Part shown: one piece after another, positions 1 through 64,000 of the stretch | Layout of the letters: every line of letters starts with the position of its first letter | Position numbering within the stretch: position 1 is the stretch's first letter | Assembly: GCF_947499215.1 (NCBI RefSeq) | Contig: NZ_CANMNI010000004.1 | Coordinates: forward strand, 62,001 to 126,000 | DNA from: an uncultured Pontibacter sp. | GTDB lineage: Bacteria > Bacteroidota > Bacteroidia > Cytophagales > Hymenobacteraceae | DNA: 64,000 nucleotides | Reading direction: 5' to 3' | The notes under the pieces: generated by a model | Told to the model about the DNA's origin: nothing | The model's input: the letters and a program-made list of their open reading frames with translations, nothing else | Databases searched by the model: none | Made by a program: the position numbers and the translations under genes

Positions 1-381
1 TGACTGCAGGGCGTCAATAATCTCATCGTGATGCGGTGGATAAGCCTTTGGCGCGATGTCCACCACAATCAGTTTAGTGAGGCGGGTCGGGTACTTCAGC
101 GCATAGTTCATGGCTACCTTTCCGCCCATGGAGTGGCCCATGATGGCGGGAGTTGGTATCTGGAGGTCATCTACGAGTCGTAGCACGTCTTCAGCCATGG
201 CGTCGTAGTCGTGCTGCTCGCTATGCGGAGAGCGGCCGTGGTTGCGCAAGTCCACCATAAACACATTGTAATGCTCAGCTAGTCGCTTAGCCAGTGTTGC
301 CCAGTTATCCAATGTGCCAAACAGTCCGTGCAAAATCAGCAGCGGCTGCCCATGGCCCATTTCCTTGTAGTGTAGTTTCAT
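1..381 (-). CDS. Alpha/beta hydrolase, YbfF/esterase-like (partial, C-terminus beyond window)
   Basis: Reading leftward from ATG at 381, 127 codons stay open to base 1, so only the N-terminal half is present. The order is that of a serine hydrolase of the alpha/beta fold: an HGLFG oxyanion loop at residues 18-22, a DLRNHGRS turn at 44-51 and the nucleophile elbow GHSMGG at 82-87 with Ser84. This arrangement and the HGRS turn match YbfF-type esterases, which cleave small esters or thioesters; the true substrate cannot be read from the sequence. The catalytic Asp and His lie outside the window. It follows selD on the same strand after a 70-bp gap holding a heptamer array, so it may be a separate transcription unit. 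Family secure, function uncertain. Confidence 0.85.
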   Translation of the reverse strand, partial: MKLHYKEMGHGQPLLILHGLFGTLDNWATLAKRLAEHYNVFMVDLRNHGRSPHSEQHDYDAMAEDVLRLVDDLQIPTPAIMGHSMGGKVAMNYALKYPTRLTKLIVVDIAPKAYPPHHDEIIDALQS

Positions 382-388
382 TTCTTTC

Positions 389-423
389 AGTTAACAGTGA
401 TCAGTTATCAGTAAACAGTCTAA
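389..423. repeat. Degenerate heptamer tandem array
   Basis: Five consecutive 7-bp units fit the pattern AGTNANC (AGTTAAC, AGTGATC, AGTTATC, AGTAAAC, AGTCTAA). The array lies between the hydrolase start (381) and the selD stop (452) and carries no reading frame. It resembles other 7/8-bp arrays in this window. Confidence 0.7.
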
Positions 424-451
424 GCTTACGGAAGTACGTTGTAATTGGTCG

Positions 452-1504
452 CTATACTACCTTTATCAATTTTTTCTCACTTTTGCGCTCTTTCAGCACA
501 CCAAGCGGCTGCAGTTTCAAACCGTAATTCTCAAACACCTGCAGGACTTCTTCTCTGCCAGCCGGATCTACGGCGACTAACAGGCCGCCGCTGGTTTGCG
601 GGTCACAGAGCAAGTGTTTCTGGTCGGGGGTGAGCTCGGCTATTTTGTGGCCGTAGCTGTCGAAGTTGCGGTGCGTACCGCCGGGTATGGCCTTTTGAGC
701 CATATACTCGAGCGCTTCCGGCAGCACCGGTACTTTATCAAGGTATACCTCAGCCATCAGGTTGCTGCCTTCGCACATTTCCGAAAGGTGGCCCAACAAG
801 CCAAACCCCGTTACGTCGGTCATGGCTTTTACTTGTGGCAGTTGACCAAGGTCTGCGCCTATTTTGTTGAGCTGCATCATTTGCTGCGGTGCTAGGTGCG
901 CATGCTCAGGCTTTAGGATGGCCTTCTTCTGTGCCGTAGTGAGTATGCCTACACCGAGCGGTTTGGTTAGGTATAGCTCGCAGCCGGCGGTGGCGGTATC
1001 GTTGCGTTTCAGGTTCTTGATGTCGAGCATACCTGTTACGGCCAGTCCGAAGATCGGCTCGGGACTGTCGATACTGTGACCGCCTGCCAATGGTATACCT
1101 GCCTCGTGACAGATGCTGCGGCTACCCTCGATCACCCGCTTGGCTACCTCGGGGGCTAGCTTGTCTATAGGCCAGCCCAGCACGGCGATGGCCATGGTAG
1201 GTATGCCGCCCATGGCGTAGACATCCGAAATGGCGTTAGCGGAGGCGATGCGGCCGAAATCGTAGGCATCATCCACGATCGGCATAAAGAAATCGGTGGT
1301 ACTGATGACGGCGCGGCCATTGCCGATGTCGTACACAGCGGCATCGTCGCGGGAGCTGTTGCCTACCAACAGCTTATCATTCTCTGGGTAGTGGATATCA
1401 GTGTGCAGGATCGTATCGAGCACTTTGGGGGAAATCTTGCAACCGCAGCCAGCGCCATGGCTGTACTGGGTCAGTTTTATATCTTGATGAGTTGTCTCTT
1501 CCAT
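452..1504 (-). CDS. selD: Selenide, water dikinase (selenophosphate synthase)
   Basis: SelD makes selenophosphate from selenide and ATP, the selenium donor for selenocysteine and for 2-selenouridine in tRNA. The 350 residues are of normal length. Near the N-terminus GAGCGCK gives Cys20 and Lys23, which align with the essential Cys17 and Lys20 of the E. coli enzyme; Cys20 is an ordinary TGC codon, so this is the cysteine rather than the selenocysteine form. The AIRS-type ATP-binding fold follows, and the C-terminal [10 protein letters not shown] motif is present. It starts 4 bp after the stop of mnmH and is very probably co-transcribed with it, so its product feeds tRNA selenation directly. 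Assignment is secure. Confidence 0.97.
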
Positions 1505-1508
1505 GGTA

Positions 1509-2537
1509 TCAGATCAGCTGGTGCTGTTTTGCAAATTCAATCACGCGGCGGGCGTTTTCTTCCGGGTTTATACCTTCAAGCGGGAGCCGCAGCACCTGCT
1601 GCTTTTTAGCCAGTTCATAGGTATAGGCCTTGTCGTAGTAAGAGAGGGCAATGTCGACCATCTTTTCCATGTCGCCGGTATGGATGGCTTCGATCGCCTC
1701 CTTGGTGTCTAGCCCGCCCAATCGTTTCTTTATTCTGAGAATGGCAGCTTCCAGTATGGCTGGATCGGTGAGGCAGTATTCAGCTGCCAATTTTTGTATG
1801 CGCAGTACCTTTGGCACTTCGAGTACGATGGTAGGCGAAGCTTGCATCTGGTCGAAGAGCGGCTTGGGTAACTGGACCCGGCCGATGCTGATGCTTTCGT
1901 CTTCCAACCAAACTGGCTGTTGGCTATCGAGTTTGAGCATTTCCATACCCAGCAGGTTTTCGAAGTGCTCGGTGCTGGGCTGCGGTGCCATATCTATGCC
2001 TCCGAAAGAAGAGCCTTTGTGACTGGCTATACCTTCTAAGTCGATTATCTGCTGACCCTGCTGCTGCAGGTGAGGGAGTAGATCGGTTTTGCCACTGCCT
2101 GTAAAGCCACTCAGCACAACCAAAGGTCTGGATTTCTCGATCTGCTCGTGCATGAAGTGTCGGTAGGCTTTGTAGCCTCCCTGCAGCAGATGCACTTTAA
2201 AGCCTGAGAAGTCGAGCAGCCACGCCATGGAGCCGCTACGCATGCCCCCGCGCCAGCAGTGCACAAGCAGCTCTTTCTGCGGCGCCAGCTTTTCCGCTTC
2301 ACGCACAAAACTTGACATCTTCGGTCCGAACAAGTCCAGCCCGATCAGTACGGCCGGGTCGTGCCCTTGCTGCTTGTAAGCAGTGCCTACGTTGGCTCGC
2401 TCCTCATCCGAAAAGATGGGAAAGCTGTGCGCCTGAGGGATATGACCGATGCCATACTCCTTAGGGGCACGCACATCGAGCACGGGCAATTGCGCCGCTT
2501 TCTCCAGAAACTCCTGTATGGTTATGCTGTTGACCAC
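1509..2537 (-). CDS. mnmH: tRNA 2-selenouridine synthase
   Basis: MnmH (SelU/YbbB) replaces sulfur by selenium at the wobble 2-thiouridine of Lys, Glu and Gln tRNAs, through a geranylated intermediate. Residues 1-130 form a rhodanese domain with the active-site loop HCWRGGMRS and Cys94, equivalent to the essential cysteine of E. coli YbbB. From about residue 140 comes a P-loop domain with Walker A GFTGSGKT at 144-151. Length (342) is normal. It lies between pdxJ (2 bp upstream) and selD (4 bp downstream). Together selD and mnmH make up the complete known requirement for selenouridine; no selA, selB or Sec tRNA is visible in the window. Confidence 0.96.
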
Positions 2538-2539
2538 CG

Positions 2540-3253
2540 TTATTTAAGTTGACGCAGGTATAGCTGGATCGTGTTTTCCAGTCCGTAATACAGCGCATCG
2601 CAAATAAGGGCATGACCAATGCTCACTTCCAACAAGCCCGGCAGGGTGTCTTTTAGATACTTAAGGTTGTCGAGGTCTAAGTCGTGCCCGGCGTTGAGGC
2701 CGATGCCGAATTCCTGTGCTTTTTGTGCCGCGACAAGGTATGACCTAATGGCATCCTCGGGGTTGGTAGGATATCCTTTCGCATAGGCCTCCGTGTATAA
2801 TTCCACCCGATCAGTGCCTATCAAAGAGGCGCCCTCCATCATACGTACATCCGGATCCACAAAAATAGAGGTGCGTATACCTAGCTCTTTCAGTTCCCCG
2901 ATCACGTCGGTCAGGAAGTCTTTGTGCTGCAGCGTATCCCAGCCGGCGTTAGACGTGATGGCATCCGGTGCATCGGGCACGAGCGTAGCCTGTGCCGGTC
3001 GTACTTCTTTCACCATTTTTAGAAAGTCAGGGGTGGGGTTGCCTTCAATATTGAACTCGGTCGTTACCACTTCTTTAAGGTCATACACATCGCGGTAGCG
3101 AATGTGACGCTCATCCGGACGTGGATGTACCGTGATGCCCTCAGCCCCGAAACGCTCGCAGTCTTTTGCCGTCTGTACCACGTTGGGTCTGTCGCCGCCG
3201 CGGGCATTCCGAAGCGTGGCTATTTTGTTTATATTTACACTCAGTTTGGTCAT
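2540..3253 (-). CDS. pdxJ: Pyridoxine 5'-phosphate synthase
   Basis: PdxJ condenses 1-deoxyxylulose 5-phosphate with 3-amino-2-oxopropyl phosphate to give pyridoxine 5'-phosphate, the last ring-closing step of the DXP-dependent vitamin B6 route in the cytoplasm. The 237-residue protein shows the family hallmarks: [15 protein letters not shown] near the N-terminus, [13 protein letters not shown] around residues 40-52, FVDPD in the middle and GLNAGHDL near residue 190, all in the TIM-barrel order of PdxJ. It is the first gene of a tight pdxJ-mnmH-selD run and is divergent from the yqeY-like gene; the 166-bp gap holds the promoters. Why a B6 gene heads a selenium operon is not evident; it may simply be a housekeeping promoter. 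Confidence 0.96.
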
Positions 3254-3316
3254 GGGTATGCTTGTTATGGCCCTCGGGCTTGTGATACTTATCCCTACGG
3301 AAAGACTAAATTAATG

Positions 3317-3324
3317 TAATTTTG
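3317..3324 (+). promoter_or_regulatory. Bacteroidota -7 promoter element for the yqeY-like gene
   Basis: TAATTTTG matches the TAnnTTTG -7 consensus of Bacteroidota vegetative promoters. It lies about 95 bp before the ATG at 3420. No clear -33 TTTG is seen at the usual distance. Confidence 0.5.
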
Positions 3325-3419
3325 CTTAACATGATAACCTATGGCCTTTGCCGTAGTAGTGTATACTATAGAGGCAGGGCGCAAGCCACGGGCCGGTAAC
3401 CTTTAATCAAAATAAAACC

Positions 3420-3881
3420 ATGAGTTTAAAACAACGCATAGAAGGCGACATCAAGCAGGCCATGCTTGCCAAAGACAAACCCCGCCTGCAGGCACTCCGC
3501 AGTATTAAATCGCTTATTTTGCTGGCTGAAACCGAGAAAGGCGGAACCGACGGCTTAAGTGAGGACACTGAGATGAAGCTGCTAACGAGAGCTGCCAAGC
3601 AGCGCCGCGAATCGGCTGAGGTATACGCCCAGCAGCAGCGTACTGACTTGGAGCAAATCGAGCTGGCCGAACTGGCTGTGATAGAAGAATACCTGCCCAA
3701 GCAGCTGGACGAAGGCGATCTGCGTGTGCGCTTGCTTGAGATCATTCAGCGTGTGGGTGCCTCGGGTCCATCTGACCTCGGCAAGGTAATGGGCGTGGCT
3801 TCCAGAGAACTGGCCGGTCAGGCCGATGGGCGTGCAATCTCCAAGGCGGTGGGCGATCTGCTGAACAATACCGATTTTTAG
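3420..3881 (+). CDS. GatB/YqeY domain protein
   Basis: A 153-residue all-helical protein of the YqeY family, which resembles the C-terminal tRNA-binding domain of the GatB amidotransferase subunit. Visible signatures are the opening MSLKQRIEGDIKQAMLAKDK, the LRSIKSLI segment, the EEYLPKQL motif near residue 83 and the GKVMG motif near residue 122. The biochemical role of free-standing YqeY proteins is unsettled; a tRNA-related function is only inferred from GatB. It is followed by a clear terminator (3941-3982), so it is probably monocistronic. Confidence 0.9.
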   Translation: MSLKQRIEGDIKQAMLAKDKPRLQALRSIKSLILLAETEKGGTDGLSEDTEMKLLTRAAKQRRESAEVYAQQQRTDLEQIELAELAVIEEYLPKQLDEGDLRVRLLEIIQRVGASGPSDLGKVMGVASRELAGQADGRAISKAVGDLLNNTDF

Positions 3882-3940
3882 TATTTGCACTTTTTGCAGC
3901 CCGACGGGCTATGAGGAGTGCAGCTTTTAAACTATATTTG

Positions 3941-3982
3941 AAGGCAGGAGCGACAGGTGTTCGCTTCTGCCTTAATTTTTTT
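3941..3982 (+). terminator. Rho-independent terminator after the yqeY-like gene
   Basis: A 12-bp stem (3941-3952 with 3962-3973, one G-U pair) is followed by AATTTTTTT. It covers the in-frame GTG at 3957, which rules that codon out as a sensible start for cvpA. Confidence 0.85.
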
Positions 3983-3986
3983 CAGA

Positions 3987-4505
3987 TTGAGTACGTTTGA
4001 TATTTTTCTGGCTGTGCCTATCCTCTTTGGCGCATTTATGGGTTTCCGCAAAGGTCTTTTGCTGGAGCTGATCTCTCTCTTCGCCCTCGTGTTGGGCATC
4101 CTGCTCGGGCTCAAGCTGCTCGACTCCGGCCTGCCCATTATGAAAGAATACATCGGCGATGCCGGTGGTCTACTGCCTTTCGTTACCTTTCTGGTCATCT
4201 TCGTTGCCATTATACTTGGCGTGCGGGTATTAGGACTGCTTCTCAAAAAAGTAATTGACTTTACACCCTTCGGTTTGTTCGACAACATATTGGGTGGTAT
4301 GCTGGGCGCTCTTAAATGGACGCTGGCCCTAAGCCTTCTGCTCTATGTGTCGGAGATGGCGGGTATCTCGATCACACCCGAAACCGCAGCCAGTTCTACA
4401 GTATATCCTTTTGTAGTCAAAACAACCCCTTACGCGCTCAGTGTTATGAGCTATGTGCTACCCTTTGTCAAATCCCTGTTGCTCTCCCTTAAAGAACATT
4501 TTTAG
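3987..4505 (+). CDS. CvpA family membrane protein
   Basis: A polytopic inner-membrane protein of the CvpA (colicin V production) family, which in other bacteria affects envelope homeostasis by an unclear mechanism. From the TTG at 3987 the product has 172 residues beginning MSTFDIFLAVPILFGAF, the standard start of Bacteroidota members; about four hydrophobic helices follow (near 5-25, 30-50, 65-88 and 105-122). The frame also has a GTG at 3957, but that lies inside the preceding terminator loop, so TTG is preferred. The stop codon at 4503-4505 abuts a degenerate octamer array. The family is clear, the role is not. Confidence 0.88.
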   Translation: MSTFDIFLAVPILFGAFMGFRKGLLLELISLFALVLGILLGLKLLDSGLPIMKEYIGDAGGLLPFVTFLVIFVAIILGVRVLGLLLKKVIDFTPFGLFDNILGGMLGALKWTLALSLLLYVSEMAGISITPETAASSTVYPFVVKTTPYALSVMSYVLPFVKSLLLSLKEHF

Positions 4506-4543
4506 ATTTTCAGATTTGGAAATTTGGAGATGTGAAAATGGGG
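4506..4543 (+). repeat. Degenerate octamer array, left copy flanking the Imm53 gene
   Basis: Directly after the cvpA stop come 8-bp units of the type ATTTGGAR: TTTTCAG, then ATTTGGAA, ATTTGGAG, ATGTGAAA. The same unit order appears reversed and complemented at 5401-5447, so the two copies bracket the Imm53 gene. Confidence 0.8.
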
Positions 4544-4586
4544 CTGTGTGCTATTGATAGGTTAGGGTGTATTACAATTATAGAAA

Positions 4587-5165
4587 ATGACCAGATCTCT
4601 ACTTGAGCGAATACAGGATTGGTACAGAAATAACTGTGACGGAGATTGGGAGCATGGCTTCGGAATCAAAATCACCTCAGTAGATAATCCTGGCTGGTCG
4701 GTTGCGATAGAACTTCAGGATACGCCTCTTGAAAATGCCGAGTACAAGAAGCAGTATGACAATGGAGACGAAGACTGGTTGTTTATCGGTGTAAAGGACG
4801 GGAAGTTTACTGGTGCTGGTGACCCAGACAAGCTTAACGAAATCTTTAGGATTTTCTTAGATGAAGTCCTGCCTTATCAAGCAGATGCAAGCTATACTTA
4901 TTCAATTTATGTTCCTGTGCCTAACACTAGAATACCTGTTTGGAAAGAAGTAACGGCAAGAGCAGTTAATGAAAGTGTATTTGAAATCATCCAGATAGAT
5001 GATACGACACTCCAGAAATTGAAAGTGCTGGATATTGATGATTATCAAAACATAGATCTGAAGTCACTCGACAAATTGGAGTATAAAGAAGGCGACAAAG
5101 TAAAGTGCAAGCTGCAGACCTTCTTTGAAGGGTTAGGCCCAGTTGTGACAGAAAAAGTAGAATAA
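4587..5165 (+). CDS. Imm53-like immunity protein with C-terminal extension
   Basis: The 192-residue protein has two parts. Residues 1-96 match the Imm53 immunity family of polymorphic toxin systems: LLERIQDWY, CDGDWEH at 17-23, DNPGWS at 33-38, DEDWLF near 61 and GAGDPDKLNEIFRIF at 76-90. Imm53 proteins are thought to bind and neutralise a cognate secreted toxin, inside the cell. Residues 100-192 form a second unit with PVWKEVTARAV and EYKEGDKVKCK, resembling a small domain seen alone in other bacterial proteins of unknown role. No toxin gene is adjacent. The gene is visibly richer in A+T than cvpA and pabA and is enclosed by inverted octamer arrays, both hints of insertion. The Imm53 call is from motif recall. 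Confidence 0.72.
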   Translation: MTRSLLERIQDWYRNNCDGDWEHGFGIKITSVDNPGWSVAIELQDTPLENAEYKKQYDNGDEDWLFIGVKDGKFTGAGDPDKLNEIFRIFLDEVLPYQADASYTYSIYVPVPNTRIPVWKEVTARAVNESVFEIIQIDDTTLQKLKVLDIDDYQNIDLKSLDKLEYKEGDKVKCKLQTFFEGLGPVVTEKVE

Positions 5166-5180
5166 CAAACCCTAACCCTG

Positions 5181-5231
5181 CACATAAGCCAAGCATCGGC
5201 TAGGCTTCGCTCGCTTTATGTACTAACCGAT
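5181..5231 (+). other. Compact multi-stem sequence downstream of the Imm53 gene
   Basis: Several inverted repeats overlap here: AAGCCAAGC (5186-5194) with GCTAGGCTT (5199-5207); ACATAAGC (5182-5189) with GCTTTATGT (5213-5221, one bulge); and CATCGGCTAG (5193-5202) with CTAACCGATG (5222-5231). Alternative folds are possible. No T-run follows, so it is not a simple terminator. Function unknown; a recombination-site-like or structured RNA element are options. Confidence 0.45.
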
Positions 5232-5400
5232 GTAAGCTGAGTTCGGATTGAGTTTGTCTTGAGCAGAGATTCACAAAGAATTTTTTCTGATTCATCACCA
5301 AGTATTGAGAAAGAGCTAAGCAGTTTCCAAAAAGGAAAAACTAAAAGTCGGTCCAAAGCTTAGATTTTAAGTTAAGTTTAAATTTTACGACTCTTATTAA

Positions 5401-5447
5401 TTTCACATCTATACATCTCCAAATTTTCAAATCTCCAAATCTGAAAA
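5401..5447 (-). repeat. Degenerate octamer array, right (inverted) copy flanking the Imm53 gene
   Basis: Read on the minus strand it runs TTTTTCAG, ATTTGGAG, ATTTGAAA, ATTTGGAG, ATGTATAG, ATGTGAAA: the same beginning and end as the array at 4506-4543 with two more units in the middle. It ends exactly at the pabA start codon (5448). Confidence 0.8.
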
Positions 5448-6032
5448 ATGCTTCTGCTGCTCGATAACTTCGATTCCTTTACTTACAACTTGGTGGATTA
5501 TTTTGGTCAGTTGGGAGAGGAGGTGCATGTGGTGCGCAACGATGTGGCACTGGAGGAGATCAAGGCGCTGCCTGTTACAGGTATAATTTTGTCGCCAGGA
5601 CCCGGAGAGCCAGAGAAGGCGGGCGTAATGATGGAGGTGATCCGGCATTACCATGAAAAGGTGCCGATGCTGGGCATCTGCCTCGGGCATCAAGCTTTGG
5701 GCGAGTTCTTCGGGGCCACTTTGGCGAAAGGTATAAAGCCCATGCACGGCAAGATATCTGAGATTGTCTGTGAGCCGGATCCGCTGTTCGCTGGCTTACC
5801 TCAAAAAATGCCGGTGGTGCGCTACCATTCGCTGGTTTTGAAGCAATGGCCTGACTGCATCGTGCCGCTTGCGTATACAGCCGAAAGAGAGCTAATGGCT
5901 TTTCGGCACAGAACGCTGCCGCTGCATGCGCTGCAGTTCCATCCGGAGGCCGCGCTCACTACTTATGGGCTGGACATGCTGCGAAATTGGCTTAGTATTG
6001 CTAATATTGCAGGTCGGAAGCAACCGATTTGA
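5448..6032 (+). CDS. pabA: Anthranilate/aminodeoxychorismate synthase component II (glutamine amidotransferase)
   Basis: A class I glutamine amidotransferase of 194 residues that releases ammonia from glutamine for a chorismate-using partner (PabB for folate, TrpE for tryptophan). Visible: the opening LLLDNFDSFTYNL, the oxyanion PGPGEP at 50-55, the nucleophile loop GICLGHQALG with Cys78, and the catalytic His165/Glu167 in QFHPEA. Most relatives read HPES where this one has HPEA. No trpE or pabB lies next to it, so the PabA versus TrpG choice is not settled by context; bacteria often use one protein for both. The start codon touches the right octamer array, so its promoter must lie in or before the repeat. 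Confidence 0.9.
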   Translation: MLLLLDNFDSFTYNLVDYFGQLGEEVHVVRNDVALEEIKALPVTGIILSPGPGEPEKAGVMMEVIRHYHEKVPMLGICLGHQALGEFFGATLAKGIKPMHGKISEIVCEPDPLFAGLPQKMPVVRYHSLVLKQWPDCIVPLAYTAERELMAFRHRTLPLHALQFHPEAALTTYGLDMLRNWLSIANIAGRKQPI

Positions 6033-6063
6033 GTAACATCTATTTTAATTTACAGTTTTCGAA

Positions 6064-6840
6064 ATGAATCTACAGATCAGACAAGAAGGCGAATTCCAGT
6101 ATATAGACGAGGGTGAAGGTGAAGTATTGCTACTGTTGCACGGGTTATTTGGTGCCCTGAGCAACTGGCATGGCGTAGTAGACCATTTCTCGAAACAATA
6201 CCGGGTCGTTATTCCGCTGATGCCGATCTACGAGATGGCACTACACAAAGCAGGCGTGCCGGGGCTCGTTTCTTTTATCGAGGATTTCGTTAAATTTAAG
6301 AACCTGAACGACCTGTCCTTGTTAGGCAACTCGCTGGGAGGGCATGTGGCGCTGGTGTATACCTTGAAGAACGCCTCAAAAGTGAAGCGCTTAGTGCTGA
6401 CTGGCAGTTCTGGTCTGTTTGAAGACTCCATGGGTGGATCCTTCCCGAAGCGCGGCAACTACGAGTATGTGAAGGAACGCGTAGAATATACCTTCTACAA
6501 TCCTGAAACCGCTACCAGAGAACTGGTGGATGAGGTGTTCGACATAACAAACAGCAATGCCAAGTGTCTGCGCATTATTGCCATCGCCAAGTCGGCCCAG
6601 CGCCACAACATGGCCAAGGATATCACAAACATAAAGGTGCCGACGTTGTTGATATGGGGACTGAACGATACGATAACCCCGCCGCTAGTAGCGCATGAGT
6701 TTAACCGTCTTATGCCTAACTCAGAATTATACTTCATCGATAAGTGCGGGCATGCGCCGATGATGGAACATCCGGAGCGGTTTAACAGTATCTTAGATAA
6801 ATTTTTGGCCAAAACAGAAGCAAGGGAACCAGCCACATGA
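6064..6840 (+). CDS. Alpha/beta hydrolase (Bacteroidota type, adjacent to CBS protein)
   Basis: A 258-residue serine-hydrolase-fold protein: HGLFGALSNW at 26-35, nucleophile elbow GNSLGG at 88-93 (Ser90), IWGLNDTITPP near 200 carrying the probable acid, and KCGHAPMMEHP near 230 with the catalytic His. The usual D-x-x-G-x-G-x-S loop after strand 4 is replaced by VVIPLMPIYEMALHKAGVPG, which I recall as typical of the Bacteroidota version and which should alter the entrance to the active site. The stop overlaps the start of the CBS gene by 4 bp (ATGA), so the two are translationally coupled. Substrate unknown. Confidence 0.85.
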   Translation: MNLQIRQEGEFQYIDEGEGEVLLLLHGLFGALSNWHGVVDHFSKQYRVVIPLMPIYEMALHKAGVPGLVSFIEDFVKFKNLNDLSLLGNSLGGHVALVYTLKNASKVKRLVLTGSSGLFEDSMGGSFPKRGNYEYVKERVEYTFYNPETATRELVDEVFDITNSNAKCLRIIAIAKSAQRHNMAKDITNIKVPTLLIWGLNDTITPPLVAHEFNRLMPNSELYFIDKCGHAPMMEHPERFNSILDKFLAKTEAREPAT

Positions 6841-7502
6841 TCGCAGAAGAACTCATCAACCAAATGATACCGCCGTTGAAGTTTTACGACACAGTCGACA
6901 AGGCTTTGCGATGGATGGATGAGTTCCGCGTAAACGAGCTTCCCGTGTCGCGCAACCGCAAGTACATGGGCTTGGCCACTGAGACCAACCTGATCGAACT
7001 GCCCGACCGTAACCAGACGCTGGAGCATGTGCCATTGGATTTTCAGGATGTGTTTGTGATGCACCACCAGCACTTTTACGATGTGATGGAGGCCGCCATC
7101 AAAAACAAGATTCAGGTAGTACCCGTGCTCGACGAAGAGCAGGACTACATGGGTATCATCACCATTAACGACACGCTGGCCGCCTTCGGACAGATGTCGG
7201 CGCTGCAGGGGCAGGGTAGCATTCTGGTGCTCACCATGCCGGAGCGAGACTACTCCCTAGGCCAGATCAGCCGCCTGATAGAAGAGGAGAATGCCAAAAT
7301 CCTGAGCGCCTACGTGTCGCCGGATGAGGTGGACCCTTACAACATCAAGCTCACCCTAAAGCTGAACACCTCCGATCTTACCCGCATCATTGCCACGCTT
7401 GAGCGTTTCGAATACCGCGTGACGGCCCAGTTCCAAGATGCGTCCAAATACGACGTGGGCCGCGACCGGCTGGATATGTTGTTCAAGTATCTGGACATAT
7501 AG
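6837..7502 (+). CDS. CBS-domain protein
   Basis: A 221-residue cytosolic protein with a tandem CBS pair (about residues 8-60 and 68-122) and a C-terminal segment of about 90 residues of ACT-like character (SILVLTMPERDYSL onward). CBS pairs bind adenine nucleotides and act as energy sensors; which ligand binds here cannot be read. There is no catalytic domain. It overlaps the hydrolase gene by 4 bp and is followed after 8 bp by the Omp85-like gene and then by nadK, a gene order common in Bacteroidota. A regulatory role on one of these neighbours is inference only. Confidence 0.88.
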   Translation: MIAEELINQMIPPLKFYDTVDKALRWMDEFRVNELPVSRNRKYMGLATETNLIELPDRNQTLEHVPLDFQDVFVMHHQHFYDVMEAAIKNKIQVVPVLDEEQDYMGIITINDTLAAFGQMSALQGQGSILVLTMPERDYSLGQISRLIEEENAKILSAYVSPDEVDPYNIKLTLKLNTSDLTRIIATLERFEYRVTAQFQDASKYDVGRDRLDMLFKYLDI

Positions 7503-7510
7503 CCACGGCA

Positions 7511-8899
7511 GTGCCTCTCCGCGTCGCCTTCTTCCTGTGCTTTTTCCTGTTGTGCCGAAGCTTAGCGGCCCAGCCTTGCGATTCCGCTACTGTTGTGATC
7601 GATAGCATCCGCTTTTCCGGTAACGAGGTCAGCAAGGCCCGCATGCTGCTTTTTGAGCTGAACATAAGCCCGGGCGATACAATACAGGCTGACCAGTTGG
7701 ATGAGCGGGTGGAAGATAACCGCAAGCGTCTTTTTAACTTGCGCCTTTTTCATGAAGTAGGCTATACCTATACCTGCTATGAGGGGCGTGTGGCCGTGCT
7801 GTATACCATGCAGGAGCGCTTTTACCTGTACCCTATCCCCATTTTTGACTTGGCTGACCGTAATTTCAATGCTTGGCTTGAGCGCAGGGACTGGGGGAGG
7901 GTAGATTATGGCATAAACCTGATCCGCCGTAATTTCAGGGGCCGAAACGAAGAGGTGCGCATGCGGATACAGCAGGGCTTCAATAAAAGACTCGAGTTCA
8001 CCTACCGGGTACCTTACATCAGTCGGGCGCATAAGCTGGGCATAGATTTCGGGATAGCCGACTACCGTAGCCGGGCAATCGATTACCGCACATCAAACAA
8101 CCGGCAGCGCTTCTTCGTGCAGGACCAAGGCGTACCGATACAGCGCACCGTTCTAACTACCGGCCTTATACATAGGCAGAGTGTGCAGCGGCAAGAAGGC
8201 CTGCGACTTACCTACGTACAGGAGGGGGTGTCCGACACCGTGCTGGCGCTCAATCCGGAGTACTACAACTACAGCACACAAGAGCGACAGTATATGCGCC
8301 TAGAGCTGTCAAAGGTGGTGAACCTGCGCAATTCCTTTATTTATCCGCTCACGGGGAGTTACTTTGAGGCCATTGCGGCGCAAACTTTTTTTATGGGAGG
8401 AAGCGGATCACCCATCACCACGCTGCGTGCGAAGTATGTGAATTATCGCAACATATCCGGTAAATATTACTATTTTGTGGGTGGCGAAGCGCAGACCCGG
8501 CTATCGAGGCGCTATGCTTACGCTGATAATGTGGCGCTTGGTTTCCGGTCGCTGGTGCGCGGTTATGAGTTGCAAGTGGTTGGTGGGCAGCATTTCGGAC
8601 TTTTTAAGCAGGGGCTCACACGTGAACTGTTTCAGCATAAGGGCGTGCACCTGAAGTTTATCCGAAGTCCGAAATTCAACAAGGTGCCGTTGGCCTTGTA
8701 CGCCAACGCCTTCACAGACGCAGGCTATGCTTCGGACAATGTGTTTGAGAAAGGCAATCCGTTAGCCAACAGGCTACTGCTGGGTGCCGGCGCCGGCTTG
8801 CACTTGGTTACGTTCTACGACTTTGTGTTTCGGGCGGAATATACGATTAATAGGGAGGGGGCTAAAGGGTTTTATTTTAGTGGCCGATTCCCTTTTTAA
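7511..8899 (+). CDS. Short Omp85-family outer-membrane protein (one POTRA plus beta-barrel)
   Basis: 462 residues with a signal peptide (MPLRVAFFLCFFLLCRSLAAQ), one POTRA-like domain at about 25-105 (IDSIRFSGNEVSKARML, then LFNLRLFHEV), and a C-terminal barrel-forming region with alternating hydrophobic residues that ends in aromatic FYFSGRFPF, as expected of an outer-membrane barrel. LVRGYE near residue 347 matches the VRGF/Y motif of the Omp85 lid loop. BamA proper is encoded at 12552, so this is a second, much shorter member, similar in size to FhaC/TamA-like or patatin-associated barrels. GTG start at 7511, 8 bp after the CBS stop. Substrate unknown. Confidence 0.83.
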   Translation: MPLRVAFFLCFFLLCRSLAAQPCDSATVVIDSIRFSGNEVSKARMLLFELNISPGDTIQADQLDERVEDNRKRLFNLRLFHEVGYTYTCYEGRVAVLYTMQERFYLYPIPIFDLADRNFNAWLERRDWGRVDYGINLIRRNFRGRNEEVRMRIQQGFNKRLEFTYRVPYISRAHKLGIDFGIADYRSRAIDYRTSNNRQRFFVQDQGVPIQRTVLTTGLIHRQSVQRQEGLRLTYVQEGVSDTVLALNPEYYNYSTQERQYMRLELSKVVNLRNSFIYPLTGSYFEAIAAQTFFMGGSGSPITTLRAKYVNYRNISGKYYYFVGGEAQTRLSRRYAYADNVALGFRSLVRGYELQVVGGQHFGLFKQGLTRELFQHKGVHLKFIRSPKFNKVPLALYANAFTDAGYASDNVFEKGNPLANRLLLGAGAGLHLVTFYDFVFRAEYTINREGAKGFYFSGRFPF

Positions 8900-8912
8900 C
8901 TAAAGAAGATAT

Positions 8913-9800
8913 ATGAAAATAGCTATACTAGGAAAACCCTTTGAGGAGGAGTACGGCCCTTTTATTCAGAATCTGTTTGATGAGTTGCAGCGCCGCAAAG
9001 CCGATTTGATGGTGGTGGAGCACTTCAGTCTGTTTCTGCAGAACAGAATCAACCTGCCCACCGGTATACCTACCTTTAACCGTGGCGATAAGTTAGATGA
9101 CGTGGATATTGTGCTGAGCATTGGCGGAGACGGCACGCTGCTGGACACGGTGACTTACGTGGGCGCACTGCAGATCCCGATACTAGGCATCAATACAGGC
9201 CGGCTCGGCTTCCTTGCAACGATCGCCCATGACAGCATTAACCTAGCCCTCGATGCTCTGTTCAAGGGGCATTATACCTTAGATGACAGGGCTTTGATCC
9301 GAGTCGACTCCGACCAAGAGATCTTTGACGGGATAAATTTTGGATTAAACGAGTTTAGTTTGCTAAAACGCGATTCGTCGTCCATGATAGCTGTTCATGC
9401 GTATATAGATGGAGAGTATCTGAACACGTACTGGGCCGACGGGTTGGTTGTCGCCACCCCTACCGGATCGACTGGCTATTCACTCAGCTGCGGCGGTCCG
9501 CTGGTGCTGCCGCAAACCAACAATTTCGTTATTTCACCCGTATGTCCACACAACCTCAATGTGCGGCCTATGATTGTGTCTGATCGGAGCGTGATCTCGT
9601 TTGAAGTGGAGGGCCGGAGTACTACATACCTTGCCTCCCTCGATTCAAGATCCGTACCTGTAGATATGTCAGTTCAGATAGCGGTGCGGCGCGAGAGTTT
9701 TGTGGCTAGGCTTGTTAAACTGCACCATGTTAATTTTTTAACAACATTACGCGGGAAGCTCAACTGGGGGCTTGATAAAAGGACAAATATTTTTAGGTAA
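8913..9800 (+). CDS. nadK: NAD kinase
   Basis: Phosphorylates NAD to NADP in the cytoplasm. The 295-residue protein carries the NAD-kinase signatures in order: SIGGDGTLLDTV with GGDGT at 71-75 (catalytic Asp73), NTGRLGFLAT near 94, NEFSLLKRDSSSM near 148, and the TPTGSTGYSLSCGGP loop near 184 for nucleotide binding. It begins 13 bp after the Omp85-like gene and is probably read with it. Nothing unusual is seen. Assignment is secure. Confidence 0.97.
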   Translation: MKIAILGKPFEEEYGPFIQNLFDELQRRKADLMVVEHFSLFLQNRINLPTGIPTFNRGDKLDDVDIVLSIGGDGTLLDTVTYVGALQIPILGINTGRLGFLATIAHDSINLALDALFKGHYTLDDRALIRVDSDQEIFDGINFGLNEFSLLKRDSSSMIAVHAYIDGEYLNTYWADGLVVATPTGSTGYSLSCGGPLVLPQTNNFVISPVCPHNLNVRPMIVSDRSVISFEVEGRSTTYLASLDSRSVPVDMSVQIAVRRESFVARLVKLHHVNFLTTLRGKLNWGLDKRTNIFR

Positions 9801-9923
9801 GTTATATTTAATATTTGATATACATATTTTTATACCGAGAAATTATTTCTATTTTTGTCACAATAGTTTACTTTGCACGAGTTCTAACCCTTTGGGAATA
9901 CGCTTAAAAGAAATTGGTTCGCT

Positions 9924-10931
9924 ATGAAGAAATTTACTACGCTGTTTTTGCTCTTATTTGTTGTGCTTACCACGGTTTCGATTGATGCCGAGGCGCAGCG
10001 TTTCACAAAACGAAAGGAGTATGCCACGCTGGGTATTCAGCTGGGCGCCTCTAACTACTTCGGCGACCTAGTGCCGCAGCCGGACTTTACGAGTATGCGT
10101 CTTAAGTCCACTCGCCCGAGCATTGGTATTAACTATACCTATCGCCACTTCCCGCGTATTTCCTCCCGTGTTTCATTTAACTGGAACCGTATTTCCGGAG
10201 ACGACGGCTTGGCGGCAGGTCCGGATGAAGGCGAGAACGCAGGCCGTTGGCTTAGAAATCTTTCCTTCCGGAATGATATCAAAGAGCTGAGTGCCGTAGC
10301 GATTATTGACCTTTTCGAAAACCGCAACTATTATCGCCGCCGTCCTGATTTCGTGCCTTACGGCTTTATCGGTATAGCTGCGTTCCACCACAATCCGAAA
10401 GCATATTATGAGAATGGCTCGCATCCGGGTCTTTCAGGAGGAAACGATATTCCTACTGGTTGGTATGAGTTGCAGCCGCTCGGCACTGAAGGGCAGTATG
10501 TAGATCAGCCGGGCACCGTAAGCAGCCCCTACAAGCGCGTTCAGATCGCTATTCCTTTTGGTCTGGGTGTAAGATACAAGCTGGACAGAAACTGGGACTT
10601 TAGCTTCGAAATGGGCTGGAGAGCCACCTTCACCGATTATCTTGACGACGTAAGTACTGCGCACGTAGACAAGGATGTGCTGCTAAGTGATAATAACAGA
10701 TCAGAGAACCGAAATGCTTCTGTAATCTTCTCGGATAGGAGTGCGGAGTCCGGTGTAACGAATATATATCCTTTAGTAAGAGAGCCCAACGGATATAGCC
10801 GTTTGCAGCCATACGGCACAAGCAACAACCGCACCCGTGGTAACAGCTCAGACAATGACTGGTATATCCAAACAAGCCTAGGCCTGAACTATATCTTAAA
10901 TCCGCGCGTAAGAAGACCGAAATTCAGATAA
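9924..10931 (+). CDS. DUF6089-type outer-membrane beta-barrel protein (first of two)
   Basis: 335 residues with an N-terminal signal peptide (MKKFTTLFLLLFVVLTTVS ending at AEAQ). The mature part opens YATLGIQLGASNYFGDL, then alternates aromatic strands and glycine-rich turns (GIGVRYKLDRNWDFSFEMGWR near 215), typical of 8-stranded OmpA/OprF-like barrels of Bacteroidota; the call to DUF6089 rests on position before uppS-bamA and on this opening motif. It is longer than its neighbour because of an insert (about 255-320) rich in Asn, Ser and Arg. Probable role: envelope integrity, but none is established. A 123-bp gap after nadK suggests its own promoter. Confidence 0.75.
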   Translation: MKKFTTLFLLLFVVLTTVSIDAEAQRFTKRKEYATLGIQLGASNYFGDLVPQPDFTSMRLKSTRPSIGINYTYRHFPRISSRVSFNWNRISGDDGLAAGPDEGENAGRWLRNLSFRNDIKELSAVAIIDLFENRNYYRRRPDFVPYGFIGIAAFHHNPKAYYENGSHPGLSGGNDIPTGWYELQPLGTEGQYVDQPGTVSSPYKRVQIAIPFGLGVRYKLDRNWDFSFEMGWRATFTDYLDDVSTAHVDKDVLLSDNNRSENRNASVIFSDRSAESGVTNIYPLVREPNGYSRLQPYGTSNNRTRGNSSDNDWYIQTSLGLNYILNPRVRRPKFR

Positions 10932-10980
10932 TATAAAGGAGGCGGGTACGTTTTCACCTAAACTCCGAATAAAAGTATAC

Positions 10981-11751
10981 ATGACTTTACATACGATTAG
11001 ACAAACACTCCTTATTTGTTTTATACTGCAAATAGGGAGTGTTTTTTTTGGCAATGCTGCTTACGCACAGTTTATAGAAAAAAAACCTGTCACGACCAGC
11101 GAAATAGGAGTGGGTATAGGAGGTGCCAATTACAAAGGCGAGATTTCTCCTAATTACCGCTTCCTGAATAACCAGCCGGCAATGACGGTGTTTTACCGTA
11201 AAGACATCTCGGCACCAATCACCTTGCGAGCAGGGTTGATGGGGAGTCACCGCATCTTCAACGACAAAGCTTTTAGAGATGAGTCGCAAGACCTGCCCTA
11301 CCACGACTGGCGTGACGCAGAACTGAAGCTAAGCATGTTTGAGCTAGCACTCGGGGTTGAATATAATTTCTTGGACTACTATGAAAACATCAGAAAGCCA
11401 CACCGGGTCTCTCCCTACTTTTTCATTGGAGCCGCTTTGCTCAACTATAATCATCAGCTAGTAGAGCGGGGAAATATTACAAAGCCATTTGATAACACAT
11501 TCACGGTTTCTATGCCATTTGGCGTTGGCGTAAAGTACGCCTTAAGCAAACACTGGAACCTAGGACTAGAGTTTGGCGCCCGCAAAATGTTCAACGACGT
11601 ACTTGACTACCTAGATGCGAATGATAGCAAGGCGAAAGCCAATCCGCATGACAATGACATGTACTTCTACAACGGCATAAGCCTTTCCTATACCTTCTAT
11701 CGCAATAACTGCCCACCTGTTTACAAGCGAAAAGCTGGAATACTAGATTAA
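10981..11751 (+). CDS. DUF6089-type outer-membrane beta-barrel protein (second of two)
   Basis: 256 residues, paralogous to the preceding gene: signal peptide to about residue 29 (ends YAQ), then EIGVGIGGANYKGEISPNYR, the same opening motif as GIQLGASNYFGDL upstream, and MPFGVGVKYALSKHWNLGLE in the place of the first protein's glycine-rich strand pair. Size and strand pattern suit an 8-stranded barrel. It lies 60 bp upstream of uppS, the position in which a DUF6089 gene is usually found in Bacteroidota. Tandem duplication followed by divergence is the simplest reading. Function unknown. Confidence 0.78.
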   Translation: MTLHTIRQTLLICFILQIGSVFFGNAAYAQFIEKKPVTTSEIGVGIGGANYKGEISPNYRFLNNQPAMTVFYRKDISAPITLRAGLMGSHRIFNDKAFRDESQDLPYHDWRDAELKLSMFELALGVEYNFLDYYENIRKPHRVSPYFFIGAALLNYNHQLVERGNITKPFDNTFTVSMPFGVGVKYALSKHWNLGLEFGARKMFNDVLDYLDANDSKAKANPHDNDMYFYNGISLSYTFYRNNCPPVYKRKAGILD

Positions 11752-11811
11752 CACGCTAAAATTTCATTAAATTATCTTGCTTTTTGTAACTTGCAAGGAA
11801 ATTGTGGTTTA

Positions 11812-12555
11812 ATGAATTTTAGGGAACAAGTAGATTTAGACAATTTGCCAAAGCACATTGCCGTTATTATGGACGGAAATGGACGCTGGGCAAAGAAGCG
11901 TGGAGGCCTTCGGATTTTCGGCCATCAGAGCGCCATTACAGCTGTTCGTGAGACAGTGGAGGCCGCGGCAGAACTGGGCGTCGAGTACCTGACCCTATAT
12001 GCTTTTTCTACTGAGAATTGGTCGAGACCGGCCACCGAAGTTTCGGCACTGATGCAGTTACTCGTGTCAACTATCAGAAAAGAGACTGCCACGCTTAATA
12101 AGAACAACATCCGGCTGCAGACGATAGGAAACACCGATAGCCTGCCCAAAGCCTGCCAAAGAGAGCTGCTCGAAGCAATTGAAATAACAAAGGGTAACAA
12201 GCGCATGACTTTGGTGCTGGCCCTGAGCTATAGTGGTCGTTGGGATATCGCACAGGCCATGCAACGCATAGCTGTTGAAGTGGGTCATGGTACTATAGCG
12301 CCTCAGGATATTGATGAGGCCACCATTGCGGGCCACCTCTCAACAGCAGGTATGCCAGATCCAGAATTGCTTATTCGCACAAGCGGTGAGCAGCGCATCA
12401 GTAATTTTTTGCTTTGGCAATTAGCCTACACGGAGCTTTATATTACGGAGCTGCTTTGGCCCGACTTCCGCAAAGAAAATCTATACGAAGCTATTATCGC
12501 CTTCCAGAAGCGTGAACGCCGATTTGGCAAGACAAGTGAACAACTAACAAAGTGA
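11812..12555 (+). CDS. uppS: Isoprenyl transferase (undecaprenyl diphosphate synthase)
   Basis: Builds undecaprenyl diphosphate, the lipid carrier for peptidoglycan and glycan export, by adding isopentenyl units in cis. The ATG at 11812 gives 247 residues beginning MNFREQVDLDNLPKHIAVIM; an upstream TTG at 11791 is less likely because homologues start where this ATG does. Signatures: MDGNGRWAKKRG with the Mg-binding Asp21, TLYAFSTENWSRP near 70, and the C-terminal RTSGEQRISNFLLWQ. The stop overlaps the bamA start by 4 bp, tying lipid-carrier synthesis to outer-membrane assembly in one operon. Confidence 0.96.
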   Translation: MNFREQVDLDNLPKHIAVIMDGNGRWAKKRGGLRIFGHQSAITAVRETVEAAAELGVEYLTLYAFSTENWSRPATEVSALMQLLVSTIRKETATLNKNNIRLQTIGNTDSLPKACQRELLEAIEITKGNKRMTLVLALSYSGRWDIAQAMQRIAVEVGHGTIAPQDIDEATIAGHLSTAGMPDPELLIRTSGEQRISNFLLWQLAYTELYITELLWPDFRKENLYEAIIAFQKRERRFGKTSEQLTK

Positions 12556-15041
12556 ACAAATTAATGACAAGATGCATATGGGTGCTTGTGTTTCTGCTAA
12601 TCACAGGCACAGCTTCTTCACAAGTTCTAAACAATCCTGCACAGAACAATACCATTGATTACGCCCAACCCCAGCAGTACAGGATTGGAGGCATTGAGTT
12701 TACTGGTCTCAAGTTTTTGGACCCCACTTCGCTTATCGCTGTTACCGGCCTTAAAGTAGGGGATGAGATTACAGTTCCGGGAGAGGACATGAGCCGCGCC
12801 ATCCAGAAACTGTGGGACCAAGGCATCCTAGGTGATATAGAGGTGTTCGTAACCCGTATCGAAGGCAATCAGATTTTCCTGAATTTCGACCTGAAGGAGC
12901 GTCCTCGCCTGTCACGTTTTGAATTTACAGGTATAAACAAGTCACAGCAGGACGCACTGCGCGAAAAGATCAACCTGATCAGAGGCAAAGTGGTGACTGA
13001 CGCTGTACTGAATAGTACCCGCTCAATCATCCGCAAATACTACGCGGAGAAGAGTTACCTCAACGCTAAGATCAATATTACCCAGAAGCCAGACTCACTG
13101 TTGCCAAACAGTGTGGTTCTGAACATTGATATAGACAGAGGGGATAAAGTTAAAATCGCAGAAATTCTGATTGAAGGGAATGAGGCCTTTACTGACAATA
13201 AACTAAAGCGACAGCTTAAGAAGACCAAAGAAAAGCGTCTTTACAAGATTTTCACATCCTCTAAGTTCCAACGCAGTGAATATGAGAATGACAAGCAGCT
13301 CTTAATTGACTTCTATAACTCAGAGGGCTACCGCGATGCCATTATCGTTTCTGACACGGTATACAATGTAAGCCAAGACAGATTGGGCATACGCATTACT
13401 GTGGATGAGGGCAACCAGTATTACTACCGAAATATCACTTGGAATGGCAATTTCCTGTACGACGATGAGTATCTGTCGCGTGTACTGGGTATAAGTAAAG
13501 GCGATGTGTACAACAAGCAGGAACTCGATAAGCGCATCAACTACAACCCAGCAGGGGTAGACGTTTCTGCGCTTTACCAAAACGATGGTTACCTGTTCTC
13601 TAGCATCGATCCGGTAGAGGTAACAGTAGATGGTGACTCCATCGATATTGAAATGAGAGTAACGGAAGGTCCACAGGCTACCATCAACAAAGTAACCGTG
13701 ACCGGCAACACCAAGACCAGTGACCATGTAGTACTGCGTGAGATCCGTACGCTCCCTGGTCAGAAGTACAGCCGCGACGACCTGATTCGCTCCCGAAACG
13801 AATTAGCGAACTTAGGCTACTTTGATCCGGAAACAATCGGACTAAACCCGATGCCAAACCCAGAAGAAGGAACGGTGGATATTAACTATACCGTATCAGA
13901 GCGTCCAAACGACCAGATTAGCTTGTCCGGTGGTTGGGGTGGCCCGATCGGTGCGGTAGGTACGGTAGGTCTTACGCTGAACAACTTCTCTACGCGTAAG
14001 CTGCTTAAATTGTCGGAGTGGAGACCGCTGCCTAGCGGCGACGGACAGCGTTTGAACCTGAATGTGCAGGCAAACGGAAGGTTCTTCCAGTCCTACTCCT
14101 TCTCCTTTACAGAGCCTTGGCTGGGAGGCCGTAAGCCAAACTCACTAACTGTGAGCTTGTTCAAGACCATTCGTCGAGATCCGAGAGCAGAGCTTGACAG
14201 CCGTTTGAATGTGGACGGTGGTGCGATAAGCCTAGGTAGAAGACTGCAGTGGCCGGATAACTTCTTCCAGTTAAGCCATTCACTGAGCTACAACCGATAT
14301 ACCCTGAAAAACTTCAGACTATTTGGTGAATTTGATAACGGAACATCAAACAGTATCTCATTTAATAACACGTTGGCCCGTGTGAGCATTGACAACCCTA
14401 CCTTCCCGAGGAGAGGTTCAAATATCTCACTGAGTGTTAACTTGACGCCACCATACTCCCTGTTCTCCGAAAAGCGGAACAACTTTGAGTATGTAGAATT
14501 TAACAAATGGATGTTCGATGCCTCGTTCTTCATGAATTTGGCAGGGAATTTGGTACTGAACACAAGAGCGCACTTTGGTTTTCTAAACAGGTATAGCTCT
14601 AAGACTAGTATCGGACCATTCGAACGCTTTAGATTAGGTGGATCCGGACTAGGTGGTCAGAACATTTTTGTGGGAACTGATTACATTGGTCTGCGTGGTT
14701 ACAGCGACGAGTCTGTGATTAACAATTCAGACCAAACACTGGCTAATACTGGTGGTATTGCCTATAACAAATTCGTGACGGAGGCTAGATACTTGATCTC
14801 TCCTAATCCGGGAGCTACCATTTATGGTCTGGCTTTCTTGGAGGCTGGTAATAACTTCGGTTCTTATGATCGATATACTCCGTTTAAGCTGTATCGCTCA
14901 GGTGGTGTGGGTGTGCGTATCTTCATGGCGGCGTTTGGCTTGTTAGGCTTTGACTACGGTTGGAGATTCGACGATCTGCCAGGCCGTCCGGATGATAAGC
15001 GCGGACAGTTCCACTTCATGATCGGCCAGCAGATTCGATAA
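12552..15041 (+). CDS. bamA: Outer membrane protein assembly factor BamA
   Basis: Central subunit that folds beta-barrel proteins into the outer membrane. The 829-residue protein starts at GTG 12552 with a signal peptide (to about residue 24), continues with five POTRA repeats to about 440 (for example ISRFEFTG-like segments, VTGNTKTSDHVVLREIRTLPG near 383), and ends in a 16-strand barrel; LRGYSDES near 713 is the VRGF/Y lid-loop motif. The last residues MIGQQIR do not end in Phe but the strand pattern is preserved. It overlaps uppS by 4 bp and precedes two Skp-like chaperone genes, the usual Bacteroidota order. Confidence 0.96.
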   Translation: MNKLMTRCIWVLVFLLITGTASSQVLNNPAQNNTIDYAQPQQYRIGGIEFTGLKFLDPTSLIAVTGLKVGDEITVPGEDMSRAIQKLWDQGILGDIEVFVTRIEGNQIFLNFDLKERPRLSRFEFTGINKSQQDALREKINLIRGKVVTDAVLNSTRSIIRKYYAEKSYLNAKINITQKPDSLLPNSVVLNIDIDRGDKVKIAEILIEGNEAFTDNKLKRQLKKTKEKRLYKIFTSSKFQRSEYENDKQLLIDFYNSEGYRDAIIVSDTVYNVSQDRLGIRITVDEGNQYYYRNITWNGNFLYDDEYLSRVLGISKGDVYNKQELDKRINYNPAGVDVSALYQNDGYLFSSIDPVEVTVDGDSIDIEMRVTEGPQATINKVTVTGNTKTSDHVVLREIRTLPGQKYSRDDLIRSRNELANLGYFDPETIGLNPMPNPEEGTVDINYTVSERPNDQISLSGGWGGPIGAVGTVGLTLNNFSTRKLLKLSEWRPLPSGDGQRLNLNVQANGRFFQSYSFSFTEPWLGGRKPNSLTVSLFKTIRRDPRAELDSRLNVDGGAISLGRRLQWPDNFFQLSHSLSYNRYTLKNFRLFGEFDNGTSNSISFNNTLARVSIDNPTFPRRGSNISLSVNLTPPYSLFSEKRNNFEYVEFNKWMFDASFFMNLAGNLVLNTRAHFGFLNRYSSKTSIGPFERFRLGGSGLGGQNIFVGTDYIGLRGYSDESVINNSDQTLANTGGIAYNKFVTEARYLISPNPGATIYGLAFLEAGNNFGSYDRYTPFKLYRSGGVGVRIFMAAFGLLGFDYGWRFDDLPGRPDDKRGQFHFMIGQQIR

Positions 15042-15050
15042 TGAATTAGT

Positions 15051-15716
15051 ATGAAAAAGTTTTTGTTCATCTTTTTAGCTGGGTTTTTCTTATCGACTGT
15101 TTCGCAGGCGCAGAAGTTTGGTTATATTGATTCTAACTTTATTCTGAGCAAAATGCCCGCTTATGCGAAGGCACAGGTAGAGTTAGACAAGCAGAGCGCT
15201 GCTTGGCAGAAAGAGATCGAGGGGATGTACCAAGCCGTCGAAAAGATGAAAGAGGACTATAAGGCCGAAGAAGTCCTCCTGACTGAGGAGATGAAGAAAA
15301 AGCGCCAAGCTGAAATATCTCGGAAGGAGAATGAGGTGAGGGAGTACCAGCGCAAGGTCTTCGGTTTTGAGGGCATGATGTTCAAGCGCCGACAGGATTT
15401 GATCAGACCAATACAAGACGAGGTGTTTACGGCTGTGGAGAAAGTAGCCAAAGCAAGAGGCCTGCAGACGGTTTTTGATAAATCGGGTGACTTGATTATG
15501 ATCTACACCAATCCGGTGCATGATTATACCGAATATGTGCTGGAAGAATTGGGATTAGCTACTGATAAGCAGAATGTACCGGGTAAAAGGCCAGCAGATG
15601 CTATCGTGGATGACCCGGAGAACCTTCCTGAAACAGGAGTAGAAAACGAAGAAGGCCAGACACAAAAGCAGACTAGGCAAAAGACACCGCCTACCAAAAA
15701 GAAGTCAAACAACTAA
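15051..15716 (+). CDS. OmpH/Skp family periplasmic chaperone (first copy)
   Basis: Skp-type chaperones hold unfolded outer-membrane proteins in the periplasm on their way to BamA. The 221-residue precursor has a signal peptide ending at SQAQ (residue 21), then KFGYIDSNFILSKMPAYAKAQ, the family opening, and a long charged helix rich in Lys and Glu (about 45-120) that would form the tentacle hairpin. The C-terminal 45 residues are polar and low in complexity. It starts 9 bp after bamA and is followed by a second copy, so the three are one functional set. Confidence 0.92.
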   Translation: MKKFLFIFLAGFFLSTVSQAQKFGYIDSNFILSKMPAYAKAQVELDKQSAAWQKEIEGMYQAVEKMKEDYKAEEVLLTEEMKKKRQAEISRKENEVREYQRKVFGFEGMMFKRRQDLIRPIQDEVFTAVEKVAKARGLQTVFDKSGDLIMIYTNPVHDYTEYVLEELGLATDKQNVPGKRPADAIVDDPENLPETGVENEEGQTQKQTRQKTPPTKKKSNN

Positions 15717-15745
15717 TACAAGCATAACAAATTAACCATCCAATC

Positions 15746-16360
15746 ATGAACAAAATCAAAACCTTAGTAGCAGCGTTTTTATTGATCAGCTTTGCTTCTT
15801 TTGCTCAGACCAATGAGCAGGCGACGAAGATAGGATATGCTAACGTGGAAGAGATTCTAAGCAAAATGCCAGAGAGAATGGCGATGCAGAAAGAACTGGA
15901 AACGTATGGCAAAAAGCTGCAGGAAGAATTTTCTACTAAAGAGAACGAGTATAACACAAAACTGCAAGCTTATCAGAAAGGCGCAACTGCCATGGATAAG
16001 GTAGTGCGTGAGGACAAGGAAAGAGAGCTGATGAACTTGGAGCAGTCTATCCAGAAGTTCCAGTACGACGCTCAGATGTCTCTTCGCGAGAAAGAGCAGT
16101 CTTTGATCCAGCCGGTTCTGGTAAAGATCGAGAACGCAATTAAAGAAGTAGCGAAGGAGAACGGTTACCTGTACATCCTGAGCGAGCAAGCAATCTTGGA
16201 AGGTCCAGAAAATGGTAGCATCAACAACTTGGTGTTTAAAAAGCTGGGTGTAGATCCTAGCAAGCAGCCAGCCGCTGCTCAGCAGGCGCAGCCACAACAG
16301 CAGCCAGCTGCTACTAAACCAGCCCAGAAGACTACTACTCCAGCCAAAAAGAAGAAGTAA
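15746..16360 (+). CDS. OmpH/Skp family periplasmic chaperone (second copy)
   Basis: 204 residues, paralogous to the gene before it. Signal peptide to about residue 20 (SFASFAQ), then KIGYANVEEILSKMPERMAM, a long coiled helix with many Lys/Glu (about 45-120), and a tail of Gln, Pro, Ala and Lys from residue 172 to the end. It is 29 bp downstream of the first copy and ends before a terminator at 16383-16420. Both copies keep the K-x-G-Y opening and the SKMP motif. Division of labour between the two is unknown. Confidence 0.92.
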   Translation: MNKIKTLVAAFLLISFASFAQTNEQATKIGYANVEEILSKMPERMAMQKELETYGKKLQEEFSTKENEYNTKLQAYQKGATAMDKVVREDKERELMNLEQSIQKFQYDAQMSLREKEQSLIQPVLVKIENAIKEVAKENGYLYILSEQAILEGPENGSINNLVFKKLGVDPSKQPAAAQQAQPQQQPAATKPAQKTTTPAKKKK

Positions 16361-16382
16361 TCTAACTCCTTTGTGAGTACAG

Positions 16383-16420
16383 GAAAGCCGATGTTTTATA
16401 CCTCGGCTTTCTTTTTGTTT
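16383..16420 (+). terminator. Rho-independent terminator ending the uppS-bamA-ompH unit
   Basis: A perfect 9-bp stem GAAAGCCGA/TCGGCTTTC (16383-16391 with 16403-16411) is followed by TTTTTGTTT. The 11-nt loop contains TATACC. Confidence 0.85.
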
Positions 16421-16440
16421 ATACCTAAAGCTAGTTGCCT

Positions 16441-17472
16441 GTGATTGATATTGATGAAATAGAGAGCATAGAGGATTCGGATGAATTATATGAACACCAT
16501 CGCATTGTAGTGGATAAGGGACAGGCCTTGTTGCGGATAGACAAGTTCCTGATGGATCGCCTCCCGAATGTGACACGAAACAAACTGCAGGGTGCCATAC
16601 GCTCAGAATCGGTGCAGGTGAACCAGAAGCCCGTAAAGGTAAGCTATAAGGTAAAGCCACTCGATGTTATCACCATCACACTGGCCAATCCACCACGCGA
16701 CACAGACGTAGTGCCTGAGGATATACCGCTTAACATTGTGTATGAGGACAATGAGCTGCTGATTATTAACAAACCCGCCGGTATGGTGGTGCACCCCGCC
16801 TACAATAACTGGACTGGTACCTTAGTGAATGGCCTGACTTTTTATTTTCAGAATCTGCCCACTACCCGAAATGGAGAAGGCCGACCCGGTTTGGTGCATC
16901 GTATCGACAAGGATACATCCGGTCTGTTAGTTATAGCGAAGACGGAATACAGCATGGCCTTTTTAGCTAAGCAATTCTTTAAGCATACAATAGAGCGTAC
17001 ATACTATGCCTTGGTTTGGGGAGTGCCCAAGCAGGAGCAAGGCACTATAGTCGGTCATGTGGGGCGCAGTGCGAAAGACAGGCGTGTAATGGCTGTATAT
17101 CCTGATGGTGAGTATGGCAAACATGCAGTGACACACTACAAGGTGCTGCGCAAGTTTAAGTATGTCTCTTTGGTGCAATGCAACTTGGAGACGGGACGCA
17201 CGCACCAGATTAGAGCGCATATGAAGCACTTAGGACACCCGCTGTTCTCTGACACCACTTACGGTGGCGATAAGATACTACAAGGTATGCCAACGGGCTC
17301 ATACAAGACTTTTGTAGAGAATGCCTTTAAGCTGATGCCAAGGCAAGCCCTACATGCTAAGTCCTTAGGTTTTATCCATCCTGTCACGAAGGAGTCTTTA
17401 CTATTTGAATCTGAACTGCCGGAGGACTTTAAGGCTGTATTAGAAAAGTGGTCTTTGTATGAGAACCAGTAA
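16441..17472 (+). CDS. RluA/RluD-family pseudouridine synthase
   Basis: Converts uridine to pseudouridine in RNA, for RluD in helix 69 of 23S rRNA. An S4 RNA-binding domain (about 28-75: LLRIDKFLMDRLPNVTRNKLQ) precedes the catalytic domain, where LVHRIDKDTSGLLVIAKT contains the nucleophile Asp near residue 155. Later motifs ETGRTHQIRAHMKHLGHPL and ARQALHAKSLGF-like ending are typical. The GTG at 16441 (343 residues) is preferred; the TTG 6 bp upstream is possible. It is set between two terminators and is probably transcribed alone. RluD is the likeliest subfamily. Confidence 0.93.
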   Translation: MIDIDEIESIEDSDELYEHHRIVVDKGQALLRIDKFLMDRLPNVTRNKLQGAIRSESVQVNQKPVKVSYKVKPLDVITITLANPPRDTDVVPEDIPLNIVYEDNELLIINKPAGMVVHPAYNNWTGTLVNGLTFYFQNLPTTRNGEGRPGLVHRIDKDTSGLLVIAKTEYSMAFLAKQFFKHTIERTYYALVWGVPKQEQGTIVGHVGRSAKDRRVMAVYPDGEYGKHAVTHYKVLRKFKYVSLVQCNLETGRTHQIRAHMKHLGHPLFSDTTYGGDKILQGMPTGSYKTFVENAFKLMPRQALHAKSLGFIHPVTKESLLFESELPEDFKAVLEKWSLYENQ

Positions 17473-17510
17473 GAGATTTTAAGTGGTTTGTTGTGAGTAG
17501 AAAACCATGT

Positions 17511-17556
17511 AAAAACAGAAAGCCCGCTCCATTTGGAGCGGGCTTTCTGTTTTTAT
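17511..17556. terminator. Bidirectional terminator between rluD-type gene and TPR gene
   Basis: A 19-bp perfect stem (17512-17530 with 17535-17553), ATTT loop, with A-runs on the left and T-runs on the right, so it can end both converging transcripts. Confidence 0.92.
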
Positions 17557-17570
17557 AAAGACGTTAATTA

Positions 17571-19175
17571 TTAACGTTTCTTTTTAGTCCCAGGAGTTTT
17601 GTTGATTTCAGCAAGTGCTGTTTCAGCCTGTGTATTCGTCGGGTCAAGCGTCTTTACTTCTGTCCAGTGCTTGATGGCGTTTTCACGCTCACCTTTCAGA
17701 TAGAAGTAATAGCCCAGATAAGTATTAGCTTCGATAAGCTCTTTCTTGTACTTCTCCTTCTCACCTTCCGTCAGTTTTATAAACTCCTCGTAATGTGGCT
17801 TAGCAAGGCCTTGCTCGGTTTCAGGGTCTAAGTTAGACTGTGCACGGGCTCTCCAGATATGGGCATAAGCATAAGTTGGATTTGCATCTGTAATCTTCTT
17901 ATATGTTTCGTCCGCCTTATCATATTGCTCAGCCAGCATATAGGCATTACCCAAGTGGAAATAGTCAGTATTAGAAGCTCCGAGTTTTTCCTGCTTTTTG
18001 TTGTATACCTCTACTGCTTTGTCGAACTGCTTTTCACGGGCATATTGGTTGGCCAGATCGTAGTACAGCTCTGCTTTGCTAGGATCCATCTCAATCGCTT
18101 TTTCCAAGTTTTGGATAGCCTTTGCAGATTGGTTGTTTCTGCCTAAGATTTTACCATAATACTCGTAGTCGCTCGCAATAAGAGTAGACGTGTCTGCCAT
18201 TGTCAAATAGTTCTCCATGGCTTTCAAGGCTTCTTCAGGCTTGCCAAGCTCAAGGTAAGAGTAAGCCAACAGACGGTTCATTGTCTTGTTGCTAGGCTCA
18301 GTCTTCAGTACCTCCTGCGCTTCGTTAAGAGTTCCTTCATAATCTTTTGTCAAGAACAAGAAAGAGGCATACTTAGCACGAGTGGCTGGCGTGTTCTCAG
18401 CCATATCCATGTACTGTTTGAAGGTAGAGAGTGCTCTATCGTACTGACCAGCGAAATAATAAAGCTCGCCTAGGTCACTGTAAGCAGGAGCATAGTTCGG
18501 ATCTACTTCAATTGCTTTTTTATAAGCTTCTTCTGCCTCGTTGTAGTTACGTGAGCTTGTGTAAAGCTGGCCTCTCTTCAAGTGCGCCTTAGCGAACTTG
18601 TCATTAAGCTGAGTCGCTCGGTCATAACTTGTCATGGCCTGACCACCATTGTTGAGTTTCAGGTATGCGTCACCTAAAAGTACATAAGCTTCGGCATTGT
18701 TTTTATCGCGTTCTACAGCCTGCTTCAAATATTCAACAGCCTTATTATAGTCTTGCTCTGTGGCGTTTGGAGCCTCAATGTAAGCCTCACCAATAGAAGC
18801 TAGCACATAAGCATCTTTCTTACCGCGCTTCATGGCATTATCAAAATGCTTTTCAGCAGCGGCACGATTGCCTTTTTCTAGCTCAACTTTACCAAGACCC
18901 ACCATGTTGATAGCGGACTTAGAATTTTTGGCCAAACCCTGATTAAAGTAGTAAGCAGCTGAGTCTACGTTTTCAGTGCGCAGATACACATCGCCTAATG
19001 CAAAGTAGGCGTTGTCAGCTTTTTTGTTATTTAGCTGAGATTTATAAATAGATTTAGCTTCCTGATAGCGTTCTAAATCTACTGCTCTTCTTCCTTGATC
19101 GCCTGATTGCGCAAATGCCGCAGCAGTCGGGAACATAGCAGCTACCAGCAAAGCATATTTCCAGTTATTTGTCAT
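17571..19175 (-). CDS. Periplasmic tetratricopeptide-repeat protein
   Basis: 534 residues with a signal peptide (MTNNWKYALLVAAMFPTAAAFAQ) and at least ten TPR units of 34-36 residues covering about 30-530, for example ADNAYFALGDVYLRTENVDSA and PNYAPAYSDLGELYYFAGQYD. TPR arrays bind partner proteins; no enzyme domain is seen. It is the last gene of the minus-strand series that starts with exbB, 42 bp after the PstS-like gene, a combination I recognise from other Bacteroidota genomes. The context suggests a role with the TonB energy-transduction system in the cell envelope, but this is inference. Confidence 0.88.
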   Translation of the reverse strand: MTNNWKYALLVAAMFPTAAAFAQSGDQGRRAVDLERYQEAKSIYKSQLNNKKADNAYFALGDVYLRTENVDSAAYYFNQGLAKNSKSAINMVGLGKVELEKGNRAAAEKHFDNAMKRGKKDAYVLASIGEAYIEAPNATEQDYNKAVEYLKQAVERDKNNAEAYVLLGDAYLKLNNGGQAMTSYDRATQLNDKFAKAHLKRGQLYTSSRNYNEAEEAYKKAIEVDPNYAPAYSDLGELYYFAGQYDRALSTFKQYMDMAENTPATRAKYASFLFLTKDYEGTLNEAQEVLKTEPSNKTMNRLLAYSYLELGKPEEALKAMENYLTMADTSTLIASDYEYYGKILGRNNQSAKAIQNLEKAIEMDPSKAELYYDLANQYAREKQFDKAVEVYNKKQEKLGASNTDYFHLGNAYMLAEQYDKADETYKKITDANPTYAYAHIWRARAQSNLDPETEQGLAKPHYEEFIKLTEGEKEKYKKELIEANTYLGYYFYLKGERENAIKHWTEVKTLDPTNTQAETALAEINKTPGTKKKR

Positions 19176-19217
19176 TGTTCGTTAAATTTAGGTTGTGTTA
19201 TTATTGTTTGTTTATTT

Positions 19218-20186
19218 TTACTCCTCTTCCTGGCTGAAACTCCTAGCCTTATTGTTGAAGCCTACTATACGTACAGGCATTGTGGCAGGCACAAGACCTG
19301 ACTTCAAAATAATTCGCTGTCCTTTGTCACTTGCAACATAGGATGCAAAACCTGTGCCAAGACCTGCACGACCCTCAGTACTAATGATATACCAGAATCT
19401 TCTGAGTGGATATTCACCTTGTGCTATATACGCTTGGTAAGGCTGATAGTAGCTATCAGTCGTTATAGGATTGTCTTCAACACTTAAGCCTACTACTTTA
19501 ACTTGGCTCAGGAAGTTTAGCGAAGTAGAGTCGTCGCGATCGCTTATCCAGTTCACGCCAATTACGCCAATTGCATTTTCATTCTTAGCCACATAATCGA
19601 TAAGGGCAGGGTGCGAGTTACTCGCTGAGGCAGTAGGGGGCAGTGGCTGTCCGGCCATTAGCGTGTCGCGCATATACCTAGCCGTGCTTGAGTTATTATT
19701 ATCAAACACGATGGCTATGTCTCGCAGGCTACTTTCCGGGTTTAGCTGCTTCCAAGTGGTTATTTTACCAGTAAATATGTCGCGTAGTTGATTCATCGTC
19801 AGGAGCGTGTCCTGATTTTTTTGATTCACTATCAGTGCAACGGCATCTATCGCTATTCTAGTATACCTAGGTGTCAATTTTCGCTGGTCGAAAACCGCCT
19901 TCTCTTCCTCGGTTAGCTTACGCGAAACAATCGCAATACGGGTGCTGTCATCCACTAAATCCCCGAATACCTTTCCTTCTGCTTTATACTGTGCGTTGAT
20001 ATTGGCATATCTGTAAATACCCTCAAAAGTGCTCACCTGACTCTCTATGATTGGTTGGAAAGTCTCATCCACACTAATACTGATGGTGCCAGTCGTAGAA
20101 GTATCACGGCTCGTCTCTGGATTACCACCGCATGCTGCTAAAGTTGCAAGGCTGATACCCAAAAACATTTTGGCTGCTTTAATCAT
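19218..20186 (-). CDS. PstS-like substrate-binding lipoprotein
   Basis: 322 residues; the lipobox LAAC places the lipidated cysteine at residue 19. The rest is a periplasmic-binding-protein fold of the PstS type: SISVDETFQPIIESQVSTFEG, LNQLRDIFTGKITTWKQLNPE (the PstS signature) and NSSTARYMRDTLM around 150. PstS binds phosphate for the PstCAB importer, but no pstC, pstA or pstB is near; instead the gene follows TonB/ExbBD genes and overlaps a small membrane protein gene by 8 bp. The annotation as phosphate-binding is therefore by fold only, and the ligand may differ. Confidence 0.85.
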   Translation of the reverse strand: MIKAAKMFLGISLATLAACGGNPETSRDTSTTGTISISVDETFQPIIESQVSTFEGIYRYANINAQYKAEGKVFGDLVDDSTRIAIVSRKLTEEEKAVFDQRKLTPRYTRIAIDAVALIVNQKNQDTLLTMNQLRDIFTGKITTWKQLNPESSLRDIAIVFDNNNSSTARYMRDTLMAGQPLPPTASASNSHPALIDYVAKNENAIGVIGVNWISDRDDSTSLNFLSQVKVVGLSVEDNPITTDSYYQPYQAYIAQGEYPLRRFWYIISTEGRAGLGTGFASYVASDKGQRIILKSGLVPATMPVRIVGFNNKARSFSQEEE

Positions 20187-20445
20187 TATATCTGTTTCGC
20201 TTAGAAGATTTGGAGTTTACCTGATACGCTCTGATAAAACGTATGATGCCGTATAAAATCAATGTACCGCCAAATATCATGCGGGCTGGTTCTGATATGT
20301 CTAGGTTGTACTGTTCATCATCCATAAACATGATGAACAAGCCAAGCGCGACATATACCAGTGTCATGAGCATGCCAAAGTAGCGTGCGAATTTATTGAA
20401 AAAAGTTACCGACGGTTTTTCGTCTTCCCTTCGTGGTCGTAGCAT
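20179..20445 (-). CDS. Small two-helix membrane protein of unknown function
   Basis: 88 residues with a charged N-terminus (MLRPRREDEKPSV), two hydrophobic helices (about 22-42 and 56-72) separated by an acidic loop (MDDEQYNLDISEPARM), and a basic C-terminal tail. No enzyme motif. The 8-bp overlap with the PstS-like gene downstream indicates that they are translated together. I do not recognise a named family. Confidence 0.75.
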   Translation of the reverse strand: MLRPRREDEKPSVTFFNKFARYFGMLMTLVYVALGLFIMFMDDEQYNLDISEPARMIFGGTLILYGIIRFIRAYQVNSKSSKRNRYND

Positions 20446-20501
20446 CGTTCAGGTTTTACTATATATGTAGGCCTAAATTTAAGGTATATACTTTAAAAAC
20501 T

Positions 20502-20542
20502 AAAGCAGAAGCCTGCGCTATATGCATTTTGGCTTCTGCCTT
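20502..20542 (-). terminator. Terminator after the second tonB gene
   Basis: Inverted repeat GCAGAAGCC (20505-20513) with GGCTTCTGC (20531-20539), 17-nt loop; on the minus strand a short T-run follows. It lies just past the stop of the tonB gene at 20560. Confidence 0.65.
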
Positions 20543-20559
20543 ATACTATATATACGGGT

Positions 20560-21390
20560 TTATCGTTGTAAGTTGAAGCGTATTGGTAAGGTATAGCGCA
20601 CTGCCACGGGTTTTCCATTCTGTTTTCCCGGTGTCCAGTTAGGCAGGCTATTAATTACACGTAGCGCTTCTTCGTCCGTTCCGTAGCCCAGTCCTTTGAT
20701 TACGTTTGCATCTGTTACCTTTCCATATCTGTCAACAACAAATGTTACGACTACGATACCCTCTACTTGTTCTTGAACGGCCTTTCTAGGATAACGCATT
20801 TTTTTGCTAATATGTCTCATTAGGCCGTTTTCACCTCCCTCAAAATAGGGCATATCGGCTACATGATCAAAAATTGCGTTTTCTCCACTATCTGTTGATG
20901 AGCCCGGGGTTGTACTTCCTGTTTCTATTCCTTCTAAGTTCTGTTGTGCCGTCAGTTCTCCATCTATATTCTGCGTTCCGATTATGGCTCCTTCCATTTC
21001 TTTAATGGTGGGAGTCGTTTCTTCTGGACCTGCATGGTTATCCTCAACTACTTTTGGAGGCGTATGTTGAATAGCTTTCACTTTGTTTTCCACGGGTGTC
21101 ACTTGCTCAACCTTTGGTTTTGGATCTTCTATTGGTGGAGGTAAAATATCGGGCCCCAAGTATATTATGCCTTTATCGTCTTTATCAACTGGGGCTTGGT
21201 TTTCAATTTGCTTTTCAGGCATCACTAACGGCCATGCCAATGCGCTTACAAATAGTGTTGTGGCCAGTAATGCTGCTGTTAGTACATGTCTGCTGTAATC
21301 TCTGCGTAGTTCATAGGCGCCGTATTCCTTGTTTCTGCTGGCGAATACAACATTGTTAAATTGCATGTCGAATAAATAGCTCTCTTTCAT
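20560..21390 (-). CDS. TonB family protein (second of two)
   Basis: 276 residues. An N-terminal cytoplasmic segment DMQFNNVVFASRNKEYGAYELRR precedes one membrane helix (about 33-55), then a periplasmic linker rich in Pro, Glu and Thr (to about 180) and a C-terminal TonB domain of about 80 residues (YPRKAVQEQVEGIVVVTFVV, then GYGTDEEALRVINSLPNWTPG). TonB links the proton-driven ExbB/ExbD motor to outer-membrane receptors. It follows a related tonB gene but a strong terminator (21589-21617) separates them, and a TACATTTG -7-like element lies at 21554-21561, so it is likely expressed on its own. Confidence 0.92.
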   Translation of the reverse strand: MKESYLFDMQFNNVVFASRNKEYGAYELRRDYSRHVLTAALLATTLFVSALAWPLVMPEKQIENQAPVDKDDKGIIYLGPDILPPPIEDPKPKVEQVTPVENKVKAIQHTPPKVVEDNHAGPEETTPTIKEMEGAIIGTQNIDGELTAQQNLEGIETGSTTPGSSTDSGENAIFDHVADMPYFEGGENGLMRHISKKMRYPRKAVQEQVEGIVVVTFVVDRYGKVTDANVIKGLGYGTDEEALRVINSLPNWTPGKQNGKPVAVRYTLPIRFNLQR

Positions 21391-21588
21391 GGCTCATTCA
21401 TTTTATGGTGGATAAATACTTTTATGTTTCTCGTATTTTCCTATTAGATGAACCAACTGCTACTATTCCACAATATAGTTTAAGCTTTTTTAAAATATAT
21501 TGGAGCTGCTATGCTTTTAGTTTTTGTTGATCGAGTTTTATGTGGTGATGATTCAAATGTAGCGCTTTTTGCAAATTTGCTGGAAACG

Positions 21589-21617
21589 AAAACGGCCCTG
21601 ACAAGCAGGGCCGTTTT
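21589..21617. terminator. Terminator between the two tonB genes
   Basis: Perfect 12-bp stem AAAACGGCCCTG/CAGGGCCGTTTT with a 5-nt loop. It lies directly 3' of the first tonB gene (minus strand) and ends the exbB-exbD-exbD-tonB unit. Confidence 0.9.
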
Positions 21618-21636
21618 TGGTTGTTATGAAATTGAT

Positions 21637-22461
21637 TTACTTAATCGCAAATCTAACTGGCAATGTATAGCGAACAGGTACTGTTCTACCGTTCTGCTTT
21701 CCTGGCGACCACTTAGGCATTGTTTTCACAACACGCATTGCTTCTTCGTCAGTACCAGATCCGAGGCTTTTTACTACCTCGATTTCGGAGATTTCACCTG
21801 TGCGGCTTACAACGAAAGAAAGCACTACTAGACCTTCTACGCCTGCACGCTGTGCAGCTGCCGGGTAGCGGATGTTTTTACCTAGGTACTTCAACATTTC
21901 GCTTTCACCACCTGGGAATTCAGGCATCTGCTCCACGTAAGTATAGGGTTTTTCTTCTACTACATCTGCTACGATATCGCTTGTACCGTCGATATCACCT
22001 AGATCGAGAGGAGCACCTTTAACACCTTCAACATTTTTAGTTCCGATGTCAATATCCTCCAGTTCTTCCTGATCCGGTACCTGCTCTTCTTCCACAACTT
22101 CTGCGTCACGCTTCACAACTGGAGGCGTAAACTTCACCTGTGCACGCACTGGCGGCGGCGGCGGCGGAAGATCTGGCGGCGGCGGTGGCGGTGGCGGCGT
22201 CGCTTCGTCAATTGGTGGTGGTGGGGCTAACTCTACCTCTGTTACAATTCGCTCTACGGGCACTACTTCTTCCTCTCCTTCTATCAGTTTCGCAACAAGC
22301 GGGATACTGATTAACAGCGCGAAGACAGAAATTGCTATTAAAGCTGCCGTAGATACGTGTTTATTGTACAGTTGGCGTAGTAGGTAGGCGCCATACGCTC
22401 GGTTTCGTCCTTCGAAGACGATATCGTCGAGCGATGCTTTTTCTAACTTACTAGTTTCCAT
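21637..22461 (-). CDS. TonB family protein (first of two, proline-rich linker)
   Basis: 274 residues: cytoplasmic N-terminus LDDIVFEGRNRAYGAYLLRQ, a membrane helix (about 36-58), then a linker with runs of six to eight prolines near residues 78-105 and an acidic stretch (about 115-160), and a C-terminal TonB domain (YPAAAQRAGVEGLVVLSFVV; GSGTDEEAMRVVKTMPKWSPG). The proline-rich linker spans the periplasm. It starts 3 bp after exbD and is therefore the partner of the ExbB/ExbD motor here. It is paralogous to the next tonB gene, with the same V-F-x-x-R-N-x-x-Y-G-A-Y opening. Confidence 0.95.
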   Translation of the reverse strand: METSKLEKASLDDIVFEGRNRAYGAYLLRQLYNKHVSTAALIAISVFALLISIPLVAKLIEGEEEVVPVERIVTEVELAPPPPIDEATPPPPPPPPDLPPPPPPVRAQVKFTPPVVKRDAEVVEEEQVPDQEELEDIDIGTKNVEGVKGAPLDLGDIDGTSDIVADVVEEKPYTYVEQMPEFPGGESEMLKYLGKNIRYPAAAQRAGVEGLVVLSFVVSRTGEISEIEVVKSLGSGTDEEAMRVVKTMPKWSPGKQNGRTVPVRYTLPVRFAIK

Positions 22462-22464
22462 GTG

Positions 22465-22989
22465 TTACTGTCCAAATTTGCTCTGAACCAATTCCTTATC
22501 ATTGTCTGTAATGTCAACAATGGCAAAGCGATTAGTATCAGTGATTTTCAATTCATCTAAAATGTCTACTACGTTCTTGTAGCGCGATTTCTCCATTGGC
22601 TTCACTAGCACAGTCATTTTTTGATTGCCACGCACCTGTGGCGATATCAAGACTTTTCTGATGCCATTTGACGAATAATCTGTCTTTTGAACTTCCGGGT
22701 TCTCGGCAGGATCGCCAAGACCGAAATAGTAGTACAGATTGTCGTTCTCACCTAGGATAATCGTCATTGCATTACTTGCCTTCAGGGCAATTTGCTCATC
22801 AGGGTTGTCCGGCTTCACAGGCATGTTAATTTCCATGGTCTGTGGTTTACTGAACGTGGTAGTAAGCATGAAGAACGTCAATAGAAGAAACGCAAGGTCT
22901 ACCATGGGCGTCATGTCCAGATGGACAGACATTTTCTTGGACCTCTTTTTCCCACCTTTACCGGAGTCTTTTTCTTGTACTTCTGCCAT
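22465..22989 (-). CDS. ExbD/TolR family protein (second of two)
   Basis: 174 residues: a basic cytoplasmic start (GKGGKKRSKKMSVHLD), then MTPMVDLAFLLLTFFMLTT, one membrane helix with Asp30 of the MVDLAFLLLTFFM motif as the conserved proton-carrying residue, and a periplasmic domain. ExbD is the rod of the ExbB5-ExbD2 proton motor. It overlaps functionally with the exbD 17 bp upstream; the two differ in their periplasmic parts. Two exbD genes in a row are usual in Bacteroidota. Confidence 0.95.
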   Translation of the reverse strand: MAEVQEKDSGKGGKKRSKKMSVHLDMTPMVDLAFLLLTFFMLTTTFSKPQTMEINMPVKPDNPDEQIALKASNAMTIILGENDNLYYYFGLGDPAENPEVQKTDYSSNGIRKVLISPQVRGNQKMTVLVKPMEKSRYKNVVDILDELKITDTNRFAIVDITDNDKELVQSKFGQ

Positions 22990-23006
22990 TTCTTAGCTCC
23001 TTTCTG

Positions 23007-23612
23007 TTATAGGTTAGTTGGTCTATTTTCCATGTCAGTAACCAGGTTGAACCTGTTTATCTTACGGTCTTGCAGCGTCTGAATTACCTTCTGCACAATG
23101 GTGTAGTCCACATCGACATCCCCTTTGATGGCAACTACCACTTTTTGGTTTGTCAAACGCGTCTGGTGCACCCAGTCACCCAATTCGTTTCTTGCAGAAT
23201 CGACTGGAATACCTGGTTGGTTTACCTCTTTACGAGCAGTTGGCTCCATGGAGAGGTATGATTTAAGCTGGTTTACCGGAACGCCGAAGTTAGTTAGCAG
23301 GGAGAAGGTTTTACGCTCTTCCTCTGTGAAGCTAACGCCGTACTTGCTACCCATCTTGTCAAGCAACGATTCTTTAGTTCCCTGACCATCAACACCGAAG
23401 AACACCCGATTGTCTTTGTCAACCGTAATGGTGATGATGTTGGTGTCTGGAAGCTTGATCTCTGATACAGAGGATGGAGTATCTACAACCACCGCCTCTT
23501 CAGGAGCAAACTTTGTTGTCAACATAAAGAAAGTAACCAGCAAGAAGGCCAAGTCCACCATTGGCGTCATGTCCAACGTAGGTTTGGTTCTTTTTACTTT
23601 TACTTTAGGCAT
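23007..23612 (-). CDS. ExbD/TolR family protein (first of two)
   Basis: 201 residues, beginning MPKVKVKRTKPTLDMTPMVD with the membrane helix MVDLAFLLVTFFMLTTKF; the Asp of MVDLAF is the conserved intramembrane acid. The periplasmic part is longer than in the neighbour, with an insert around 85-130 (GVSFTEEERKTFSLL). It lies 18 bp after exbB and 17 bp before the second exbD. Hetero-oligomers of the two ExbD proteins are possible but not shown by the sequence. Confidence 0.95.
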   Translation of the reverse strand: MPKVKVKRTKPTLDMTPMVDLAFLLVTFFMLTTKFAPEEAVVVDTPSSVSEIKLPDTNIITITVDKDNRVFFGVDGQGTKESLLDKMGSKYGVSFTEEERKTFSLLTNFGVPVNQLKSYLSMEPTARKEVNQPGIPVDSARNELGDWVHQTRLTNQKVVVAIKGDVDVDYTIVQKVIQTLQDRKINRFNLVTDMENRPTNL

Positions 23613-23630
23613 TTTCTTGGGTTATAGCGA

Positions 23631-24506
23631 TTAGATAGTTGTATGCGGTCTTACAGTGTTTGCTGCAGTTTCGTGCTGCGAAGCGAACGTAGAGATGATG
23701 CTGAAACCAGCTTCGTCAATGCTGTAAGTCAACTCGTCAATCTTGCTTGTAAAGAAGTTGTAAGCAATGATCGCGATAGCAGAACCAGTTACACCAAGAG
23801 CCGTGTTGATAAGGGCTTCAGAGATACCGTTTGCAAGGGCTACTGCGTCTGGAGAACCTGCTGTTGCAAGAGCCGAGAACGCCTTCACCATACCAAGTAC
23901 TGTACCGATCAAACCTGTCAGTGTAGATACCGAAGCGATAGTCGAGATAATCACTAGGTTTTTCTCCAGCATTGGAAGCTCCAGTGAAGTAGACTCTTCT
24001 ATTTCTTTTTGAATAGCAGCTACTTTCTCAGCCTTAAGCAATTCTGGCTCGTTCTGCATTTCTTTATACTTCAGCAAACCAGCTTTTACCACGTTTCCAA
24101 CAGAACCTTGCTGAGCGTCACAGGCTGCAATAGCTCCGTTGATGTCGCGCTGGTTTAGTTTAGAAGAGATTGTACGTACGAAACCGGCAACATTCTTAGT
24201 TCCTTTTGCTTTGCTGATGGTAAGAGAACGCTCAATAGCGAAGATGAATACCAGTAAGTTAAGTGTCAAAAGGATAGGTACTACCCAACCACCTTTGTAA
24301 ACGATACCCAAGTAGTTATCAGGAAGTGGGTGATTCGCGTTGTCTCCACCTTCAAAGTTGGCTGGGTTACCGAATACGAACATATAGATAAGTACACATG
24401 CAATGAATGCAACCGGAATTACGATAGTGGCAAATAGAGAGGATGTGGTGCCGCTCTTTTTTTCTACATTAGCATCTTTGCTCACTACTGCAGTCTTTTT
24501 TTCCAT
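23631..24506 (-). CDS. ExbB/TolQ/MotA proton channel family protein
   Basis: 291 residues. A cytoplasmic N-terminus, a first helix (about 25-47: LFATIVIPVAFIACVLIYMF), a second (about 75-95: GGWVVPILLTLNLLVFIFAI) and the two C-terminal helices of the proton-channel domain (about 180-205 and 225-255), with the signature TIASVSTLTGLIGTVLGMVKAF and GISEALINTALGVTGSAIAII. This is the stator-like pentamer of the TonB motor. It is the first gene of the operon and is preceded by a good promoter (24739-24770) and a long untranslated leader of about 230 bases. Confidence 0.94.
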   Translation of the reverse strand: MEKKTAVVSKDANVEKKSGTTSSLFATIVIPVAFIACVLIYMFVFGNPANFEGGDNANHPLPDNYLGIVYKGGWVVPILLTLNLLVFIFAIERSLTISKAKGTKNVAGFVRTISSKLNQRDINGAIAACDAQQGSVGNVVKAGLLKYKEMQNEPELLKAEKVAAIQKEIEESTSLELPMLEKNLVIISTIASVSTLTGLIGTVLGMVKAFSALATAGSPDAVALANGISEALINTALGVTGSAIAIIAYNFFTSKIDELTYSIDEAGFSIISTFASQHETAANTVRPHTTI

Positions 24507-25059
24507 TTTGTTTAAAAGTTTAAAGTTTAGCTGTTTGTGTTGTAATTAAATCGATTGTGTAATATAAGAATGTAATTGTTTTGGATTTAGTTCTTTCTTG
24601 GTTTTGCAATTTCTGCTTTTTCTTCAATTTTCAAATGCTTTTACGCTTTAAATTTTGAAAAATCCTATTGTAATACCGAAGACTCTGATAAAAATCTCTT
24701 TTTATGCAGCTTCCTTTTAGGCGTGCATTGCGGCTTTACAAATATATTTTATTTTAAATTCTAATCCAAAGTTTAAACTTCATGCTGTGTTTAGAAGCAT
24801 CGCTTTAAAATCTGTTCATGATTGCTGCTCAAGCTTTTACTAATTAATCCGTTAAGATAAGCATATGTAATGAGCAGGCGCGACAGAGTTCTAGATTCCT
24901 GTATTTTTATAAGCTAGGCTAGAAAAGCAATGTAAGTGGAGCAAGGCATTCAAACTAATAGATACCAATAAAATAAACTGAATCAAGTTTGCTTGGGTGG
25001 CGCTTAGATACAAATCAAACCATAAATATAGTATCCACCTCGCAAACTTGTATGCATAC
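24507..25059. other. Gene-free AT-rich intergenic region upstream of exbB
   Basis: About 550 bp lie between the exbB start and the mazG stop. Apart from the exbB promoter candidate I see no reading frame, tRNA or obvious hairpin. If the promoter is real, exbB mRNA has a leader of about 230 bases, which could hold regulation not visible by eye. Confidence 0.5.
24739..24770 (-). promoter_or_regulatory. Promoter of the exbB-exbD-tonB operon (-33/-7)
   Basis: On the minus strand TTTG (24767-24770) is followed after 20 bp by TATATTTG (24739-24746), matching the Bacteroidota TTTG/TAnnTTTG promoter in both boxes and spacing. It is the best two-box match noticed in the window. Confidence 0.65.
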
Positions 25060-25869
25060 CTATCTTTTTTTCGCTTGATTCCAGTAAATATCCATTTCTT
25101 TTAAGGTCATATCCTGTAAGCGCTTCCCGTCTTTAGCTGACTCTTGTTCCATATACTGAAATCGGTCTATAAACTTAAGGTTGGTTTTCTCAAGTGCCTC
25201 CTCAGGGTTTATATCGATAAAGCGGGCAAAATTAATAAGCGAAAATATTAAGTCACCAAACTCGTTCGTTGCTTTTTCGTGGTCTATCTGGTTGGTGTCT
25301 AGTGTGTTAAACTCCGATTCGAACTCATTTAGTTCCTCTTGCACCTTTTCCCATACCTGTGTTTTGTCATCCCAGTCAAACCCGGCCCCTCTTGCTTTCT
25401 CTTGAATGCGCATAGCCTTTACAAGTGCCGGCAACGAAGATGGTACGCCTCCTAGCACGGACTTGTTGCCTTCCTTTAGTTTGAGTCGCTCCCAATTTTG
25501 CTTTACTTCCTCTTCGGTAGTGGCCGTTACATCCCCATAAATATGCGGATGCCGGAAAATAAGCTTCTCACAAAGCGAATTGAGCACATCGGCGATATCG
25601 AAGGCTTGCTGCTCCGAAGCGATCTTGGCATAAAAGACCATGTGCAGCATAATGTCACCGATCTCTTTTTTGATCTCCTGCATATCCTTCCTGATAATCG
25701 CATCAGACAGCTCGTATGTTTCCTCGATCGTTAAATGGCGCAGACTGTCTATGGTCTGCTTTTTATCCCAAGGGCACTTTTCTCGCAATTCATCCATTAC
25801 GTCAAGCAATCGATTAAAGGCTTGAAGCTGACGTCCGCGTGGTGTATCTTCAAAATTCTGATTATTCAT
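25060..25869 (-). CDS. mazG: Nucleoside triphosphate pyrophosphohydrolase MazG
   Basis: Hydrolyses (d)NTPs to monophosphate and pyrophosphate, a house-cleaning enzyme that also lowers ppGpp in some bacteria. The 269 residues hold two MazG domains: the first with CPWDKKQTIDSLRHLTIEETYELSDAI and EIGDIMLHMVFYA (metal-binding E-E-x-x-E and E-x-x-D), the second after residue 165 (VQEELNEFESEF; EFGDLIFSLINFAR). TATCTTTG at 25875-25882 is only 6 bp before the ATG, so the message may be almost leaderless. Divergent from glmM. Assignment secure. Confidence 0.95.
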   Translation of the reverse strand: MNNQNFEDTPRGRQLQAFNRLLDVMDELREKCPWDKKQTIDSLRHLTIEETYELSDAIIRKDMQEIKKEIGDIMLHMVFYAKIASEQQAFDIADVLNSLCEKLIFRHPHIYGDVTATTEEEVKQNWERLKLKEGNKSVLGGVPSSLPALVKAMRIQEKARGAGFDWDDKTQVWEKVQEELNEFESEFNTLDTNQIDHEKATNEFGDLIFSLINFARFIDINPEEALEKTNLKFIDRFQYMEQESAKDGKRLQDMTLKEMDIYWNQAKKR

Positions 25870-26044
25870 AAAAGCAAAGATAATAAATTCCTCTTTGAGC
25901 GAGTTTTAGTTCTCATTAGGGTTTTAGTTATGTACATGCTTGTAATCAAAAGCGGCTTCGGCCAGTCTAACACCAGTTCTTTGGTATTTATGATGCAGAA
26001 AGGATGTAAATTCCATAAACTATAAAACCTAAAAACTAAATTAT

Positions 26045-26052
26045 TACTTTTG
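26045..26052 (+). promoter_or_regulatory. -7 promoter element for glmM
   Basis: TACTTTTG matches TAnnTTTG and lies 24 bp before the GTG start at 26076. No clear -33 box. Confidence 0.55.
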
Positions 26053-26075
26053 CAGCTGAAAAAAACATATTTCAA

Positions 26076-27467
26076 GTGGCTTTAATAAAATCAATTTCAG
26101 GAATCAGAGGTACAATCGGGGGGCAAGCCGGCGACGCGCTCACGCCCGTTGATGTTGTAAAGTTCGCTGCCGCGTTCGGTACGTGGGTATTGCAGACTAC
26201 TGGTAATAATACAATAGTGGTTGGCCGCGATGCGCGCATCTCGGGCGATATGGTGAATAAGCTGGTATGTGCGACCTTGCAAGGCTTGGGTATAAATGTT
26301 GTTGACCTAGGATTGTCCACCACGCCTACAGTGGAGATGGCCGTACCGGATTACAAAGCTGGAGGCGGCATTATTTTAACGGCTAGCCATAACCCGAAGC
26401 AGTGGAACGCCCTGAAACTTCTCAATCAGAAAGGCGAGTTTATATCGGATGTGGAAGGCAAACTGGTGTTGGAACTGGCCGAGAAAGAAGCTTTCAACTT
26501 TGCTGAAGTAACGGCACTGGGCAACTACACGACTGACGATACTTACTTTAAAAAGCACATTGATGCCATTTTGGCCCTGCCGCTGGTTGATGTGGAGGCT
26601 ATTAAGGCCAAAGACTTCAGTGTAGCGATTGACTGCGTGAACTCCACCGGAGGTATAGCGATACCGATGCTGTTGGAAGCGTTGGGTGTAAATAAAATAG
26701 AAAAGCTGTTCTGTGAGCCGGACGGTCACTTCCCGCATAACCCGGAGCCCCTGCCAGAAAACCTGCGCGAGATTTCCCGCGTGATCGAGAAAGGCAAATT
26801 TGACTTAGGCATTGTGGTAGACCCAGATGTGGACAGACTGGCCCTAATCAACGAAGACGGTAGCATGTTCGGCGAGGAGTATACCTTGGTAGCTGTGGCC
26901 GATTACGTGCTCAAAAACCAAGTAGGCAACACTGTGTCGAACCTGTCATCAACCAGAGCCCTGCGCGACGTGACCGAGAAGGCAGGTGGTAGTTATTATG
27001 CTGCTGCCGTGGGCGAGGTGAACGTGGTAAATATGATGAAAGCGGAGAATGCGATCATCGGCGGAGAGGGCAATGGTGGTATCATCTACCCAGAGTTGCA
27101 CTACGGCCGCGACGCTCTTGTAGGTGTGGCTTTGTTCTTGACGCATTTGGCCAAGTCAGGTATAAGCATGACACGCCTGCGTGCCAGCTATCCGAACTAT
27201 TATATTTCTAAGAACAAGATCGAGCTGACACCTGACATCAACGTAGATGATGTGTTGGTACAGATGCAGGAGCGTTACGCAAAACAGCCGATCAATACGA
27301 TTGACGGCGTGAAGATTGAGTTTGACAAAGAGTGGGTGCACTTGCGCAAGTCCAACACCGAGCCGATCATACGCATTTATGCAGAGTCGGAAAGTAACGC
27401 CACAGCCGAGCATTTGGCCAATAAGATCATTGATGACATCAAAGAGATCATCTCGACCAAAGCGTAA
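26076..27467 (+). CDS. glmM: Phosphoglucosamine mutase (GlmM-type phosphohexomutase)
   Basis: Interconverts glucosamine 6- and 1-phosphate for UDP-GlcNAc and thus cell-wall synthesis. 463 residues from GTG at 26076, with the four hexomutase elements: phosphoserine loop TASHNP with Ser104, metal-binding DPDVDRLAL near 248, sugar loop GEGNGGIIYP near 330, and the phosphate-binding RKSNTEPIIR near 428. The sugar loop reads GEGNGG rather than the GEQSGH of E. coli GlmM; this is my recollection of the usual Bacteroidota form, but it leaves phosphomannomutase or phosphoglucomutase activity possible. A strong terminator follows. Confidence 0.85.
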   Translation: MALIKSISGIRGTIGGQAGDALTPVDVVKFAAAFGTWVLQTTGNNTIVVGRDARISGDMVNKLVCATLQGLGINVVDLGLSTTPTVEMAVPDYKAGGGIILTASHNPKQWNALKLLNQKGEFISDVEGKLVLELAEKEAFNFAEVTALGNYTTDDTYFKKHIDAILALPLVDVEAIKAKDFSVAIDCVNSTGGIAIPMLLEALGVNKIEKLFCEPDGHFPHNPEPLPENLREISRVIEKGKFDLGIVVDPDVDRLALINEDGSMFGEEYTLVAVADYVLKNQVGNTVSNLSSTRALRDVTEKAGGSYYAAAVGEVNVVNMMKAENAIIGGEGNGGIIYPELHYGRDALVGVALFLTHLAKSGISMTRLRASYPNYYISKNKIELTPDINVDDVLVQMQERYAKQPINTIDGVKIEFDKEWVHLRKSNTEPIIRIYAESESNATAEHLANKIIDDIKEIISTKA

Positions 27468-27506
27468 TGTGTTGTTGCTGTAGCATATTATAACTAGCAA
27501 TCAGAG

Positions 27507-27560
27507 GTTGCGCCAGAGGAGAAATGAAGTCTTTTTCTCTCTTGGCGCAACTTTTTTTTA
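27507..27560 (+). terminator. Rho-independent terminator after glmM
   Basis: A long stem (GTTGCGCCA at 27507-27515 with TGGCGCAAC at 27543-27551, extended inward by a nearly paired stretch) is followed by eight Ts. Confidence 0.85.
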
Positions 27561-27602
27561 TACTTTAGTAGTTCGTTTAAAGAGAATCCAATACAAAATA
27601 TC

Positions 27603-28745
27603 ATGCGTGTTTATTTAGATAATGCAGCTACCACCCCTCTTGACAAGGAGGTTTTTGATGCCATGGCTCCTTTTATGCTTGAGCATTTCGGCAACCCATC
27701 GTCCATTCATTCGCATGGGCGGGAGGTAAGGTCTGCCATCGAAAAAGCCCGCCGCACGGTAGCTGCTTTGCTGAACACGTCGCCTGCCGAGATCTTTTTC
27801 ACATCGGGTGGTACAGAGGCTGACAACTCAGCTATCGTTTGTACTTGTCGCTCATTGGATATCAAGCATGCCGTGACCACTAAGTTAGAGCACCACGCAG
27901 TGCTGCATACCATGGAGATGCTCGATAAGAAAGGCGAAATGCAGGTCAGCTACCTGCGCCACGACGAACGCGGCAACCTCGATCTAGAACATTTGGAAGA
28001 GATTCTTTCTAACCAGCCGCGCACGCTGGTTTCTATTATGCATGCCAATAATGAGATCGGCACGCTGAATGACATTGAAAAGATCGGAGAAATCTGCAGA
28101 AAACACGACGCCATTTTTCATTCGGATACGGTGCAGACGATGGGCCATTACAAGCACGATGTACAGAAACTGGGTGCTAATTTTATAATTGGCTCTGCAC
28201 ACAAGTTTCATGGACCAAAAGGAGTCGGCTTTCTGTATTGCGATGCTGGCACCAAGATACAGCCGTTGATTCAAGGTGGCGCGCAGGAGCGCAACATGCG
28301 TGGTGGCACCGAAAACGTGTATGGCATTATCGGTCTGGCAAAGGCGCTGGAGATTGCCTACCGCGATATGGAAGAGCATCAGAAGCATATGCAAGGCTTA
28401 AAAGATCGCATGATCCACAAACTGCGCGAACAGATGGAAGATGTGAGCTTCAATGGTATGTCCGAGTATGGAGACAAAAGCCTTTACACGGTACTGAACG
28501 TGAGTCTGCCAGCTTCTGACATCAATGAAATGCTGTTGTTCAGTCTGGACATTGCCAAGATTTCGGCTTCGGGCGGTAGCGCCTGCAGCAGCGGTGCCAA
28601 CGCTGGCTCGCATGTGCTGCGTGCTTTGGGCGTTGATCCAAGCCGTGGTTCGGTGCGCTTCTCGTTCAGCAAGTATAACACGGAGGCTGAGATCGACTAC
28701 GTGGCCGAAACACTTGCCAAAATGTATAAAAAACAGCTGGCCTAG
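27603..28745 (+). CDS. Cysteine desulfurase (NifS/IscS family)
   Basis: PLP enzyme that takes sulfur from cysteine for Fe-S clusters and thio-modified tRNA. The 380 residues include DNAATTPLDKEVFDAM at the start, TSGGTEADNSA near 70, the cofactor lysine in GSAHKFHGPKGVGF near 200, and the sulfur-carrying cysteine in the loop GGSACSSGA near 325; the two-residue CSSG form with this spacing fits the NifS/IscS group (group I). No iscU, sufBCD or other cluster genes are adjacent, so whether it serves Fe-S assembly, tRNA thiolation or both is open. Confidence 0.93.
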   Translation: MRVYLDNAATTPLDKEVFDAMAPFMLEHFGNPSSIHSHGREVRSAIEKARRTVAALLNTSPAEIFFTSGGTEADNSAIVCTCRSLDIKHAVTTKLEHHAVLHTMEMLDKKGEMQVSYLRHDERGNLDLEHLEEILSNQPRTLVSIMHANNEIGTLNDIEKIGEICRKHDAIFHSDTVQTMGHYKHDVQKLGANFIIGSAHKFHGPKGVGFLYCDAGTKIQPLIQGGAQERNMRGGTENVYGIIGLAKALEIAYRDMEEHQKHMQGLKDRMIHKLREQMEDVSFNGMSEYGDKSLYTVLNVSLPASDINEMLLFSLDIAKISASGGSACSSGANAGSHVLRALGVDPSRGSVRFSFSKYNTEAEIDYVAETLAKMYKKQLA

Positions 28746-28773
28746 GTATAGCCAAGCTTTATTAATATTATAA

Positions 28774-28807
28774 AAAGGCTTCAGCAGAAATGTTGGAGCC
28801 TTTCTTT
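28774..28807 (+). terminator. Terminator after the cysteine desulfurase gene
   Basis: Stem AAAGGCTTC (28774-28782) with GGAGCCTTT (28795-28803, one G-U pair) followed by CTTT. It covers the in-frame ATG at 28790, which argues against that codon as the start of the next gene. Confidence 0.7.
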
Positions 28808-28831
28808 ATCAACAAAAATCAAGGTATAGCA

Positions 28832-29413
28832 ATGAGAAGTATAGGTGTTTTTTGTGGAGCCAATGCAGGTATAAACTCTGTTTATGGCGAAGCCGCAGTA
28901 CTGCTTGGCGAACTGATGGCTGTGCAAGGTATAAAACTAGTGTATGGCGGCGGCAACGTCGGATTGATGGGGGTGATAGCCGATGCCGTATTAGCCTGCC
29001 AAGGTGTAGGTATCGGTGTGATTCCGCAGAGTTTGGTGGATCGTGAAGTTGCTCACAAAGGACTGCAGGAACTAGTGGTAGTAGAAACCATGCACGAGCG
29101 TAAGGCTATTATGGCCGCCCGTTCAGATGCCTTCATCGCCATGCCCGGCGGCTTTGGTACGTTCGACGAAATCTGTGAGATCATCACTTGGAACCAGTTA
29201 GGTATTATTAAAAAGCCTGTCGCCTTTTACAATATCAATGGCTATTGGGACAAGTTCATCGAGATGATCGACCATACCGTGTCAGAAGGCTTTGTGAAGT
29301 TCGATCAGCGCGAGAACCTGATCATAGAAAGCGACCCGGAAGTGCTATTGCAGAAAATCAGAACCTACGCCGACGCCACTTCTGATTACTGGGTAGATTT
29401 TAAGAGAATATAA
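28832..29413 (+). CDS. LOG family protein (TIGR00730; nucleoside 5'-monophosphate phosphoribohydrolase)
   Basis: The LOG family releases free base (cytokinin in plants) from nucleoside 5'-monophosphates; bacterial members act on AMP or related nucleotides, the physiological role often unknown. Starting at ATG 28832 gives 193 residues: MRSIGVFCGANAGINSVYGE, KLVYGGGNVGLMG near 42, and the signature MPGGFGTFDEICEIITWNQLG near 105 containing P-G-G-x-G-T-x-x-E. An in-frame ATG at 28790 sits in the previous terminator and homologues start at MRSIGVFCG, so it is rejected. The stop abuts an octamer array. Confidence 0.9.
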   Translation: MRSIGVFCGANAGINSVYGEAAVLLGELMAVQGIKLVYGGGNVGLMGVIADAVLACQGVGIGVIPQSLVDREVAHKGLQELVVVETMHERKAIMAARSDAFIAMPGGFGTFDEICEIITWNQLGIIKKPVAFYNINGYWDKFIEMIDHTVSEGFVKFDQRENLIIESDPEVLLQKIRTYADATSDYWVDFKRI

Positions 29414-29452
29414 ATTGATTTGAAGATTTGGAAATTTGAAGATGTGGAGAGG
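29414..29452 (+). repeat. Degenerate octamer array after the LOG gene
   Basis: Units ATTTGAAG, ATTTGGAA, ATTTGAAG and ATGTGGAG run in order from 29418 to 29449, immediately after the LOG stop. They share the ATTTGRAR/ATGTGRAR pattern of the arrays around the Imm53 gene. Confidence 0.8.
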
Positions 29453-29532
29453 ATTTCCTGAGTCAATTATTTGATTTTCAATTCAATTTCATAGGATGAA
29501 GGTATTAAATTGTCATTCTTAGCACAATGAAA

Positions 29533-29573
29533 ACGAGAGCGCCGCTGCATGACTGTAGCGGCGCTCTCGTTCT
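29533..29573. terminator. Strong hairpin between convergent LOG and hemH genes
   Basis: Perfect 14-bp GC-rich stem ACGAGAGCGCCGCT (29533-29546) with its complement at 29557-29570 and a 10-nt loop; AAA on the left and TTCT on the right suit termination from both sides. Confidence 0.8.
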
Positions 29574-29585
29574 ATACCTGTAGAG

Positions 29586-29617
29586 ACATCCTCAAATCTC
29601 CACATCTTCAAATTTAA
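29586..29617 (-). repeat. Degenerate octamer array after hemH (inverted copy)
   Basis: On the minus strand the units read ATTTGAAG, ATGTGGAG, ATTTGAGG; they begin five bases after the hemH stop. With the array at 29414-29452 they form a second inverted pair of the same family, here around a terminator instead of a gene. Confidence 0.78.
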
Positions 29618-29622
29618 AAAAC

Positions 29623-30651
29623 CTAATGTTGCAGAATCAGATCTTTCACGGCTTGCACCCAAGTATCGTTTGAGTTCAGGCTTTCTACCAACTGCCACTT
29701 ATCACCGCCGGCGTGCTCGAACATCTCCTTAAATTCTTCGCCTACCTCAATGGTCGTTTCAAGGCAGTCCGCTACAAAGGCAGGGCTATAGGCCAGTACT
29801 TTTTTGATTCCTTTTGCTGGCAGTGTTTTCAGCACCTCGTCGGTATACGGCTGTAGCCACGGGTCTTTCAGGAGCCTAGACTGGAAAGTAACAGTGTACT
29901 GGTCTTCGCGCAGACCAAGCTTTTCGGCCAGTAGCCTGGAAGTGGCAAAGCAGGCGGCGCGGTAGCAGTATTTGTTGCGCTTGTTGTAACTGTTGCAGCA
30001 GGCTCCCAACTGGCAGTAGCCTTTGTCACTGCCTTTCAGTACTTGTCGCTCTGGCAGACCGTGGTAGCTGAAGATCACATGGTCGTAATCATCCTGCGCC
30101 ATGTGCTGCTTACCCAATTCTGCAAAAGCATTGATAAAGCCGGGGTCATCACAAAAAGAGGAGATAAAGTTAATGCTAGGTATAACCCACCATTCTCGCA
30201 CGATCTCCATCACTTTATCCTGCACCGAGCCGGTAGAAGCAGCGGCATACTGTGGGAATAGCGGGAGCACGATAATGCGGTCCACGCTCTTCTCTCGCAA
30301 CTCTTCCAAGGCGCTGGCGATGCTGGGGCTCTGGTAGCGCATACCAAAGGCCACATGATAGCCGGAGCCCAGCGCCTCCTGCAGCTTTTTCTGCAAGTCC
30401 AGTCCGTGAAATAGCAGGGGAGAGCCACGTTCTGTCCAAAGCTGTTTGTATACCTTGGCAGATTTTGGGGCCCTGAAAGGTGCGATCACGCCATTCACCA
30501 AGGCAAATCGGCCTACGGGATTAATATCGATCACACGCCTGTCCAGCAGGAATTCGCGCAGGTATTTTCTTACGTCAGGTGTGTTGGGAGTGTCTGGTGT
30601 CCCTAGATTCACCAATAACACGCCTATCTTACTATTTGCCTTCTTACTCAT
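29623..30651 (-). CDS. hemH: Ferrochelatase
   Basis: Inserts ferrous iron into protoporphyrin (or into coproporphyrin in the alternative route) to complete heme. 342 residues: GVLLVNLGTPDTPN at the start, the substrate-channel GMRYQSPSIASAL near 103, and FSYHGLPERQ near 192 with the catalytic His. After it comes a cysteine-rich segment with five Cys within about 25 residues (GYCQLGACC, YCYRAAC), not found in the E. coli enzyme; such internal cysteines may bind a [2Fe-2S] cluster. A catalytic Glu is expected in LAYSPAFVADCLETTIEV near 300. Divergent from era. Confidence 0.95.
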   Translation of the reverse strand: MSKKANSKIGVLLVNLGTPDTPNTPDVRKYLREFLLDRRVIDINPVGRFALVNGVIAPFRAPKSAKVYKQLWTERGSPLLFHGLDLQKKLQEALGSGYHVAFGMRYQSPSIASALEELREKSVDRIIVLPLFPQYAAASTGSVQDKVMEIVREWWVIPSINFISSFCDDPGFINAFAELGKQHMAQDDYDHVIFSYHGLPERQVLKGSDKGYCQLGACCNSYNKRNKYCYRAACFATSRLLAEKLGLREDQYTVTFQSRLLKDPWLQPYTDEVLKTLPAKGIKKVLAYSPAFVADCLETTIEVGEEFKEMFEHAGGDKWQLVESLNSNDTWVQAVKDLILQH

Positions 30652-30675
30652 TCAACTTTAAAGGTTTATCGCTTG

Positions 30676-30683
30676 CAAAGATA
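30676..30683 (-). promoter_or_regulatory. -7 promoter element for hemH
   Basis: TATCTTTG on the minus strand, 25 bp before the hemH ATG at 30651, matches TAnnTTTG. No -33 TTTG at the usual spacing. Confidence 0.55.
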
Positions 30684-30903
30684 CAAAGTATAATAATGTT
30701 GGGTGTAAGGAATAAGCAAGGATAAAGATGATGTTCATCACCTCTTATTTGCCTTGGGCCTTCTGCTGTATAAGCTTGCAGAGCCTCGAAATGTTCTGCC
30801 AGCAGGCTGGTAAACTTAACATCATTAGCCTAATTCACTCATTTTCATAGCCTCTCATTCCGAAATCTTTACGGTAAGGTGACGGAAACCGTAAAAAAAG
30901 AAG

Positions 30904-30911
30904 TAATTTTG
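30904..30911 (+). promoter_or_regulatory. -7 promoter element for era
   Basis: TAATTTTG, 20 bp before the era ATG at 30931, matches TAnnTTTG and predicts a very short leader. Confidence 0.55.
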
Positions 30912-30930
30912 CAACCTCAAATTTTTAAGT

Positions 30931-31818
30931 ATGTCTCAAGCTCCGCACAAAGCCGGTTTTGTAAGTATAGTAGGGAAACCGAATGTGGGCAAGTCCACGC
31001 TCATGAACGCCCTCGTAGGCGAGAAGCTTTCTATTATTACTTCCAAGGCGCAGACCACGCGCCACCGCATCATGGGTATCCTGAACGGAGACGATTTCCA
31101 GATCGTGTATTCTGACACGCCTGGCATCATCAAGCCGCAGTATGCGCTGCACGAGTCGATGATGAGTTTTGTGCGCACTTCGCTGGAGGACGCCGACATT
31201 ATCCTGTTCGTGACCGACATTTATGAAAAGCACGACGAAGACGATGTGATCAAGCGTCTGCAACATGCTGAAGTGCCGATTCTGTTGCTCATTAACAAGA
31301 TAGATCAGGCTACAGAGGAAGAAGTGAATGAGAAAGTGGCCTATTGGCAGGAGAAGATGAACCCTACCGAGATCCATCCGATTTCGGCCCTGCATAATTT
31401 CGGAGTAGAGCAACTGTTCAACCGTTTGATGGCTTTGTTACCCGAGCATCCGGCTTTTTATCCGAAAGATGAACTGACTGACAAGCCCGAGCGTTTCTTT
31501 GTGTCGGAGATCATCCGCGAGAAGATTTTCCTCAACTATAAAAAGGAAATCCCATACAGCTGCGAAGTGGTAGTAGAGGAGTTTAAGGAGGAAGAGGACA
31601 TCATCCGTATCCGTGCCGAGATCAGTGTGGAGCGCAAGAGCCAGAAAGGCATTGTGATTGGCCACAAAGGTGAGGCGCTGAAAAAAGTAGGCACGCAGGC
31701 ACGCCTGGATATGGAGCAGTTTTTCCAGAAAAAGATATTTCTTGATTTATACGTGCGCGTGAACGAGAACTGGCGAACCGACCAGAAGCTGTTACGCCGA
31801 TTCGGCTACAGTGAGTAG
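30931..31818 (+). CDS. era: GTPase Era
   Basis: Essential GTPase that assists maturation of 16S rRNA and the 30S subunit. 295 residues: G1 GKPNVGKST near 15-23, switch region SKAQTTRH, G3 DTPG near 65, G4 NKID near 126, G5 ISAL near 152, then a KH RNA-binding domain in the last 90 residues with VIGHKGEALKKVGTQAR. The KH domain normally binds the 3' end of 16S rRNA near the anti-Shine-Dalgarno sequence. It is followed after 63 bp by der, a second ribosome-assembly GTPase. Assignment secure. Confidence 0.98.
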   Translation: MSQAPHKAGFVSIVGKPNVGKSTLMNALVGEKLSIITSKAQTTRHRIMGILNGDDFQIVYSDTPGIIKPQYALHESMMSFVRTSLEDADIILFVTDIYEKHDEDDVIKRLQHAEVPILLLINKIDQATEEEVNEKVAYWQEKMNPTEIHPISALHNFGVEQLFNRLMALLPEHPAFYPKDELTDKPERFFVSEIIREKIFLNYKKEIPYSCEVVVEEFKEEEDIIRIRAEISVERKSQKGIVIGHKGEALKKVGTQARLDMEQFFQKKIFLDLYVRVNENWRTDQKLLRRFGYSE

Positions 31819-31881
31819 CGCACTATTAAAGCTTCGGGGCAAGGTGCTCCGAGGGCACTTTAACTATTTTATTTTTATTAG

Positions 31882-33195
31882 ATGTCAACCAACATCATTG
31901 CAATCGTAGGCCGCCCGAACGTGGGCAAGTCTACACTTTTTAACCGCCTTGTAGGGCGCCGCCAAGCCATTATGGACAATGAGAGCGGCGTAACCCGCGA
32001 CCGTAGCTACGGGCACGGCGACTGGACCGGCAAGTATTACACTGTGATCGACACAGGTGGCTATGTGCACGGATCCGACGATATTTTTGAAGGAGAGATC
32101 AACAAACAGGTAGAGCTAGCCATTAAAGAGGCCGATGTGATCCTGTTTATGGTAGACGTGGAGGCCGGCCTAACCGGACTGGACGAAGAGTTCGCCAACG
32201 TACTGCGCCGCACCGACAAGCCTATTTATGTGGTAGCCAACAAAGCCGATACCAATTCTCGTGCACACCAGATGGGAGAATTCTACTCGTTAGGTGTAGG
32301 TATAGACATTTTTCCGGTTTCGTCGCAAAGCGGATCCGGTACAGGTGATCTGCTGGATGAGGTGGTGAAGCACTTCAAAACGGAAGGTACAGAAGACCCG
32401 GATGCAGGTATACCTAGACTTGCGGTGCTGGGCCGTCCGAACGTGGGTAAGTCCTCTTTCGTGAACATGTTGTTAGGTGTGGAGCGTAACATCGTAACGG
32501 ATATTGCCGGTACAACCCGCGATGCCATCGACTCGCGCTACAATGCCTTTGGCAAAGAGTTTATCATTGTTGATACAGCTGGTCTGCGCCGCAAGAGCAA
32601 GGTGAGCGAAGACATTGAGTTCTATTCCGTGATGCGCTCAGTGCGTGCCTTGGAGGATGCCGATGTTTGTATCGTGATGCTGGATGCCACCCGTGGTATC
32701 GAATCGCAGGACGTGAACATTATCTCGCTGGCCGAGAAGAACCGCAAAGGCATCGTGATTCTGGTGAACAAATGGGATTTGGTAGAGAAAGAAACAAACA
32801 CGACTAAGGAGTTTGAAGAAAAGATACTGGAGGCGATTGCGCCGATCAAGTATGTGCCAATCATCTTTACTTCGGTAGTAACAAAGCAGCGTGTGCACAA
32901 GGCTGTTGAGACAGCGATGGAGGTATACGAACAGAAAACGCGTAAAATCTCTACTTCAAAATTGAATGATAAGATCCTGCCGGATATTGAGCGTTATCCG
33001 CCACCGTCTGTAAAAGGTAAGTTCATCAAGATCAAGTATGTGACGCAGCTGCCGACGCACAACCCAACATTTGCGTTCTTCTGCAACTTGCCGCAGTACG
33101 TAAAAGAGCCTTATACGCGCTACTTAGAAAACAGCATTCGTAAGCATTTTGGCTTCGAGGGGGTGCCGATTAAAGTATTGTTCAAGAAAAAATAA
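31882..33195 (+). CDS. der: GTPase Der (EngA)
   Basis: Ribosome-assembly GTPase for the 50S subunit. The 437 residues contain two G domains in tandem, each with its own GRPNVGKS P-loop (near 9-16 and 184-191), DTGG and DTAG switch motifs, NKAD and NKWD specificity motifs, and a C-terminal KH-like domain (about 355-437) that ends in KVLFKKK. Era and Der adjacent to one another suggest joint expression; the 63-bp gap has no clear terminator. Nothing unusual. Confidence 0.98.
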   Translation: MSTNIIAIVGRPNVGKSTLFNRLVGRRQAIMDNESGVTRDRSYGHGDWTGKYYTVIDTGGYVHGSDDIFEGEINKQVELAIKEADVILFMVDVEAGLTGLDEEFANVLRRTDKPIYVVANKADTNSRAHQMGEFYSLGVGIDIFPVSSQSGSGTGDLLDEVVKHFKTEGTEDPDAGIPRLAVLGRPNVGKSSFVNMLLGVERNIVTDIAGTTRDAIDSRYNAFGKEFIIVDTAGLRRKSKVSEDIEFYSVMRSVRALEDADVCIVMLDATRGIESQDVNIISLAEKNRKGIVILVNKWDLVEKETNTTKEFEEKILEAIAPIKYVPIIFTSVVTKQRVHKAVETAMEVYEQKTRKISTSKLNDKILPDIERYPPPSVKGKFIKIKYVTQLPTHNPTFAFFCNLPQYVKEPYTRYLENSIRKHFGFEGVPIKVLFKKK

Positions 33196-33228
33196 AAGCT
33201 TCTATATCAGTATATTCAGATATAGTGT

Positions 33229-33236
33229 TATATTTG
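33229..33236 (+). promoter_or_regulatory. -7 promoter element for the first small lipoprotein gene
   Basis: TATATTTG, 31 bp before the ATG at 33268. It lies in an inverted repeat (AAGCTTC/GAAGCTT, 33197-33242) that may also end der transcription. Confidence 0.5.
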
Positions 33237-33267
33237 AAGCTTCATTTTATACAAAACACAAAACATC

Positions 33268-33444
33268 ATGAAAAAAGTATTCGGTTTACTATTCGTTGCG
33301 GGTCTTTTCACATTCGCTTCATGCAACAACACTGAAGAAACTGCAACTGAAGTTGAGACTACTGAGACAGTAGAGGAAGTAGAAGTTGAAACTGAAATGG
33401 AAGTAGATACTACTGCCACTATGGATACTACTACTGTTCAGTAA
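33268..33444 (+). CDS. Small acidic lipoprotein (58 aa)
   Basis: A short gene with ATG at 33268 and TAA at 33442. The first 19 residues, MKKVFGLLFVAGLFTFASC, are a lipoprotein signal with lipobox FASC (Cys19). The remaining 39 residues consist almost wholly of Glu, Thr, Val and Asp (EVETTETVEEVEVETEMEV) with no predicted fold. It has a -7 element upstream and a perfect terminator downstream, so it is a full transcription unit despite its size. The next gene encodes a similar protein. Role unknown; an envelope-associated acidic surface tail is all that can be said. Confidence 0.8.
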   Translation: MKKVFGLLFVAGLFTFASCNNTEETATEVETTETVEEVEVETEMEVDTTATMDTTTVQ

Positions 33445-33484
33445 TTAAAACAGTACCAGTACTACCAGTTTAAGGCTGGACCAT

Positions 33485-33517
33485 AAAAAAAGCACTCCTC
33501 GGAGTGCTTTTTTTATA
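33485..33517 (+). terminator. Rho-independent terminator after the first small lipoprotein gene
   Basis: Stem AAAAAAAGCACTCC/GGAGTGCTTTTTTT with a 2-nt loop (33485-33498 and 33501-33514). Confidence 0.92.
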
Positions 33518-33586
33518 TAGGGTAAAACCTATACCTAGTAGGTGCGTATTGCAAGGAGCTTATTTCTCACCTTAACCAAAACGACA

Positions 33587-33766
33587 ATGAAAAAGCCCTT
33601 ATTCATGATTCTTGCAGCCGGCCTGTTCATGTTCTCATTTGCCTCATGCGACTCGCGCGAAGAGAACAGACAAGAGCGTATGGAAGACAGAGCCGACGAA
33701 GTAGGCGACGACTTGGAAGAAGCCGCTGAAGAAACGGAAGACGAAGCAGAAGAAGTGGTTCAATAA
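33587..33766 (+). CDS. Small acidic lipoprotein (59 aa), paralogue of the previous gene
   Basis: From ATG 33587 the product is 59 residues: MKKPLFMILAAGLFMFSFASC (lipobox FASC, Cys21) and then a tail dominated by Glu, Asp, Arg and Ala (EENRQERMEDRADEVGDDLEE) that would form one amphipathic charged helix. The frame is open from a GTG at 33542, but the signal peptide starts at 33587. It is similar in layout but not in tail sequence to the gene at 33268. A terminator follows (33787-33820). Function unknown. Confidence 0.8.
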   Translation: MKKPLFMILAAGLFMFSFASCDSREENRQERMEDRADEVGDDLEEAAEETEDEAEEVVQ

Positions 33767-33786
33767 TATATTGAGAGCACACAGAG

Positions 33787-33820
33787 ATGGCAGGTCCTTT
33801 ACGGGGCCTGCCATTTTTTT
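33787..33820 (+). terminator. Terminator after the second small lipoprotein gene
   Basis: Stem ATGGCAGGTCC (33787-33797) with GGGCCTGCCAT (33803-33813, one G-U pair) and seven Ts; it also faces the converging gene at 33840. Confidence 0.85.
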
Positions 33821-33839
33821 ATACCTATACCTGATAGAG

Positions 33840-34409
33840 CTAAGGCCCTAGGCGCTTTTGGATCATGCTGTTCACGAGCGCGAAAAGTCGCTTCGGCGTA
33901 TAGGTTCGCCAATGCAGGTCATCGAGGGTGCCACCCGAGTTGATGTAAGAATCAATGTTGTAGCCGCGCATTTCGCTGAGCACAAAGTCCCGGAAACTGA
34001 TGGCCGCGATCCAGCCTTCCTCTACATCCTCAAACCATTCTTCGTAGTAGTCATCCTCAGAGCCATGGAAGTTGAACACGTTCTCGCCGATCAGGATGAA
34101 GTGTTTTATCCCTTCTTGCACCAGTGGGTCGATGATGTTGCGCTTCAGCTTCATAATGTCGTTGTTCAGCGCGTCATTCCACTCGCCTATAAACTCAATC
34201 ACAGCATAACTGAGGTCATAGTCAGCGTAAAGTATTTTGATGTAAAGCGTCTCAGAATCGATGTCGTCCCACTGCGGATGAATGTAGTAGCCATAAATAG
34301 TATGGGTATAATGTGTCAGGCTGTTCTCAGCCCCATAAAGCGGAGAGCGAGGGTCGTCGGCGGCAGAATAAAGCTCCAGCCAATTGTAAAAGGGTTCAAT
34401 GGTATGCAT
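33840..34409 (-). CDS. Conserved protein of unknown function (189 aa)
   Basis: No signal peptide or membrane helix. The sequence is rich in aromatic and acidic residues (FYNWLELYSAADDPRSPLYG at 7-26, THTIYGYYIHPQWDDIDSETL, and GSEDDYYEEWFEDVEEGWIAA near 116). It looks like a compact cytosolic protein; I recall close relatives only in Cytophagales and know no function. The 225-bp gap upstream (34410-34634) before the next, divergent gene holds no other feature except one AGGTATA site at 34545. Confidence 0.75.
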   Translation of the reverse strand: MHTIEPFYNWLELYSAADDPRSPLYGAENSLTHYTHTIYGYYIHPQWDDIDSETLYIKILYADYDLSYAVIEFIGEWNDALNNDIMKLKRNIIDPLVQEGIKHFILIGENVFNFHGSEDDYYEEWFEDVEEGWIAAISFRDFVLSEMRGYNIDSYINSGGTLDDLHWRTYTPKRLFALVNSMIQKRLGP

Positions 34410-34634
34410 ACGTTAGTCAATTCGGCTGCCTGTCTATTCTAGCAGGGCGGCTTTTGTCTGTCTACTTAAAGAATGTGGGCAAAGTTGGCTATATTTAAGG
34501 AAGAAACACGATGCCATCCAACTCTGTTGCGCTGATTCAGGTATAAGCGGATACAAATTGCAGACTTTACATGCTAAGAGCAAAACGAACACGTTATAAC
34601 AGAACACGTTCTATCTGAAAACACCACCCATTTT

Positions 34635-35717
34635 ATGCAGTTCACATTACGCCTCCAATTTCTAAAGAGTATAACCTCCTTTTTACTTTTGCTGGCATTG
34701 CTCAGCTTTGGCCATCAGGCGCTTGCCAAGGCCGATTACGTAAAGGACTACCATCCGCGCATCAACAAGGCGGAAATAATGGTGATGGCACAAGACTATG
34801 CAGGGGCGCTCGATCTTTACCAAAATGCCTTTGCGGCAGTGCCTCGTGGTTTTGCCCGTGATTATTACAATGCGGCTGTCTGTGCCACGCTGACCGAAAA
34901 CGAGAAGCAAGCCATTAACTACCTCGAAAAACTGGTAGAGACTGGTGTTAGTTTGGAGTATCTGGAAAGTCAGGAAGTGTTTGCCCCTCTGCAGGAGTAC
35001 AAGGGCTGGAAGAAGTTTGTGAGAAAGTACCCGAAGCGGCGCAAGGCGTTCCGGGAGAAAACGAACCTTGACCTACGTGCCGACCTAGATGAACTCTGGG
35101 CTCGCGACCAGTTCTTCCGGCAGGCGAAAGGTGGACTGCGTGTGCATGGCGACACGATCAAAAAGATAGAGGCTGATAACGTGAAAAAGCTGTTGGCATG
35201 GATAAGTCAGCACGGCTACCCGGGAGAAAAGCTAATCGGAGTGGCCGACACGATTGAGCAGCTGCCACGTTTCAGCATTGTGATACAACGTCAGACAGTG
35301 GCCCGCAATGGCTTCGATTTCACACCCGTGCTAACCAAGGCGGTGCATGAGGGTAAGCTGGATCCGCATGCAGCAGCTTACCTCATGGACCAGCAACAAG
35401 GCAGGAACCTATACCGCTCTAAAGTGCTGGCCAAGGTGAACTGCAACAATCCCAAAGAGTGCGCCGACGACGAGGAGTTGGGTGATCTCAGCAATCGCTA
35501 CCTCACACAGAAAATAAGCGAAGAGGATGAGGCGAAAGCCAATGAACTGCGTGCCGCGCTTGGATTGGAGCCCGTAGCTGACTACCGCGAGAAAATGCGC
35601 TATGCTATGCAAGACCCTCGCTTCAAGCTAGGTTACGATTGGGCTGTGACCAACTATAGAGTGCCAAGCAAGGAGGCCGCTAAAGTATTGGTAGAAAGCA
35701 TGGCGGCAATAGAATAA
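34635..35717 (+). CDS. Secreted TPR/DUF6624-like protein
   Basis: 360 residues with an N-terminal hydrophobic signal (about 10-31, ending SFGHQALAKA). Residues 40-120 look like two or three TPR helices pairs (AEIMVMAQDYAGALDLYQNAF; YNAAVCATLTENEKQAINYLE). The C-terminal half, from DLDELWARDQFFRQ (about 155), resembles DUF6624: NVKKLLAWISQHGYPGEKLIG, FSIVIQRQ, LDPHAAAYLMDQQ. No enzyme activity is known for that domain. It is flanked by its own terminator at 35744-35779 and the murQ-nagK pair on the other strand. Periplasmic or surface location is inferred. Confidence 0.72.
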   Translation: MQFTLRLQFLKSITSFLLLLALLSFGHQALAKADYVKDYHPRINKAEIMVMAQDYAGALDLYQNAFAAVPRGFARDYYNAAVCATLTENEKQAINYLEKLVETGVSLEYLESQEVFAPLQEYKGWKKFVRKYPKRRKAFREKTNLDLRADLDELWARDQFFRQAKGGLRVHGDTIKKIEADNVKKLLAWISQHGYPGEKLIGVADTIEQLPRFSIVIQRQTVARNGFDFTPVLTKAVHEGKLDPHAAAYLMDQQQGRNLYRSKVLAKVNCNNPKECADDEELGDLSNRYLTQKISEEDEAKANELRAALGLEPVADYREKMRYAMQDPRFKLGYDWAVTNYRVPSKEAAKVLVESMAAIE

Positions 35718-35743
35718 TAGACTAGAAGCGGGCCGGATAAGAA

Positions 35744-35779
35744 AAAGGGCATGCTTGGGATAAACCGAGCATGCCCTTT
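35744..35779. terminator. Terminator between the DUF6624-like gene and murQ
   Basis: 12-bp stem AAAGGGCATGCT/AGCATGCCCTTT with a 12-nt loop and A/T-runs on both sides, able to end both converging transcripts. Confidence 0.85.
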
Positions 35780-35798
35780 ATATTGATATCAGTTACAG

Positions 35799-36620
35799 CT
35801 ATACGTTGTTGCCGTTATTATTGCGGTAGGCCTCTATGGCTGCTCGCACACTGCCGTATTTCTGAAGCAAGGCGGCAGCTTCGGGCTTTGCCAGTTGGAG
35901 CTCCTCCATCAGCATACGGGTGCCGCGTTCTACCAGCTTGGTATTCGAAAGCTGCATATCCACCATTTTGTTGCCTTTCACATGGCCCAGTTGGATCATG
36001 GTCGTAGTGGTGAGCATGTTGAGCACCAGTTTTTGAGCGGTGCCGGCCTTCATGCGGGTGCTGCCGGTTACAAACTCAGGTCCCGTGATCACCTCCACCG
36101 GATAGTCGGCTACGGCGGCTACGGCACTGTTGGCATTGCACACGATACAGCCAGTGGCTATACCTTGGCGGCGGCAAGCTTCCAGTCCGCCCACCACATA
36201 AGGGGTGCTGCCCGATGCCGCTATACCTACCACCATGTCCTTGTCAGTGATGTTATGCTCCTGCAGGTCTTTCCAAGCCTGTGCGGTGTCGTCTTCAGCA
36301 AACTCTACGGCTTTGCGGATGGCAGTATCGCCACCGGCGATAATACCGATTACCATACCATGGGGCACCCCATAGGTGGGAGGGCACTCTGATGCGTCTA
36401 CAATTCCGAGCCGACCACTCGTGCCTGCCCCGATGTAAAACAGTCGGCCTCCTTGGCGAAGTCGCTCAACGGTGACATTTACCAAGGCTTCTATGTGCGG
36501 AATGGCCCGCTCTACTGCCAGCGGTACGCTCTTATCCTCTTGGTTGATGTTCTCCAAGAGTTCACGCACGGGCATTTGCTCGAGGCTATCGTAATGTGAG
36601 TCGGATTCGGTTGAAGACAC
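35799..36620 (-). CDS. murQ: N-acetylmuramic acid 6-phosphate etherase
   Basis: Cleaves the lactyl ether of MurNAc 6-phosphate to give GlcNAc 6-phosphate, for recycling the cell wall. 273 residues: SIS sugar-isomerase fold with GGRLFYIGAGTSGRLGIVDASECPPTYG near 56-83 (the family signature), catalytic Glu in this segment (SECPPT), and GNSNSAVAAVADYPVEVITGPE-like ITGPEFVTGSTRMKAGTAQK near 178. It follows the kinase gene by 42 bp on the same strand; a kinase plus etherase is a minimal MurNAc salvage route. Assignment secure. Confidence 0.96.
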   Translation of the reverse strand: MSSTESDSHYDSLEQMPVRELLENINQEDKSVPLAVERAIPHIEALVNVTVERLRQGGRLFYIGAGTSGRLGIVDASECPPTYGVPHGMVIGIIAGGDTAIRKAVEFAEDDTAQAWKDLQEHNITDKDMVVGIAASGSTPYVVGGLEACRRQGIATGCIVCNANSAVAAVADYPVEVITGPEFVTGSTRMKAGTAQKLVLNMLTTTTMIQLGHVKGNKMVDMQLSNTKLVERGTRMLMEELQLAKPEAAALLQKYGSVRAAIEAYRNNNGNNV

Positions 36621-36662
36621 TGTTATATGGTCAAAAAATTAATATTCAGTTATACGTGAGAC

Positions 36663-37523
36663 TTAAGCGTTCTGCATTTTCAGGAGCTCCTGATGGTACT
36701 TAATCAGGCCTTCGCTCGGGCTGGAAATGATCACGCCTATGTGACAACCATACTTTTTGGCTACCAGCTTCAGGGTATCGGAAAAGTGAAACGCAATGGA
36801 GCCTACAAAGTTTACGGGTAATTCACCGAAGCCCTCGTACTTGCTCACGTGGCGCTCAAAAAACTCCTCAAAGTTCTCGTAAATCATTTCCTTGATCACC
36901 GGATTCTTGCGCTTCTCGTGCATGAACTTGGCAAAAGTAGCCAAGTACTGGCTCGGGATAGCAGAACCGTACACTGCATCCAGTATACCGTCTTTGGTCA
37001 GGTTATACCTGTTTTTGAGCGAGGTTGCCAGCTCTTCCGGAAGCTCGCGGTACATGTAGGCTTTGATCAGGAGTTTGCCCAAGTAGGCGCCGCTTCCTTC
37101 ATCTCCCATCAGGAAACCCAATGAAGTCACGTTGTCGATGATATTCCTGCCATCGTAGAGGCAGGAGTTAGAACCAGTGCCCAGAATGCAGGCAATGCCC
37201 GGCTTGTGGCCGCACAGCGCGCGTGCCGCAGCCAGCAGATCGTGGTCTACATAGTTCGGCACGTTCGGGAAGGCGCGGCTCAGGGCGTCTTCCACGCGCT
37301 TGTTGCGCTCCGGGGAGCTGCAGCCAGCACCGTAATAATAGATGGCGCTGATGTTCTTCTCTTTCAGCTGGGGTAGAAGCTCTGTAGCGAATATGAGGTA
37401 AATCTGATCTGTATCGAGATACTGGGGGTTGATGCCGGTGGTATTTACCTGTTCATACTCCTTGTCGGCATCAATTATGCGCCAATCCGTTTTGGTAGAG
37501 CCGCTGTCAGCTATCAGAATCAT
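36663..37523 (-). CDS. BadF/BadG/BcrA-type amino-sugar kinase (GlcNAc/MurNAc kinase)
   Basis: 286 residues of the ASKHA kinase fold in the eukaryotic-type N-acetylglucosamine kinase group: ADSGSTKTDWRI at 4-15 (phosphate 1), DHDLLAAARALCG near 93, GTGSNSCLYDG near 115 (phosphate 2) and GFLMGDEGSGAYLGKLL near 135. No iron-sulfur segment as in the true BadF activases. With murQ just downstream the likely substrate is MurNAc and/or GlcNAc from peptidoglycan turnover; a MurK-like function would directly supply the MurQ substrate. Which sugar is preferred cannot be told from sequence. Confidence 0.88.
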   Translation of the reverse strand: MILIADSGSTKTDWRIIDADKEYEQVNTTGINPQYLDTDQIYLIFATELLPQLKEKNISAIYYYGAGCSSPERNKRVEDALSRAFPNVPNYVDHDLLAAARALCGHKPGIACILGTGSNSCLYDGRNIIDNVTSLGFLMGDEGSGAYLGKLLIKAYMYRELPEELATSLKNRYNLTKDGILDAVYGSAIPSQYLATFAKFMHEKRKNPVIKEMIYENFEEFFERHVSKYEGFGELPVNFVGSIAFHFSDTLKLVAKKYGCHIGVIISSPSEGLIKYHQELLKMQNA

Positions 37524-37583
37524 AGTAATGGTATTTATAGTTAATCAGAAGTCCGCTTTGCCGGAGCCGCGGCTTTCTAAGTT

Positions 37584-37841
37584 TCATTTTCGGTATACTG
37601 AGTTTTTGACCTGTCCGATCACATCAAATTTGTCAAACACATATTCGGTGTGTGGCGCGTCCTTGAGTTCTTCGGTCAGGTCCTGCCCAGCCCAGTGCTC
37701 GTAGTGGTTTCCCGTGCGCCACAGTCTCGACTTTCTCACGTCGTAAATCAGCCCTTTATAAGCCACCCACACCTCATCACGATCCTGACCGTTGCGGAGG
37801 GCGAGCTGTTGCAGGGTGTATTCAGGGAGATTTTCTTCCAT
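37584..37841 (-). CDS. Cytochrome b5-like heme/steroid-binding domain protein
   Basis: From ATG 37841 the product has 85 residues covering a single cytochrome b5-type domain: YTLQQLALRNGQDRDEVWVAYKGLIYDV, SRLWRTGNHYEHWAGQDLTEEL and APHTEYVF. The His in GNHYEHWAG and the one in APH sit where heme or progesterone-receptor-type domains have their ligands, but the usual HPGG is replaced, so heme binding is not certain. Soluble, no signal. An in-frame TTG at 37904 would extend it by 21 residues, but a promoter element lies in that stretch. Function unknown. Confidence 0.8.
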   Translation of the reverse strand: MEENLPEYTLQQLALRNGQDRDEVWVAYKGLIYDVRKSRLWRTGNHYEHWAGQDLTEELKDAPHTEYVFDKFDVIGQVKNSVYRK

Positions 37842-37870
37842 TTTTTCGGGCTCTTTGAGGCCCCGGATTG

Positions 37871-37878
37871 CAAAAATA
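37871..37878 (-). promoter_or_regulatory. -7 promoter element for the cytochrome b5-like gene
   Basis: TATTTTTG on the minus strand, 29 bp before the ATG at 37841. It falls inside the longer reading frame, supporting the shorter start. Confidence 0.5.
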
Positions 37879-37968
37879 ATAAAATGCGCTGTTGATATGG
37901 GCAAACGTCACAATTTCAGGATTGTTTCTTCCTGTACCACCCTGCCGCATGGGTTGTAAAAAGCGTGA

Positions 37969-39120
37969 TTACCCGATCCGTGCCTGCGTCAAAATCCAGC
38001 GGTTGGGCACTTCGCCTTTGATGGCCTGCAAGTAGTCTTCGTAGCTGCAAGGGATAATACGGGAGCCTTTGTCTTCGGAGAGAGGCTCTACTTCCATCCA
38101 CCACTTTTCGCTTGCCTTGCTTTTGAAGAAGGTCATGCGATCAGGGTTGTCGCTGAAGGCCACAGCGTACTTGGTAAACTTTTTGGAGCTGAACTCAGTC
38201 TCGTTCTTGCGATGATAGAAGCCCTCAATGAAATACCAGATCATGGTGGCAATGGTCATGGCGGTAAGCTCATGACCGTCCTGTGTCGGATCGTATTCGT
38301 AGATGCCGAGCGACGTCATTTGATCATTCAGACCGGCATACCAGCAAATCTGGCAGGCCTCCTCACCGGTCAGGCCAAAAGGGTTGGCAGGGCTGTAGCC
38401 CGGCGCATCCTGATGGCGTATAGCCGAAATGTCGAAAGAGAGTAAGTCCGCCTGACGCACCACGGGTTCTATCTCCTGTATGCTGCGGTGTACTTCGCCC
38501 ACCCGGTAGGCCTCAAAATGCAGCTTCTCAAAAGTCGCCATCACTTCCGGGTCAACTAAGTAGGATTGATAACCAATCTGGGCCATGCTGAACAGGTAAT
38601 TCGGCTCGTGCATCAGGATTTGGCGCAGTTGCGTCTTGTGAGCCAACGCATCGGTGTCCTCTGTCATATCCACGCTACTGTCTACGGTCACCATGTTCAC
38701 GGGGCGCTCCAAATGTTCGTAGCCCATAAACTGTCCGTACTCCAAGTCATGCGAACCGCCTATAATAACAGGTATGGTATTGTGGGAGATGAGTATTTCA
38801 ACAATTTCCTTGAGCCGCAGGTAGGTATCTTCGAGTGTGATGCCCGGGCGCAGGTTGCCCAAGTCCACAATCTGCCCGCGGCCGGCTCCCTTGTGCAGGC
38901 TGTACAGTTTTTTGCGTACATAGCGGGCTGGCGCTACTTCGAGCTGTTCCTCTTCTCCGCGTCCTCTCGTTTCGTTCACCCCAACGATGGCGATGTCAGC
39001 CGCTCGCCAGTCCGGGAACTTACCGGTAAAGCGGTTGATGTAGGCGCCCAGTGTGCGGGGCTTATCCAACAAGGCGAAGATGTCCTCGTTTAGAGGCTCG
39101 AAGAAGATAGAAAGATTCAT
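37969..39120 (-). CDS. Ureohydrolase-family protein (annotated formimidoylglutamase/arginase; metal ligands altered)
   Basis: 383 residues from ATG 39120 (MNLSIFFEPLNEDIFALLDK); an upstream ATG at 39135 lies next to the -7 element and is unlikely. The fold is that of arginase/agmatinase/HutG: DWRAADIAIVGVNETRG near 42, IIGGSHDLEYGQ near 121, and TSLGIYEYDP near 290. Of the manganese ligands, GGSHD is kept, but the D-A-H-x-D motif is DSSVD and the S-F-D-x-D motif is SFDIS, so several ligands are lost. Such proteins are common in Bacteroidota and carry the HutG/arginase name, but hydrolase activity is doubtful. No hut genes are adjacent. Confidence 0.82.
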   Translation of the reverse strand: MNLSIFFEPLNEDIFALLDKPRTLGAYINRFTGKFPDWRAADIAIVGVNETRGRGEEEQLEVAPARYVRKKLYSLHKGAGRGQIVDLGNLRPGITLEDTYLRLKEIVEILISHNTIPVIIGGSHDLEYGQFMGYEHLERPVNMVTVDSSVDMTEDTDALAHKTQLRQILMHEPNYLFSMAQIGYQSYLVDPEVMATFEKLHFEAYRVGEVHRSIQEIEPVVRQADLLSFDISAIRHQDAPGYSPANPFGLTGEEACQICWYAGLNDQMTSLGIYEYDPTQDGHELTAMTIATMIWYFIEGFYHRKNETEFSSKKFTKYAVAFSDNPDRMTFFKSKASEKWWMEVEPLSEDKGSRIIPCSYEDYLQAIKGEVPNRWILTQARIG

Positions 39121-39139
39121 AGCATTACATCCCAAAAGT

Positions 39140-39147
39140 CAAATATA
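39140..39147 (-). promoter_or_regulatory. -7 promoter element for the ureohydrolase-family gene
   Basis: TATATTTG on the minus strand, 19 bp before the ATG at 39120. It supports the shorter start of that gene. Confidence 0.55.
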
Positions 39148-39298
39148 ACAAAAATGCGGCAGCCATATGCCTGTTTAAGCCAAGTATAGGTTTTTGCCGT
39201 AGAAATTCCTGTGAATATAAGTGATGGTAAATATTTGTATAGTAGGGTATAGAAATTTCAGAAAAAAATAGTTAAAATGCAGTTAAGAATAGCCCGCA

Positions 39299-39315
39299 TG
39301 TTCTTTGTTAGAACA
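39299..39315. promoter_or_regulatory. Palindrome upstream of the acyl-CoA ligase gene (candidate operator)
   Basis: TGTTCT-TTGTT-AGAACA is a perfect 6-bp inverted repeat with a 5-bp centre, 48 bp before the ATG at 39364. It overlaps a weak -7-like sequence (GTTCTTTG). Regulator binding is inferred. Confidence 0.4.
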
Positions 39316-39363
39316 CCGAGCGCTATCAGAAACGAAGACACACACTAACCTTTAGCAAGCACA

Positions 39364-41121
39364 ATGAACGTAACCCGCACTCTTGATCTGTTGCCTTTTC
39401 AGCTGCAGAACTCGCCACAGCCGGACTGTCTGGCTACAAAAGTTAACGGACAATGGATTAAATACAGCACACAGGATGTGCAGGACACTGCCAATCAGGT
39501 AAGTCTTGGCTTGCTGAAATTGGGCATCGGGAAAGGCGACAAAGTGGCCATCATTTCCCTGAACCGTCCGGAGTGGGTGTTTGCTGACTTTGGTATACAG
39601 CAAATAGGCGCCATCAGCGTGCCGATGTACCCAACCATCACCATAGAGGACTACCGCTACATCTTCAACGATGCGGAGGTAAAGGCTGTGTTTGTGTCAG
39701 ATGCGGAATTATATAATAAAGTGGTGGCCGCTACTGAGGGAATGGATAGCATTAAAGAGATCTATACCTTCGACGAAGTAAAAGGTGCCAGCCACTGGAA
39801 AGAAGTGATCAAGCTAGGTGTAGGCGAAGACGTGGCCCAGCTGGAACCGCTGAAAGCCGGAGTTGGTCCTGACGATATCCTGACTATTATCTATACCTCG
39901 GGTACGACCGGCAACCCGAAAGGGGTAATGCTGACGAATAACAACATCATCAGCAATGTGACGGGCACGCTGCCTTATGTGCCGGTGAACAGTTCGCACC
40001 GTGCATTGAGCTTCCTGCCGCTTTGCCATATTTTCGAGCGCATGCTCCTTTATTTATACATGCGTATCGGGGTGTCGATCTACTATGCAGAGAGCATCGA
40101 GAAAGTAGCCGACAACCTGAAAGAGGTGCAGCCGCATGTGTTTACCACGGTGCCGCGCTTGCTCGAGAAGGTATATGACAAGATCGTAGCCAAAGGTATG
40201 GAGTTGACCGGTGTGAAGCGCAGACTTTTCTTCTGGGCGCTGGAGCTTGGTCTGGAGTATGACACCCGCGAAGACAAAGGCTGGTGGTACAACAAACAGC
40301 TCGATCTGGCTAACAAGATCATCTTTAGCAAGTGGCGCGAGGCGCTAGGCGGCAATGTGATCGCGATCGTATCGGGTGGTGCAGCTTTACAGCCACGTCT
40401 GGCCCGTGTGTTCTGGTCAGCTAACATCCGCGTGATGGAAGGCTACGGTCTGACAGAGACTTCGCCAGTAATCACCGTGAATCGCTTCGAGCCAGAGAAC
40501 AACGCGATCGGTACAGTTGGTTTGCCAATTGACGGTGTGGAAGTGAAGATTGCCGAAGACGGTGAGATCCTAACCCGTGGACCGCACGTGATGAAAGGTT
40601 ACTACAAGAAGCCTGACCTGACAGCCGAAGTGATCGATTCCGAAAACTGGTTCCATACCGGTGATATCGGTGAGCTAGTAGACGGCAAATACGTGAAGAT
40701 CACGGACCGCAAGAAAGAAATGTTCAAGACGTCAGGTGGCAAGTACGTAGCTCCGCAGCCGATCGAGAACAAACTGAAGGAGTCGGTGGTGATTGAGCAA
40801 GCGATGGTAGTAGGTGCCGGCCAGAAATATGCGGCTGCCCTGATCGTGCCTTCGTTCTTAGGTTTGCAGGATTGGTGTGCGCACAAAGGCATACCATATA
40901 CCTCTGATGCCGAAATGATCGAAAAGCCGGAGATAATTGACAAGTATAAGCGTGAAGTGGACAAGACGAACGAGGGATTGGCTCAATTTGAAACCATCAA
41001 GAAGTTCAAGCTTGTTCCGAACTTATGGACCGTAGAAAGTGGTGAGTTAACGCCAACCCTTAAGGTGAAACGAAAAAACATTACAACCAATTATCAGAAA
41101 GAAATAGACGCCATGTTCTAA
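39364..41121 (+). CDS. Long-chain fatty acid-CoA ligase (AMP-forming)
   Basis: Activates fatty acids to acyl-CoA with ATP, the entry step of beta-oxidation or phospholipid use. 585 residues; the ANL signatures are clear: IIYTSGTTGNPKGVMLTNNN near 178 (P-loop), YGLTETSP near 361, HTGDIGELVDGKYVKITDRKKEMFKTSGGKYVAP near 430-460, and the C-terminal domain with TLKVKRKN, whose Lys is needed for adenylation. The size and the LEYDTREDKGWWYNKQ region fit the FACS (LC-FACS/FAA1-like) subgroup. A terminator follows; the fatty-acid oxidation operon begins downstream, so the two units share a pathway. Confidence 0.94.
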   Translation: MNVTRTLDLLPFQLQNSPQPDCLATKVNGQWIKYSTQDVQDTANQVSLGLLKLGIGKGDKVAIISLNRPEWVFADFGIQQIGAISVPMYPTITIEDYRYIFNDAEVKAVFVSDAELYNKVVAATEGMDSIKEIYTFDEVKGASHWKEVIKLGVGEDVAQLEPLKAGVGPDDILTIIYTSGTTGNPKGVMLTNNNIISNVTGTLPYVPVNSSHRALSFLPLCHIFERMLLYLYMRIGVSIYYAESIEKVADNLKEVQPHVFTTVPRLLEKVYDKIVAKGMELTGVKRRLFFWALELGLEYDTREDKGWWYNKQLDLANKIIFSKWREALGGNVIAIVSGGAALQPRLARVFWSANIRVMEGYGLTETSPVITVNRFEPENNAIGTVGLPIDGVEVKIAEDGEILTRGPHVMKGYYKKPDLTAEVIDSENWFHTGDIGELVDGKYVKITDRKKEMFKTSGGKYVAPQPIENKLKESVVIEQAMVVGAGQKYAAALIVPSFLGLQDWCAHKGIPYTSDAEMIEKPEIIDKYKREVDKTNEGLAQFETIKKFKLVPNLWTVESGELTPTLKVKRKNITTNYQKEIDAMF

Positions 41122-41136
41122 CAGAGTCATTTCAGA

Positions 41137-41178
41137 CAACAAAAAACCCTTTCCAGACCGGAAAGGGTTTTTTGTTTG
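41137..41178. terminator. Terminator after the acyl-CoA ligase gene
   Basis: Stem AAACCCTTTCC (41144-41154) with GGAAAGGGTTT (41160-41170), extended by A- and T-runs. Confidence 0.9.
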
Positions 41179-41283
41179 TAACCATTCTTCGAATTATACA
41201 TAAACTATAGCAAAAGGTATTATAGTGCGAAATCCGCTTCAGCATATGAAGTCGGGCAGGAGATTAATTTTTAATTAAAATAG

Positions 41284-41314
41284 TATGCTTGCATAACATT
41301 TTTCTTTATATTTG
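41284..41314 (+). promoter_or_regulatory. marR promoter with overlapping palindromic operator
   Basis: TATATTTG (41307-41314) matches the -7 box, 18 bp before the ATG. TATGC-TT-GCATA (41284-41295), a perfect inverted repeat, occupies the -33 position. A repressor there would block the promoter, as MarR proteins usually do on their own genes. Confidence 0.6.
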
Positions 41315-41332
41315 GTATAAACAATACGATGC

Positions 41333-41767
41333 ATGAAGCCCGAAGAGACCGTAGATTATAATGTAAAGGTATGTTGGCACGCTATCTCTCGTATGTATAA
41401 TACAGAGGCGGCCAAAAACGACATCACCACTTCCATAGGATTTGTTCTTCTCAACATCAATCAGGAGACAGGCACTCCGGCCACCAAGATAGCCCCTTTG
41501 CTTGGGTTGGAGGCACGCAGCCTGACCCGCATTCTGAAAAGCATGGAGGAGAAAGGCCTTATCTATAAAGTGTCTGACGACAAGGACAAACGGCTGGTGC
41601 GGATTTTCCTGACTGAATTAGGGTTGGAGAAAAAAGAAGTGTCACGGCAGACAGTGCTCCATTTTAACCGTAAGGTGCAGGAGGCTATACCGCAGGAGGA
41701 ATTGAATACCTTTTTCCGGGTGTCAGAGCGCATCATCAACATGATCGAAAATAAAGAGATTTTCTAA
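41333..41767 (+). CDS. MarR family transcriptional regulator (fatty-acid oxidation operon)
   Basis: 144 residues with the winged-helix layout of MarR: TSIGFVLLNINQETGTPATKIAPLLGLEARSLTRILKSMEEKGLI (helix-turn-helix about 45-80) and the wing DDKDKRLVRIFLTELG near 88-103 (the D-x-R motif). Terminal helices form the dimer interface. It lies 26 bp before the HAD/crotonase gene and very likely controls the operon that follows; in several bacteria MarR- or TetR-type regulators sense acyl-CoA. Ligand not known. An inverted repeat overlaps its promoter. Confidence 0.92.
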   Translation: MKPEETVDYNVKVCWHAISRMYNTEAAKNDITTSIGFVLLNINQETGTPATKIAPLLGLEARSLTRILKSMEEKGLIYKVSDDKDKRLVRIFLTELGLEKKEVSRQTVLHFNRKVQEAIPQEELNTFFRVSERIINMIENKEIF

Positions 41768-41793
41768 CCATAGTAGACCATCAAGCTTTTTCT

Positions 41794-44196
41794 ATGAAAA
41801 GAATTATTAAGAAAGTAGCCGTGCTGGGTTCCGGTGTCATGGGCTCCCGCATTGCCTGCCACTTTGCCAACATTGGTATGCAGGTGCTGTTGCTCGACAT
41901 CGTGCCGCGCGAACTCACCCCCGACGAAGAGAAAAAAGGGTTGACGCTGGAAAGCAAGCATGTCCGCAACCGCATTGTGAACAGTGCGCTGGAGGCTGCC
42001 ATCAAGTCAAACCCATCGCCGCTCTACCGCAAGTCCGACGCCCGCCTGATCCAAACGGGTAACTTCGAAGACAACATGAAGGACATCGCCACCGCCGACT
42101 GGACCATTGAGGTCGTGGTGGAGAACCTGAAGATCAAGAAGACGGTGTTTGATCAGGTGGAAGAGCACCGCAAGCCGGGTACGCTGATCACTTCCAACAC
42201 ATCAGGTATACCGATCCATATGATGCTGGAAGGACGTTCCGACGACTTCAAGAAGCACTTCTGCGGTACGCACTTCTTTAACCCACCGCGTTACCTCAAG
42301 CTTTTAGAAATTATACCTACGCCAGAGACCGATCAGGAGGTAGTAGACTTCTTGATGCACTACGGCGATCTATACCTTGGCAAGACTACCGTGTTGGCCA
42401 AAGATACACCGGCCTTTATTGCGAACCGTGTGGGTATCTACGCCATCATGCAGGGCCTGCAGGTGATGAACAAACTCGGTCTGAACGTGGATGAAGTGGA
42501 CCGCATCACGGGTCCGATCATCGGTCGTCCAAAGTCAGCCACCTTCCGCACACTAGATGTGGTAGGTCTGGATACCTTGGCGAATGTAGCCAACGGACTA
42601 TACCAGACTGGCGAAAAGGACGAGTCACGTGAGCTGTTCAAGCTGCCGGACTACCTGCAGAAGATGGTGGAGAACAAATGGCTGGGAGACAAGACTGGTC
42701 AGGGTTTCTACAAAAAGACAAAAGACGCCAAAGGAAAGACTGAGATTCTGACGCTTGACCTGAACTCACTGGAGTACGGACCGAAACAGCGTCCGAAGTT
42801 CCAGAGCTTGGAAGTGCTCAAGCCAATCGAAGATCTGAAAAAGCGCGTGAAGACCTTCTCAAAGCAAAACGACAAGGCTGCGCAATTCTTCAACGAGTCG
42901 CTTTATGGACTGTTCCAGTATGTGAGCAACCGTATACCTGAGATTTCCGACGAGCTATACCGTATCGACGATGCCATGCGAGCCGGCTTTGGCTGGGAAC
43001 TTGGGCCGTTCGAGTACTGGGATGCCATTGGTGCTCGTGAGGCCGTGCAGCGCATGACCGAAGCTGGGTATAAGCCAGCGTCTTGGGTAGAGGAGATGCT
43101 GGAGAACGGCAAAGAGTCTTTCTACATCGTGGAGAACGGCAACCGCCGCTACTACGACATCCAAAGCAAAGAATACAAAGCGATACCGGGTGCCGAGAAC
43201 TTCATCATTCTCGATAACCTGCGCAGCAACAAAGTAGTGTGGAAAAACTCTGGCGCTACCCTGATTGACTTGGGCGACGGTATCCTGAACGTGGAATTCC
43301 ATACCAAGATGAACACCATCGGTGGTGACGTGGTACAAGGCCTGAACAAAGGCATCGAGATCGCTGAGAAGGAATTCCGTGGGATGGTAGTGGGCAGTGA
43401 CGCCGCTAACTTCTCCGCTGGTGCCAACGTGGGTTTAATCTACATGTATGCTTTGGAGCAGGAGTATGACGAGATTAACTTCATGATCAAGCAATTCCAA
43501 GACACCATGATGCGCATGCGCTACTCGGCTATACCTGTAGTAGGCGCGCCGCACGGCCTGACCCTAGGCGGTGGCTGCGAACTGAACCTGCATTGCGATC
43601 ATGTGCAGGCGGCCGCTGAGACCTACATGGGTCTAGTAGAATTTGGTGTAGGCCTGATACCGGGCGGTGGCGGTACCAAAGAAATGACACTCCGCGCAGC
43701 TGAGATGCACGAAGACGGCGACATCGAGTACAACACACTCAAGAATATCTACCTCAACATCGGCATGGCCAAGGTGTCCACTTCGGCCAAAGAGGCCTTT
43801 GATCTGGGCTTTATGCGCCAAGGCGACGCCATTACCCTCAACAACAACCGACTGATTGCGGACGCGAAGGCGCAGGCCATTCGTCTGGCAGAGGCAGGGT
43901 ATACGCAGCCAGCCAAGAAAACCAAGATAAAAGTGCAGGGCAAGGGCGCGTTAGGCATGTTCCTGACAGGAGCCAGCGCTATGGTAACAGGCGGCTACAT
44001 TTCAGAGCATGACCAGAAGATATCGCACAAGCTGGCTTACGTGATGTGCGGCGGCGACCTCTCTGCCCCGACAGATGTGAGCGAGCAATATCTGTTAGAT
44101 CTGGAGCGTGAGGCCTTCCTGTCCCTGACCGGTGAGCGCAAAACGCTTGAGCGTATCCAGAGCATCCTGACTACGGGTAAGCCGCTGAGGAATTAA
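41794..44196 (+). CDS. 3-hydroxyacyl-CoA dehydrogenase / enoyl-CoA hydratase fusion (FadN type)
   Basis: Carries two beta-oxidation steps: hydration of enoyl-CoA and NAD-dependent oxidation of 3-hydroxyacyl-CoA. The 800-residue chain starts with the dehydrogenase: GSGVMGSRIACHFANIG at 12-28 (NAD fold), CGTHFFNPPRYLKLLEIIPT near 150 with the catalytic His, then a long middle part and a crotonase domain at about 480-690 with GANVGLIY, GGGCELNLHCD near 590 and GLVEFGVGLIPGGGGT near 612 (the two catalytic Glu). This order is the reverse of E. coli FadB and the same as Bacillus FadN. It is in one unit with marR, thiolase and acyl-CoA dehydrogenase. Confidence 0.95.
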   Translation: MKRIIKKVAVLGSGVMGSRIACHFANIGMQVLLLDIVPRELTPDEEKKGLTLESKHVRNRIVNSALEAAIKSNPSPLYRKSDARLIQTGNFEDNMKDIATADWTIEVVVENLKIKKTVFDQVEEHRKPGTLITSNTSGIPIHMMLEGRSDDFKKHFCGTHFFNPPRYLKLLEIIPTPETDQEVVDFLMHYGDLYLGKTTVLAKDTPAFIANRVGIYAIMQGLQVMNKLGLNVDEVDRITGPIIGRPKSATFRTLDVVGLDTLANVANGLYQTGEKDESRELFKLPDYLQKMVENKWLGDKTGQGFYKKTKDAKGKTEILTLDLNSLEYGPKQRPKFQSLEVLKPIEDLKKRVKTFSKQNDKAAQFFNESLYGLFQYVSNRIPEISDELYRIDDAMRAGFGWELGPFEYWDAIGAREAVQRMTEAGYKPASWVEEMLENGKESFYIVENGNRRYYDIQSKEYKAIPGAENFIILDNLRSNKVVWKNSGATLIDLGDGILNVEFHTKMNTIGGDVVQGLNKGIEIAEKEFRGMVVGSDAANFSAGANVGLIYMYALEQEYDEINFMIKQFQDTMMRMRYSAIPVVGAPHGLTLGGGCELNLHCDHVQAAAETYMGLVEFGVGLIPGGGGTKEMTLRAAEMHEDGDIEYNTLKNIYLNIGMAKVSTSAKEAFDLGFMRQGDAITLNNNRLIADAKAQAIRLAEAGYTQPAKKTKIKVQGKGALGMFLTGASAMVTGGYISEHDQKISHKLAYVMCGGDLSAPTDVSEQYLLDLEREAFLSLTGERKTLERIQSILTTGKPLRN

Positions 44197-44228
44197 TGTC
44201 TAATGAATAATGGGTAATGAATCATGAT
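44194..44228 (+). repeat. Degenerate heptamer array at the stop of the HAD/crotonase gene
   Basis: Five 7-bp units: TAATGTC, TAATGAA, TAATGGG, TAATGAA, TCATGAT. The first unit contains the stop codon of the gene. Confidence 0.75.
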
Positions 44229-44254
44229 TGTGCTCTTCAGTCAAAGATCTGAGG

Positions 44255-44290
44255 AATCAACAATCAACCATTTAACAATTTAGCAATCAG
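44255..44290 (+). repeat. Degenerate 7/8-bp array before the thiolase gene
   Basis: Units AATCAAC, AATCAAC, CATTTAAC, AATTTAGC and AATCAG occupy the gap up to 6 bp before the thiolase ATG at 44296. The operon therefore has repeat DNA inside it, with no clear terminator. Confidence 0.72.
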
Positions 44291-44295
44291 AAAAT

Positions 44296-45474
44296 ATGAA
44301 CAACGCATATATCGTAGCCGGATTTCGTAGCGCAGTAGGCAAAGCCGGGCGCGGGGGCTTCCGGTTCACCAGACCCGATGACTTGGCCGCTGACGTCATC
44401 AAACATCTTTTGGCTTCCGTGCCTTCACTAGACCCCGAGCGCGTAGACGACCTGATCGTAGGGAACGCCGTGCCGGAAGCGGAGCAAGGCCTGCAGATCG
44501 GTCGTATGATTTCTTTGCTGTCCCTGCCCATGTCGGTATCGGGTATGACCGTGAACCGCTACTGCGGCTCGGGTGTGGAGACTATTGCCATTGCCAGTAA
44601 CCGTATCGCGGCAGGTATGGCAGACTGCATCATTGCGGGTGGTACGGAGTCTATGTCGATGGTACCAACTGTTGGCTGGAAGACGGTACCTAACTACAAC
44701 ATCGCCAAAAAGAATCCAGACTGGTACCTGAGCATGGGCCTTACAGCGGAGGCAGTGGCCAAAGACTACAATGTTTCACGTGAAGATCAGGACGAGTTTG
44801 CCTATAACTCACACCAAAAAGCCATTAACGCCATAAAGAGTGGTTTCTTTAAAGAGCAGATCGTGCCGATTACGGTAGAGGAAACCTACATCGACGAGAA
44901 CGGCAAAAAGAAGACACGCTCTTATGTGGTAGACACCGATGAAGGCCCACGAGCTGATACTTCTTTGGAGGCTTTAGCTCGCCTGAAGCCGGTGTTCGCA
45001 GCTGGCGGTTCTGTAACAGCCGGAAACTCTTCGCAGACATCTGACGGTGCCGCCTTTGTGATCGTGATGAGCGAGCGCATGGTGAAAGAGCTCAACTTGG
45101 AGCCGATCGCGCGCATGGTAAGCTACGGCACAGGCGGCGTTGATCCGCGCATCATGGGTATGGGCCCGATCGCAGCCGTGCCAAAAGCACTTAAAATGGC
45201 AGGTATGACACTCAACGACATCGACCTGATCGAGATGAACGAAGCCTTTGCAGCGCAATCTATCGCTGTGATGCGTCACTTGGACTTTGATCCTGCGAAG
45301 CTTAACATCAGTGGTGGCGCCATTGCGTTAGGTCACCCGCTGGGTTGCTCCGGTGCCAAACTCAGCGTGCAGCAGTTCCACGAACTGCGCCGACTCGGTA
45401 AAAAGTACGGCATGGTGACCGCCTGCGTAGGCGGTGGCCAAGGCGTTGCCGGCATCTACGAATTATTGAAATAA
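44296..45474 (+). CDS. Acetyl-CoA C-acyltransferase (thiolase)
   Basis: Last step of beta-oxidation: cleaves 3-ketoacyl-CoA with CoA. 392 residues. NRYCGSGVETIA has the nucleophile Cys90; GGTESMSMVP is near 115; NEAFAAQ near 315, GGAIALGHPLGCSGAK near 347 and CVGGGQGVAGIYE near 378 supply the catalytic His and second Cys. The opening YIVAGFRSAVGKAGRGGF is that of FadA/FadI-like degradative thiolases. It forms the FadA partner of the HAD/crotonase protein, with which it probably assembles into the trifunctional complex. 99 bp of repeat-containing DNA separates it from that gene. Confidence 0.95.
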   Translation: MNNAYIVAGFRSAVGKAGRGGFRFTRPDDLAADVIKHLLASVPSLDPERVDDLIVGNAVPEAEQGLQIGRMISLLSLPMSVSGMTVNRYCGSGVETIAIASNRIAAGMADCIIAGGTESMSMVPTVGWKTVPNYNIAKKNPDWYLSMGLTAEAVAKDYNVSREDQDEFAYNSHQKAINAIKSGFFKEQIVPITVEETYIDENGKKKTRSYVVDTDEGPRADTSLEALARLKPVFAAGGSVTAGNSSQTSDGAAFVIVMSERMVKELNLEPIARMVSYGTGGVDPRIMGMGPIAAVPKALKMAGMTLNDIDLIEMNEAFAAQSIAVMRHLDFDPAKLNISGGAIALGHPLGCSGAKLSVQQFHELRRLGKKYGMVTACVGGGQGVAGIYELLK

Positions 45475-45512
45475 GAACTAATCTGTACCTAAAACACTAA
45501 TCATAATCTGCC

Positions 45513-47312
45513 ATGGAAAATGTAACAGATAAAAATAAAGCCACTACCGTTCGCGGTGGTGAATTCCTGATCAAAGAAACTGATCCGCAGGACGTATTTA
45601 TACCTGCCGAGTTTAGCGAGGAGCAGCGCATGATGGCGCAAACCTGTCTGGACTTTGTGCGCGAAGAAGTAACTCCACTCCTCGAGCGCCTCGACAACCA
45701 CGAGGAAGGCCTGATGGAAGGTCTGATGAAGAAAGCCGGTGAACTCGGGCTGTTCGCGGTATCAATGCCGGAGCAATACGGCGGCCTGAACATGGACTTT
45801 AACACCTCGCTTCTGGTAACAGAATCAGTAGGTGGTGGACACTCGTTCCCGGTGGCTTTTGCGGCGCACACAGGTATAGGCATGCTGCCGATCCTGTACT
45901 TCGGTACGGACGAGCAGAAAGAAAAGTACTTGCCTAAACTGACTTCTGGCGAATGGGCGGCAGCTTACTGCCTTACCGAGCCGGGCTCTGGTTCTGATGC
46001 CTTGGCTGCCAAAACCAAAGCCGTACTGAACGAAGCAGGCACGCACTATATTCTGAACGGCCAGAAAATGTGGATCACGAACGCTGGCTTTGCCGATGTG
46101 TTTATCGTGTTCGCGCAGGTGGACGGCGACAAGTTCACGGGCTTTATCGTAGAGAAAGGCTACCCGGGCCTAAGCCTTGGCAACGAAGAGCACAAGATGG
46201 GTATCAAAGGTTCTTCTACACGTCAGGTGTTCCTGTCTGACTGCGAAGTGCCGAAAGAGAACGTGCTGGGCGATATTGGCAAAGGTCACTTGATCGCTTT
46301 CAACATCCTGAACATCGGTCGTATCAAGCTTTGCGCCGCTACCTTGGGTGCCTCTAAAAAAGTGGTAGACTTGTCGGTGAAGTATGCCAACGAGCGTCAG
46401 CAGTTCAAATTGCCTATCTCGAAGTTCGGTGCTATCCGTCACAAACTGGCGGAGCAGGCCATTCGCATTTATGCTGTGGAGTCGGCACTATACCGTTGCG
46501 GTATGGATATCTTCCGTAAAGAGCAGGAGCTGTTGGCAGAAGGCAAAGGCGAGAACGAAGCCATGCTGGGTGCCGCCCGCGAGTTTGCCGTGGAGTGCGC
46601 CATGCTGAAAGTAGAAGGCTCCGAAGTACTCGACTATGTGGTAGACGAAGGCGTGCAGATCTACGGTGGCTACGGCTTCTCAGCCGACTACCCGATGGAC
46701 CGCGCTTACCGCGACTCCCGCATTAACCGCATCTTTGAGGGTACCAACGAGATCAACCGCATGCTCACCGTGGACATGATCCTGAAGAAGGCTATGAACG
46801 GCGAGCTTGACCTGATGGGTCCTGCTCAGGCTGTACAAAGCGAACTGATGGCTATACCTGATTTCGGTGCGGAAGAGGAAGGCCTGTTCGCGGCAGAGTA
46901 CAAGGCGATCCGCAACCTGAAGAAGGCGATCCTGATGGTGGCTGGCACGGCGGTACAGAAGTACATGAACTCACTTGCCAAAGAGCAGGAGATTCTAATG
47001 AACATCGCCGACATGGCCATCAAAACCTACGTGGCGGAATCAACACTTCTGCGCGTGGAGAAGCTAGTAGGTATGAAAGGCGAGGATGCCGTGGCGAATC
47101 AGATCGATATCGTGCGCGTGACCGTGAACGATGCTGTAGATACCGCCTTCTTGGCTGGTAAGGATGCCATCGCTTCGATGGTGGAAGGTGATGAGCAGCG
47201 TCTGTTGTTTATGGGCCTGAAGCGCTTCACCAAGAAAGACCTCTACAACACCAAAGAGGCACGCCGTCGTATAGCAGCTGCTATGATCGACGCAAACGAA
47301 TTTGTATACTAG
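45513..47312 (+). CDS. Acyl-CoA dehydrogenase (FadE type, with C-terminal extension)
   Basis: FAD-dependent first step of beta-oxidation. 599 residues: ACAD N-terminal helices (FSEEQRMMAQTCLDFVREEV), the middle sheet AAYCLTEPGSGSDALAAKTKA near 150 and KMWITNAGFADVFIVFAQ, then the C-terminal helical domain with YGGYGFSADYPMDRAYRDSRINRIFEGTNEINR near 385-415, where Glu409 is the catalytic base. About 170 more residues follow, as in Bacillus FadE and VLCAD-type enzymes. Electrons are expected to go to an ETF, not in this window. It is the last gene of the operon and ends at a terminator. Confidence 0.95.
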   Translation: MENVTDKNKATTVRGGEFLIKETDPQDVFIPAEFSEEQRMMAQTCLDFVREEVTPLLERLDNHEEGLMEGLMKKAGELGLFAVSMPEQYGGLNMDFNTSLLVTESVGGGHSFPVAFAAHTGIGMLPILYFGTDEQKEKYLPKLTSGEWAAAYCLTEPGSGSDALAAKTKAVLNEAGTHYILNGQKMWITNAGFADVFIVFAQVDGDKFTGFIVEKGYPGLSLGNEEHKMGIKGSSTRQVFLSDCEVPKENVLGDIGKGHLIAFNILNIGRIKLCAATLGASKKVVDLSVKYANERQQFKLPISKFGAIRHKLAEQAIRIYAVESALYRCGMDIFRKEQELLAEGKGENEAMLGAAREFAVECAMLKVEGSEVLDYVVDEGVQIYGGYGFSADYPMDRAYRDSRINRIFEGTNEINRMLTVDMILKKAMNGELDLMGPAQAVQSELMAIPDFGAEEEGLFAAEYKAIRNLKKAILMVAGTAVQKYMNSLAKEQEILMNIADMAIKTYVAESTLLRVEKLVGMKGEDAVANQIDIVRVTVNDAVDTAFLAGKDAIASMVEGDEQRLLFMGLKRFTKKDLYNTKEARRRIAAAMIDANEFVY

Positions 47313-47336
47313 ATTCTGACAAATCTATAGTTTTGG

Positions 47337-47369
47337 AAAGGCTACCTCCGTAGGGGGTAGCCTTTTTGC
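47337..47369 (+). terminator. Terminator ending the fatty-acid oxidation operon
   Basis: 10-bp stem AAAGGCTACC/GGTAGCCTTT (47337-47346 with 47356-47365), 9-nt loop, followed by TT and a T-rich tail. Confidence 0.85.
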
Positions 47370-47373
47370 TTTA

Positions 47374-47408
47374 ATGAGTTACTGTTGAGTGACTTAATGG
47401 TTGAACAT
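47374..47408 (+). repeat. Degenerate 7/8-bp array after the fatty-acid operon
   Basis: Units TGAGTTAC, TGTTGAG, TGACTTAA, TGGTTGAA follow each other directly after the terminator. Weaker than the other arrays but of the same period. Confidence 0.5.
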
Positions 47409-47456
47409 GCGTAAACATATCAGAATACCGAATTGTCATAAAACATAGAGAAAAGT

Positions 47457-48185
47457 ATGGGGGTAACATGCTTGATTCCATGCCATAACGAACGAGACCG
47501 CATTGCAGCAGTGCTGGATGCTGTGACCAACGTGCATGGTATACAGCAGGTAATCTGCATCGATGACGGGTCGGCTGATGGCACAGCGACAATGGTAAGT
47601 AGGCGATGGCCGACTGTGCAAGTCATCCGCCTTAGCCAAAATCGGGGAAAAGCGGCCGCTATACAGTATGGTCTCCAATTTGTGCAGTATGAGACAGTTC
47701 TTCTAATGGATGCCGATCTGCAGGAACTGAATGGAACTGAGCTGGAAAAAGCCATCCATGCTTTCCAGAACACGACAAATATTGACATGCTGATCTTGCG
47801 GCGGATACGGTCGCCATGGTTTGTGCGCTGGTACCGAAGCGACATCTTATTATCAGGAGAGCGACTCCTGCGACGATGTGATTTGGAAGAGGTGCTAGCC
47901 CAGCCTGTGGCACGTTACCAGCTGGAAGTAGCCATCAACCGCTACATGATCAAGCGCCACAAACGGGTACGCTGGATGCCTTGGTCAGCCATGAACACTT
48001 ATAAAGTAGATAAACTCGGAGTGCTGGAGGGTTCTCGCAGGGAGTTCAAGATGTACGTCGAGATCGTGGATTATGTCGGTTTTGTGCACATGCTGGTGCA
48101 GCTAAGCTCCTTTACCCGGAAACTCCGAAAGCAAAAAAGCGCAACCGGGTCACGGTCACGCTTTCTGCACAGTATAAAACTGTAA
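47457..48185 (+). CDS. Family 2 glycosyltransferase
   Basis: 242 residues with a GT-A fold: TCLIPCHNERDRIAAVLDAV at the start, VICIDDGSADGTATMV near 33, LSQNRGKAAAIQYGL near 59 and LLMDADLQEL near 82-91 with the metal-binding D-x-D. After residue 150 the chain is basic and lacks membrane helices, so it is a soluble or peripheral transferase of the dolichol-phosphate-mannose-synthase-like type. No polysaccharide cluster is nearby and the acceptor is unknown. It stands alone between a terminator and the converging gene at 48189, with which the stop codons are only 3 bp apart. Confidence 0.88.
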   Translation: MGVTCLIPCHNERDRIAAVLDAVTNVHGIQQVICIDDGSADGTATMVSRRWPTVQVIRLSQNRGKAAAIQYGLQFVQYETVLLMDADLQELNGTELEKAIHAFQNTTNIDMLILRRIRSPWFVRWYRSDILLSGERLLRRCDLEEVLAQPVARYQLEVAINRYMIKRHKRVRWMPWSAMNTYKVDKLGVLEGSRREFKMYVEIVDYVGFVHMLVQLSSFTRKLRKQKSATGSRSRFLHSIKL

Positions 48186-48188
48186 GTG

Positions 48189-49649
48189 CTATTTGATGTA
48201 AAGTCGACGTAACTGTAGGCTGTTCGCTTTCTTGCTTGGTCGTACCACCGTTACAAGGTCGCGCTCCGAAAGCCAAGCAGTGAAGTCCTTCACATAGGAT
48301 ATATTCTTATCATCGGCTACGTTGAGACCGGCTGCCTTGGGTGCTTCGGCTTTGCCTGTGCTGGTGTCGATGCGGCGCAGGTATAGGTCATGCTTTCCGT
48401 CAAGTTCCTCTAGCGTGAGCAGGTGCAACGTGTTACCAGTTAGGTGGTGTCTGTAAGAGATACCCGTAAAAGCCTCGTCAGCAGGCGCCTTTTGGTTTTT
48501 CATCAGTACAGAGCTCCACGCCGTGCCCATGTACTGGTCATAGGCAAACAGATGAATCTCTTTGGCATAGTAAGGCGAGTTCTCACCACCCTCCATGTAT
48601 TTTTTCTCCGCCAGCACGATCAGTTTTTCATCTGGTGTCAGGATCAAATCTGTCAGGTAAATGTCTTCGAGACGATTGGATTTGGCTCCACCGCTTTTGT
48701 CAAGGCTGTTCACACTAGCAAGGTACTCCGGCGTAAACCTGAATTCCTCGGCAAACACCATGTCTTCGTTCTCAAAGTCGAACTTTACTGCTTTCAGGCT
48801 GTAGTATTCGCCGGATTTCTCGTCAGCGGTGAGCACAACGCCATACAGGTTGCCATTGGGCTGCAGGGCATACTTGCTGTCCATGATGTAAACACGCTTA
48901 CCGTCAAAGATACCCCCCACCAGCACCGACATGCCCTTGGCATCCGGCGACTTCAAGGTATACTGGCGCACGGTGAGGCGGTCCATGTTCTCAGAAATCA
49001 AGCTGATAAACTGGTCGCCGGCGTCATTCACAATTACCTCAGCTGAAACAATATTGCGCAGGTCGCGCAAATTGTAATCCGTGTCTTTTACTTTCTGTAG
49101 TTTACCGTCGTACAGACTACCGCTTATACCTTGCACCACTTGGTTGCCGGTGGTGCTATACCTGTAGGCCAGCAGTTTAGTGCCGTCAGGCGATATGGCT
49201 ATACCTGCTTTGCGGGCGCTAGCCGGAGCCTCAAGCAGCAGTACAGGCTTGTCTTTCTTGCCATTGCCAAGATTGATTCGGTGAGCATGTAGCGCTTGGG
49301 TGCCTTGCCCGTTGTCGCGATGGGTTACTACCAAGGCGGCATCCCCGTTCTGTACAAATGCCTCTATGGTTTCGTCTCCGGCAAGTGGGATGGTGGCCGA
49401 CCAAGCTTTCTTGAGCGAGATGTTGTAACGCTCCACAGCGTATTCGGTAGGTTTGCTTCGGCTAAGAATCACAAAACCATCAGACCCGACAGGAAGTGTC
49501 TTGCTGCGGATGCTCTGGTTATACTGGTCTTCGGTGTTGTCAGGTATATAGCTGAAGGGAACAGACGCGTTGCGACCCTGCGCCAAGGCCGGTGCCATCG
49601 CGCAAGACAAAGCCAAAAAGAGGAGCGATAGAAATTGTAGTGCTTTCAC
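48189..49649 (-). CDS. Secreted protein of unknown function, probable beta-propeller
   Basis: 486 residues with a signal peptide (MKALQFLSLLFLALSCAMAPALAQ). The mature chain is made of short beta-rich repeats such as AGIAISPDGTKLLAYRYS, LDGKHDLYLRRID and LILTPDEKLIVLAEKKY, with SPDG/TPDE turns that resemble WD40-like (PD40) blades. No catalytic motif is seen and I do not recognise a named family. Length and layout suit a 6- or 7-bladed propeller in the periplasm or on the surface. It has its own -7 element and no operon partners. Confidence 0.72.
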   Translation of the reverse strand: MKALQFLSLLFLALSCAMAPALAQGRNASVPFSYIPDNTEDQYNQSIRSKTLPVGSDGFVILSRSKPTEYAVERYNISLKKAWSATIPLAGDETIEAFVQNGDAALVVTHRDNGQGTQALHAHRINLGNGKKDKPVLLLEAPASARKAGIAISPDGTKLLAYRYSTTGNQVVQGISGSLYDGKLQKVKDTDYNLRDLRNIVSAEVIVNDAGDQFISLISENMDRLTVRQYTLKSPDAKGMSVLVGGIFDGKRVYIMDSKYALQPNGNLYGVVLTADEKSGEYYSLKAVKFDFENEDMVFAEEFRFTPEYLASVNSLDKSGGAKSNRLEDIYLTDLILTPDEKLIVLAEKKYMEGGENSPYYAKEIHLFAYDQYMGTAWSSVLMKNQKAPADEAFTGISYRHHLTGNTLHLLTLEELDGKHDLYLRRIDTSTGKAEAPKAAGLNVADDKNISYVKDFTAWLSERDLVTVVRPSKKANSLQLRRLYIK

Positions 49650-49737
49650 GGTATGGTATTAGGTATAGAGTTGACTTATCTGGTAAAGAAGCATATAAAT
49701 TTGCTGCAAGCCGCTAAACTTTGCAAGTAAAGTTGCA

Positions 49738-49745
49738 CAAAAATA
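49738..49745 (-). promoter_or_regulatory. -7 promoter element for the secreted propeller-like gene
   Basis: TATTTTTG on the minus strand, about 90 bp before the ATG at 49649. Confidence 0.42.
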
Positions 49746-49778
49746 ATACCCTGTTTCGCGTGGAACCTCGGCGAGCGC

Positions 49779-51875
49779 TTAACTAATACGGCTCCAGTTG
49801 ACGGTGTTTACACTGAGCGACTTGATGTGCCGTAGGATATTCTGGTTCTGTGGTTGTTCTAACTGTGGATCTTCATTCAGCACGCGTTGTGCCGCAGCCC
49901 GCGATTCCTGCAGGATCGGTGCGTCTTTGGCAAGGTCGGCAATTAACAGATCGAGCACACCGCTTTGCTGCGTACCCATCAGGTCGCCCGGACCGCGCAG
50001 TTTCAAATCGATGTCAGCAATTTCGAAACCATTATTAGTGCGCACCATGGTTTCGAGGCGGGTCTTGCTGTCTTTGCTCAATTTGTACCCCGTCATGAGG
50101 ATGCAGTAGCTCTGCTCAGCGCCACGTCCCACACGGCCGCGTAACTGGTGCAGCTGCGACAGACCGAAGCGCTCAGCGCTCTCTATGATCATCACAGAGG
50201 CATTCGGTACGTTCACACCCACCTCGATCACAGTGGTAGCCACCATGATCTGGGTCTCGTTGCGAACGAAGCGCTGCATTTCGTAATCTTTGTCCTGCGC
50301 CTTGAGCTTGCCATGCACCATGCTTACTTGGTTCTCCGGGAAAGCTCGTCGTATACTTTCATAGCCATCCGTCAAGTCCTTATAATCCATCCCCTCCGAC
50401 TCCTCTATGAGCGGGTATACGATGTATACCTGTCGGCCCAGCTTGATTTGGTCGCGTACGAATTGGAACACACGCAGCCGGTGGCTGTCGAAGCGGTGCA
50501 CGGTCACGATCTCCTTGCGGCCAGCCGGCATCTCGTCAATCACCGATACATCCAAGTCGCCGTAGAGCGTCATGGCCAAGGTGCGGGGTATAGGCGTGGC
50601 CGTCATCACGAGCACATGCGGGATGATGCGTGGGTTCTTGCGCCACAGCTTGGAGCGCTGCTCCACGCCAAAACGATGCTGCTCATCCACGATGCAGAGG
50701 CCCAGATTCTGAAACTGCACCACATCCTCGAGCAGGGCATGCGTGCCCACGATCATTTTCATGTCGCCGGAGCGCAGCTGCTCGTGCAGCACTTTGCGGT
50801 CTTTGGTTTTGGTGGAGCCGGTGAGTTTGCCGATGTTTATACCTAGCCGGTCCGCAAACTCCTTTAGGCCGGTATAGTGCTGGTCAGCCAGAATCTCGGT
50901 AGGTGCCATCAACACGGACTGCGCCCCGTTGTCGGCTGCGATGAGCATGGTGATGAAGGCCACAATTGTTTTGCCCGAGCCCACATCGCCCTGCAGCAGT
51001 CGGTTCATCTGCTTGCCGGCCGTCAGATCTTTGTGAATTTCCTTTACAACCCGTTTCTGAGCATTGGTCAGGTCAAAGGTCATGTGGTTTTTGTAGAACT
51101 CGGTTACGGTAGGTACCTGCTTGAACACCTGTCCGGCCAAGTCGGCGCGTCGCACCGTCTTTTGGCGTAGCAGTCGCAGCTGTATGTAAAAAAGTTCTTC
51201 AAACTTGAGGCGGAACTTGGCCGCATTGTACTTCTCCACTGACTGCGGGAAGTGGATGTTGATAAGCGCGTCCCTCTTGCTCATGAGCCGGTAATGGTCG
51301 ATCAGCTCCGGCGAAAGGGTTTCCTGTATGTTAGGCACAGCCACTTTCAGCAGCATCTCCATCATGCGGGAGATCGTCTTGCTCTCTACCCGAAAGGCCT
51401 TCAGCTTTTCGGTGGTATGGTAGACCGGCTGCAGAAAAGCCGTAGTTTGTTTCTCTTCGGCTAGTTCCTCCAACTCGGGGTGTGCCATGCTAAACTTGCC
51501 GTTAAAAGCAGTCGGTTTGCCGAACACAATATAATCGGTGTGGTTTTTCAGCGTCTTCTGCATCCACTTCACCCCCTTGAACCAAACGAGGTCCATCTCG
51601 CTGCCGGCTTCATCCACCAAAGTCGCAGCGAGTCGCTGCTTCCGGCCTTCGCCTAATACTTCTTTGCCACGCACGCGCCCGCGCACCTGCACATAGGGCA
51701 TGCTCTCGTCCAACTCAGCTATTTTATAGAACTGCGTGCGGTCGAGGTACCGGAAAGGGTAGTGCTGTATGAGGTCCCCGTAGGTATAGATATTGAGCTC
51801 CTTCTGCAGCAGTTCGGCCCGCTGCGGACCAACCCCTTTCAGGAATTCGATCTTGGTATGGAAGAAGTTGCTCAA
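49779..51875 (-). CDS. recG: ATP-dependent DNA helicase RecG
   Basis: Helicase that remodels stalled forks and branched DNA. The 698 residues have the RecG order: N-terminal LKGVGPQRAELLQKEL, an OB wedge domain (about 60-150: YVQVRGRVRGKEVLG), then helicase motifs LLQGDVGSGKTIVAF near 290 (Walker A), VDEQHRFG near 395 (motif II), MTATPIPRTLAMTLYGDLDVS (motif III) and the C-terminal LRGRVGRGAEQSYCILMT near 585 (motif VI), ending with the TRG-like segment. It follows gldD on the same strand after a hairpin and has its own -7 element. Assignment secure. Confidence 0.97.
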   Translation of the reverse strand: MSNFFHTKIEFLKGVGPQRAELLQKELNIYTYGDLIQHYPFRYLDRTQFYKIAELDESMPYVQVRGRVRGKEVLGEGRKQRLAATLVDEAGSEMDLVWFKGVKWMQKTLKNHTDYIVFGKPTAFNGKFSMAHPELEELAEEKQTTAFLQPVYHTTEKLKAFRVESKTISRMMEMLLKVAVPNIQETLSPELIDHYRLMSKRDALINIHFPQSVEKYNAAKFRLKFEELFYIQLRLLRQKTVRRADLAGQVFKQVPTVTEFYKNHMTFDLTNAQKRVVKEIHKDLTAGKQMNRLLQGDVGSGKTIVAFITMLIAADNGAQSVLMAPTEILADQHYTGLKEFADRLGINIGKLTGSTKTKDRKVLHEQLRSGDMKMIVGTHALLEDVVQFQNLGLCIVDEQHRFGVEQRSKLWRKNPRIIPHVLVMTATPIPRTLAMTLYGDLDVSVIDEMPAGRKEIVTVHRFDSHRLRVFQFVRDQIKLGRQVYIVYPLIEESEGMDYKDLTDGYESIRRAFPENQVSMVHGKLKAQDKDYEMQRFVRNETQIMVATTVIEVGVNVPNASVMIIESAERFGLSQLHQLRGRVGRGAEQSYCILMTGYKLSKDSKTRLETMVRTNNGFEIADIDLKLRGPGDLMGTQQSGVLDLLIADLAKDAPILQESRAAAQRVLNEDPQLEQPQNQNILRHIKSLSVNTVNWSRIS

Positions 51876-51907
51876 GGGCTTTTAGTAATGGTGCGTTGGT
51901 CGGTCTA

Positions 51908-51915
51908 CAAAGATA
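51908..51915 (-). promoter_or_regulatory. -7 promoter element for recG
   Basis: TATCTTTG on the minus strand, 32 bp before the recG ATG at 51875. Confidence 0.5.
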
Positions 51916-51920
51916 AAAGA

Positions 51921-51967
51921 CAAAGGGCAAAAGACCTTAGGTTATACCTGATGTCTTTTGCCCTTTG
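51921..51967. terminator. Hairpin between gldD and recG
   Basis: Perfect 15-bp stem CAAAGGGCAAAAGAC (51921-51935) with its complement at 51953-51967 and a 17-nt loop containing TATACCT. The left arm continues the octamer-like run AAAGATAA/AAGACAAA. On the minus strand a T-rich tract follows, so it can serve as the gldD terminator. Confidence 0.65.
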
Positions 51968-51990
51968 GTTAAAGGGTATGCTTAAAGAGA

Positions 51991-52611
51991 TTATTTCTTG
52001 TCCTTAAACTCCAGTGTATTCAACAGGTGCACAATATCCTTCTTCACATACTCAATAATCGGAGCTAATGAGTCGTTTTGGGTGGCGGTTCTGAAATATA
52101 GCGCACCCCTGAAGAAATGAGTAGTCGTATCCGTTACATAGAACTGAAACTGACTCGGGATTTCGCCCTCCAACTCAAATACGGAAGCTATATCGCCCTG
52201 TGGTGTTCTGACCTCTGTTTCCTCAATTGAGTATGCCTTTATCTGGTGTTTGCCCGTTAGTTTGCGTGCGTCCTCAATCAGGTTATTCAACATTTTCGGG
52301 TCGTTGTTGATGGCTTTGTAAGTCAGCTGCACGTTGGCCCCAAGACTCGGGTAAATGATGTTGATCCAGTGCGGCTGGGCGATCATGGACGAATCAGGGC
52401 GTATTTTGGCATGTTGTGAATACTCAAAGGTATAAGGATGCTCCTCCTGCAGCGGCTGGTAAGCAGTCTCTGGCAGATCGATGCGGTTATACCCTTTAGG
52501 TTTTGGTGTGTATTCGGCGCTGCAGCTGGCGATGGCTACGGCCATACCTGCCCACAGCAGCAGTTGGAGTTTAGCTGACTTTATGATAGTGCTCTTTTTT
52601 GCTTGCGACAT
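51991..52611 (-). CDS. gldD: Gliding motility lipoprotein GldD
   Basis: One of the lipoproteins required for gliding in Flavobacterium; found also in non-gliding Bacteroidota. 206 residues: a signal peptide with lipobox IASC (Cys30), then the family mark [21 protein letters not shown] at about 34-54 and [26 protein letters not shown] near 98. It probably faces the periplasm from the inner or outer membrane. Its first 41 bases overlap the end of gldE, and it is the last gene of the mutY-ssb-gldE-gldD series. The mechanism of GldD is unknown. Confidence 0.94.
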
Positions 52612-53941
52612 TAATCTTTACTCGTTTTACACGCTTATTGTCCGCCGACTCAACCGTAAAATAATAGCGTCCGTACGATACTTCCTCACCTACAAAAGGT
52701 ATGCGGCCAAATAGCGCCAGCATAAGGCCGGCCACTGTCTCATGCTCACTTTTTACCTCGTTGAAGGCATCGAACGGAATCTCCGTGATCTTGCAAAAGT
52801 CGTGCAGCGATGTTTTACCGTCAAATATAAAGGTATTTTCGTCGAGTTGAGAGTAAATGATGTCATCCTCATCGTCGTATTCATCGTTTATCTCACCCAC
52901 AATTTCCTCGATTACATCCTCCATGGTAAGCAGCCCTACCGTTGTGCCGTACTCGTTCACCACAATGGCCATATGCACGTGCTTCTCCCGGAAGTCCTGC
53001 AACAGGTTGGAGATATGCTTGGTTTCCGGCACAAAGAAAGGTGCCCGGATCAGGTTCTGCCATTTAAAGTCAGCTCCCTTGTCTAGGTGAGGCAGGAGAT
53101 CCTTTACATATAGAATGCCATCGATGCTGTCGGTGTTCTGGGTATAGACCGGCACACGCGAATAACCCCATTGGGTGATCTGCGGTAGCAGCTCCGGCAG
53201 GGTGGCGCTCTGTGGAAATGCCACGATATCCACACGCGGACGCATGATCTGCTTTACCGTGATAGACCCGAAGTTGACGATGCCACGCAGAATTTTGCGT
53301 TCTTCCGGTGAGGTTTCCTCATTAGTGAGAGCCACGTCAAGGCTGTGATGCAGCTCCTCCAGCGTTTGACTGTAGGAGCGCACCCTATAGCGTCTGTCTA
53401 TGTAAGAGCTGATGCGTGTTAAAAGCCAACCCAGCGGACTTAATACAGGGCGCAAAGCATCCAGTACGGGGGCCATGCGCAATGCTATGGCGGGGCCATG
53501 CTTGCGGGCGTATACCTTGGGGAGCACTTCACCAAAGAAAACGATCAGGAAGGTAACCACCAGCAGGCTAATCAACATAGTAGTGGCGGCCATTGAAGTA
53601 GTGCCGGACAGCTGCCACGCAATGTAGCCGCAGAGCGTAATGATGCTGACGTTAATCGTGTTGTTGATGATCAGCAGCGAGGCCAATAGCTGGCGTGGGC
53701 TCTGGAGCAACTGGTGTACCAGTTGCTGCGCCTTGTGCTTGCTGGATCTGTTTTTTTCGAGCTCTTGCGGTGTAAGAGCGAAAAAAGCTGCCTCCGCCCC
53801 CGAAGTGAGGGCAGAGAGCAGCAATAGGATAAAGCAGGCCGAGATGGCTGCTAAATATTCAATTCTGAGTAAAGCGGTTGTGCTTTGTAAAAGTTGCAGT
53901 AAGCTATAACTCAGGGGGTCTCCGGGATCTAAACTGTCCAA
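52571..53941 (-). CDS. gldE: Gliding motility-associated protein GldE (CNNM/CBS/CorC type)
   Basis: 456 residues: a membrane part of about four helices (CNNM/DUF21 domain, residues 25-200), a CBS pair at about 215-335 ([49 protein letters not shown]), and a C-terminal CorC_HlyC domain ([22 protein letters not shown]). GldE partners GldD in gliding of Flavobacterium, where its overexpression compensates gldB defects; the fold is that of Mg/Co efflux proteins. It is followed by gldD with a 41-bp overlap and preceded by ssb. Ion transport by GldE has not been proven. Confidence 0.94.
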
Positions 53942-53966
53942 AATAGAGCGGTTAGGTTAAACAAGG

Positions 53967-54443
53967 TTAGAACGGTAAGTCGTCTGGCTCATCGTTCTGG
54001 AACGCGGAAGCGTTGCCTTTACTGGCCGCCGCGCCGCTGCTTTGAGTGGATGCTTGCGCAGAAGAACCACTCTGGTAGTTGCTTGATTCGCTGTTGCCTG
54101 CGCTGCCACCTTCGCGTCCGCCGAGCATGGTCATGTTATCAGCCACGATCTCGGTGCTGTAACGCTGCACACCCTCTTTGTCTTGGTAGCTGTTCGTGCG
54201 AATCTTGCCTTCGATGAAGACAGACTGCCCTTTGCGCAGGTACTTCTCGGCCACTTCAGCCAGACCGCGCCACAGCACAATGTTGTGCCACTCAGTGCGC
54301 TCCTGACGGTCGCCATTTTTGTCTTTGAATGTTTCAGAAGTCGCGATAGGGAAACGCGCTACGGCTACTCCGCCTTCGAGGTGGCGAACTTCTGGGTCCT
54401 TACCAAGATTTCCGATAAGGATGACTTTGTTTACACTTGCCAT
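53967..54443 (-). CDS. ssb: Single-stranded DNA-binding protein
   Basis: 158 residues: the OB fold (about 1-108) opens [20 protein letters not shown] and includes [34 protein letters not shown]; a Gly/Ser/Gln-rich linker follows; and the chain ends DEPDDLPF, the acidic tip that recruits repair and replication proteins such as RecG. It lies 110 bp downstream of mutY and 25 bp upstream of gldE on the same strand, the usual Bacteroidota arrangement. Nothing unusual. Confidence 0.97.
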
Positions 54444-54553
54444 GTCTTTTTTTGTTAAAAATTAAATTGAATTGGGCTACTCCGACAACCAAGCCGGAGG
54501 CAAATATGGCTTACTGAAACTTAGAATGCTTTTATGAGCGGAAAAGTTTCAGT

Positions 54554-55645
54554 CTATAAATTTACTAAAATCTTCTCATCTTTCAAATAGCTGTTGATAA
54601 GAATTGGCTTGGGAAGCGCCTCTATTTTGTCGGGGGTGTAAAGCGCCAGCCTTGCCTCCTGCAACACCTCTTCCCTTAAACGAGAATCGAGCCGAATCAG
54701 GTAAAACCGGGCGGTGATTTTTTGATGGCTCAGCACATGCTTATAGTCTTTGTGTGGCAGCTGTAGCTGGGCTTCTTGCACGGCTATACCTGCCTCGTTT
54801 AGCTCATGAAGTAGGGCGTGAGGCTCCAACGTCTTGGAATCACTTTCGTGCAGATAAAAATCATACAAGCCTTCCCAGATATCGCCGCTCATTCGCTTGC
54901 GGAGGTAGTACTGCCCTCCGTACTCAAACACGATGTAGTGGAAGAAACGGGGCCGGGCGGCCTTGGCTTTCGACTTGACCGGAAGCTCCTGTACCAATCC
55001 GTGGGTGAAGGCGAAGCAGGACTGCTGCAGCGGACAGAAGAGGCAGTCGGGCATGACCGGGGTGCACTGTATGGCGCCAAACTCCATAACAGCCTGATTA
55101 AAGGTGTCAGGTGCATCGGCAGGTATGAGCTCGTTGGCCAGTTGCTGAAATACCTTGCGCGAGGCCGGAGCCGCTATGTCGTCGGAGATGCCAAACACTC
55201 TCGCCAGCACTCTGAATACGTTCCCGTCGAGCACGGCCACCTGCTCTCTAAAAGCGAAAGAAGCTATGGCGGCGGCGGTATAGCTCCCAACGCCTCGCAG
55301 CTTCAGTAACTCTTCATACCTGTCAGGGAATACGCCATCATACTCCTGCACAATCTGTTTGGCGGTGTGATGCATGTTGCGGGCCCTAGAGTAGTAGCCG
55401 AGTCCTTGCCAGAGGCGCAGTACTTCGTCTTCTGGCGCTGCGGCTAAGTCTCGCACGGTCGGATAGTTTTCAGCGAAGCGCAGGTAGTAAGGCAGTCCTT
55501 GGTTCACGCGTGTTTGCTGTAGGATTACTTCCGAGAGCCAGATCAGGTATGGGTTGGTGGTTTCGCGCCAAGGCAGGGCTCTTTTATGGCGCTGGTACCA
55601 GTCCAGAAGGGTTTGGGAAAAGTATGCGTGAGGGGTGTTTTTCAT
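54554..55645 (-). CDS. mutY: A/G-specific adenine glycosylase
   Basis: Removes adenine paired with 8-oxoguanine. The 363 residues contain SEVILQQTRVNQG with the catalytic Glu39, the helix-hairpin-helix LRGVGSYTAAAIASFAF (Ser where endonuclease III has Lys), LDGNVFRVLARVFGI with the catalytic Asp, an Fe-S cluster site C-x6-C-x2-C-x5-C (CTPVMPDCLFCPLQQSC near 193-209), and the C-terminal NUDIX-like domain that recognises 8-oxoG. It heads the mutY-ssb-gldE-gldD set and is divergent from HU. Assignment secure. Confidence 0.97.
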   Translation of the reverse strand: MKNTPHAYFSQTLLDWYQRHKRALPWRETTNPYLIWLSEVILQQTRVNQGLPYYLRFAENYPTVRDLAAAPEDEVLRLWQGLGYYSRARNMHHTAKQIVQEYDGVFPDRYEELLKLRGVGSYTAAAIASFAFREQVAVLDGNVFRVLARVFGISDDIAAPASRKVFQQLANELIPADAPDTFNQAVMEFGAIQCTPVMPDCLFCPLQQSCFAFTHGLVQELPVKSKAKAARPRFFHYIVFEYGGQYYLRKRMSGDIWEGLYDFYLHESDSKTLEPHALLHELNEAGIAVQEAQLQLPHKDYKHVLSHQKITARFYLIRLDSRLREEVLQEARLALYTPDKIEALPKPILINSYLKDEKILVNL

Positions 55646-55682
55646 AAAGAATGCAGATGCAGCTTAGGAGTAGCTAAACAGA

Positions 55683-55690
55683 CAAAAGTA
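55683..55690 (-). promoter_or_regulatory. -7 promoter element for mutY
   Basis: TACTTTTG on the minus strand, 38 bp before the mutY ATG at 55645. Confidence 0.5.
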
Positions 55691-55891
55691 AAACAATGTT
55701 CTGAAAATGGGATGATGGGAGTCGCAGGTATTTCGCTATGTAATTAAAATATAAGTAGATAGGGTGCGTTAGGGAGGGGGTAGGCTGGCACGGGTATTGC
55801 AGTGTGGAGAGCAGGAGACGGGCCGGGTTAAGGCGGGGGCACGATCTGTAATAATTTAGTGCTAAAGCTTTTACTTGTCGAAAAGTAGGTA

Positions 55892-55899
55892 TACCTTTG
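55892..55899 (+). promoter_or_regulatory. -7 promoter element for the HU/IHF gene
   Basis: TACCTTTG matches TAnnTTTG, 88 bp before the GTG at 55987. It overlaps the 10-bp palindrome AGGTATACCT at 55887-55896. Confidence 0.55.
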
Positions 55900-55986
55900 T
55901 GCCCCGAAAAATGGGTAACAGCCAAGCCGCTGGTTACCTGAAAGATAGAAAGTTAACTTATTACTAATTTATAAAAATCTAAGAAA

Positions 55987-56292
55987 GTGACTAAAGCAGA
56001 AGTAATATCAGAGATTGCTGATAAAACAGGGATTGATAAGGCTGATGTTCAATCTACCATTGAGGCATTTTTCAAAGTGGTGAAAGACTCTATGGCCGAT
56101 GGTAACAACATCTATGTGAGAGGTTTTGGAAGCTTTGTGAACAAGAAGCGCGCGAAGAAAGTGGCTCGTAACATTTCGAAGAACACCTCGATCATTATCG
56201 ATGAGCACTTCATTCCTAGCTTCAAGCCATCCAAAACGTTTATCGCTAAGATTAAGAACAGCAAAAAGATTAAAGAGCTGGCTCATTCTTAA
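55987..56292 (+). CDS. HU/IHF family DNA-bending protein
   Basis: 101 residues from GTG 55987. The N-terminal helices (KAEVISEIADKTGIDKADVQSTIEAFF) and the FVRGFGSF-like IYVRGFGSFVNKKRAKKVARN segment are the HU/IHF signature; the beta-arm Pro intercalates into DNA in HFIPSFKPSKTF near 77-88. The Bacteroidota members are longer than HU of E. coli (90) and their naming as IHF subunit is conventional only. Divergent from mutY; its 341-bp upstream gap contains both promoters. Confidence 0.92.
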   Translation: MTKAEVISEIADKTGIDKADVQSTIEAFFKVVKDSMADGNNIYVRGFGSFVNKKRAKKVARNISKNTSIIIDEHFIPSFKPSKTFIAKIKNSKKIKELAHS

Positions 56293-56300
56293 TTCTTTCG

Positions 56301-56308
56301 TATATTTG
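56301..56308 (+). promoter_or_regulatory. -7 promoter element for the TPR gene at 56357
   Basis: TATATTTG, 48 bp before the ATG at 56357, directly after the HU stop; suggests separate transcription. Confidence 0.5.
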
Positions 56309-56356
56309 CCGATTGTTTGTTTATCCTTTAGAAAACAGCCACTTACGTAAAATAGA

Positions 56357-57220
56357 ATGTCACGCGCTCAAATAATCATACTTGTTGCAGCTATCGCTCT
56401 TGCAGCGGCCATGTTCTTTTTGCCTAAAGTGGTCGTAACAAAGGATGATGACAGTTCGGTAGCCACTGCACAGACTTCCGCTATTCCGGAAGGCCACTCA
56501 GAGGATGATGGTCACGACCACGGCCCTTCACCGGCTGCTGCGGCTGATGGGGTGCATGCCTCGGCTACACCGGAGCAGATGATGGAACTGGCCACTGTGC
56601 GTGCCCGTTATAACAAAGCATCTGACGCTAAAACACGCGGCCTTCTTGCCGGCGAACTGGCAGAGGCCTATGCCGCGGCCAGCAAGTTCGACAGCGCAGG
56701 TTACTACTATGAAGTAGCAGCCGAAGCTCGTCCGGGCGAGAAGAACTTCCGCAAAGCTGGCGACCAGTATTTCGAGGCCTTCACCTATGCGGCAACGCAG
56801 CAGCGGGCCAGCGAACTGGGAGGCAAGGCGCGTAAGATGTACGAGCAGGTGCTGAAGAACAACCCGAGTGACATGGACGCAAAGACAAATGTGGCCATGA
56901 CCTATATCGCGAGCGAAAACCCAATGCAGGGTATTACGCTGTTGCGAGAGGTGATTTCGGCAGACCCGAAAAATCAGAAGGCGTTATTTAACTTAGGTAT
57001 CCTGTCAGTGCAGTCCGGGCAGTGGGACAAAGCCGCTGAGCGATTCCAAAACTTGGTAGAAGTGAATCCGGAACATGTGGAAGGGACCTTTTATCTAGCG
57101 GTGTCATTGGCTGAGATCGGTAAGAAAGAAGAAGCTATCAGAACTTTCAACAAGGTAAAAACGATGAGCAGCGACCCTGCCCTTAATGCCTCAGTTGATG
57201 AGTATCTTGCGAAATTGTAA
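56357..57220 (+). CDS. Membrane-anchored TPR protein
   Basis: 287 residues. One N-terminal helix (about 4-24: AQIIILVAAIALAAAMFFLP) anchors the chain; a linker rich in His, Asp and Ala (SEDDGHDHGPSPAAAADGVH) follows, then four to five TPR units from about 75 to 285 (TRGLLAGELAEAYAAASKFDSA; LFNLGILSVQSGQWDKAAERF). The His/Asp-rich linker could bind metal, but that is a guess. Partners unknown. It stands between HU and the small ribosomal-type gene. Confidence 0.85.
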   Translation: MSRAQIIILVAAIALAAAMFFLPKVVVTKDDDSSVATAQTSAIPEGHSEDDGHDHGPSPAAAADGVHASATPEQMMELATVRARYNKASDAKTRGLLAGELAEAYAAASKFDSAGYYYEVAAEARPGEKNFRKAGDQYFEAFTYAATQQRASELGGKARKMYEQVLKNNPSDMDAKTNVAMTYIASENPMQGITLLREVISADPKNQKALFNLGILSVQSGQWDKAAERFQNLVEVNPEHVEGTFYLAVSLAEIGKKEEAIRTFNKVKTMSSDPALNASVDEYLAKL

Positions 57221-57256
57221 TAAAAGAAACATTCATTTAATAAAAACTTCAAGACT

Positions 57257-57346
57257 ATGCCTTGCGGAAAGAAAAGAAAAAGACATAAGATTGCCACTCA
57301 CAAGAGAAAGAAGCGTCTAAGAAAGAACAGACATAAGAAGAAATAA
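57257..57346 (+). CDS. bS22/AURKAIP1-COX24-like small basic protein (29 aa)
   Basis: ATG at 57257 encodes MPCGKKRKRHKIATHKRKK and ten more residues (RLRKNRHKKK), an almost purely Lys/Arg/His peptide of 29 residues. It matches the AURKAIP1/COX24 domain, whose mycobacterial relative bS22 is a 30S ribosomal protein and whose mitochondrial relative belongs to the small mitoribosomal subunit. In Bacteroidota genomes such a gene is often present next to rng. Ribosome association is inferred from family knowledge. The gene is very short but conserved in composition and position. Confidence 0.85.
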   Translation: MPCGKKRKRHKIATHKRKKRLRKNRHKKK

Positions 57347-57428
57347 TTTCTTCTGCGTTAATTGAGGCCCACATTGCTTCTGCAATTGTGGGCTTTGGTC
57401 TATACATCCAACTAATCTTTGAGAGAAA

Positions 57429-59015
57429 TTGAGTAACGAGCTTATAATCAATTCTACTCAGGATGGAGAGCGCATCGCCCTTTTACAGGATAAAAGACTA
57501 GTCGAGTTTCACCACGAGAAAAAGGATACAAACTATATCGTTGGGGATATCTTCCTAGGCACTGTAAAGAAGGTGATGCCAGGCCTAAACGCTGCTTTTA
57601 TTGACATTGGGTACCATAAGGATGCATTTTTGCATTACCATGATCTGGGAGCCAATGTCAAAACGCTAAACAAGTTTGTAAAGGCAGCACAGACTCAGAA
57701 GAACGCTTCTGCAAAGCTTAACCAGACAAAATTCGAGCCTGAGATTGACAAACTCGGGAAAATAGCTGATGTCCTTAAGAAAGGGCAGCAGCTGTTGGTC
57801 CAGATTGTCAAAGAGCCGATTTCAACCAAGGGTCCACGACTCTCCTGTGAGCTTTCGCTCGCCGGGCGATACTTGGTGCTTGTGCCGTTCTCAAACACGG
57901 TGAGCGTATCCAAGAAAATCGTAAGTAAAGAGGAGCGGACACGTCTCAAGCGTTTAATCACTTCGATTAAGCCGGAGAACTTTGGCGTGATCATTCGGAC
58001 GGTGGCCGAGGGCCGCGAAGTTGCAGAGCTCGATAGAGACCTGCGCAACATGGTCGAAAACTGGGAAGAGGGCTTTAAATCGCTGAAGCTGGCTAAGCCA
58101 AATGACAAGATCATTGGTGAGCTAGGACGTTCTTCGTCCATACTGAGGGATCTAATGAACGAAAGCTTTGACAACATAGTAGTCGACGACGAGTCGCTCT
58201 ATGACGAGATCAAAGCGTACATCGGTAGCATTGCGCCAGATAAATTAAGAATTCTGAAGCATTATACCGGTAAGACCAAAACCTTCGAACACTTTAACAT
58301 CGAGCGGCAACTAAAGGCTGCTTTCGGGAAAACAGTGACCATACCAGGTGGCGGATACCTGGTAATAGAGCACACCGAAGCCCTGCACGTAGTCGATGTG
58401 AACAGTGGGAACAAATCTAATACCGAAACCGATCAGGAGGCTACCGCGCTGAATGTGAACATGATGGCTGCCAGAGAGGTGGCCCGTCAGCTGCGACTCC
58501 GGGATATAGGTGGTATCATTGTAGTGGACTTCATTGACATGAAGTCGCCTGAAAACCGCCAGAAAGTATACGAGGTAGTAAAAGAGGAGCTGAAGCGAGA
58601 CCGATCCAAGTCGACAGTTCTGCCTATCTCAAAGTTTGGCCTCATGCAGATCACCCGCCAGCGGGTAAGGCCAGAGCAGAATATCGTGACCGGCGAAGTA
58701 TGCCCTACTTGCAACGGCACTGGTAAAATTTCTGCCAGCATTCTGATTACAGATGAAATAGACGTAGCGGTAGACGACCTGCTAACAAGTCACAATCACA
58801 AGAGTTTGACACTGTACGTGCACCCTTTCCTGTATTCTTATTATACTACAGGGGTGATCTCAAAGCAGATGAAGTGGTTCTTCCACTATTTTAAGTGGGT
58901 GAAATTTGTGAAAGATACTTCGCTTGGCATTACCGACTTTAAGGTGATGGACGACAAAGGCGAAGAAATTGAACTGCGCACCGCCCTGACGGAGGTAAAT
59001 GGTGTGGAGGAATAA
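57429..59015 (+). CDS. rng: Ribonuclease G/E family protein
   Basis: Single-strand endoribonuclease for 16S rRNA 5'-end and mRNA processing. From TTG 57429 the 528 residues start MSNELIINSTQDGERIALLQ, as in Bacteroidota homologues; an S1 RNA-binding domain follows (about 38-110: GDIFLGTVKKVMPGLNAAFIDIGYHKDAFLH), then the RNase H-like catalytic domain with VVDVNSGN and GGIIVVDFIDM near 360-370 for metal, and the zinc-link CPTCNGTG near 428. Shorter than RNase E and without a degradosome tail, hence RNase G type. A terminator follows. Confidence 0.95.
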   Translation: MSNELIINSTQDGERIALLQDKRLVEFHHEKKDTNYIVGDIFLGTVKKVMPGLNAAFIDIGYHKDAFLHYHDLGANVKTLNKFVKAAQTQKNASAKLNQTKFEPEIDKLGKIADVLKKGQQLLVQIVKEPISTKGPRLSCELSLAGRYLVLVPFSNTVSVSKKIVSKEERTRLKRLITSIKPENFGVIIRTVAEGREVAELDRDLRNMVENWEEGFKSLKLAKPNDKIIGELGRSSSILRDLMNESFDNIVVDDESLYDEIKAYIGSIAPDKLRILKHYTGKTKTFEHFNIERQLKAAFGKTVTIPGGGYLVIEHTEALHVVDVNSGNKSNTETDQEATALNVNMMAAREVARQLRLRDIGGIIVVDFIDMKSPENRQKVYEVVKEELKRDRSKSTVLPISKFGLMQITRQRVRPEQNIVTGEVCPTCNGTGKISASILITDEIDVAVDDLLTSHNHKSLTLYVHPFLYSYYTTGVISKQMKWFFHYFKWVKFVKDTSLGITDFKVMDDKGEEIELRTALTEVNGVEE

Positions 59016-59041
59016 GGAATTCTAATCAGATATAAGGCAAT

Positions 59042-59080
59042 AAAAAGGCCGCTTCGATTGCTCGGAGCGGCCTTTTTATT
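59042..59080. terminator. Bidirectional terminator after rng
   Basis: Stem AAAAAGGCCGCTTC (59042-59055) with GGAGCGGCCTTTTT (59064-59077, one G-U pair), serving rng and the converging gene at 59095. Confidence 0.88.
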
Positions 59081-59094
59081 TTGTTGGGTACACC

Positions 59095-59772
59095 TTAGAA
59101 CTTGATACCCACATCAATGGAGACACCGTTGTTCTTAATGGCAAGGTTTTTATCGTTTAACTGCTCCTTATAGTAGTCATCAATGTTGCTGAGACCGCGC
59201 AAGTAGGTAACACCACCAAACAGCTTCGTGCTCTGTCCTAGTTGCATTTCAGCACCGGTGCCGAGTACAGCACTCGTTTCAAAAATATTAAAGCGTTTCG
59301 CTGTCTTCTCGCCGTTAATTACCTTTTTCTGGTCTACTTGGCCGGATACCTTCGTACCTAGCGCACCACCTACTTGGAAGTACAATACTACATCCGGAGC
59401 TATTTCATTAGTGAAAAGTTTTAGCGTGAGGGGTACTTCAAGGTACTGCACAGTCAGTTCATCGGTTTCTGGCGTAGCTATAACTTGGCCGTCGCCTCCT
59501 TCTGTCATGTAAGTATAGCTAATCTTAGAACCTTTGCTACGGTACATCAGCCCTGAGCTGAACGCATAGTTGTTTGAGAAGAAGTAGTCACCGACTACAC
59601 CTACTCCCAAGCGCAGCGTGTTGCTGGACTTTTCAAAATTATGCCGGTCTTCCGCAATAAAGCGGTTGCCTGAGATAGTAGGAGAAAACTGGATGCCGAT
59701 TTCCATTTGGGCCATAGCCGTGGAAGTGATGCCCAAAAACAGCAGTAGGAATGCGAGTTTCTTAAATTGCAT
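59095..59772 (-). CDS. Outer-membrane beta-barrel protein (porin family)
   Basis: 225 residues with a signal peptide (MQFKKLAFLLLFLGITSTAMAQ). The mature part shows amphipathic strands and turns of an 8-stranded barrel: EIGIQFSPTISGNRFIAEDR, YAFSSGLMYRSKGSKISYTY, and the end NNGVSIDVGIKF with the terminal Phe of barrel proteins. It resembles the PorT/outer-membrane protein beta-barrel group of Bacteroidota. No enzyme motif. Its start is divergent from gldB, 67 bp away. Function unknown. Confidence 0.82.
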   Translation of the reverse strand: MQFKKLAFLLLFLGITSTAMAQMEIGIQFSPTISGNRFIAEDRHNFEKSSNTLRLGVGVVGDYFFSNNYAFSSGLMYRSKGSKISYTYMTEGGDGQVIATPETDELTVQYLEVPLTLKLFTNEIAPDVVLYFQVGGALGTKVSGQVDQKKVINGEKTAKRFNIFETSAVLGTGAEMQLGQSTKLFGGVTYLRGLSNIDDYYKEQLNDKNLAIKNNGVSIDVGIKF

Positions 59773-59815
59773 ATTATTTTAATGAGTTAATTTACTCTAA
59801 TACCGGATAACCCTG

Positions 59816-59823
59816 TATTTTTG
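59816..59823 (+). promoter_or_regulatory. -7 promoter element for gldB
   Basis: TATTTTTG, 16 bp before the ATG at 59840, with a TTTA at 59791-59794 near the -33 position. Confidence 0.5.
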
Positions 59824-59839
59824 TGTCAAATATTCGGCA

Positions 59840-60832
59840 ATGTATTACAGATTATTCTTACTCGCAACCATCATGTTGCTTTTTAGCTGCAAGAAAAAAG
59901 GCTGCGAATTACCTGAGGAAATTGAACGTATACCAGTCACGGTACAGATTGACCGTTTGGAGAAACCTTTTTTTGAAGCTTCTTCCAAACAGGAAATCGC
60001 CACTTTTCTGAATGACAACCCGTTATTTGCGGAGCGTTTCATACAGCGTAAAAGCTATCCTTCAGACTCTGCTGTTATAAATGCACTTTATAGTTTAGCC
60101 ACAAACCCAGAACTACAGAAACTGGCGCAGGAGGCTGATGAGAAGTTTGGCGACATGGCAAGCGAGAAGCAGCAGCTAGAAACCGCATTTAAGTCTATTA
60201 AATATTACTATCCCGAATTCAAGGAACCACAGGTTAAAACATTTGTCTCCGGCCTTAACCAAGATCTGTTGGTGTCCGACAGCCTCTTGGTGTTAGGTAT
60301 CGATTTTTTCATAGGAAAAGACGCCAGTTACCGTCCAGATACATATGACTATATTCTGAAGCGCTATGAGCGCCCGAACATGGTGCCCGCGGCTATGCTA
60401 CTACTATCTAACCGCTTTAACAAAACCAGCTTCTTGGAGCGCAGCCTATTGGCTGAAATGGTGAACACCGGCAAAGCTTACTATTTTGTGAAGTCCATTA
60501 TGCCCTGCACCCCCGATTCGACTATAATTGGGTATAGCGGACAGCAATTGGCAGATGTGAACCATAACGAGGGCCGCATTTGGGCACATTTCGTTGAGCA
60601 AAGCCTATTGTATGAGAAAAGCCCCTTTGTGGTAAACAAATACATCGGTGAGCGTCCGAACACGCCTGAGATAGATCCGACCTCTCCGGGAAGATTAGGC
60701 ACATGGTTGGGCTGGCAGATCGTGCGCAAATACATGGAGCGTAATCCAAAGGTTACTTTGCAGGAACTGATGGCCGATGACGACTATCAGAAAATTTTCA
60801 ACGAATCGAAGTATAAGCCTGAGAAGCGTTAA
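59840..60832 (+). CDS. gldB: Gliding motility lipoprotein GldB
   Basis: Lipoprotein essential for gliding in Flavobacterium and kept in many non-gliding Bacteroidota. 330 residues: lipobox LFSC (Cys17), then IERIPVTVQIDRLEKPFFE near 28-46, FIQRKSYPSDSA, and LLVLGIDFFIGKDASYRPD near 151, NHNEGRIWAHFVEQ near 238 and GRLGTWLGWQIVRKYM near 279, all typical for GldB. The fold resembles zinc proteases (DUF2268-like) but the His-Glu motif is absent as far as I see. It is followed after 29 bp by a GT4 gene, probably in one unit. Confidence 0.93.
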   Translation: MYYRLFLLATIMLLFSCKKKGCELPEEIERIPVTVQIDRLEKPFFEASSKQEIATFLNDNPLFAERFIQRKSYPSDSAVINALYSLATNPELQKLAQEADEKFGDMASEKQQLETAFKSIKYYYPEFKEPQVKTFVSGLNQDLLVSDSLLVLGIDFFIGKDASYRPDTYDYILKRYERPNMVPAAMLLLSNRFNKTSFLERSLLAEMVNTGKAYYFVKSIMPCTPDSTIIGYSGQQLADVNHNEGRIWAHFVEQSLLYEKSPFVVNKYIGERPNTPEIDPTSPGRLGTWLGWQIVRKYMERNPKVTLQELMADDDYQKIFNESKYKPEKR

Positions 60833-60861
60833 CTAGCTCAACGCCTTTTCTGTTCCTGCGC

Positions 60862-62064
60862 ATGCATATAGCTATTTTTAACCAGCATCATCATAATCCA
60901 GACTGCCCGGCAACTTGTCGGCACTATACCTTTCTGGAGTACTTGGCAAAGCGGCACAAGGTGAGCTTGGTAACCAGCAGTGCTTGGAAAGAGCTGCGCA
61001 TCACAAATAATTATAAGTGGGTGCCGGAGGGAGTGGAGCTATATGAGCAGGAGGTGCCTTACAGCAACAAGATGGGGGTCCGCCGTCGCTTAGTCTCCTA
61101 CGGTGGTTTCGCAGCCTACAGCCTTTCCAAAGGCTTAACCATGCCAAAACCCGATGTTATCTGGGGGGTATCGACACCGCTTTCCACTCCTTGGATGGCA
61201 GCCCGGGTGGCGAAGATGCGAAATATACCTTGGGTGTTCGAGGTACAGGACCTCTGGCCAAGCTTTCCGATCGAGATGGGAGCCGTTAAAAAAGAATGGC
61301 TCAAGCGCAGACTTTATAGACTGGAGAAGAACTTATACCAGAGTGCCAACCATATTATTACGCTCTCACCCGACATGGAAGAGTATGTGGTGGCGCAAGG
61401 TATAGCGCGTGATAAAGTAAGCACTATCCTGAATGGTACCGATCTCGAAATGGCCGATGCGTCGACTGATGTGCAGGTGGAGGCACTTAGGGAAAATTAC
61501 CAGCTAAAGGGGAAGAAGGTGGTGCTCTATGCGGGGACTTTTGGCCGTGCAAATGATATACCCACTATCATGCAGGCAGCCGAACTGATGGTCGATCAGC
61601 AGGATATCGTATTTGTGCTGGCAGGCGGGGGTTATTATGACGAGGAGCTAAGAAAGCTGGCCCTTCGGCTTCCGAACCTGCGGCTACTGCCTCCTCAGCC
61701 ACGGCCTGATGTTTTCAGTCTTTTCAAACTTGCCGACCTGTCGTTAATTACTTTTAATGATCTGCCGGTACTAAGTTCTAACTCCCCCGCCAAGCTTTAC
61801 GATAGCCTCGCCTGCGGCACACCGGTTATTGTTACCAACCCCGGATGGACCAAAGCTTTTGTAGAGCAGCACGGTTGCGGATGGTATAGCCCTGCAGGTC
61901 AGCCAGAGGCATTAGCCCATAAAATACAGGAGAAACTTGCCAGACCTGAGGTGCTTCGCCAAGCCGGTATGCGTGGCGAAGCGGTAGCTAGGCAGCAATT
62001 TGATAGGCAGCAGTTAGCTGTCCAAGTAGAGTCAATTTTACTTCAGGTAGCTGGTAAGGTATAG
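60862..62064 (+). CDS. Family 4 glycosyltransferase
   Basis: 400 residues with the GT-B fold of retaining transferases that use nucleotide sugars: N-terminal Rossmann part MHIAIFNQHHHNPDCPATCRH, GVSTPLSTPWMAA near 103, EVQDLWPSFPIEMGAV near 126 (as in WbuB-type enzymes), then the C-terminal part with KKVVLYAGTFGRANDI near 218 and SSNSPAKLYDSLACGTPVIV near 312 with the donor-binding E/D replaced by Asp. Likely cytoplasmic and membrane-associated, building a surface or capsule glycan. No polysaccharide cluster is nearby, so the acceptor is open. Confidence 0.9.
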   Translation: MHIAIFNQHHHNPDCPATCRHYTFLEYLAKRHKVSLVTSSAWKELRITNNYKWVPEGVELYEQEVPYSNKMGVRRRLVSYGGFAAYSLSKGLTMPKPDVIWGVSTPLSTPWMAARVAKMRNIPWVFEVQDLWPSFPIEMGAVKKEWLKRRLYRLEKNLYQSANHIITLSPDMEEYVVAQGIARDKVSTILNGTDLEMADASTDVQVEALRENYQLKGKKVVLYAGTFGRANDIPTIMQAAELMVDQQDIVFVLAGGGYYDEELRKLALRLPNLRLLPPQPRPDVFSLFKLADLSLITFNDLPVLSSNSPAKLYDSLACGTPVIVTNPGWTKAFVEQHGCGWYSPAGQPEALAHKIQEKLARPEVLRQAGMRGEAVARQQFDRQQLAVQVESILLQVAGKV

Positions 62065-62065
62065 C

Positions 62066-62599
62066 TTAATCTTGTATGCTGGCAGAGAGTTGCTTAAAGT
62101 CTTCCTTCAGCTGGGCCTCATTAGCTGCTAGTGTCCAGCAAAGCACTTTATAGAAGTGTGTTTTGGTTTCCACTGCTGAGATCAGCATAAAGAACTCTCC
62201 TTCTTCATCCTTCCATCTTAGCTCAGTCTGCGCCACATTGTTTCCGTTGGCTTCAAAGCTTCTTGTTTTCCCCAGTTTCCTTTTCTTCTCTTCTTTTTTA
62301 TAGTCAGCTGCAAAGTTATTTAGGAACTCTTCTGCGCTGGTAAATTTCATGCCTAGTAGCTCTAAGTGCTCTTTCTCATCGTCTACTACAATGGTGTAGG
62401 CCTCTTTGGTTTTGTTGTAGTACTGCAGGCTGGCCACATCGTTTAGGTCAAATGTCTTTACCATATAATCAGGTATATCCATTTTATAGGCATGGCCACC
62501 CTTGCGTTCAGCAAATTTTGTCTGGGCTACAGAGATAGAAGCACCAACAAGAAGGAAAACTACAGTAAGCACGAACTTAGAAGGTAAAGATGTTCTCAT
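62066..62599 (-). CDS. Small secreted protein of unknown function
   Basis: 177 residues with a signal peptide (MRTSLPSKFVLTVVFLLVGASISVAQ). The mature part is rich in Lys and Glu (YKMDIPDYMVKTFDLNDVASLQYYN near 37; KEEKKRKLGKTRSFEANGNN near 101; VETKTHFYKVLCWTLAANEA near 143) and has a mixed alpha/beta look; I do not recognise its family. It converges with the GT4 gene with only one base between the stop codons and no terminator. Periplasmic or secreted location is all that can be inferred. Confidence 0.72.
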   Translation of the reverse strand: MRTSLPSKFVLTVVFLLVGASISVAQTKFAERKGGHAYKMDIPDYMVKTFDLNDVASLQYYNKTKEAYTIVVDDEKEHLELLGMKFTSAEEFLNNFAADYKKEEKKRKLGKTRSFEANGNNVAQTELRWKDEEGEFFMLISAVETKTHFYKVLCWTLAANEAQLKEDFKQLSASIQD

Positions 62600-62679
62600 A
62601 AGGTGTATTGATAAATTAAGTGGTAAGTAAGTTATTTAGACTTTTAAATATAGTAATATAACTAAATGATACCAGCGGA

Positions 62680-62739
62680 TCTGAATCAAAAAAGGGCATA
62701 TGGCGTTAATCGCCTTTATAGGCCTTTCTTTGATTCAGA
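62680..62739. other. 60-bp imperfect palindrome between divergent genes
   Basis: Outer arms TCTGAATCAAAAAAGGGC (62680-62697) and GCCTTTCTTTGATTCAGA (62722-62739) pair with two mismatches; inside, GGCG-TTAAT-CGCC forms a second stem. There is no T-run on either side, so it is not an ordinary terminator. It lies between two divergent genes; a structured RNA or protein-binding palindrome is possible. Confidence 0.55.
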
Positions 62740-62814
62740 TAAGGGAACTGGTAAGTACCTCGTGCAGGTGGTTTAAAGTGAAGTAGTTTTTTGTTGTAAA
62801 ACAATTTTCATTTC

Positions 62815-62830
62815 TGGCACAACCTTTGGA
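62815..62830 (+). promoter_or_regulatory. Sigma-54-like promoter for the Spy/CpxP-like gene
   Basis: TGGCACAACCTTTGGA fits the -24 box TGGCAC and the -12 box TTGC (as TTGG) with exact 10-bp spacing between the GG and GG dinucleotides. It is about 80 bp before the ATG at 62912. One mismatch at the usually strict -12 C. Confidence 0.4.
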
Positions 62831-62897
62831 TATAGGAAATGAGCAGAGCACATTTCTTATCTTAGACCTGCGCTTTGCTACTGAACATACTAGTTAT

Positions 62898-62903
62898 AAG
62901 GAG
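62898..62903 (+). promoter_or_regulatory. Strong ribosome-binding site of the Spy/CpxP-like gene
   Basis: AAGGAG lies 8 bases before the ATG at 62912. Such sequences are uncommon in this window, where starts usually lack a Shine-Dalgarno match. Confidence 0.55.
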
Positions 62904-62911
62904 AAAAAAAT

Positions 62912-63418
62912 ATGAAGAAGTTAATCGCAGCCCTCTCATTAGGCGTGTTAGTTGCCGGTAGCGCTTATGCTCAGACCAGCACCACTACGCAGCAAGACCG
63001 CAAGCCACGCAGTGAGATGCGTGCAGCCATGAAGCATAAGGCGCAGAAAAACCCTGAGGAAATGGCCCAGATGAAAACTGACCGTATGGCTCAGAGACTT
63101 GAGCTTAATGCCTCTCAGAAAAACCAACTGCAGGCCCTGAACTTGCGTCATGCCCAAGAAATGAAAGCCATGCGCGAAAGCTATAAAGCAACTGGTGAGA
63201 AAACAGCAGAGCAAAGAGCTCAAATGCAAGAAGCCAGAAAAGCAAGCCATAATAAATGGCAGGCAGAGTTGAAAGGCATTTTATCTGCAGAGCAGTTTGC
63301 CAAGTACGAAACTGATAAAGCTGAAATGAAACAGAAGCGTGCTGAGGGTAAGAAAGGCCGTAAAGGTGACTTTCAGAAAAAAGGCGATTACCAGAAAAAG
63401 CAGCAGCAAGGAAAGTAA
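62912..63418 (+). CDS. Spy/CpxP-like (LTXXQ-type) periplasmic protein
   Basis: 168 residues with a signal peptide ending at AYAQ (residue 21). The mature chain is helical and rich in Lys, Gln, Met and Glu; RLELNASQKNQLQALNLRHAQEM near 51-73 and LKGILSAEQFAKYE near 114-127 resemble the two L-T/S-x-x-Q repeats of Spy and CpxP, which act as periplasmic chaperones and stress sensors. The C-terminus is a low-complexity Lys/Gln/Gly tail (KKGRKGDFQKKGDYQKK). A sigma-54-like promoter and a strong Shine-Dalgarno precede it and a terminator follows, so it is a stand-alone, probably stress-induced gene. The family call is by motif only. Confidence 0.78.
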   Translation: MKKLIAALSLGVLVAGSAYAQTSTTTQQDRKPRSEMRAAMKHKAQKNPEEMAQMKTDRMAQRLELNASQKNQLQALNLRHAQEMKAMRESYKATGEKTAEQRAQMQEARKASHNKWQAELKGILSAEQFAKYETDKAEMKQKRAEGKKGRKGDFQKKGDYQKKQQQGK

Positions 63419-63440
63419 TCCTCAAAGATCCCATAGTTAA

Positions 63441-63478
63441 AGCGAGGGCAGACCACAAGGTCTGTCTTCGCTTTTTTA
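63441..63478. terminator. Terminator between the Spy/CpxP-like gene and nth
   Basis: 14-bp stem AGCGAGGGCAGACC (63441-63454) with GGTCTGTCTTCGCT (63459-63472, with one mismatch or G-U), loop ACAA, followed by six Ts; acts for both converging genes. Confidence 0.85.
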
Positions 63479-64000
63479 TTAGGCTATACCGCCAACCTTA
63501 TTTTCAGGGTCGTCGGGTATGTTCGGGTAGTGCTTCTGGAAAAACTGGCAGAAATGGGTGAGCGGGCACTCCTCGCACTTCGGGCGCCGGGCAATGCAGA
63601 TGTAGCGCCCATGTAGAATTAACCAGTGGTGTGCTTTGGCAATCAGCTCCTGCGGCAGATTGGCCACAAGTTCTTTTTCTACATCCAGCGGTGTTTTAGC
63701 TGTTTTGGATACGAGCCCCAATCGCTTGCTCACCCGGAATACATGCGTATCCACGGCCATGGCTGGCTGGTTCCAGATCACTGACACGATCACATTGGCG
63801 GTTTTCCGGCCAACACCCGGCAGTTTCACTAATTCCTCCACAGTGCTTGGTACTTCAGCGTTAAACTGTTCCACCAGCATTCTTCCCAGCCCAGCCAAGT
63901 GCTTGGCCTTGTTGTTGGGGTAAGAGATGCTTTTAATGATCGGCAGAATCTCTTCAGGGGAAGCCGCAGCCAGATGCTCCGGTGTAGGAAAAGCCTCAAA
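63479..64000 (-). CDS. nth: Endonuclease III (partial, N-terminus beyond window)
   Basis: DNA glycosylase/AP lyase for oxidised pyrimidines. The frame is open from the right edge (FEAFPTPEHLAAASPEE) to the stop at 63479, 173 residues here, so only the first 40 or so are missing. The helix-hairpin-helix LPGVGRKTANVI carries the catalytic Lys, AVDTHVFRVSKRLGLV the catalytic Asp, and C-x6-C-x2-C-x5-C (CIARRPKCEECPLTHFC) the [4Fe-4S] cluster. A short C-terminal tail follows. Assignment secure. Confidence 0.96.
   Translation of the reverse strand, partial: FEAFPTPEHLAAASPEEILPIIKSISYPNNKAKHLAGLGRMLVEQFNAEVPSTVEELVKLPGVGRKTANVIVSVIWNQPAMAVDTHVFRVSKRLGLVSKTAKTPLDVEKELVANLPQELIAKAHHWLILHGRYICIARRPKCEECPLTHFCQFFQKHYPNIPDDPENKVGGIA

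Follow-up and report, generated by a model that had tools for sequence, protein, structure and literature searches.

A genome-wide heptamer with clade-bound dialects in Pontibacter: a possible uptake-sequence-like watermark

The stretch of Pontibacter DNA analyzed here (64,000 nucleotides, hereafter the window) carries one heptamer, AGGTATA or its reverse complement TATACCT, in such numbers that the question arises of which process maintains it. The original prediction had given about 80 sites (32 AGGTATA, 45 TATACCT and 3 palindromes), and our recount agreed, with 35 AGGTATA and 48 TATACCT (83 sites, Table 1), three of each lying within the palindrome AGGTATACCT. This palindromic form occurs only three times in the window, and AGGTATA itself is not a palindrome. 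For both strands, Markov models of order 0, 1, 2 and 3 predicted 8.6, 5.2, 10.7 and 16.9 sites, respectively, and those of order 4 and 5, which already hold most of the heptamer, 32.5 and 61.5. Ranked by order-3 z-score, AGGTATA/TATACCT came first among the 7-mers of the window. Seven of the ten sites originally given as examples were placed exactly, and three were off by one (20482 rather than 20481, 16420 rather than 16419, and 51943 rather than 51944). Genome-wide counts were not close to expectation either: the 4.31-Mb genome holds 5748 AGGTATA/TATACCT sites versus 325 for a reversed-word control, and the over-representation of the heptamer is thus confirmed as real and genome-wide. Related forms had also been described as common, which held in part: in 344 kb (order-3 Markov), GGGTATA was moderately raised (90 versus 63.0 expected), but CGGTATA/TATACCG hardly so (98 versus 89.5). 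A moderate rise was also found for AAGTATA (118 versus 89.0), AGCTATA (88 versus 60.0) and AGGTATG (106 versus 60.9).

Table 1. Heptamer sites and reference gene in the window (a dot stands for no strand).
Feature	Position	Strand	Remark
Heptamer AGGTATA/TATACCT, 83 copies	1..64000	.	16.9 expected, order-3 Markov
Palindromic double site AGGTATACCT	741..750	.	
Palindromic double site AGGTATACCT	32406..32415	.	
Palindromic double site AGGTATACCT	55887..55896	.	between ORFs 54554-55645 and 56357-57220
Overlapping tandem double site TATACCTATACCT	7763..7775	-	heptamers at 7763 and 7769
Overlapping tandem double site TATACCTATACCT	33820..33832	-	gap before ORF at 33840
Heptamer site	16397..16403	-	gap, ORFs 15746-16360 / 16435-17472
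Heptamer site	16420..16426	-	gap, ORFs 15746-16360 / 16435-17472
Heptamer site	20482..20488	+	gap, ORFs 19218-20186 / 20560-21390
Heptamer site	33530..33536	-	gap after ORF 31882-33195
Heptamer site	49661..49667	+	gap, ORF 48189-49649 / recG
Heptamer site	51943..51949	-	gap upstream of recG
recG	49779..51875	-	anchor for orthologous regions; no part in the phenomenon itself

The distribution of the sites was analyzed in 564 kb of the same genome, with genes defined by longest-ORF calls. A 5.3-kb contig that resembles an rRNA contig and has 2500 of 5325 letters masked was excluded, and stretch L199, which has an 18-kb overlap with L087, was left out of the polarity, GC-bin, spacing and gap counts. 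So was stretch L007, the only strongly strand-biased one (33:3), where a repeat ORF of 3840 aa is made up of units of about 234 bp. Within genes, all six phase and orientation classes were enriched (625 sites versus 86.5 after synonymous shuffling, about 4- to 15-fold per class, in a count that took in the repeat-protein stretch), and AAGTATA was likewise enriched in all six classes in the AAG dialect described below. The enrichment is therefore not confined to one codon phase, which rules out codon usage as its cause and upholds the earlier claim that codon preference alone is insufficient. The observed-to-expected ratio was 8.1-9.0 in 280 genes with more than 50% GC and 2.2-2.7 in 26 genes with less than 42% GC, a set that holds 13 sites and in which low GC serves only as a proxy for foreign origin. 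Site density did not correspond to gene conservation. Double sites in tandem with a 6-base step were found 19 times in the 564 kb. Information beyond the heptamer was slight past one base before and two to three bases after it, and repeat elements are thereby ruled out as carriers.

Comparison of 20-kb regions orthologous at recG in this genome and 49 congeners revealed three dialects among the 50 species: AGGTATA in 12, AAGTATA in 20 and AACTATA in 7, with none or no clear one in the other 11. Genome-wide counts were made for AGGTATA and AAGTATA, and AACTATA rests on the 20-kb regions. The dialects keep a TATA core and differ at two heptamer positions and in flank preference. They follow the species tree, with 6 Fitch changes versus at least 19 in each of 2000 shuffles, the 11 genomes without a clear dialect being given a single label. 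Some nodes of the tree are poorly supported (0.12 to 0.74), which leaves it uncertain how often the word was lost. In leave-one-out comparisons, the heptamer had a small retention advantage (440/533, 83%) over control heptamers (1978/2676, 74%), and no such advantage was seen in the own genome (33/51 versus 158/256). No similar word stood out in eight other Bacteroidota loci (4 from Adhaeribacter, 1 from Rufibacter and 3 others, out of 70 loci).

A regulatory or promoter element would be in keeping with the higher site density between genes than within them in the own sequence (1.90 versus 1.28 per kb). However, 625 of the 782 sites sampled lie within predicted genes, and the highest densities were found in the gaps between convergent genes (4.58 per kb for AGG, 7.12 for AAG and 12.85 for AAC), where no promoter is expected; this peak rules out a promoter role, and a regulatory function of the word is scarcely credible. 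It is also very improbable that the heptamer arises, without any benefit, from a directional bias of mutation or repair. A purely mutational process would act on both strands and in all frames too, but 20 of the 21 one-mismatch forms were found at orthologous places and the commonest accounted for only 271 of 1107, so there is no single substitution route, and the differences between dialects, at two heptamer positions and in the flanks, also argue against such a bias. The word could instead bind a nucleoid, segregation or recombination protein and be kept by site-by-site selection as a structural or recombination site. The occurrence of sites in every sampled stretch at near-random spacing (CV 1.19) is compatible with such a role, and a DNA-binding protein of drifting specificity would likewise yield dialects. 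However, thousands of sites that turn over would be hard to maintain by selection on each of them. Chi and KOPS are polar with respect to replication, whereas strand bias, which the original prediction had singled out for checking, proved to be absent, with 273 sites on the G-rich strand and 267 on the C-rich one (own-genome stretches, sign of the GC skew, 10 of 26 stretches with a skew below 0.02 being dropped). The word thus shares with Chi its shortness and over-representation but not its polarity, so the suggested likeness to Chi is contradicted and Chi and KOPS are ruled out. We consider a structural or recombination site unlikely on the whole, although a non-polar architectural role is conceivable.

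Another possibility is that the heptamer is a methyltransferase target kept by methylation-linked repair or gene conversion, the dialects reflecting changes in enzyme specificity. The cyanobacterial HIP1 and alternate HIPs are described as highly iterated words that are replaced by others in some lineages and accompany cognate methyltransferases (PMC4390886). They are GC-rich palindromes, whereas AGGTATA is asymmetric. The own genome does encode a candidate MmeI-type (type IIG/IIL) enzyme, a protein of 1155 aa with MmeI methyltransferase and target-recognition domains. MmeI-type enzymes read asymmetric words of 6-7 bases and change their preference base by base. However, restriction targets are usually avoided rather than enriched, and we know of no MmeI-type sites that are enriched words, as the Pontibacter heptamer is. 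The enzyme also appears to be patchy in the genus: a weak PF07669 probe detected MmeI-length frames (1165-1211 aa, same part of the profile) in 14 of the 50 genomes and 6 of the 12 AGG species, MmeI-type identity being confirmed for the frame of the own genome only. With this probe, such frames were missing from the most motif-rich genomes, G276 and G278, and present in the motif-less G282. Methyltransferases of the PF01555 type are ruled out as the cause, since 19 of the 50 genomes in all, including the own one, have none, and 13 of these 19 have a dialect. Neither PF01555 nor the weak PF07669 probe revealed, in the 50 genomes, a methyltransferase present in all species of a dialect. Methylation is a rather unlikely explanation, though the MmeI-type enzyme of the own genome counts in its favour and against the uptake reading discussed next.

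On balance, the heptamer is probably, though with considerable room for doubt, best explained as an uptake-sequence-like watermark read by a putative pilus-independent receptor, since its dialects are clade-bound, it occurs on both strands and in all frames, low-GC genes are poor in it, and competence genes are present. Among the candidates originally named (HIP1, Chi and uptake sequences), the uptake-like one fits best and the HIP1-like one is weakened. According to the uptake-sequence reading, the natural-transformation machinery would include a DNA receptor, in the cell envelope or the periplasm, that prefers DNA with [not G]AGGTATA[G], so that DNA from the same species would be taken up and recombined more frequently. 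Alleles gaining the heptamer would then spread, and the word would build up wherever proteins and promoters tolerate it. Drift in receptor preference would be followed by drift in the word, giving rise to the clade-bound AGGTATA, AAGTATA and AACTATA with their TATA core. We infer that Pontibacter may be transformable, that the word may raise uptake or recombination, and that a receptor independent of pili may read it.

The DUS of Neisseriaceae are reported to have clade-bound dialects with an invariant shared core that follow the species tree (PMC3630211). The Pontibacter word resembles the DUS/ComP system in being short and highly over-represented and in its tree-following, clade-bound dialects with a core; it differs in that the host belongs to the Bacteroidota, the word has seven bases, and neither a type IV pilus motor nor terminator-type inverted pairs were found. 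The PF00437 matches were short in all 50 genomes (at most 25.9 bits and 66 of 370 positions) and barely above the cut-off in three of them, and it is on this motor search only that we do not class the Pontibacter word as a ComP/pilin system. For the USS of Pasteurellaceae, about 1300 copies are reported in H. influenzae (PMC5217627), and the receptor there is predicted to be a type IV minor pilin (PMC12616744). The Pontibacter word shares their high density but is unrelated in sequence and belongs to another phylum. Paired USS form terminators, whereas no such arrangement was seen in 564 kb of Pontibacter, in which pairs 7-59 bases apart were inverted in 28 cases (17 and 11) and direct in 42 (26 and 16). 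A parallel within the Bacteroidota is provided by Riemerella, which has no pili and is described as transformable; ComEC, DprA and an HHH protein take part, together with envelope proteins of unknown identity (PMC8459023). In a competition assay, R. columbina preferred its own DNA, and the raw k-mer table of that study lists A/T-rich words (PMC7965970); no uptake word is known to be established in Riemerella. Pontibacter is similar in having ComEC, DprA and an HHH protein and no pilus motor that we could find, as judged here from its genes.

The comEC and dprA genes and HHH_3/ComEA-type domains were identified in all 50 genomes, and a comEA-like frame of 304-346 aa in 49 of them, as judged by frame length. 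In the own genome, comEC and the comEA-like gene are among the top 3-4% of 341 genes by site density; dprA is not rich in sites, as 55% of genes have a higher density. Joint damage in G276 and G259 favours the uptake reading: in these genomes dprA and comEC are both broken and the comEA-like gene is damaged. A full-length comparison of the comEA-like gene in six genomes showed it intact in the own genome, G278, G264 and G266. In G259 it is split into pieces in four frames, and in G276 a single stop interrupts it close to the start. The G276 assembly is a draft in about 100 contigs and that of G259 a single contig, and the damage was judged by intact control genes; those at recG had no stops (8/8 in G276 and 7/7 in G259), and in a wider window set 48 of 51 G276 genes had none at 90% coverage. 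The ratio of AAGTATA to control was 8.8 in G259, the lowest in a clade of nine genomes (18.6-38.5 in the rest). G276 retains 43 of 44 shared sites despite its damaged competence genes, and the uptake reading therefore needs the loss to be recent. Joint damage to the competence genes is imperfect: in G274, which has the AAC dialect, the frame of comEC changes towards the C-terminus although the dprA domain is intact. Furthermore, all 11 genomes that lack a clear dialect carry comEC and dprA (the seven of their comEC genes examined are full length), and having competence genes is thus not enough to predict the word. The small retention advantage, the missing match between site density and gene conservation, the ordinary density of dprA and the lack of terminator-type pairs also count against the uptake reading.

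No candidate receptor was found in our searches for DUF5689 in the 50 genomes and in the comEC neighbourhood of 14 loci. DUF5689, the domain of Riemerella RS04920, was rejected: it occurs in 22 of the 50 genomes and does not track the word. The own genome has a short DUF5689 form adjoining an ORF that, by eye, we take to be SusD-like. At the 14 loci, four ORFs after comEC were common only to the three AGG genomes among them, and no neighbour was present in all dialects yet absent from motif-less genomes.

We found no report of transformation in Pontibacter in the open-licence literature surveyed, nor, among the matches listed for open-licence PubMed Central, of such a word in Pontibacter or other Bacteroidota. 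To our knowledge, the only uptake words with dialects are those of two families that use type IV pili, the Neisseriaceae and the Pasteurellaceae. We tentatively suggest, although the balance tips slightly against it, that the heptamer is Pontibacter's own species-recognition watermark, a set of uptake dialects beyond the Proteobacteria. Its reader would be a receptor in the outer membrane or periplasm that belongs to the Bacteroidota uptake machinery and needs no pilus, and changes of dialect would mark changes in gene-exchange partners within the genus. The word, its three dialects, the species lacking it and the two species with damaged competence genes would provide handles for finding this receptor. 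If true, this would be an independent case in the Bacteroidota and would show that bacteria have evolved self-recognition in DNA uptake repeatedly, and can do so without pili.

The heptamer AGGTATA/TATACCT occurred in the window as 35 AGGTATA and 48 TATACCT copies, three of each sharing the palindrome AGGTATACCT. Markov models of orders 0 to 3 predicted 5.2 to 16.9 sites, and the over-representation put forward in the original prediction was therefore confirmed for these 83 sites. It extends to the whole Pontibacter genome (4.31 Mb, 6 contigs), which carries 2882 + 2866 sites, versus 141 + 184 copies of the reversed word.

Locations of word sites and other features (window, G000:C4:62001-126000 of the own genome, G000; C, contig; L, fetched stretch)
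Feature	Location	Strand	Remarks
AGGTATA	window 741, 969, 1619, 2556, 3619, 5579, 5729, 12929, 14589, 20482, 20589, 26651, 27158, 28744, 28822, 28867, 28927, 30178, 32298, 32406, 32921, 34539, 40169, 42204, 45872, 48379, 48956, 49542, 49661, 51782, 52428, 55887, 61398, 62057, 62471	+	
TATACCT	window 744, 1094, 1569, 2028, 2876, 6358, 6487, 7763, 7769, 9065, 9273, 10134, 11689, 16397, 16420, 18004, 19673, 19862, 26880, 29573, 30449, 32409, 33530, 33820, 33826, 36159, 36222, 37004, 39763, 39892, 40897, 42312, 42371, 42933, 43530, 45599, 46853, 49125, 49157, 49200, 50425, 50838, 51943, 53511, 54785, 55890, 60925, 61224	-	
Tandem double words	window 7763-7775, 33820-33832		examples
Repeat ORF, L007 (G000:C2:1-20000)	L007:6881-18401	-	unit of ~234 bp bears the word repeatedly
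MmeI-type restriction-modification protein, 1155 aa	L226:244-3711 = G000:C1 ~486244-489711		methyltransferase and target-recognition domains
Fatty-acid degradation cluster	window 39364-47312		near recG; FadD-like ligase, FadB-like, thiolase, FadE-like

In 564 kb sampled from the genome (the window and 25 further 20-kb stretches), 625 of the 782 sites lay within predicted ORFs, 145 between ORFs and 12 at edges. The word is thus frequent in intergenic DNA too, as had been claimed (1.90 per kb, versus 1.28 within genes). Synonymous codon shuffling gave 86.5 expected sites within genes, and all six phase/orientation classes were enriched (observed versus shuffled: AGGTATA, 38 vs 6.5, 72 vs 18.4 and 179 vs 11.8; TATACCT, 127 vs 24.1, 92 vs 15.8 and 117 vs 10.0), so codon preference is indeed insufficient. 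Flank preference was mild: G was rare before AGGTATA, and after it G was favoured and T rare, then C. Overlapping tandem double words (AGGTATAGGTATA, 19 cases) and palindromic double words (15 cases) were conspicuous among short site-to-site distances in the 564 kb.

Comparison with related genera, based on 241 genomes sampled evenly from the order, showed the word to be prominent only in Pontibacter: the word-to-control ratio was 17.7 for the own genome, whereas among 235 others no value exceeded about 2.9 (that of G169). Relatives at 95-97% recG identity include P. aquaedesilientis, P. ramchanderi, P. roseus, P. lucknowensis, P. amylolyticus, P. virosus and P. indicus. Among 50 Pontibacter genomes, the own genome and its 11 nearest by recG (AGG dialect) had 5748 to 9303 AGGTATA copies, and the next genome 3132. 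Dialects of the remaining genomes were called from the leading word of orthologous 20-kb regions: AAGTATA (AAG) led in 20 and AACTATA (AAC) in seven, three of them also rich in AAGTATA, and 11 had none or an unclear one. Genome-wide, AAGTATA copies numbered 4114 to 11818 in the AAG genomes, 5110 to 9116 in the three mixed AAC genomes, 1956 to 2318 in the other four, 966 to 1363 in AGG genomes and 770 to 2905 in those without a clear dialect. In AAG genomes, AAGTATA was enriched in all six classes and reached 3.69 per kb between genes, versus 0.24 for AGGTATA; AACTATA was enriched in five of six classes in four AAC genomes, the sixth being empty in observation and expectation alike. In the genes of eight motif-less genomes, the three words were near expectation (19 vs 17.6, 29 vs 19.0 and 23 vs 20.2). 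On a six-gene tree, the four dialect labels required 6 changes, versus at least 19 in 2000 label shuffles. The three main dialects keep A..TATA constant and vary in the second and third base, much as Neisseriaceae DUS dialects are described as retaining a common core (PMC3630211).

Further dialects are possible in G277 (GGTATGG/GGTATAAA, 38 vs 9.4) and G140 (weak CTATATA enrichment, 69 vs 32.9). In Botryobacter ruber (G271; stretches L054 and L203), which together span 40 kb, GAGGTAGA was over-represented (14 vs 1.4), AGGTAGA being one base off the AGG word; it may be either a repeat or a further dialect. CCAGTTC/CAGTTCC and TCCGGA were moderately enriched in several Pontibacter samples, dialect-less species included, perhaps as a codon-context effect.

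Turnover was followed in alignments of 9 to 12 AGG genomes, which covered 50 of the 57 window genes. The motif of one genome was unchanged in others in 66% of comparisons, versus 32% for composition-matched control heptamers. A stricter test, confined to positions on which 70% or more of the other genomes agree, was less telling: the motif was retained in 440/533 cases (controls 1978/2676), and in the own genome in 33/51 (controls 158/256). Word sites are therefore more often common to genomes than control words, yet they are turning over, and many have been lost in the own genome, which has the lowest word count of its clade. In 21 columns with AGGTATA in 50% or more of the AGG genomes, AAG genomes showed AAGTATA in 17% and AGGTATA in 13%; in 14 AAG columns, AGG genomes showed AGGTATA in 24%. 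In 24 AAC columns, AAG genomes showed AACTATA in 11%, and AAGTATA was outside the nine commonest forms. Some sites may therefore have switched from one of the AAG and AGG forms to the other without changing position.

Several other explanations were weighed (ALTERNATIVES). A Chi-like role, one option of the original prediction, is contradicted by the lack of strand polarity in the 16 of 26 own stretches with clear GC skew (273 sites on the G-rich strand vs 267 on the C-rich strand); the sole strongly one-sided stretch of the sample, L007 (33:3), owes its bias to a 3840-aa repeat ORF. A promoter element is contradicted by the gap types, since sites were densest between convergent genes (convergent, tandem and divergent: AGG, own genome, 4.58, 2.36 and 2.52 per kb; AAG, 7.12, 4.25 and 4.44; AAC, 12.85, 5.38 and 4.70). 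Observed/expected ratios in the own genome were 2.2-2.7 in genes below 42% GC (26 genes, 13 sites) and 8.1-9.0 in those above 50% (280 genes). Such a gap and GC pattern would be expected of a drive that acts across the whole genome and is curbed by function and by residence time. A single-mutation origin is contradicted by 20 of the 21 one-mismatch forms being present at orthologous places, GGGTATA being the commonest (271/1107). A non-polar architectural role is possible.

Maintenance of the word through a DNA methyltransferase, as for HIP1, is less likely than the uptake reading but possible, and is made more probable by the MmeI-type enzyme that the own genome encodes. PF01555 methyltransferases were absent from 19 of the 50 genomes, the own genome included, and 13 of the 19 have a dialect. 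PF07669 matches occurred in 47 of 50 genomes, strong ones patchily. MmeI-length frames with the same weak PF07669 match as the own enzyme were found in 14 of 50, including six of the 12 AGG species, and by this probe were missing from G276 and G278, the genomes richest in word copies, so the enzyme would be no conserved keeper of the word as far as the weak PF07669 probe shows. CCWGG was avoided about 12-fold in the own-genome sample (584 kb, window included; 104 observed vs 1236 expected), whereas its relatives of the AGG dialect showed scarcely any avoidance (1834 vs 2146). This points to a pressure peculiar to the species, for instance from a restriction or defence system that targets CCWGG.

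As regards uptake, comEC (PF03772), dprA (PF02481) and HHH_3 domains were each found in all 50 genomes, and own-genome genes matched the ComEC, DprA and ComEA-type HHH families. G276 (Pontibacter sp. HSC-14F20) and G259 both have a broken dprA and a break in the main domain of comEC. Their comEA-like gene is damaged as well, by a single stop close to the start in G276 and by fragmentation into four frames in G259. Control genes at recG were free of stops (8/8 and 7/7 in G276 and G259, respectively). This joint damage suggests that the three genes serve one dispensable trait, retained by most of the genus. G274 has a comEC frame change near residue 540. G259 had the lowest AAGTATA-to-control ratio of its nine-genome clade (8.8 vs 18.6-38.5), as word decay following loss of competence genes would give; no decay was seen in G276 despite its damaged genes. 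When 341 own genes were ranked by site density, comEC with 9 sites and the comEA-like gene with 4 fell within the top 3-4%, whereas dprA, with a single site, did not.

A PF00437 profile search of the 50 genomes found no type IV pilus or type II secretion motor, only short matches (at most 25.9 bits, three marginally above cut-off). Riemerella, a Bacteroidota genus, is described as transformable without pili, with ComEC, DprA, ComF, RecA, an HHH protein and unknown envelope proteins as essentials (PMC8459023); for R. columbina, own DNA is reported to compete at equal dose and other DNA only at tenfold excess (PMC7965970). The likeness to uptake sequences raised in the original prediction held in most sequence tests and failed for terminator pairing and the pilus; the word thus looks DUS-like, but we do not class it with the ComP/type IV pilin system. 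Weak links in an uptake reading include the intact competence genes of motif-less species and the MmeI-type enzyme of the own genome. On the genomic evidence, the likeliest reading of the word is a watermark resembling uptake sequences, in a Bacteroidota genus with no detectable pilus motor.
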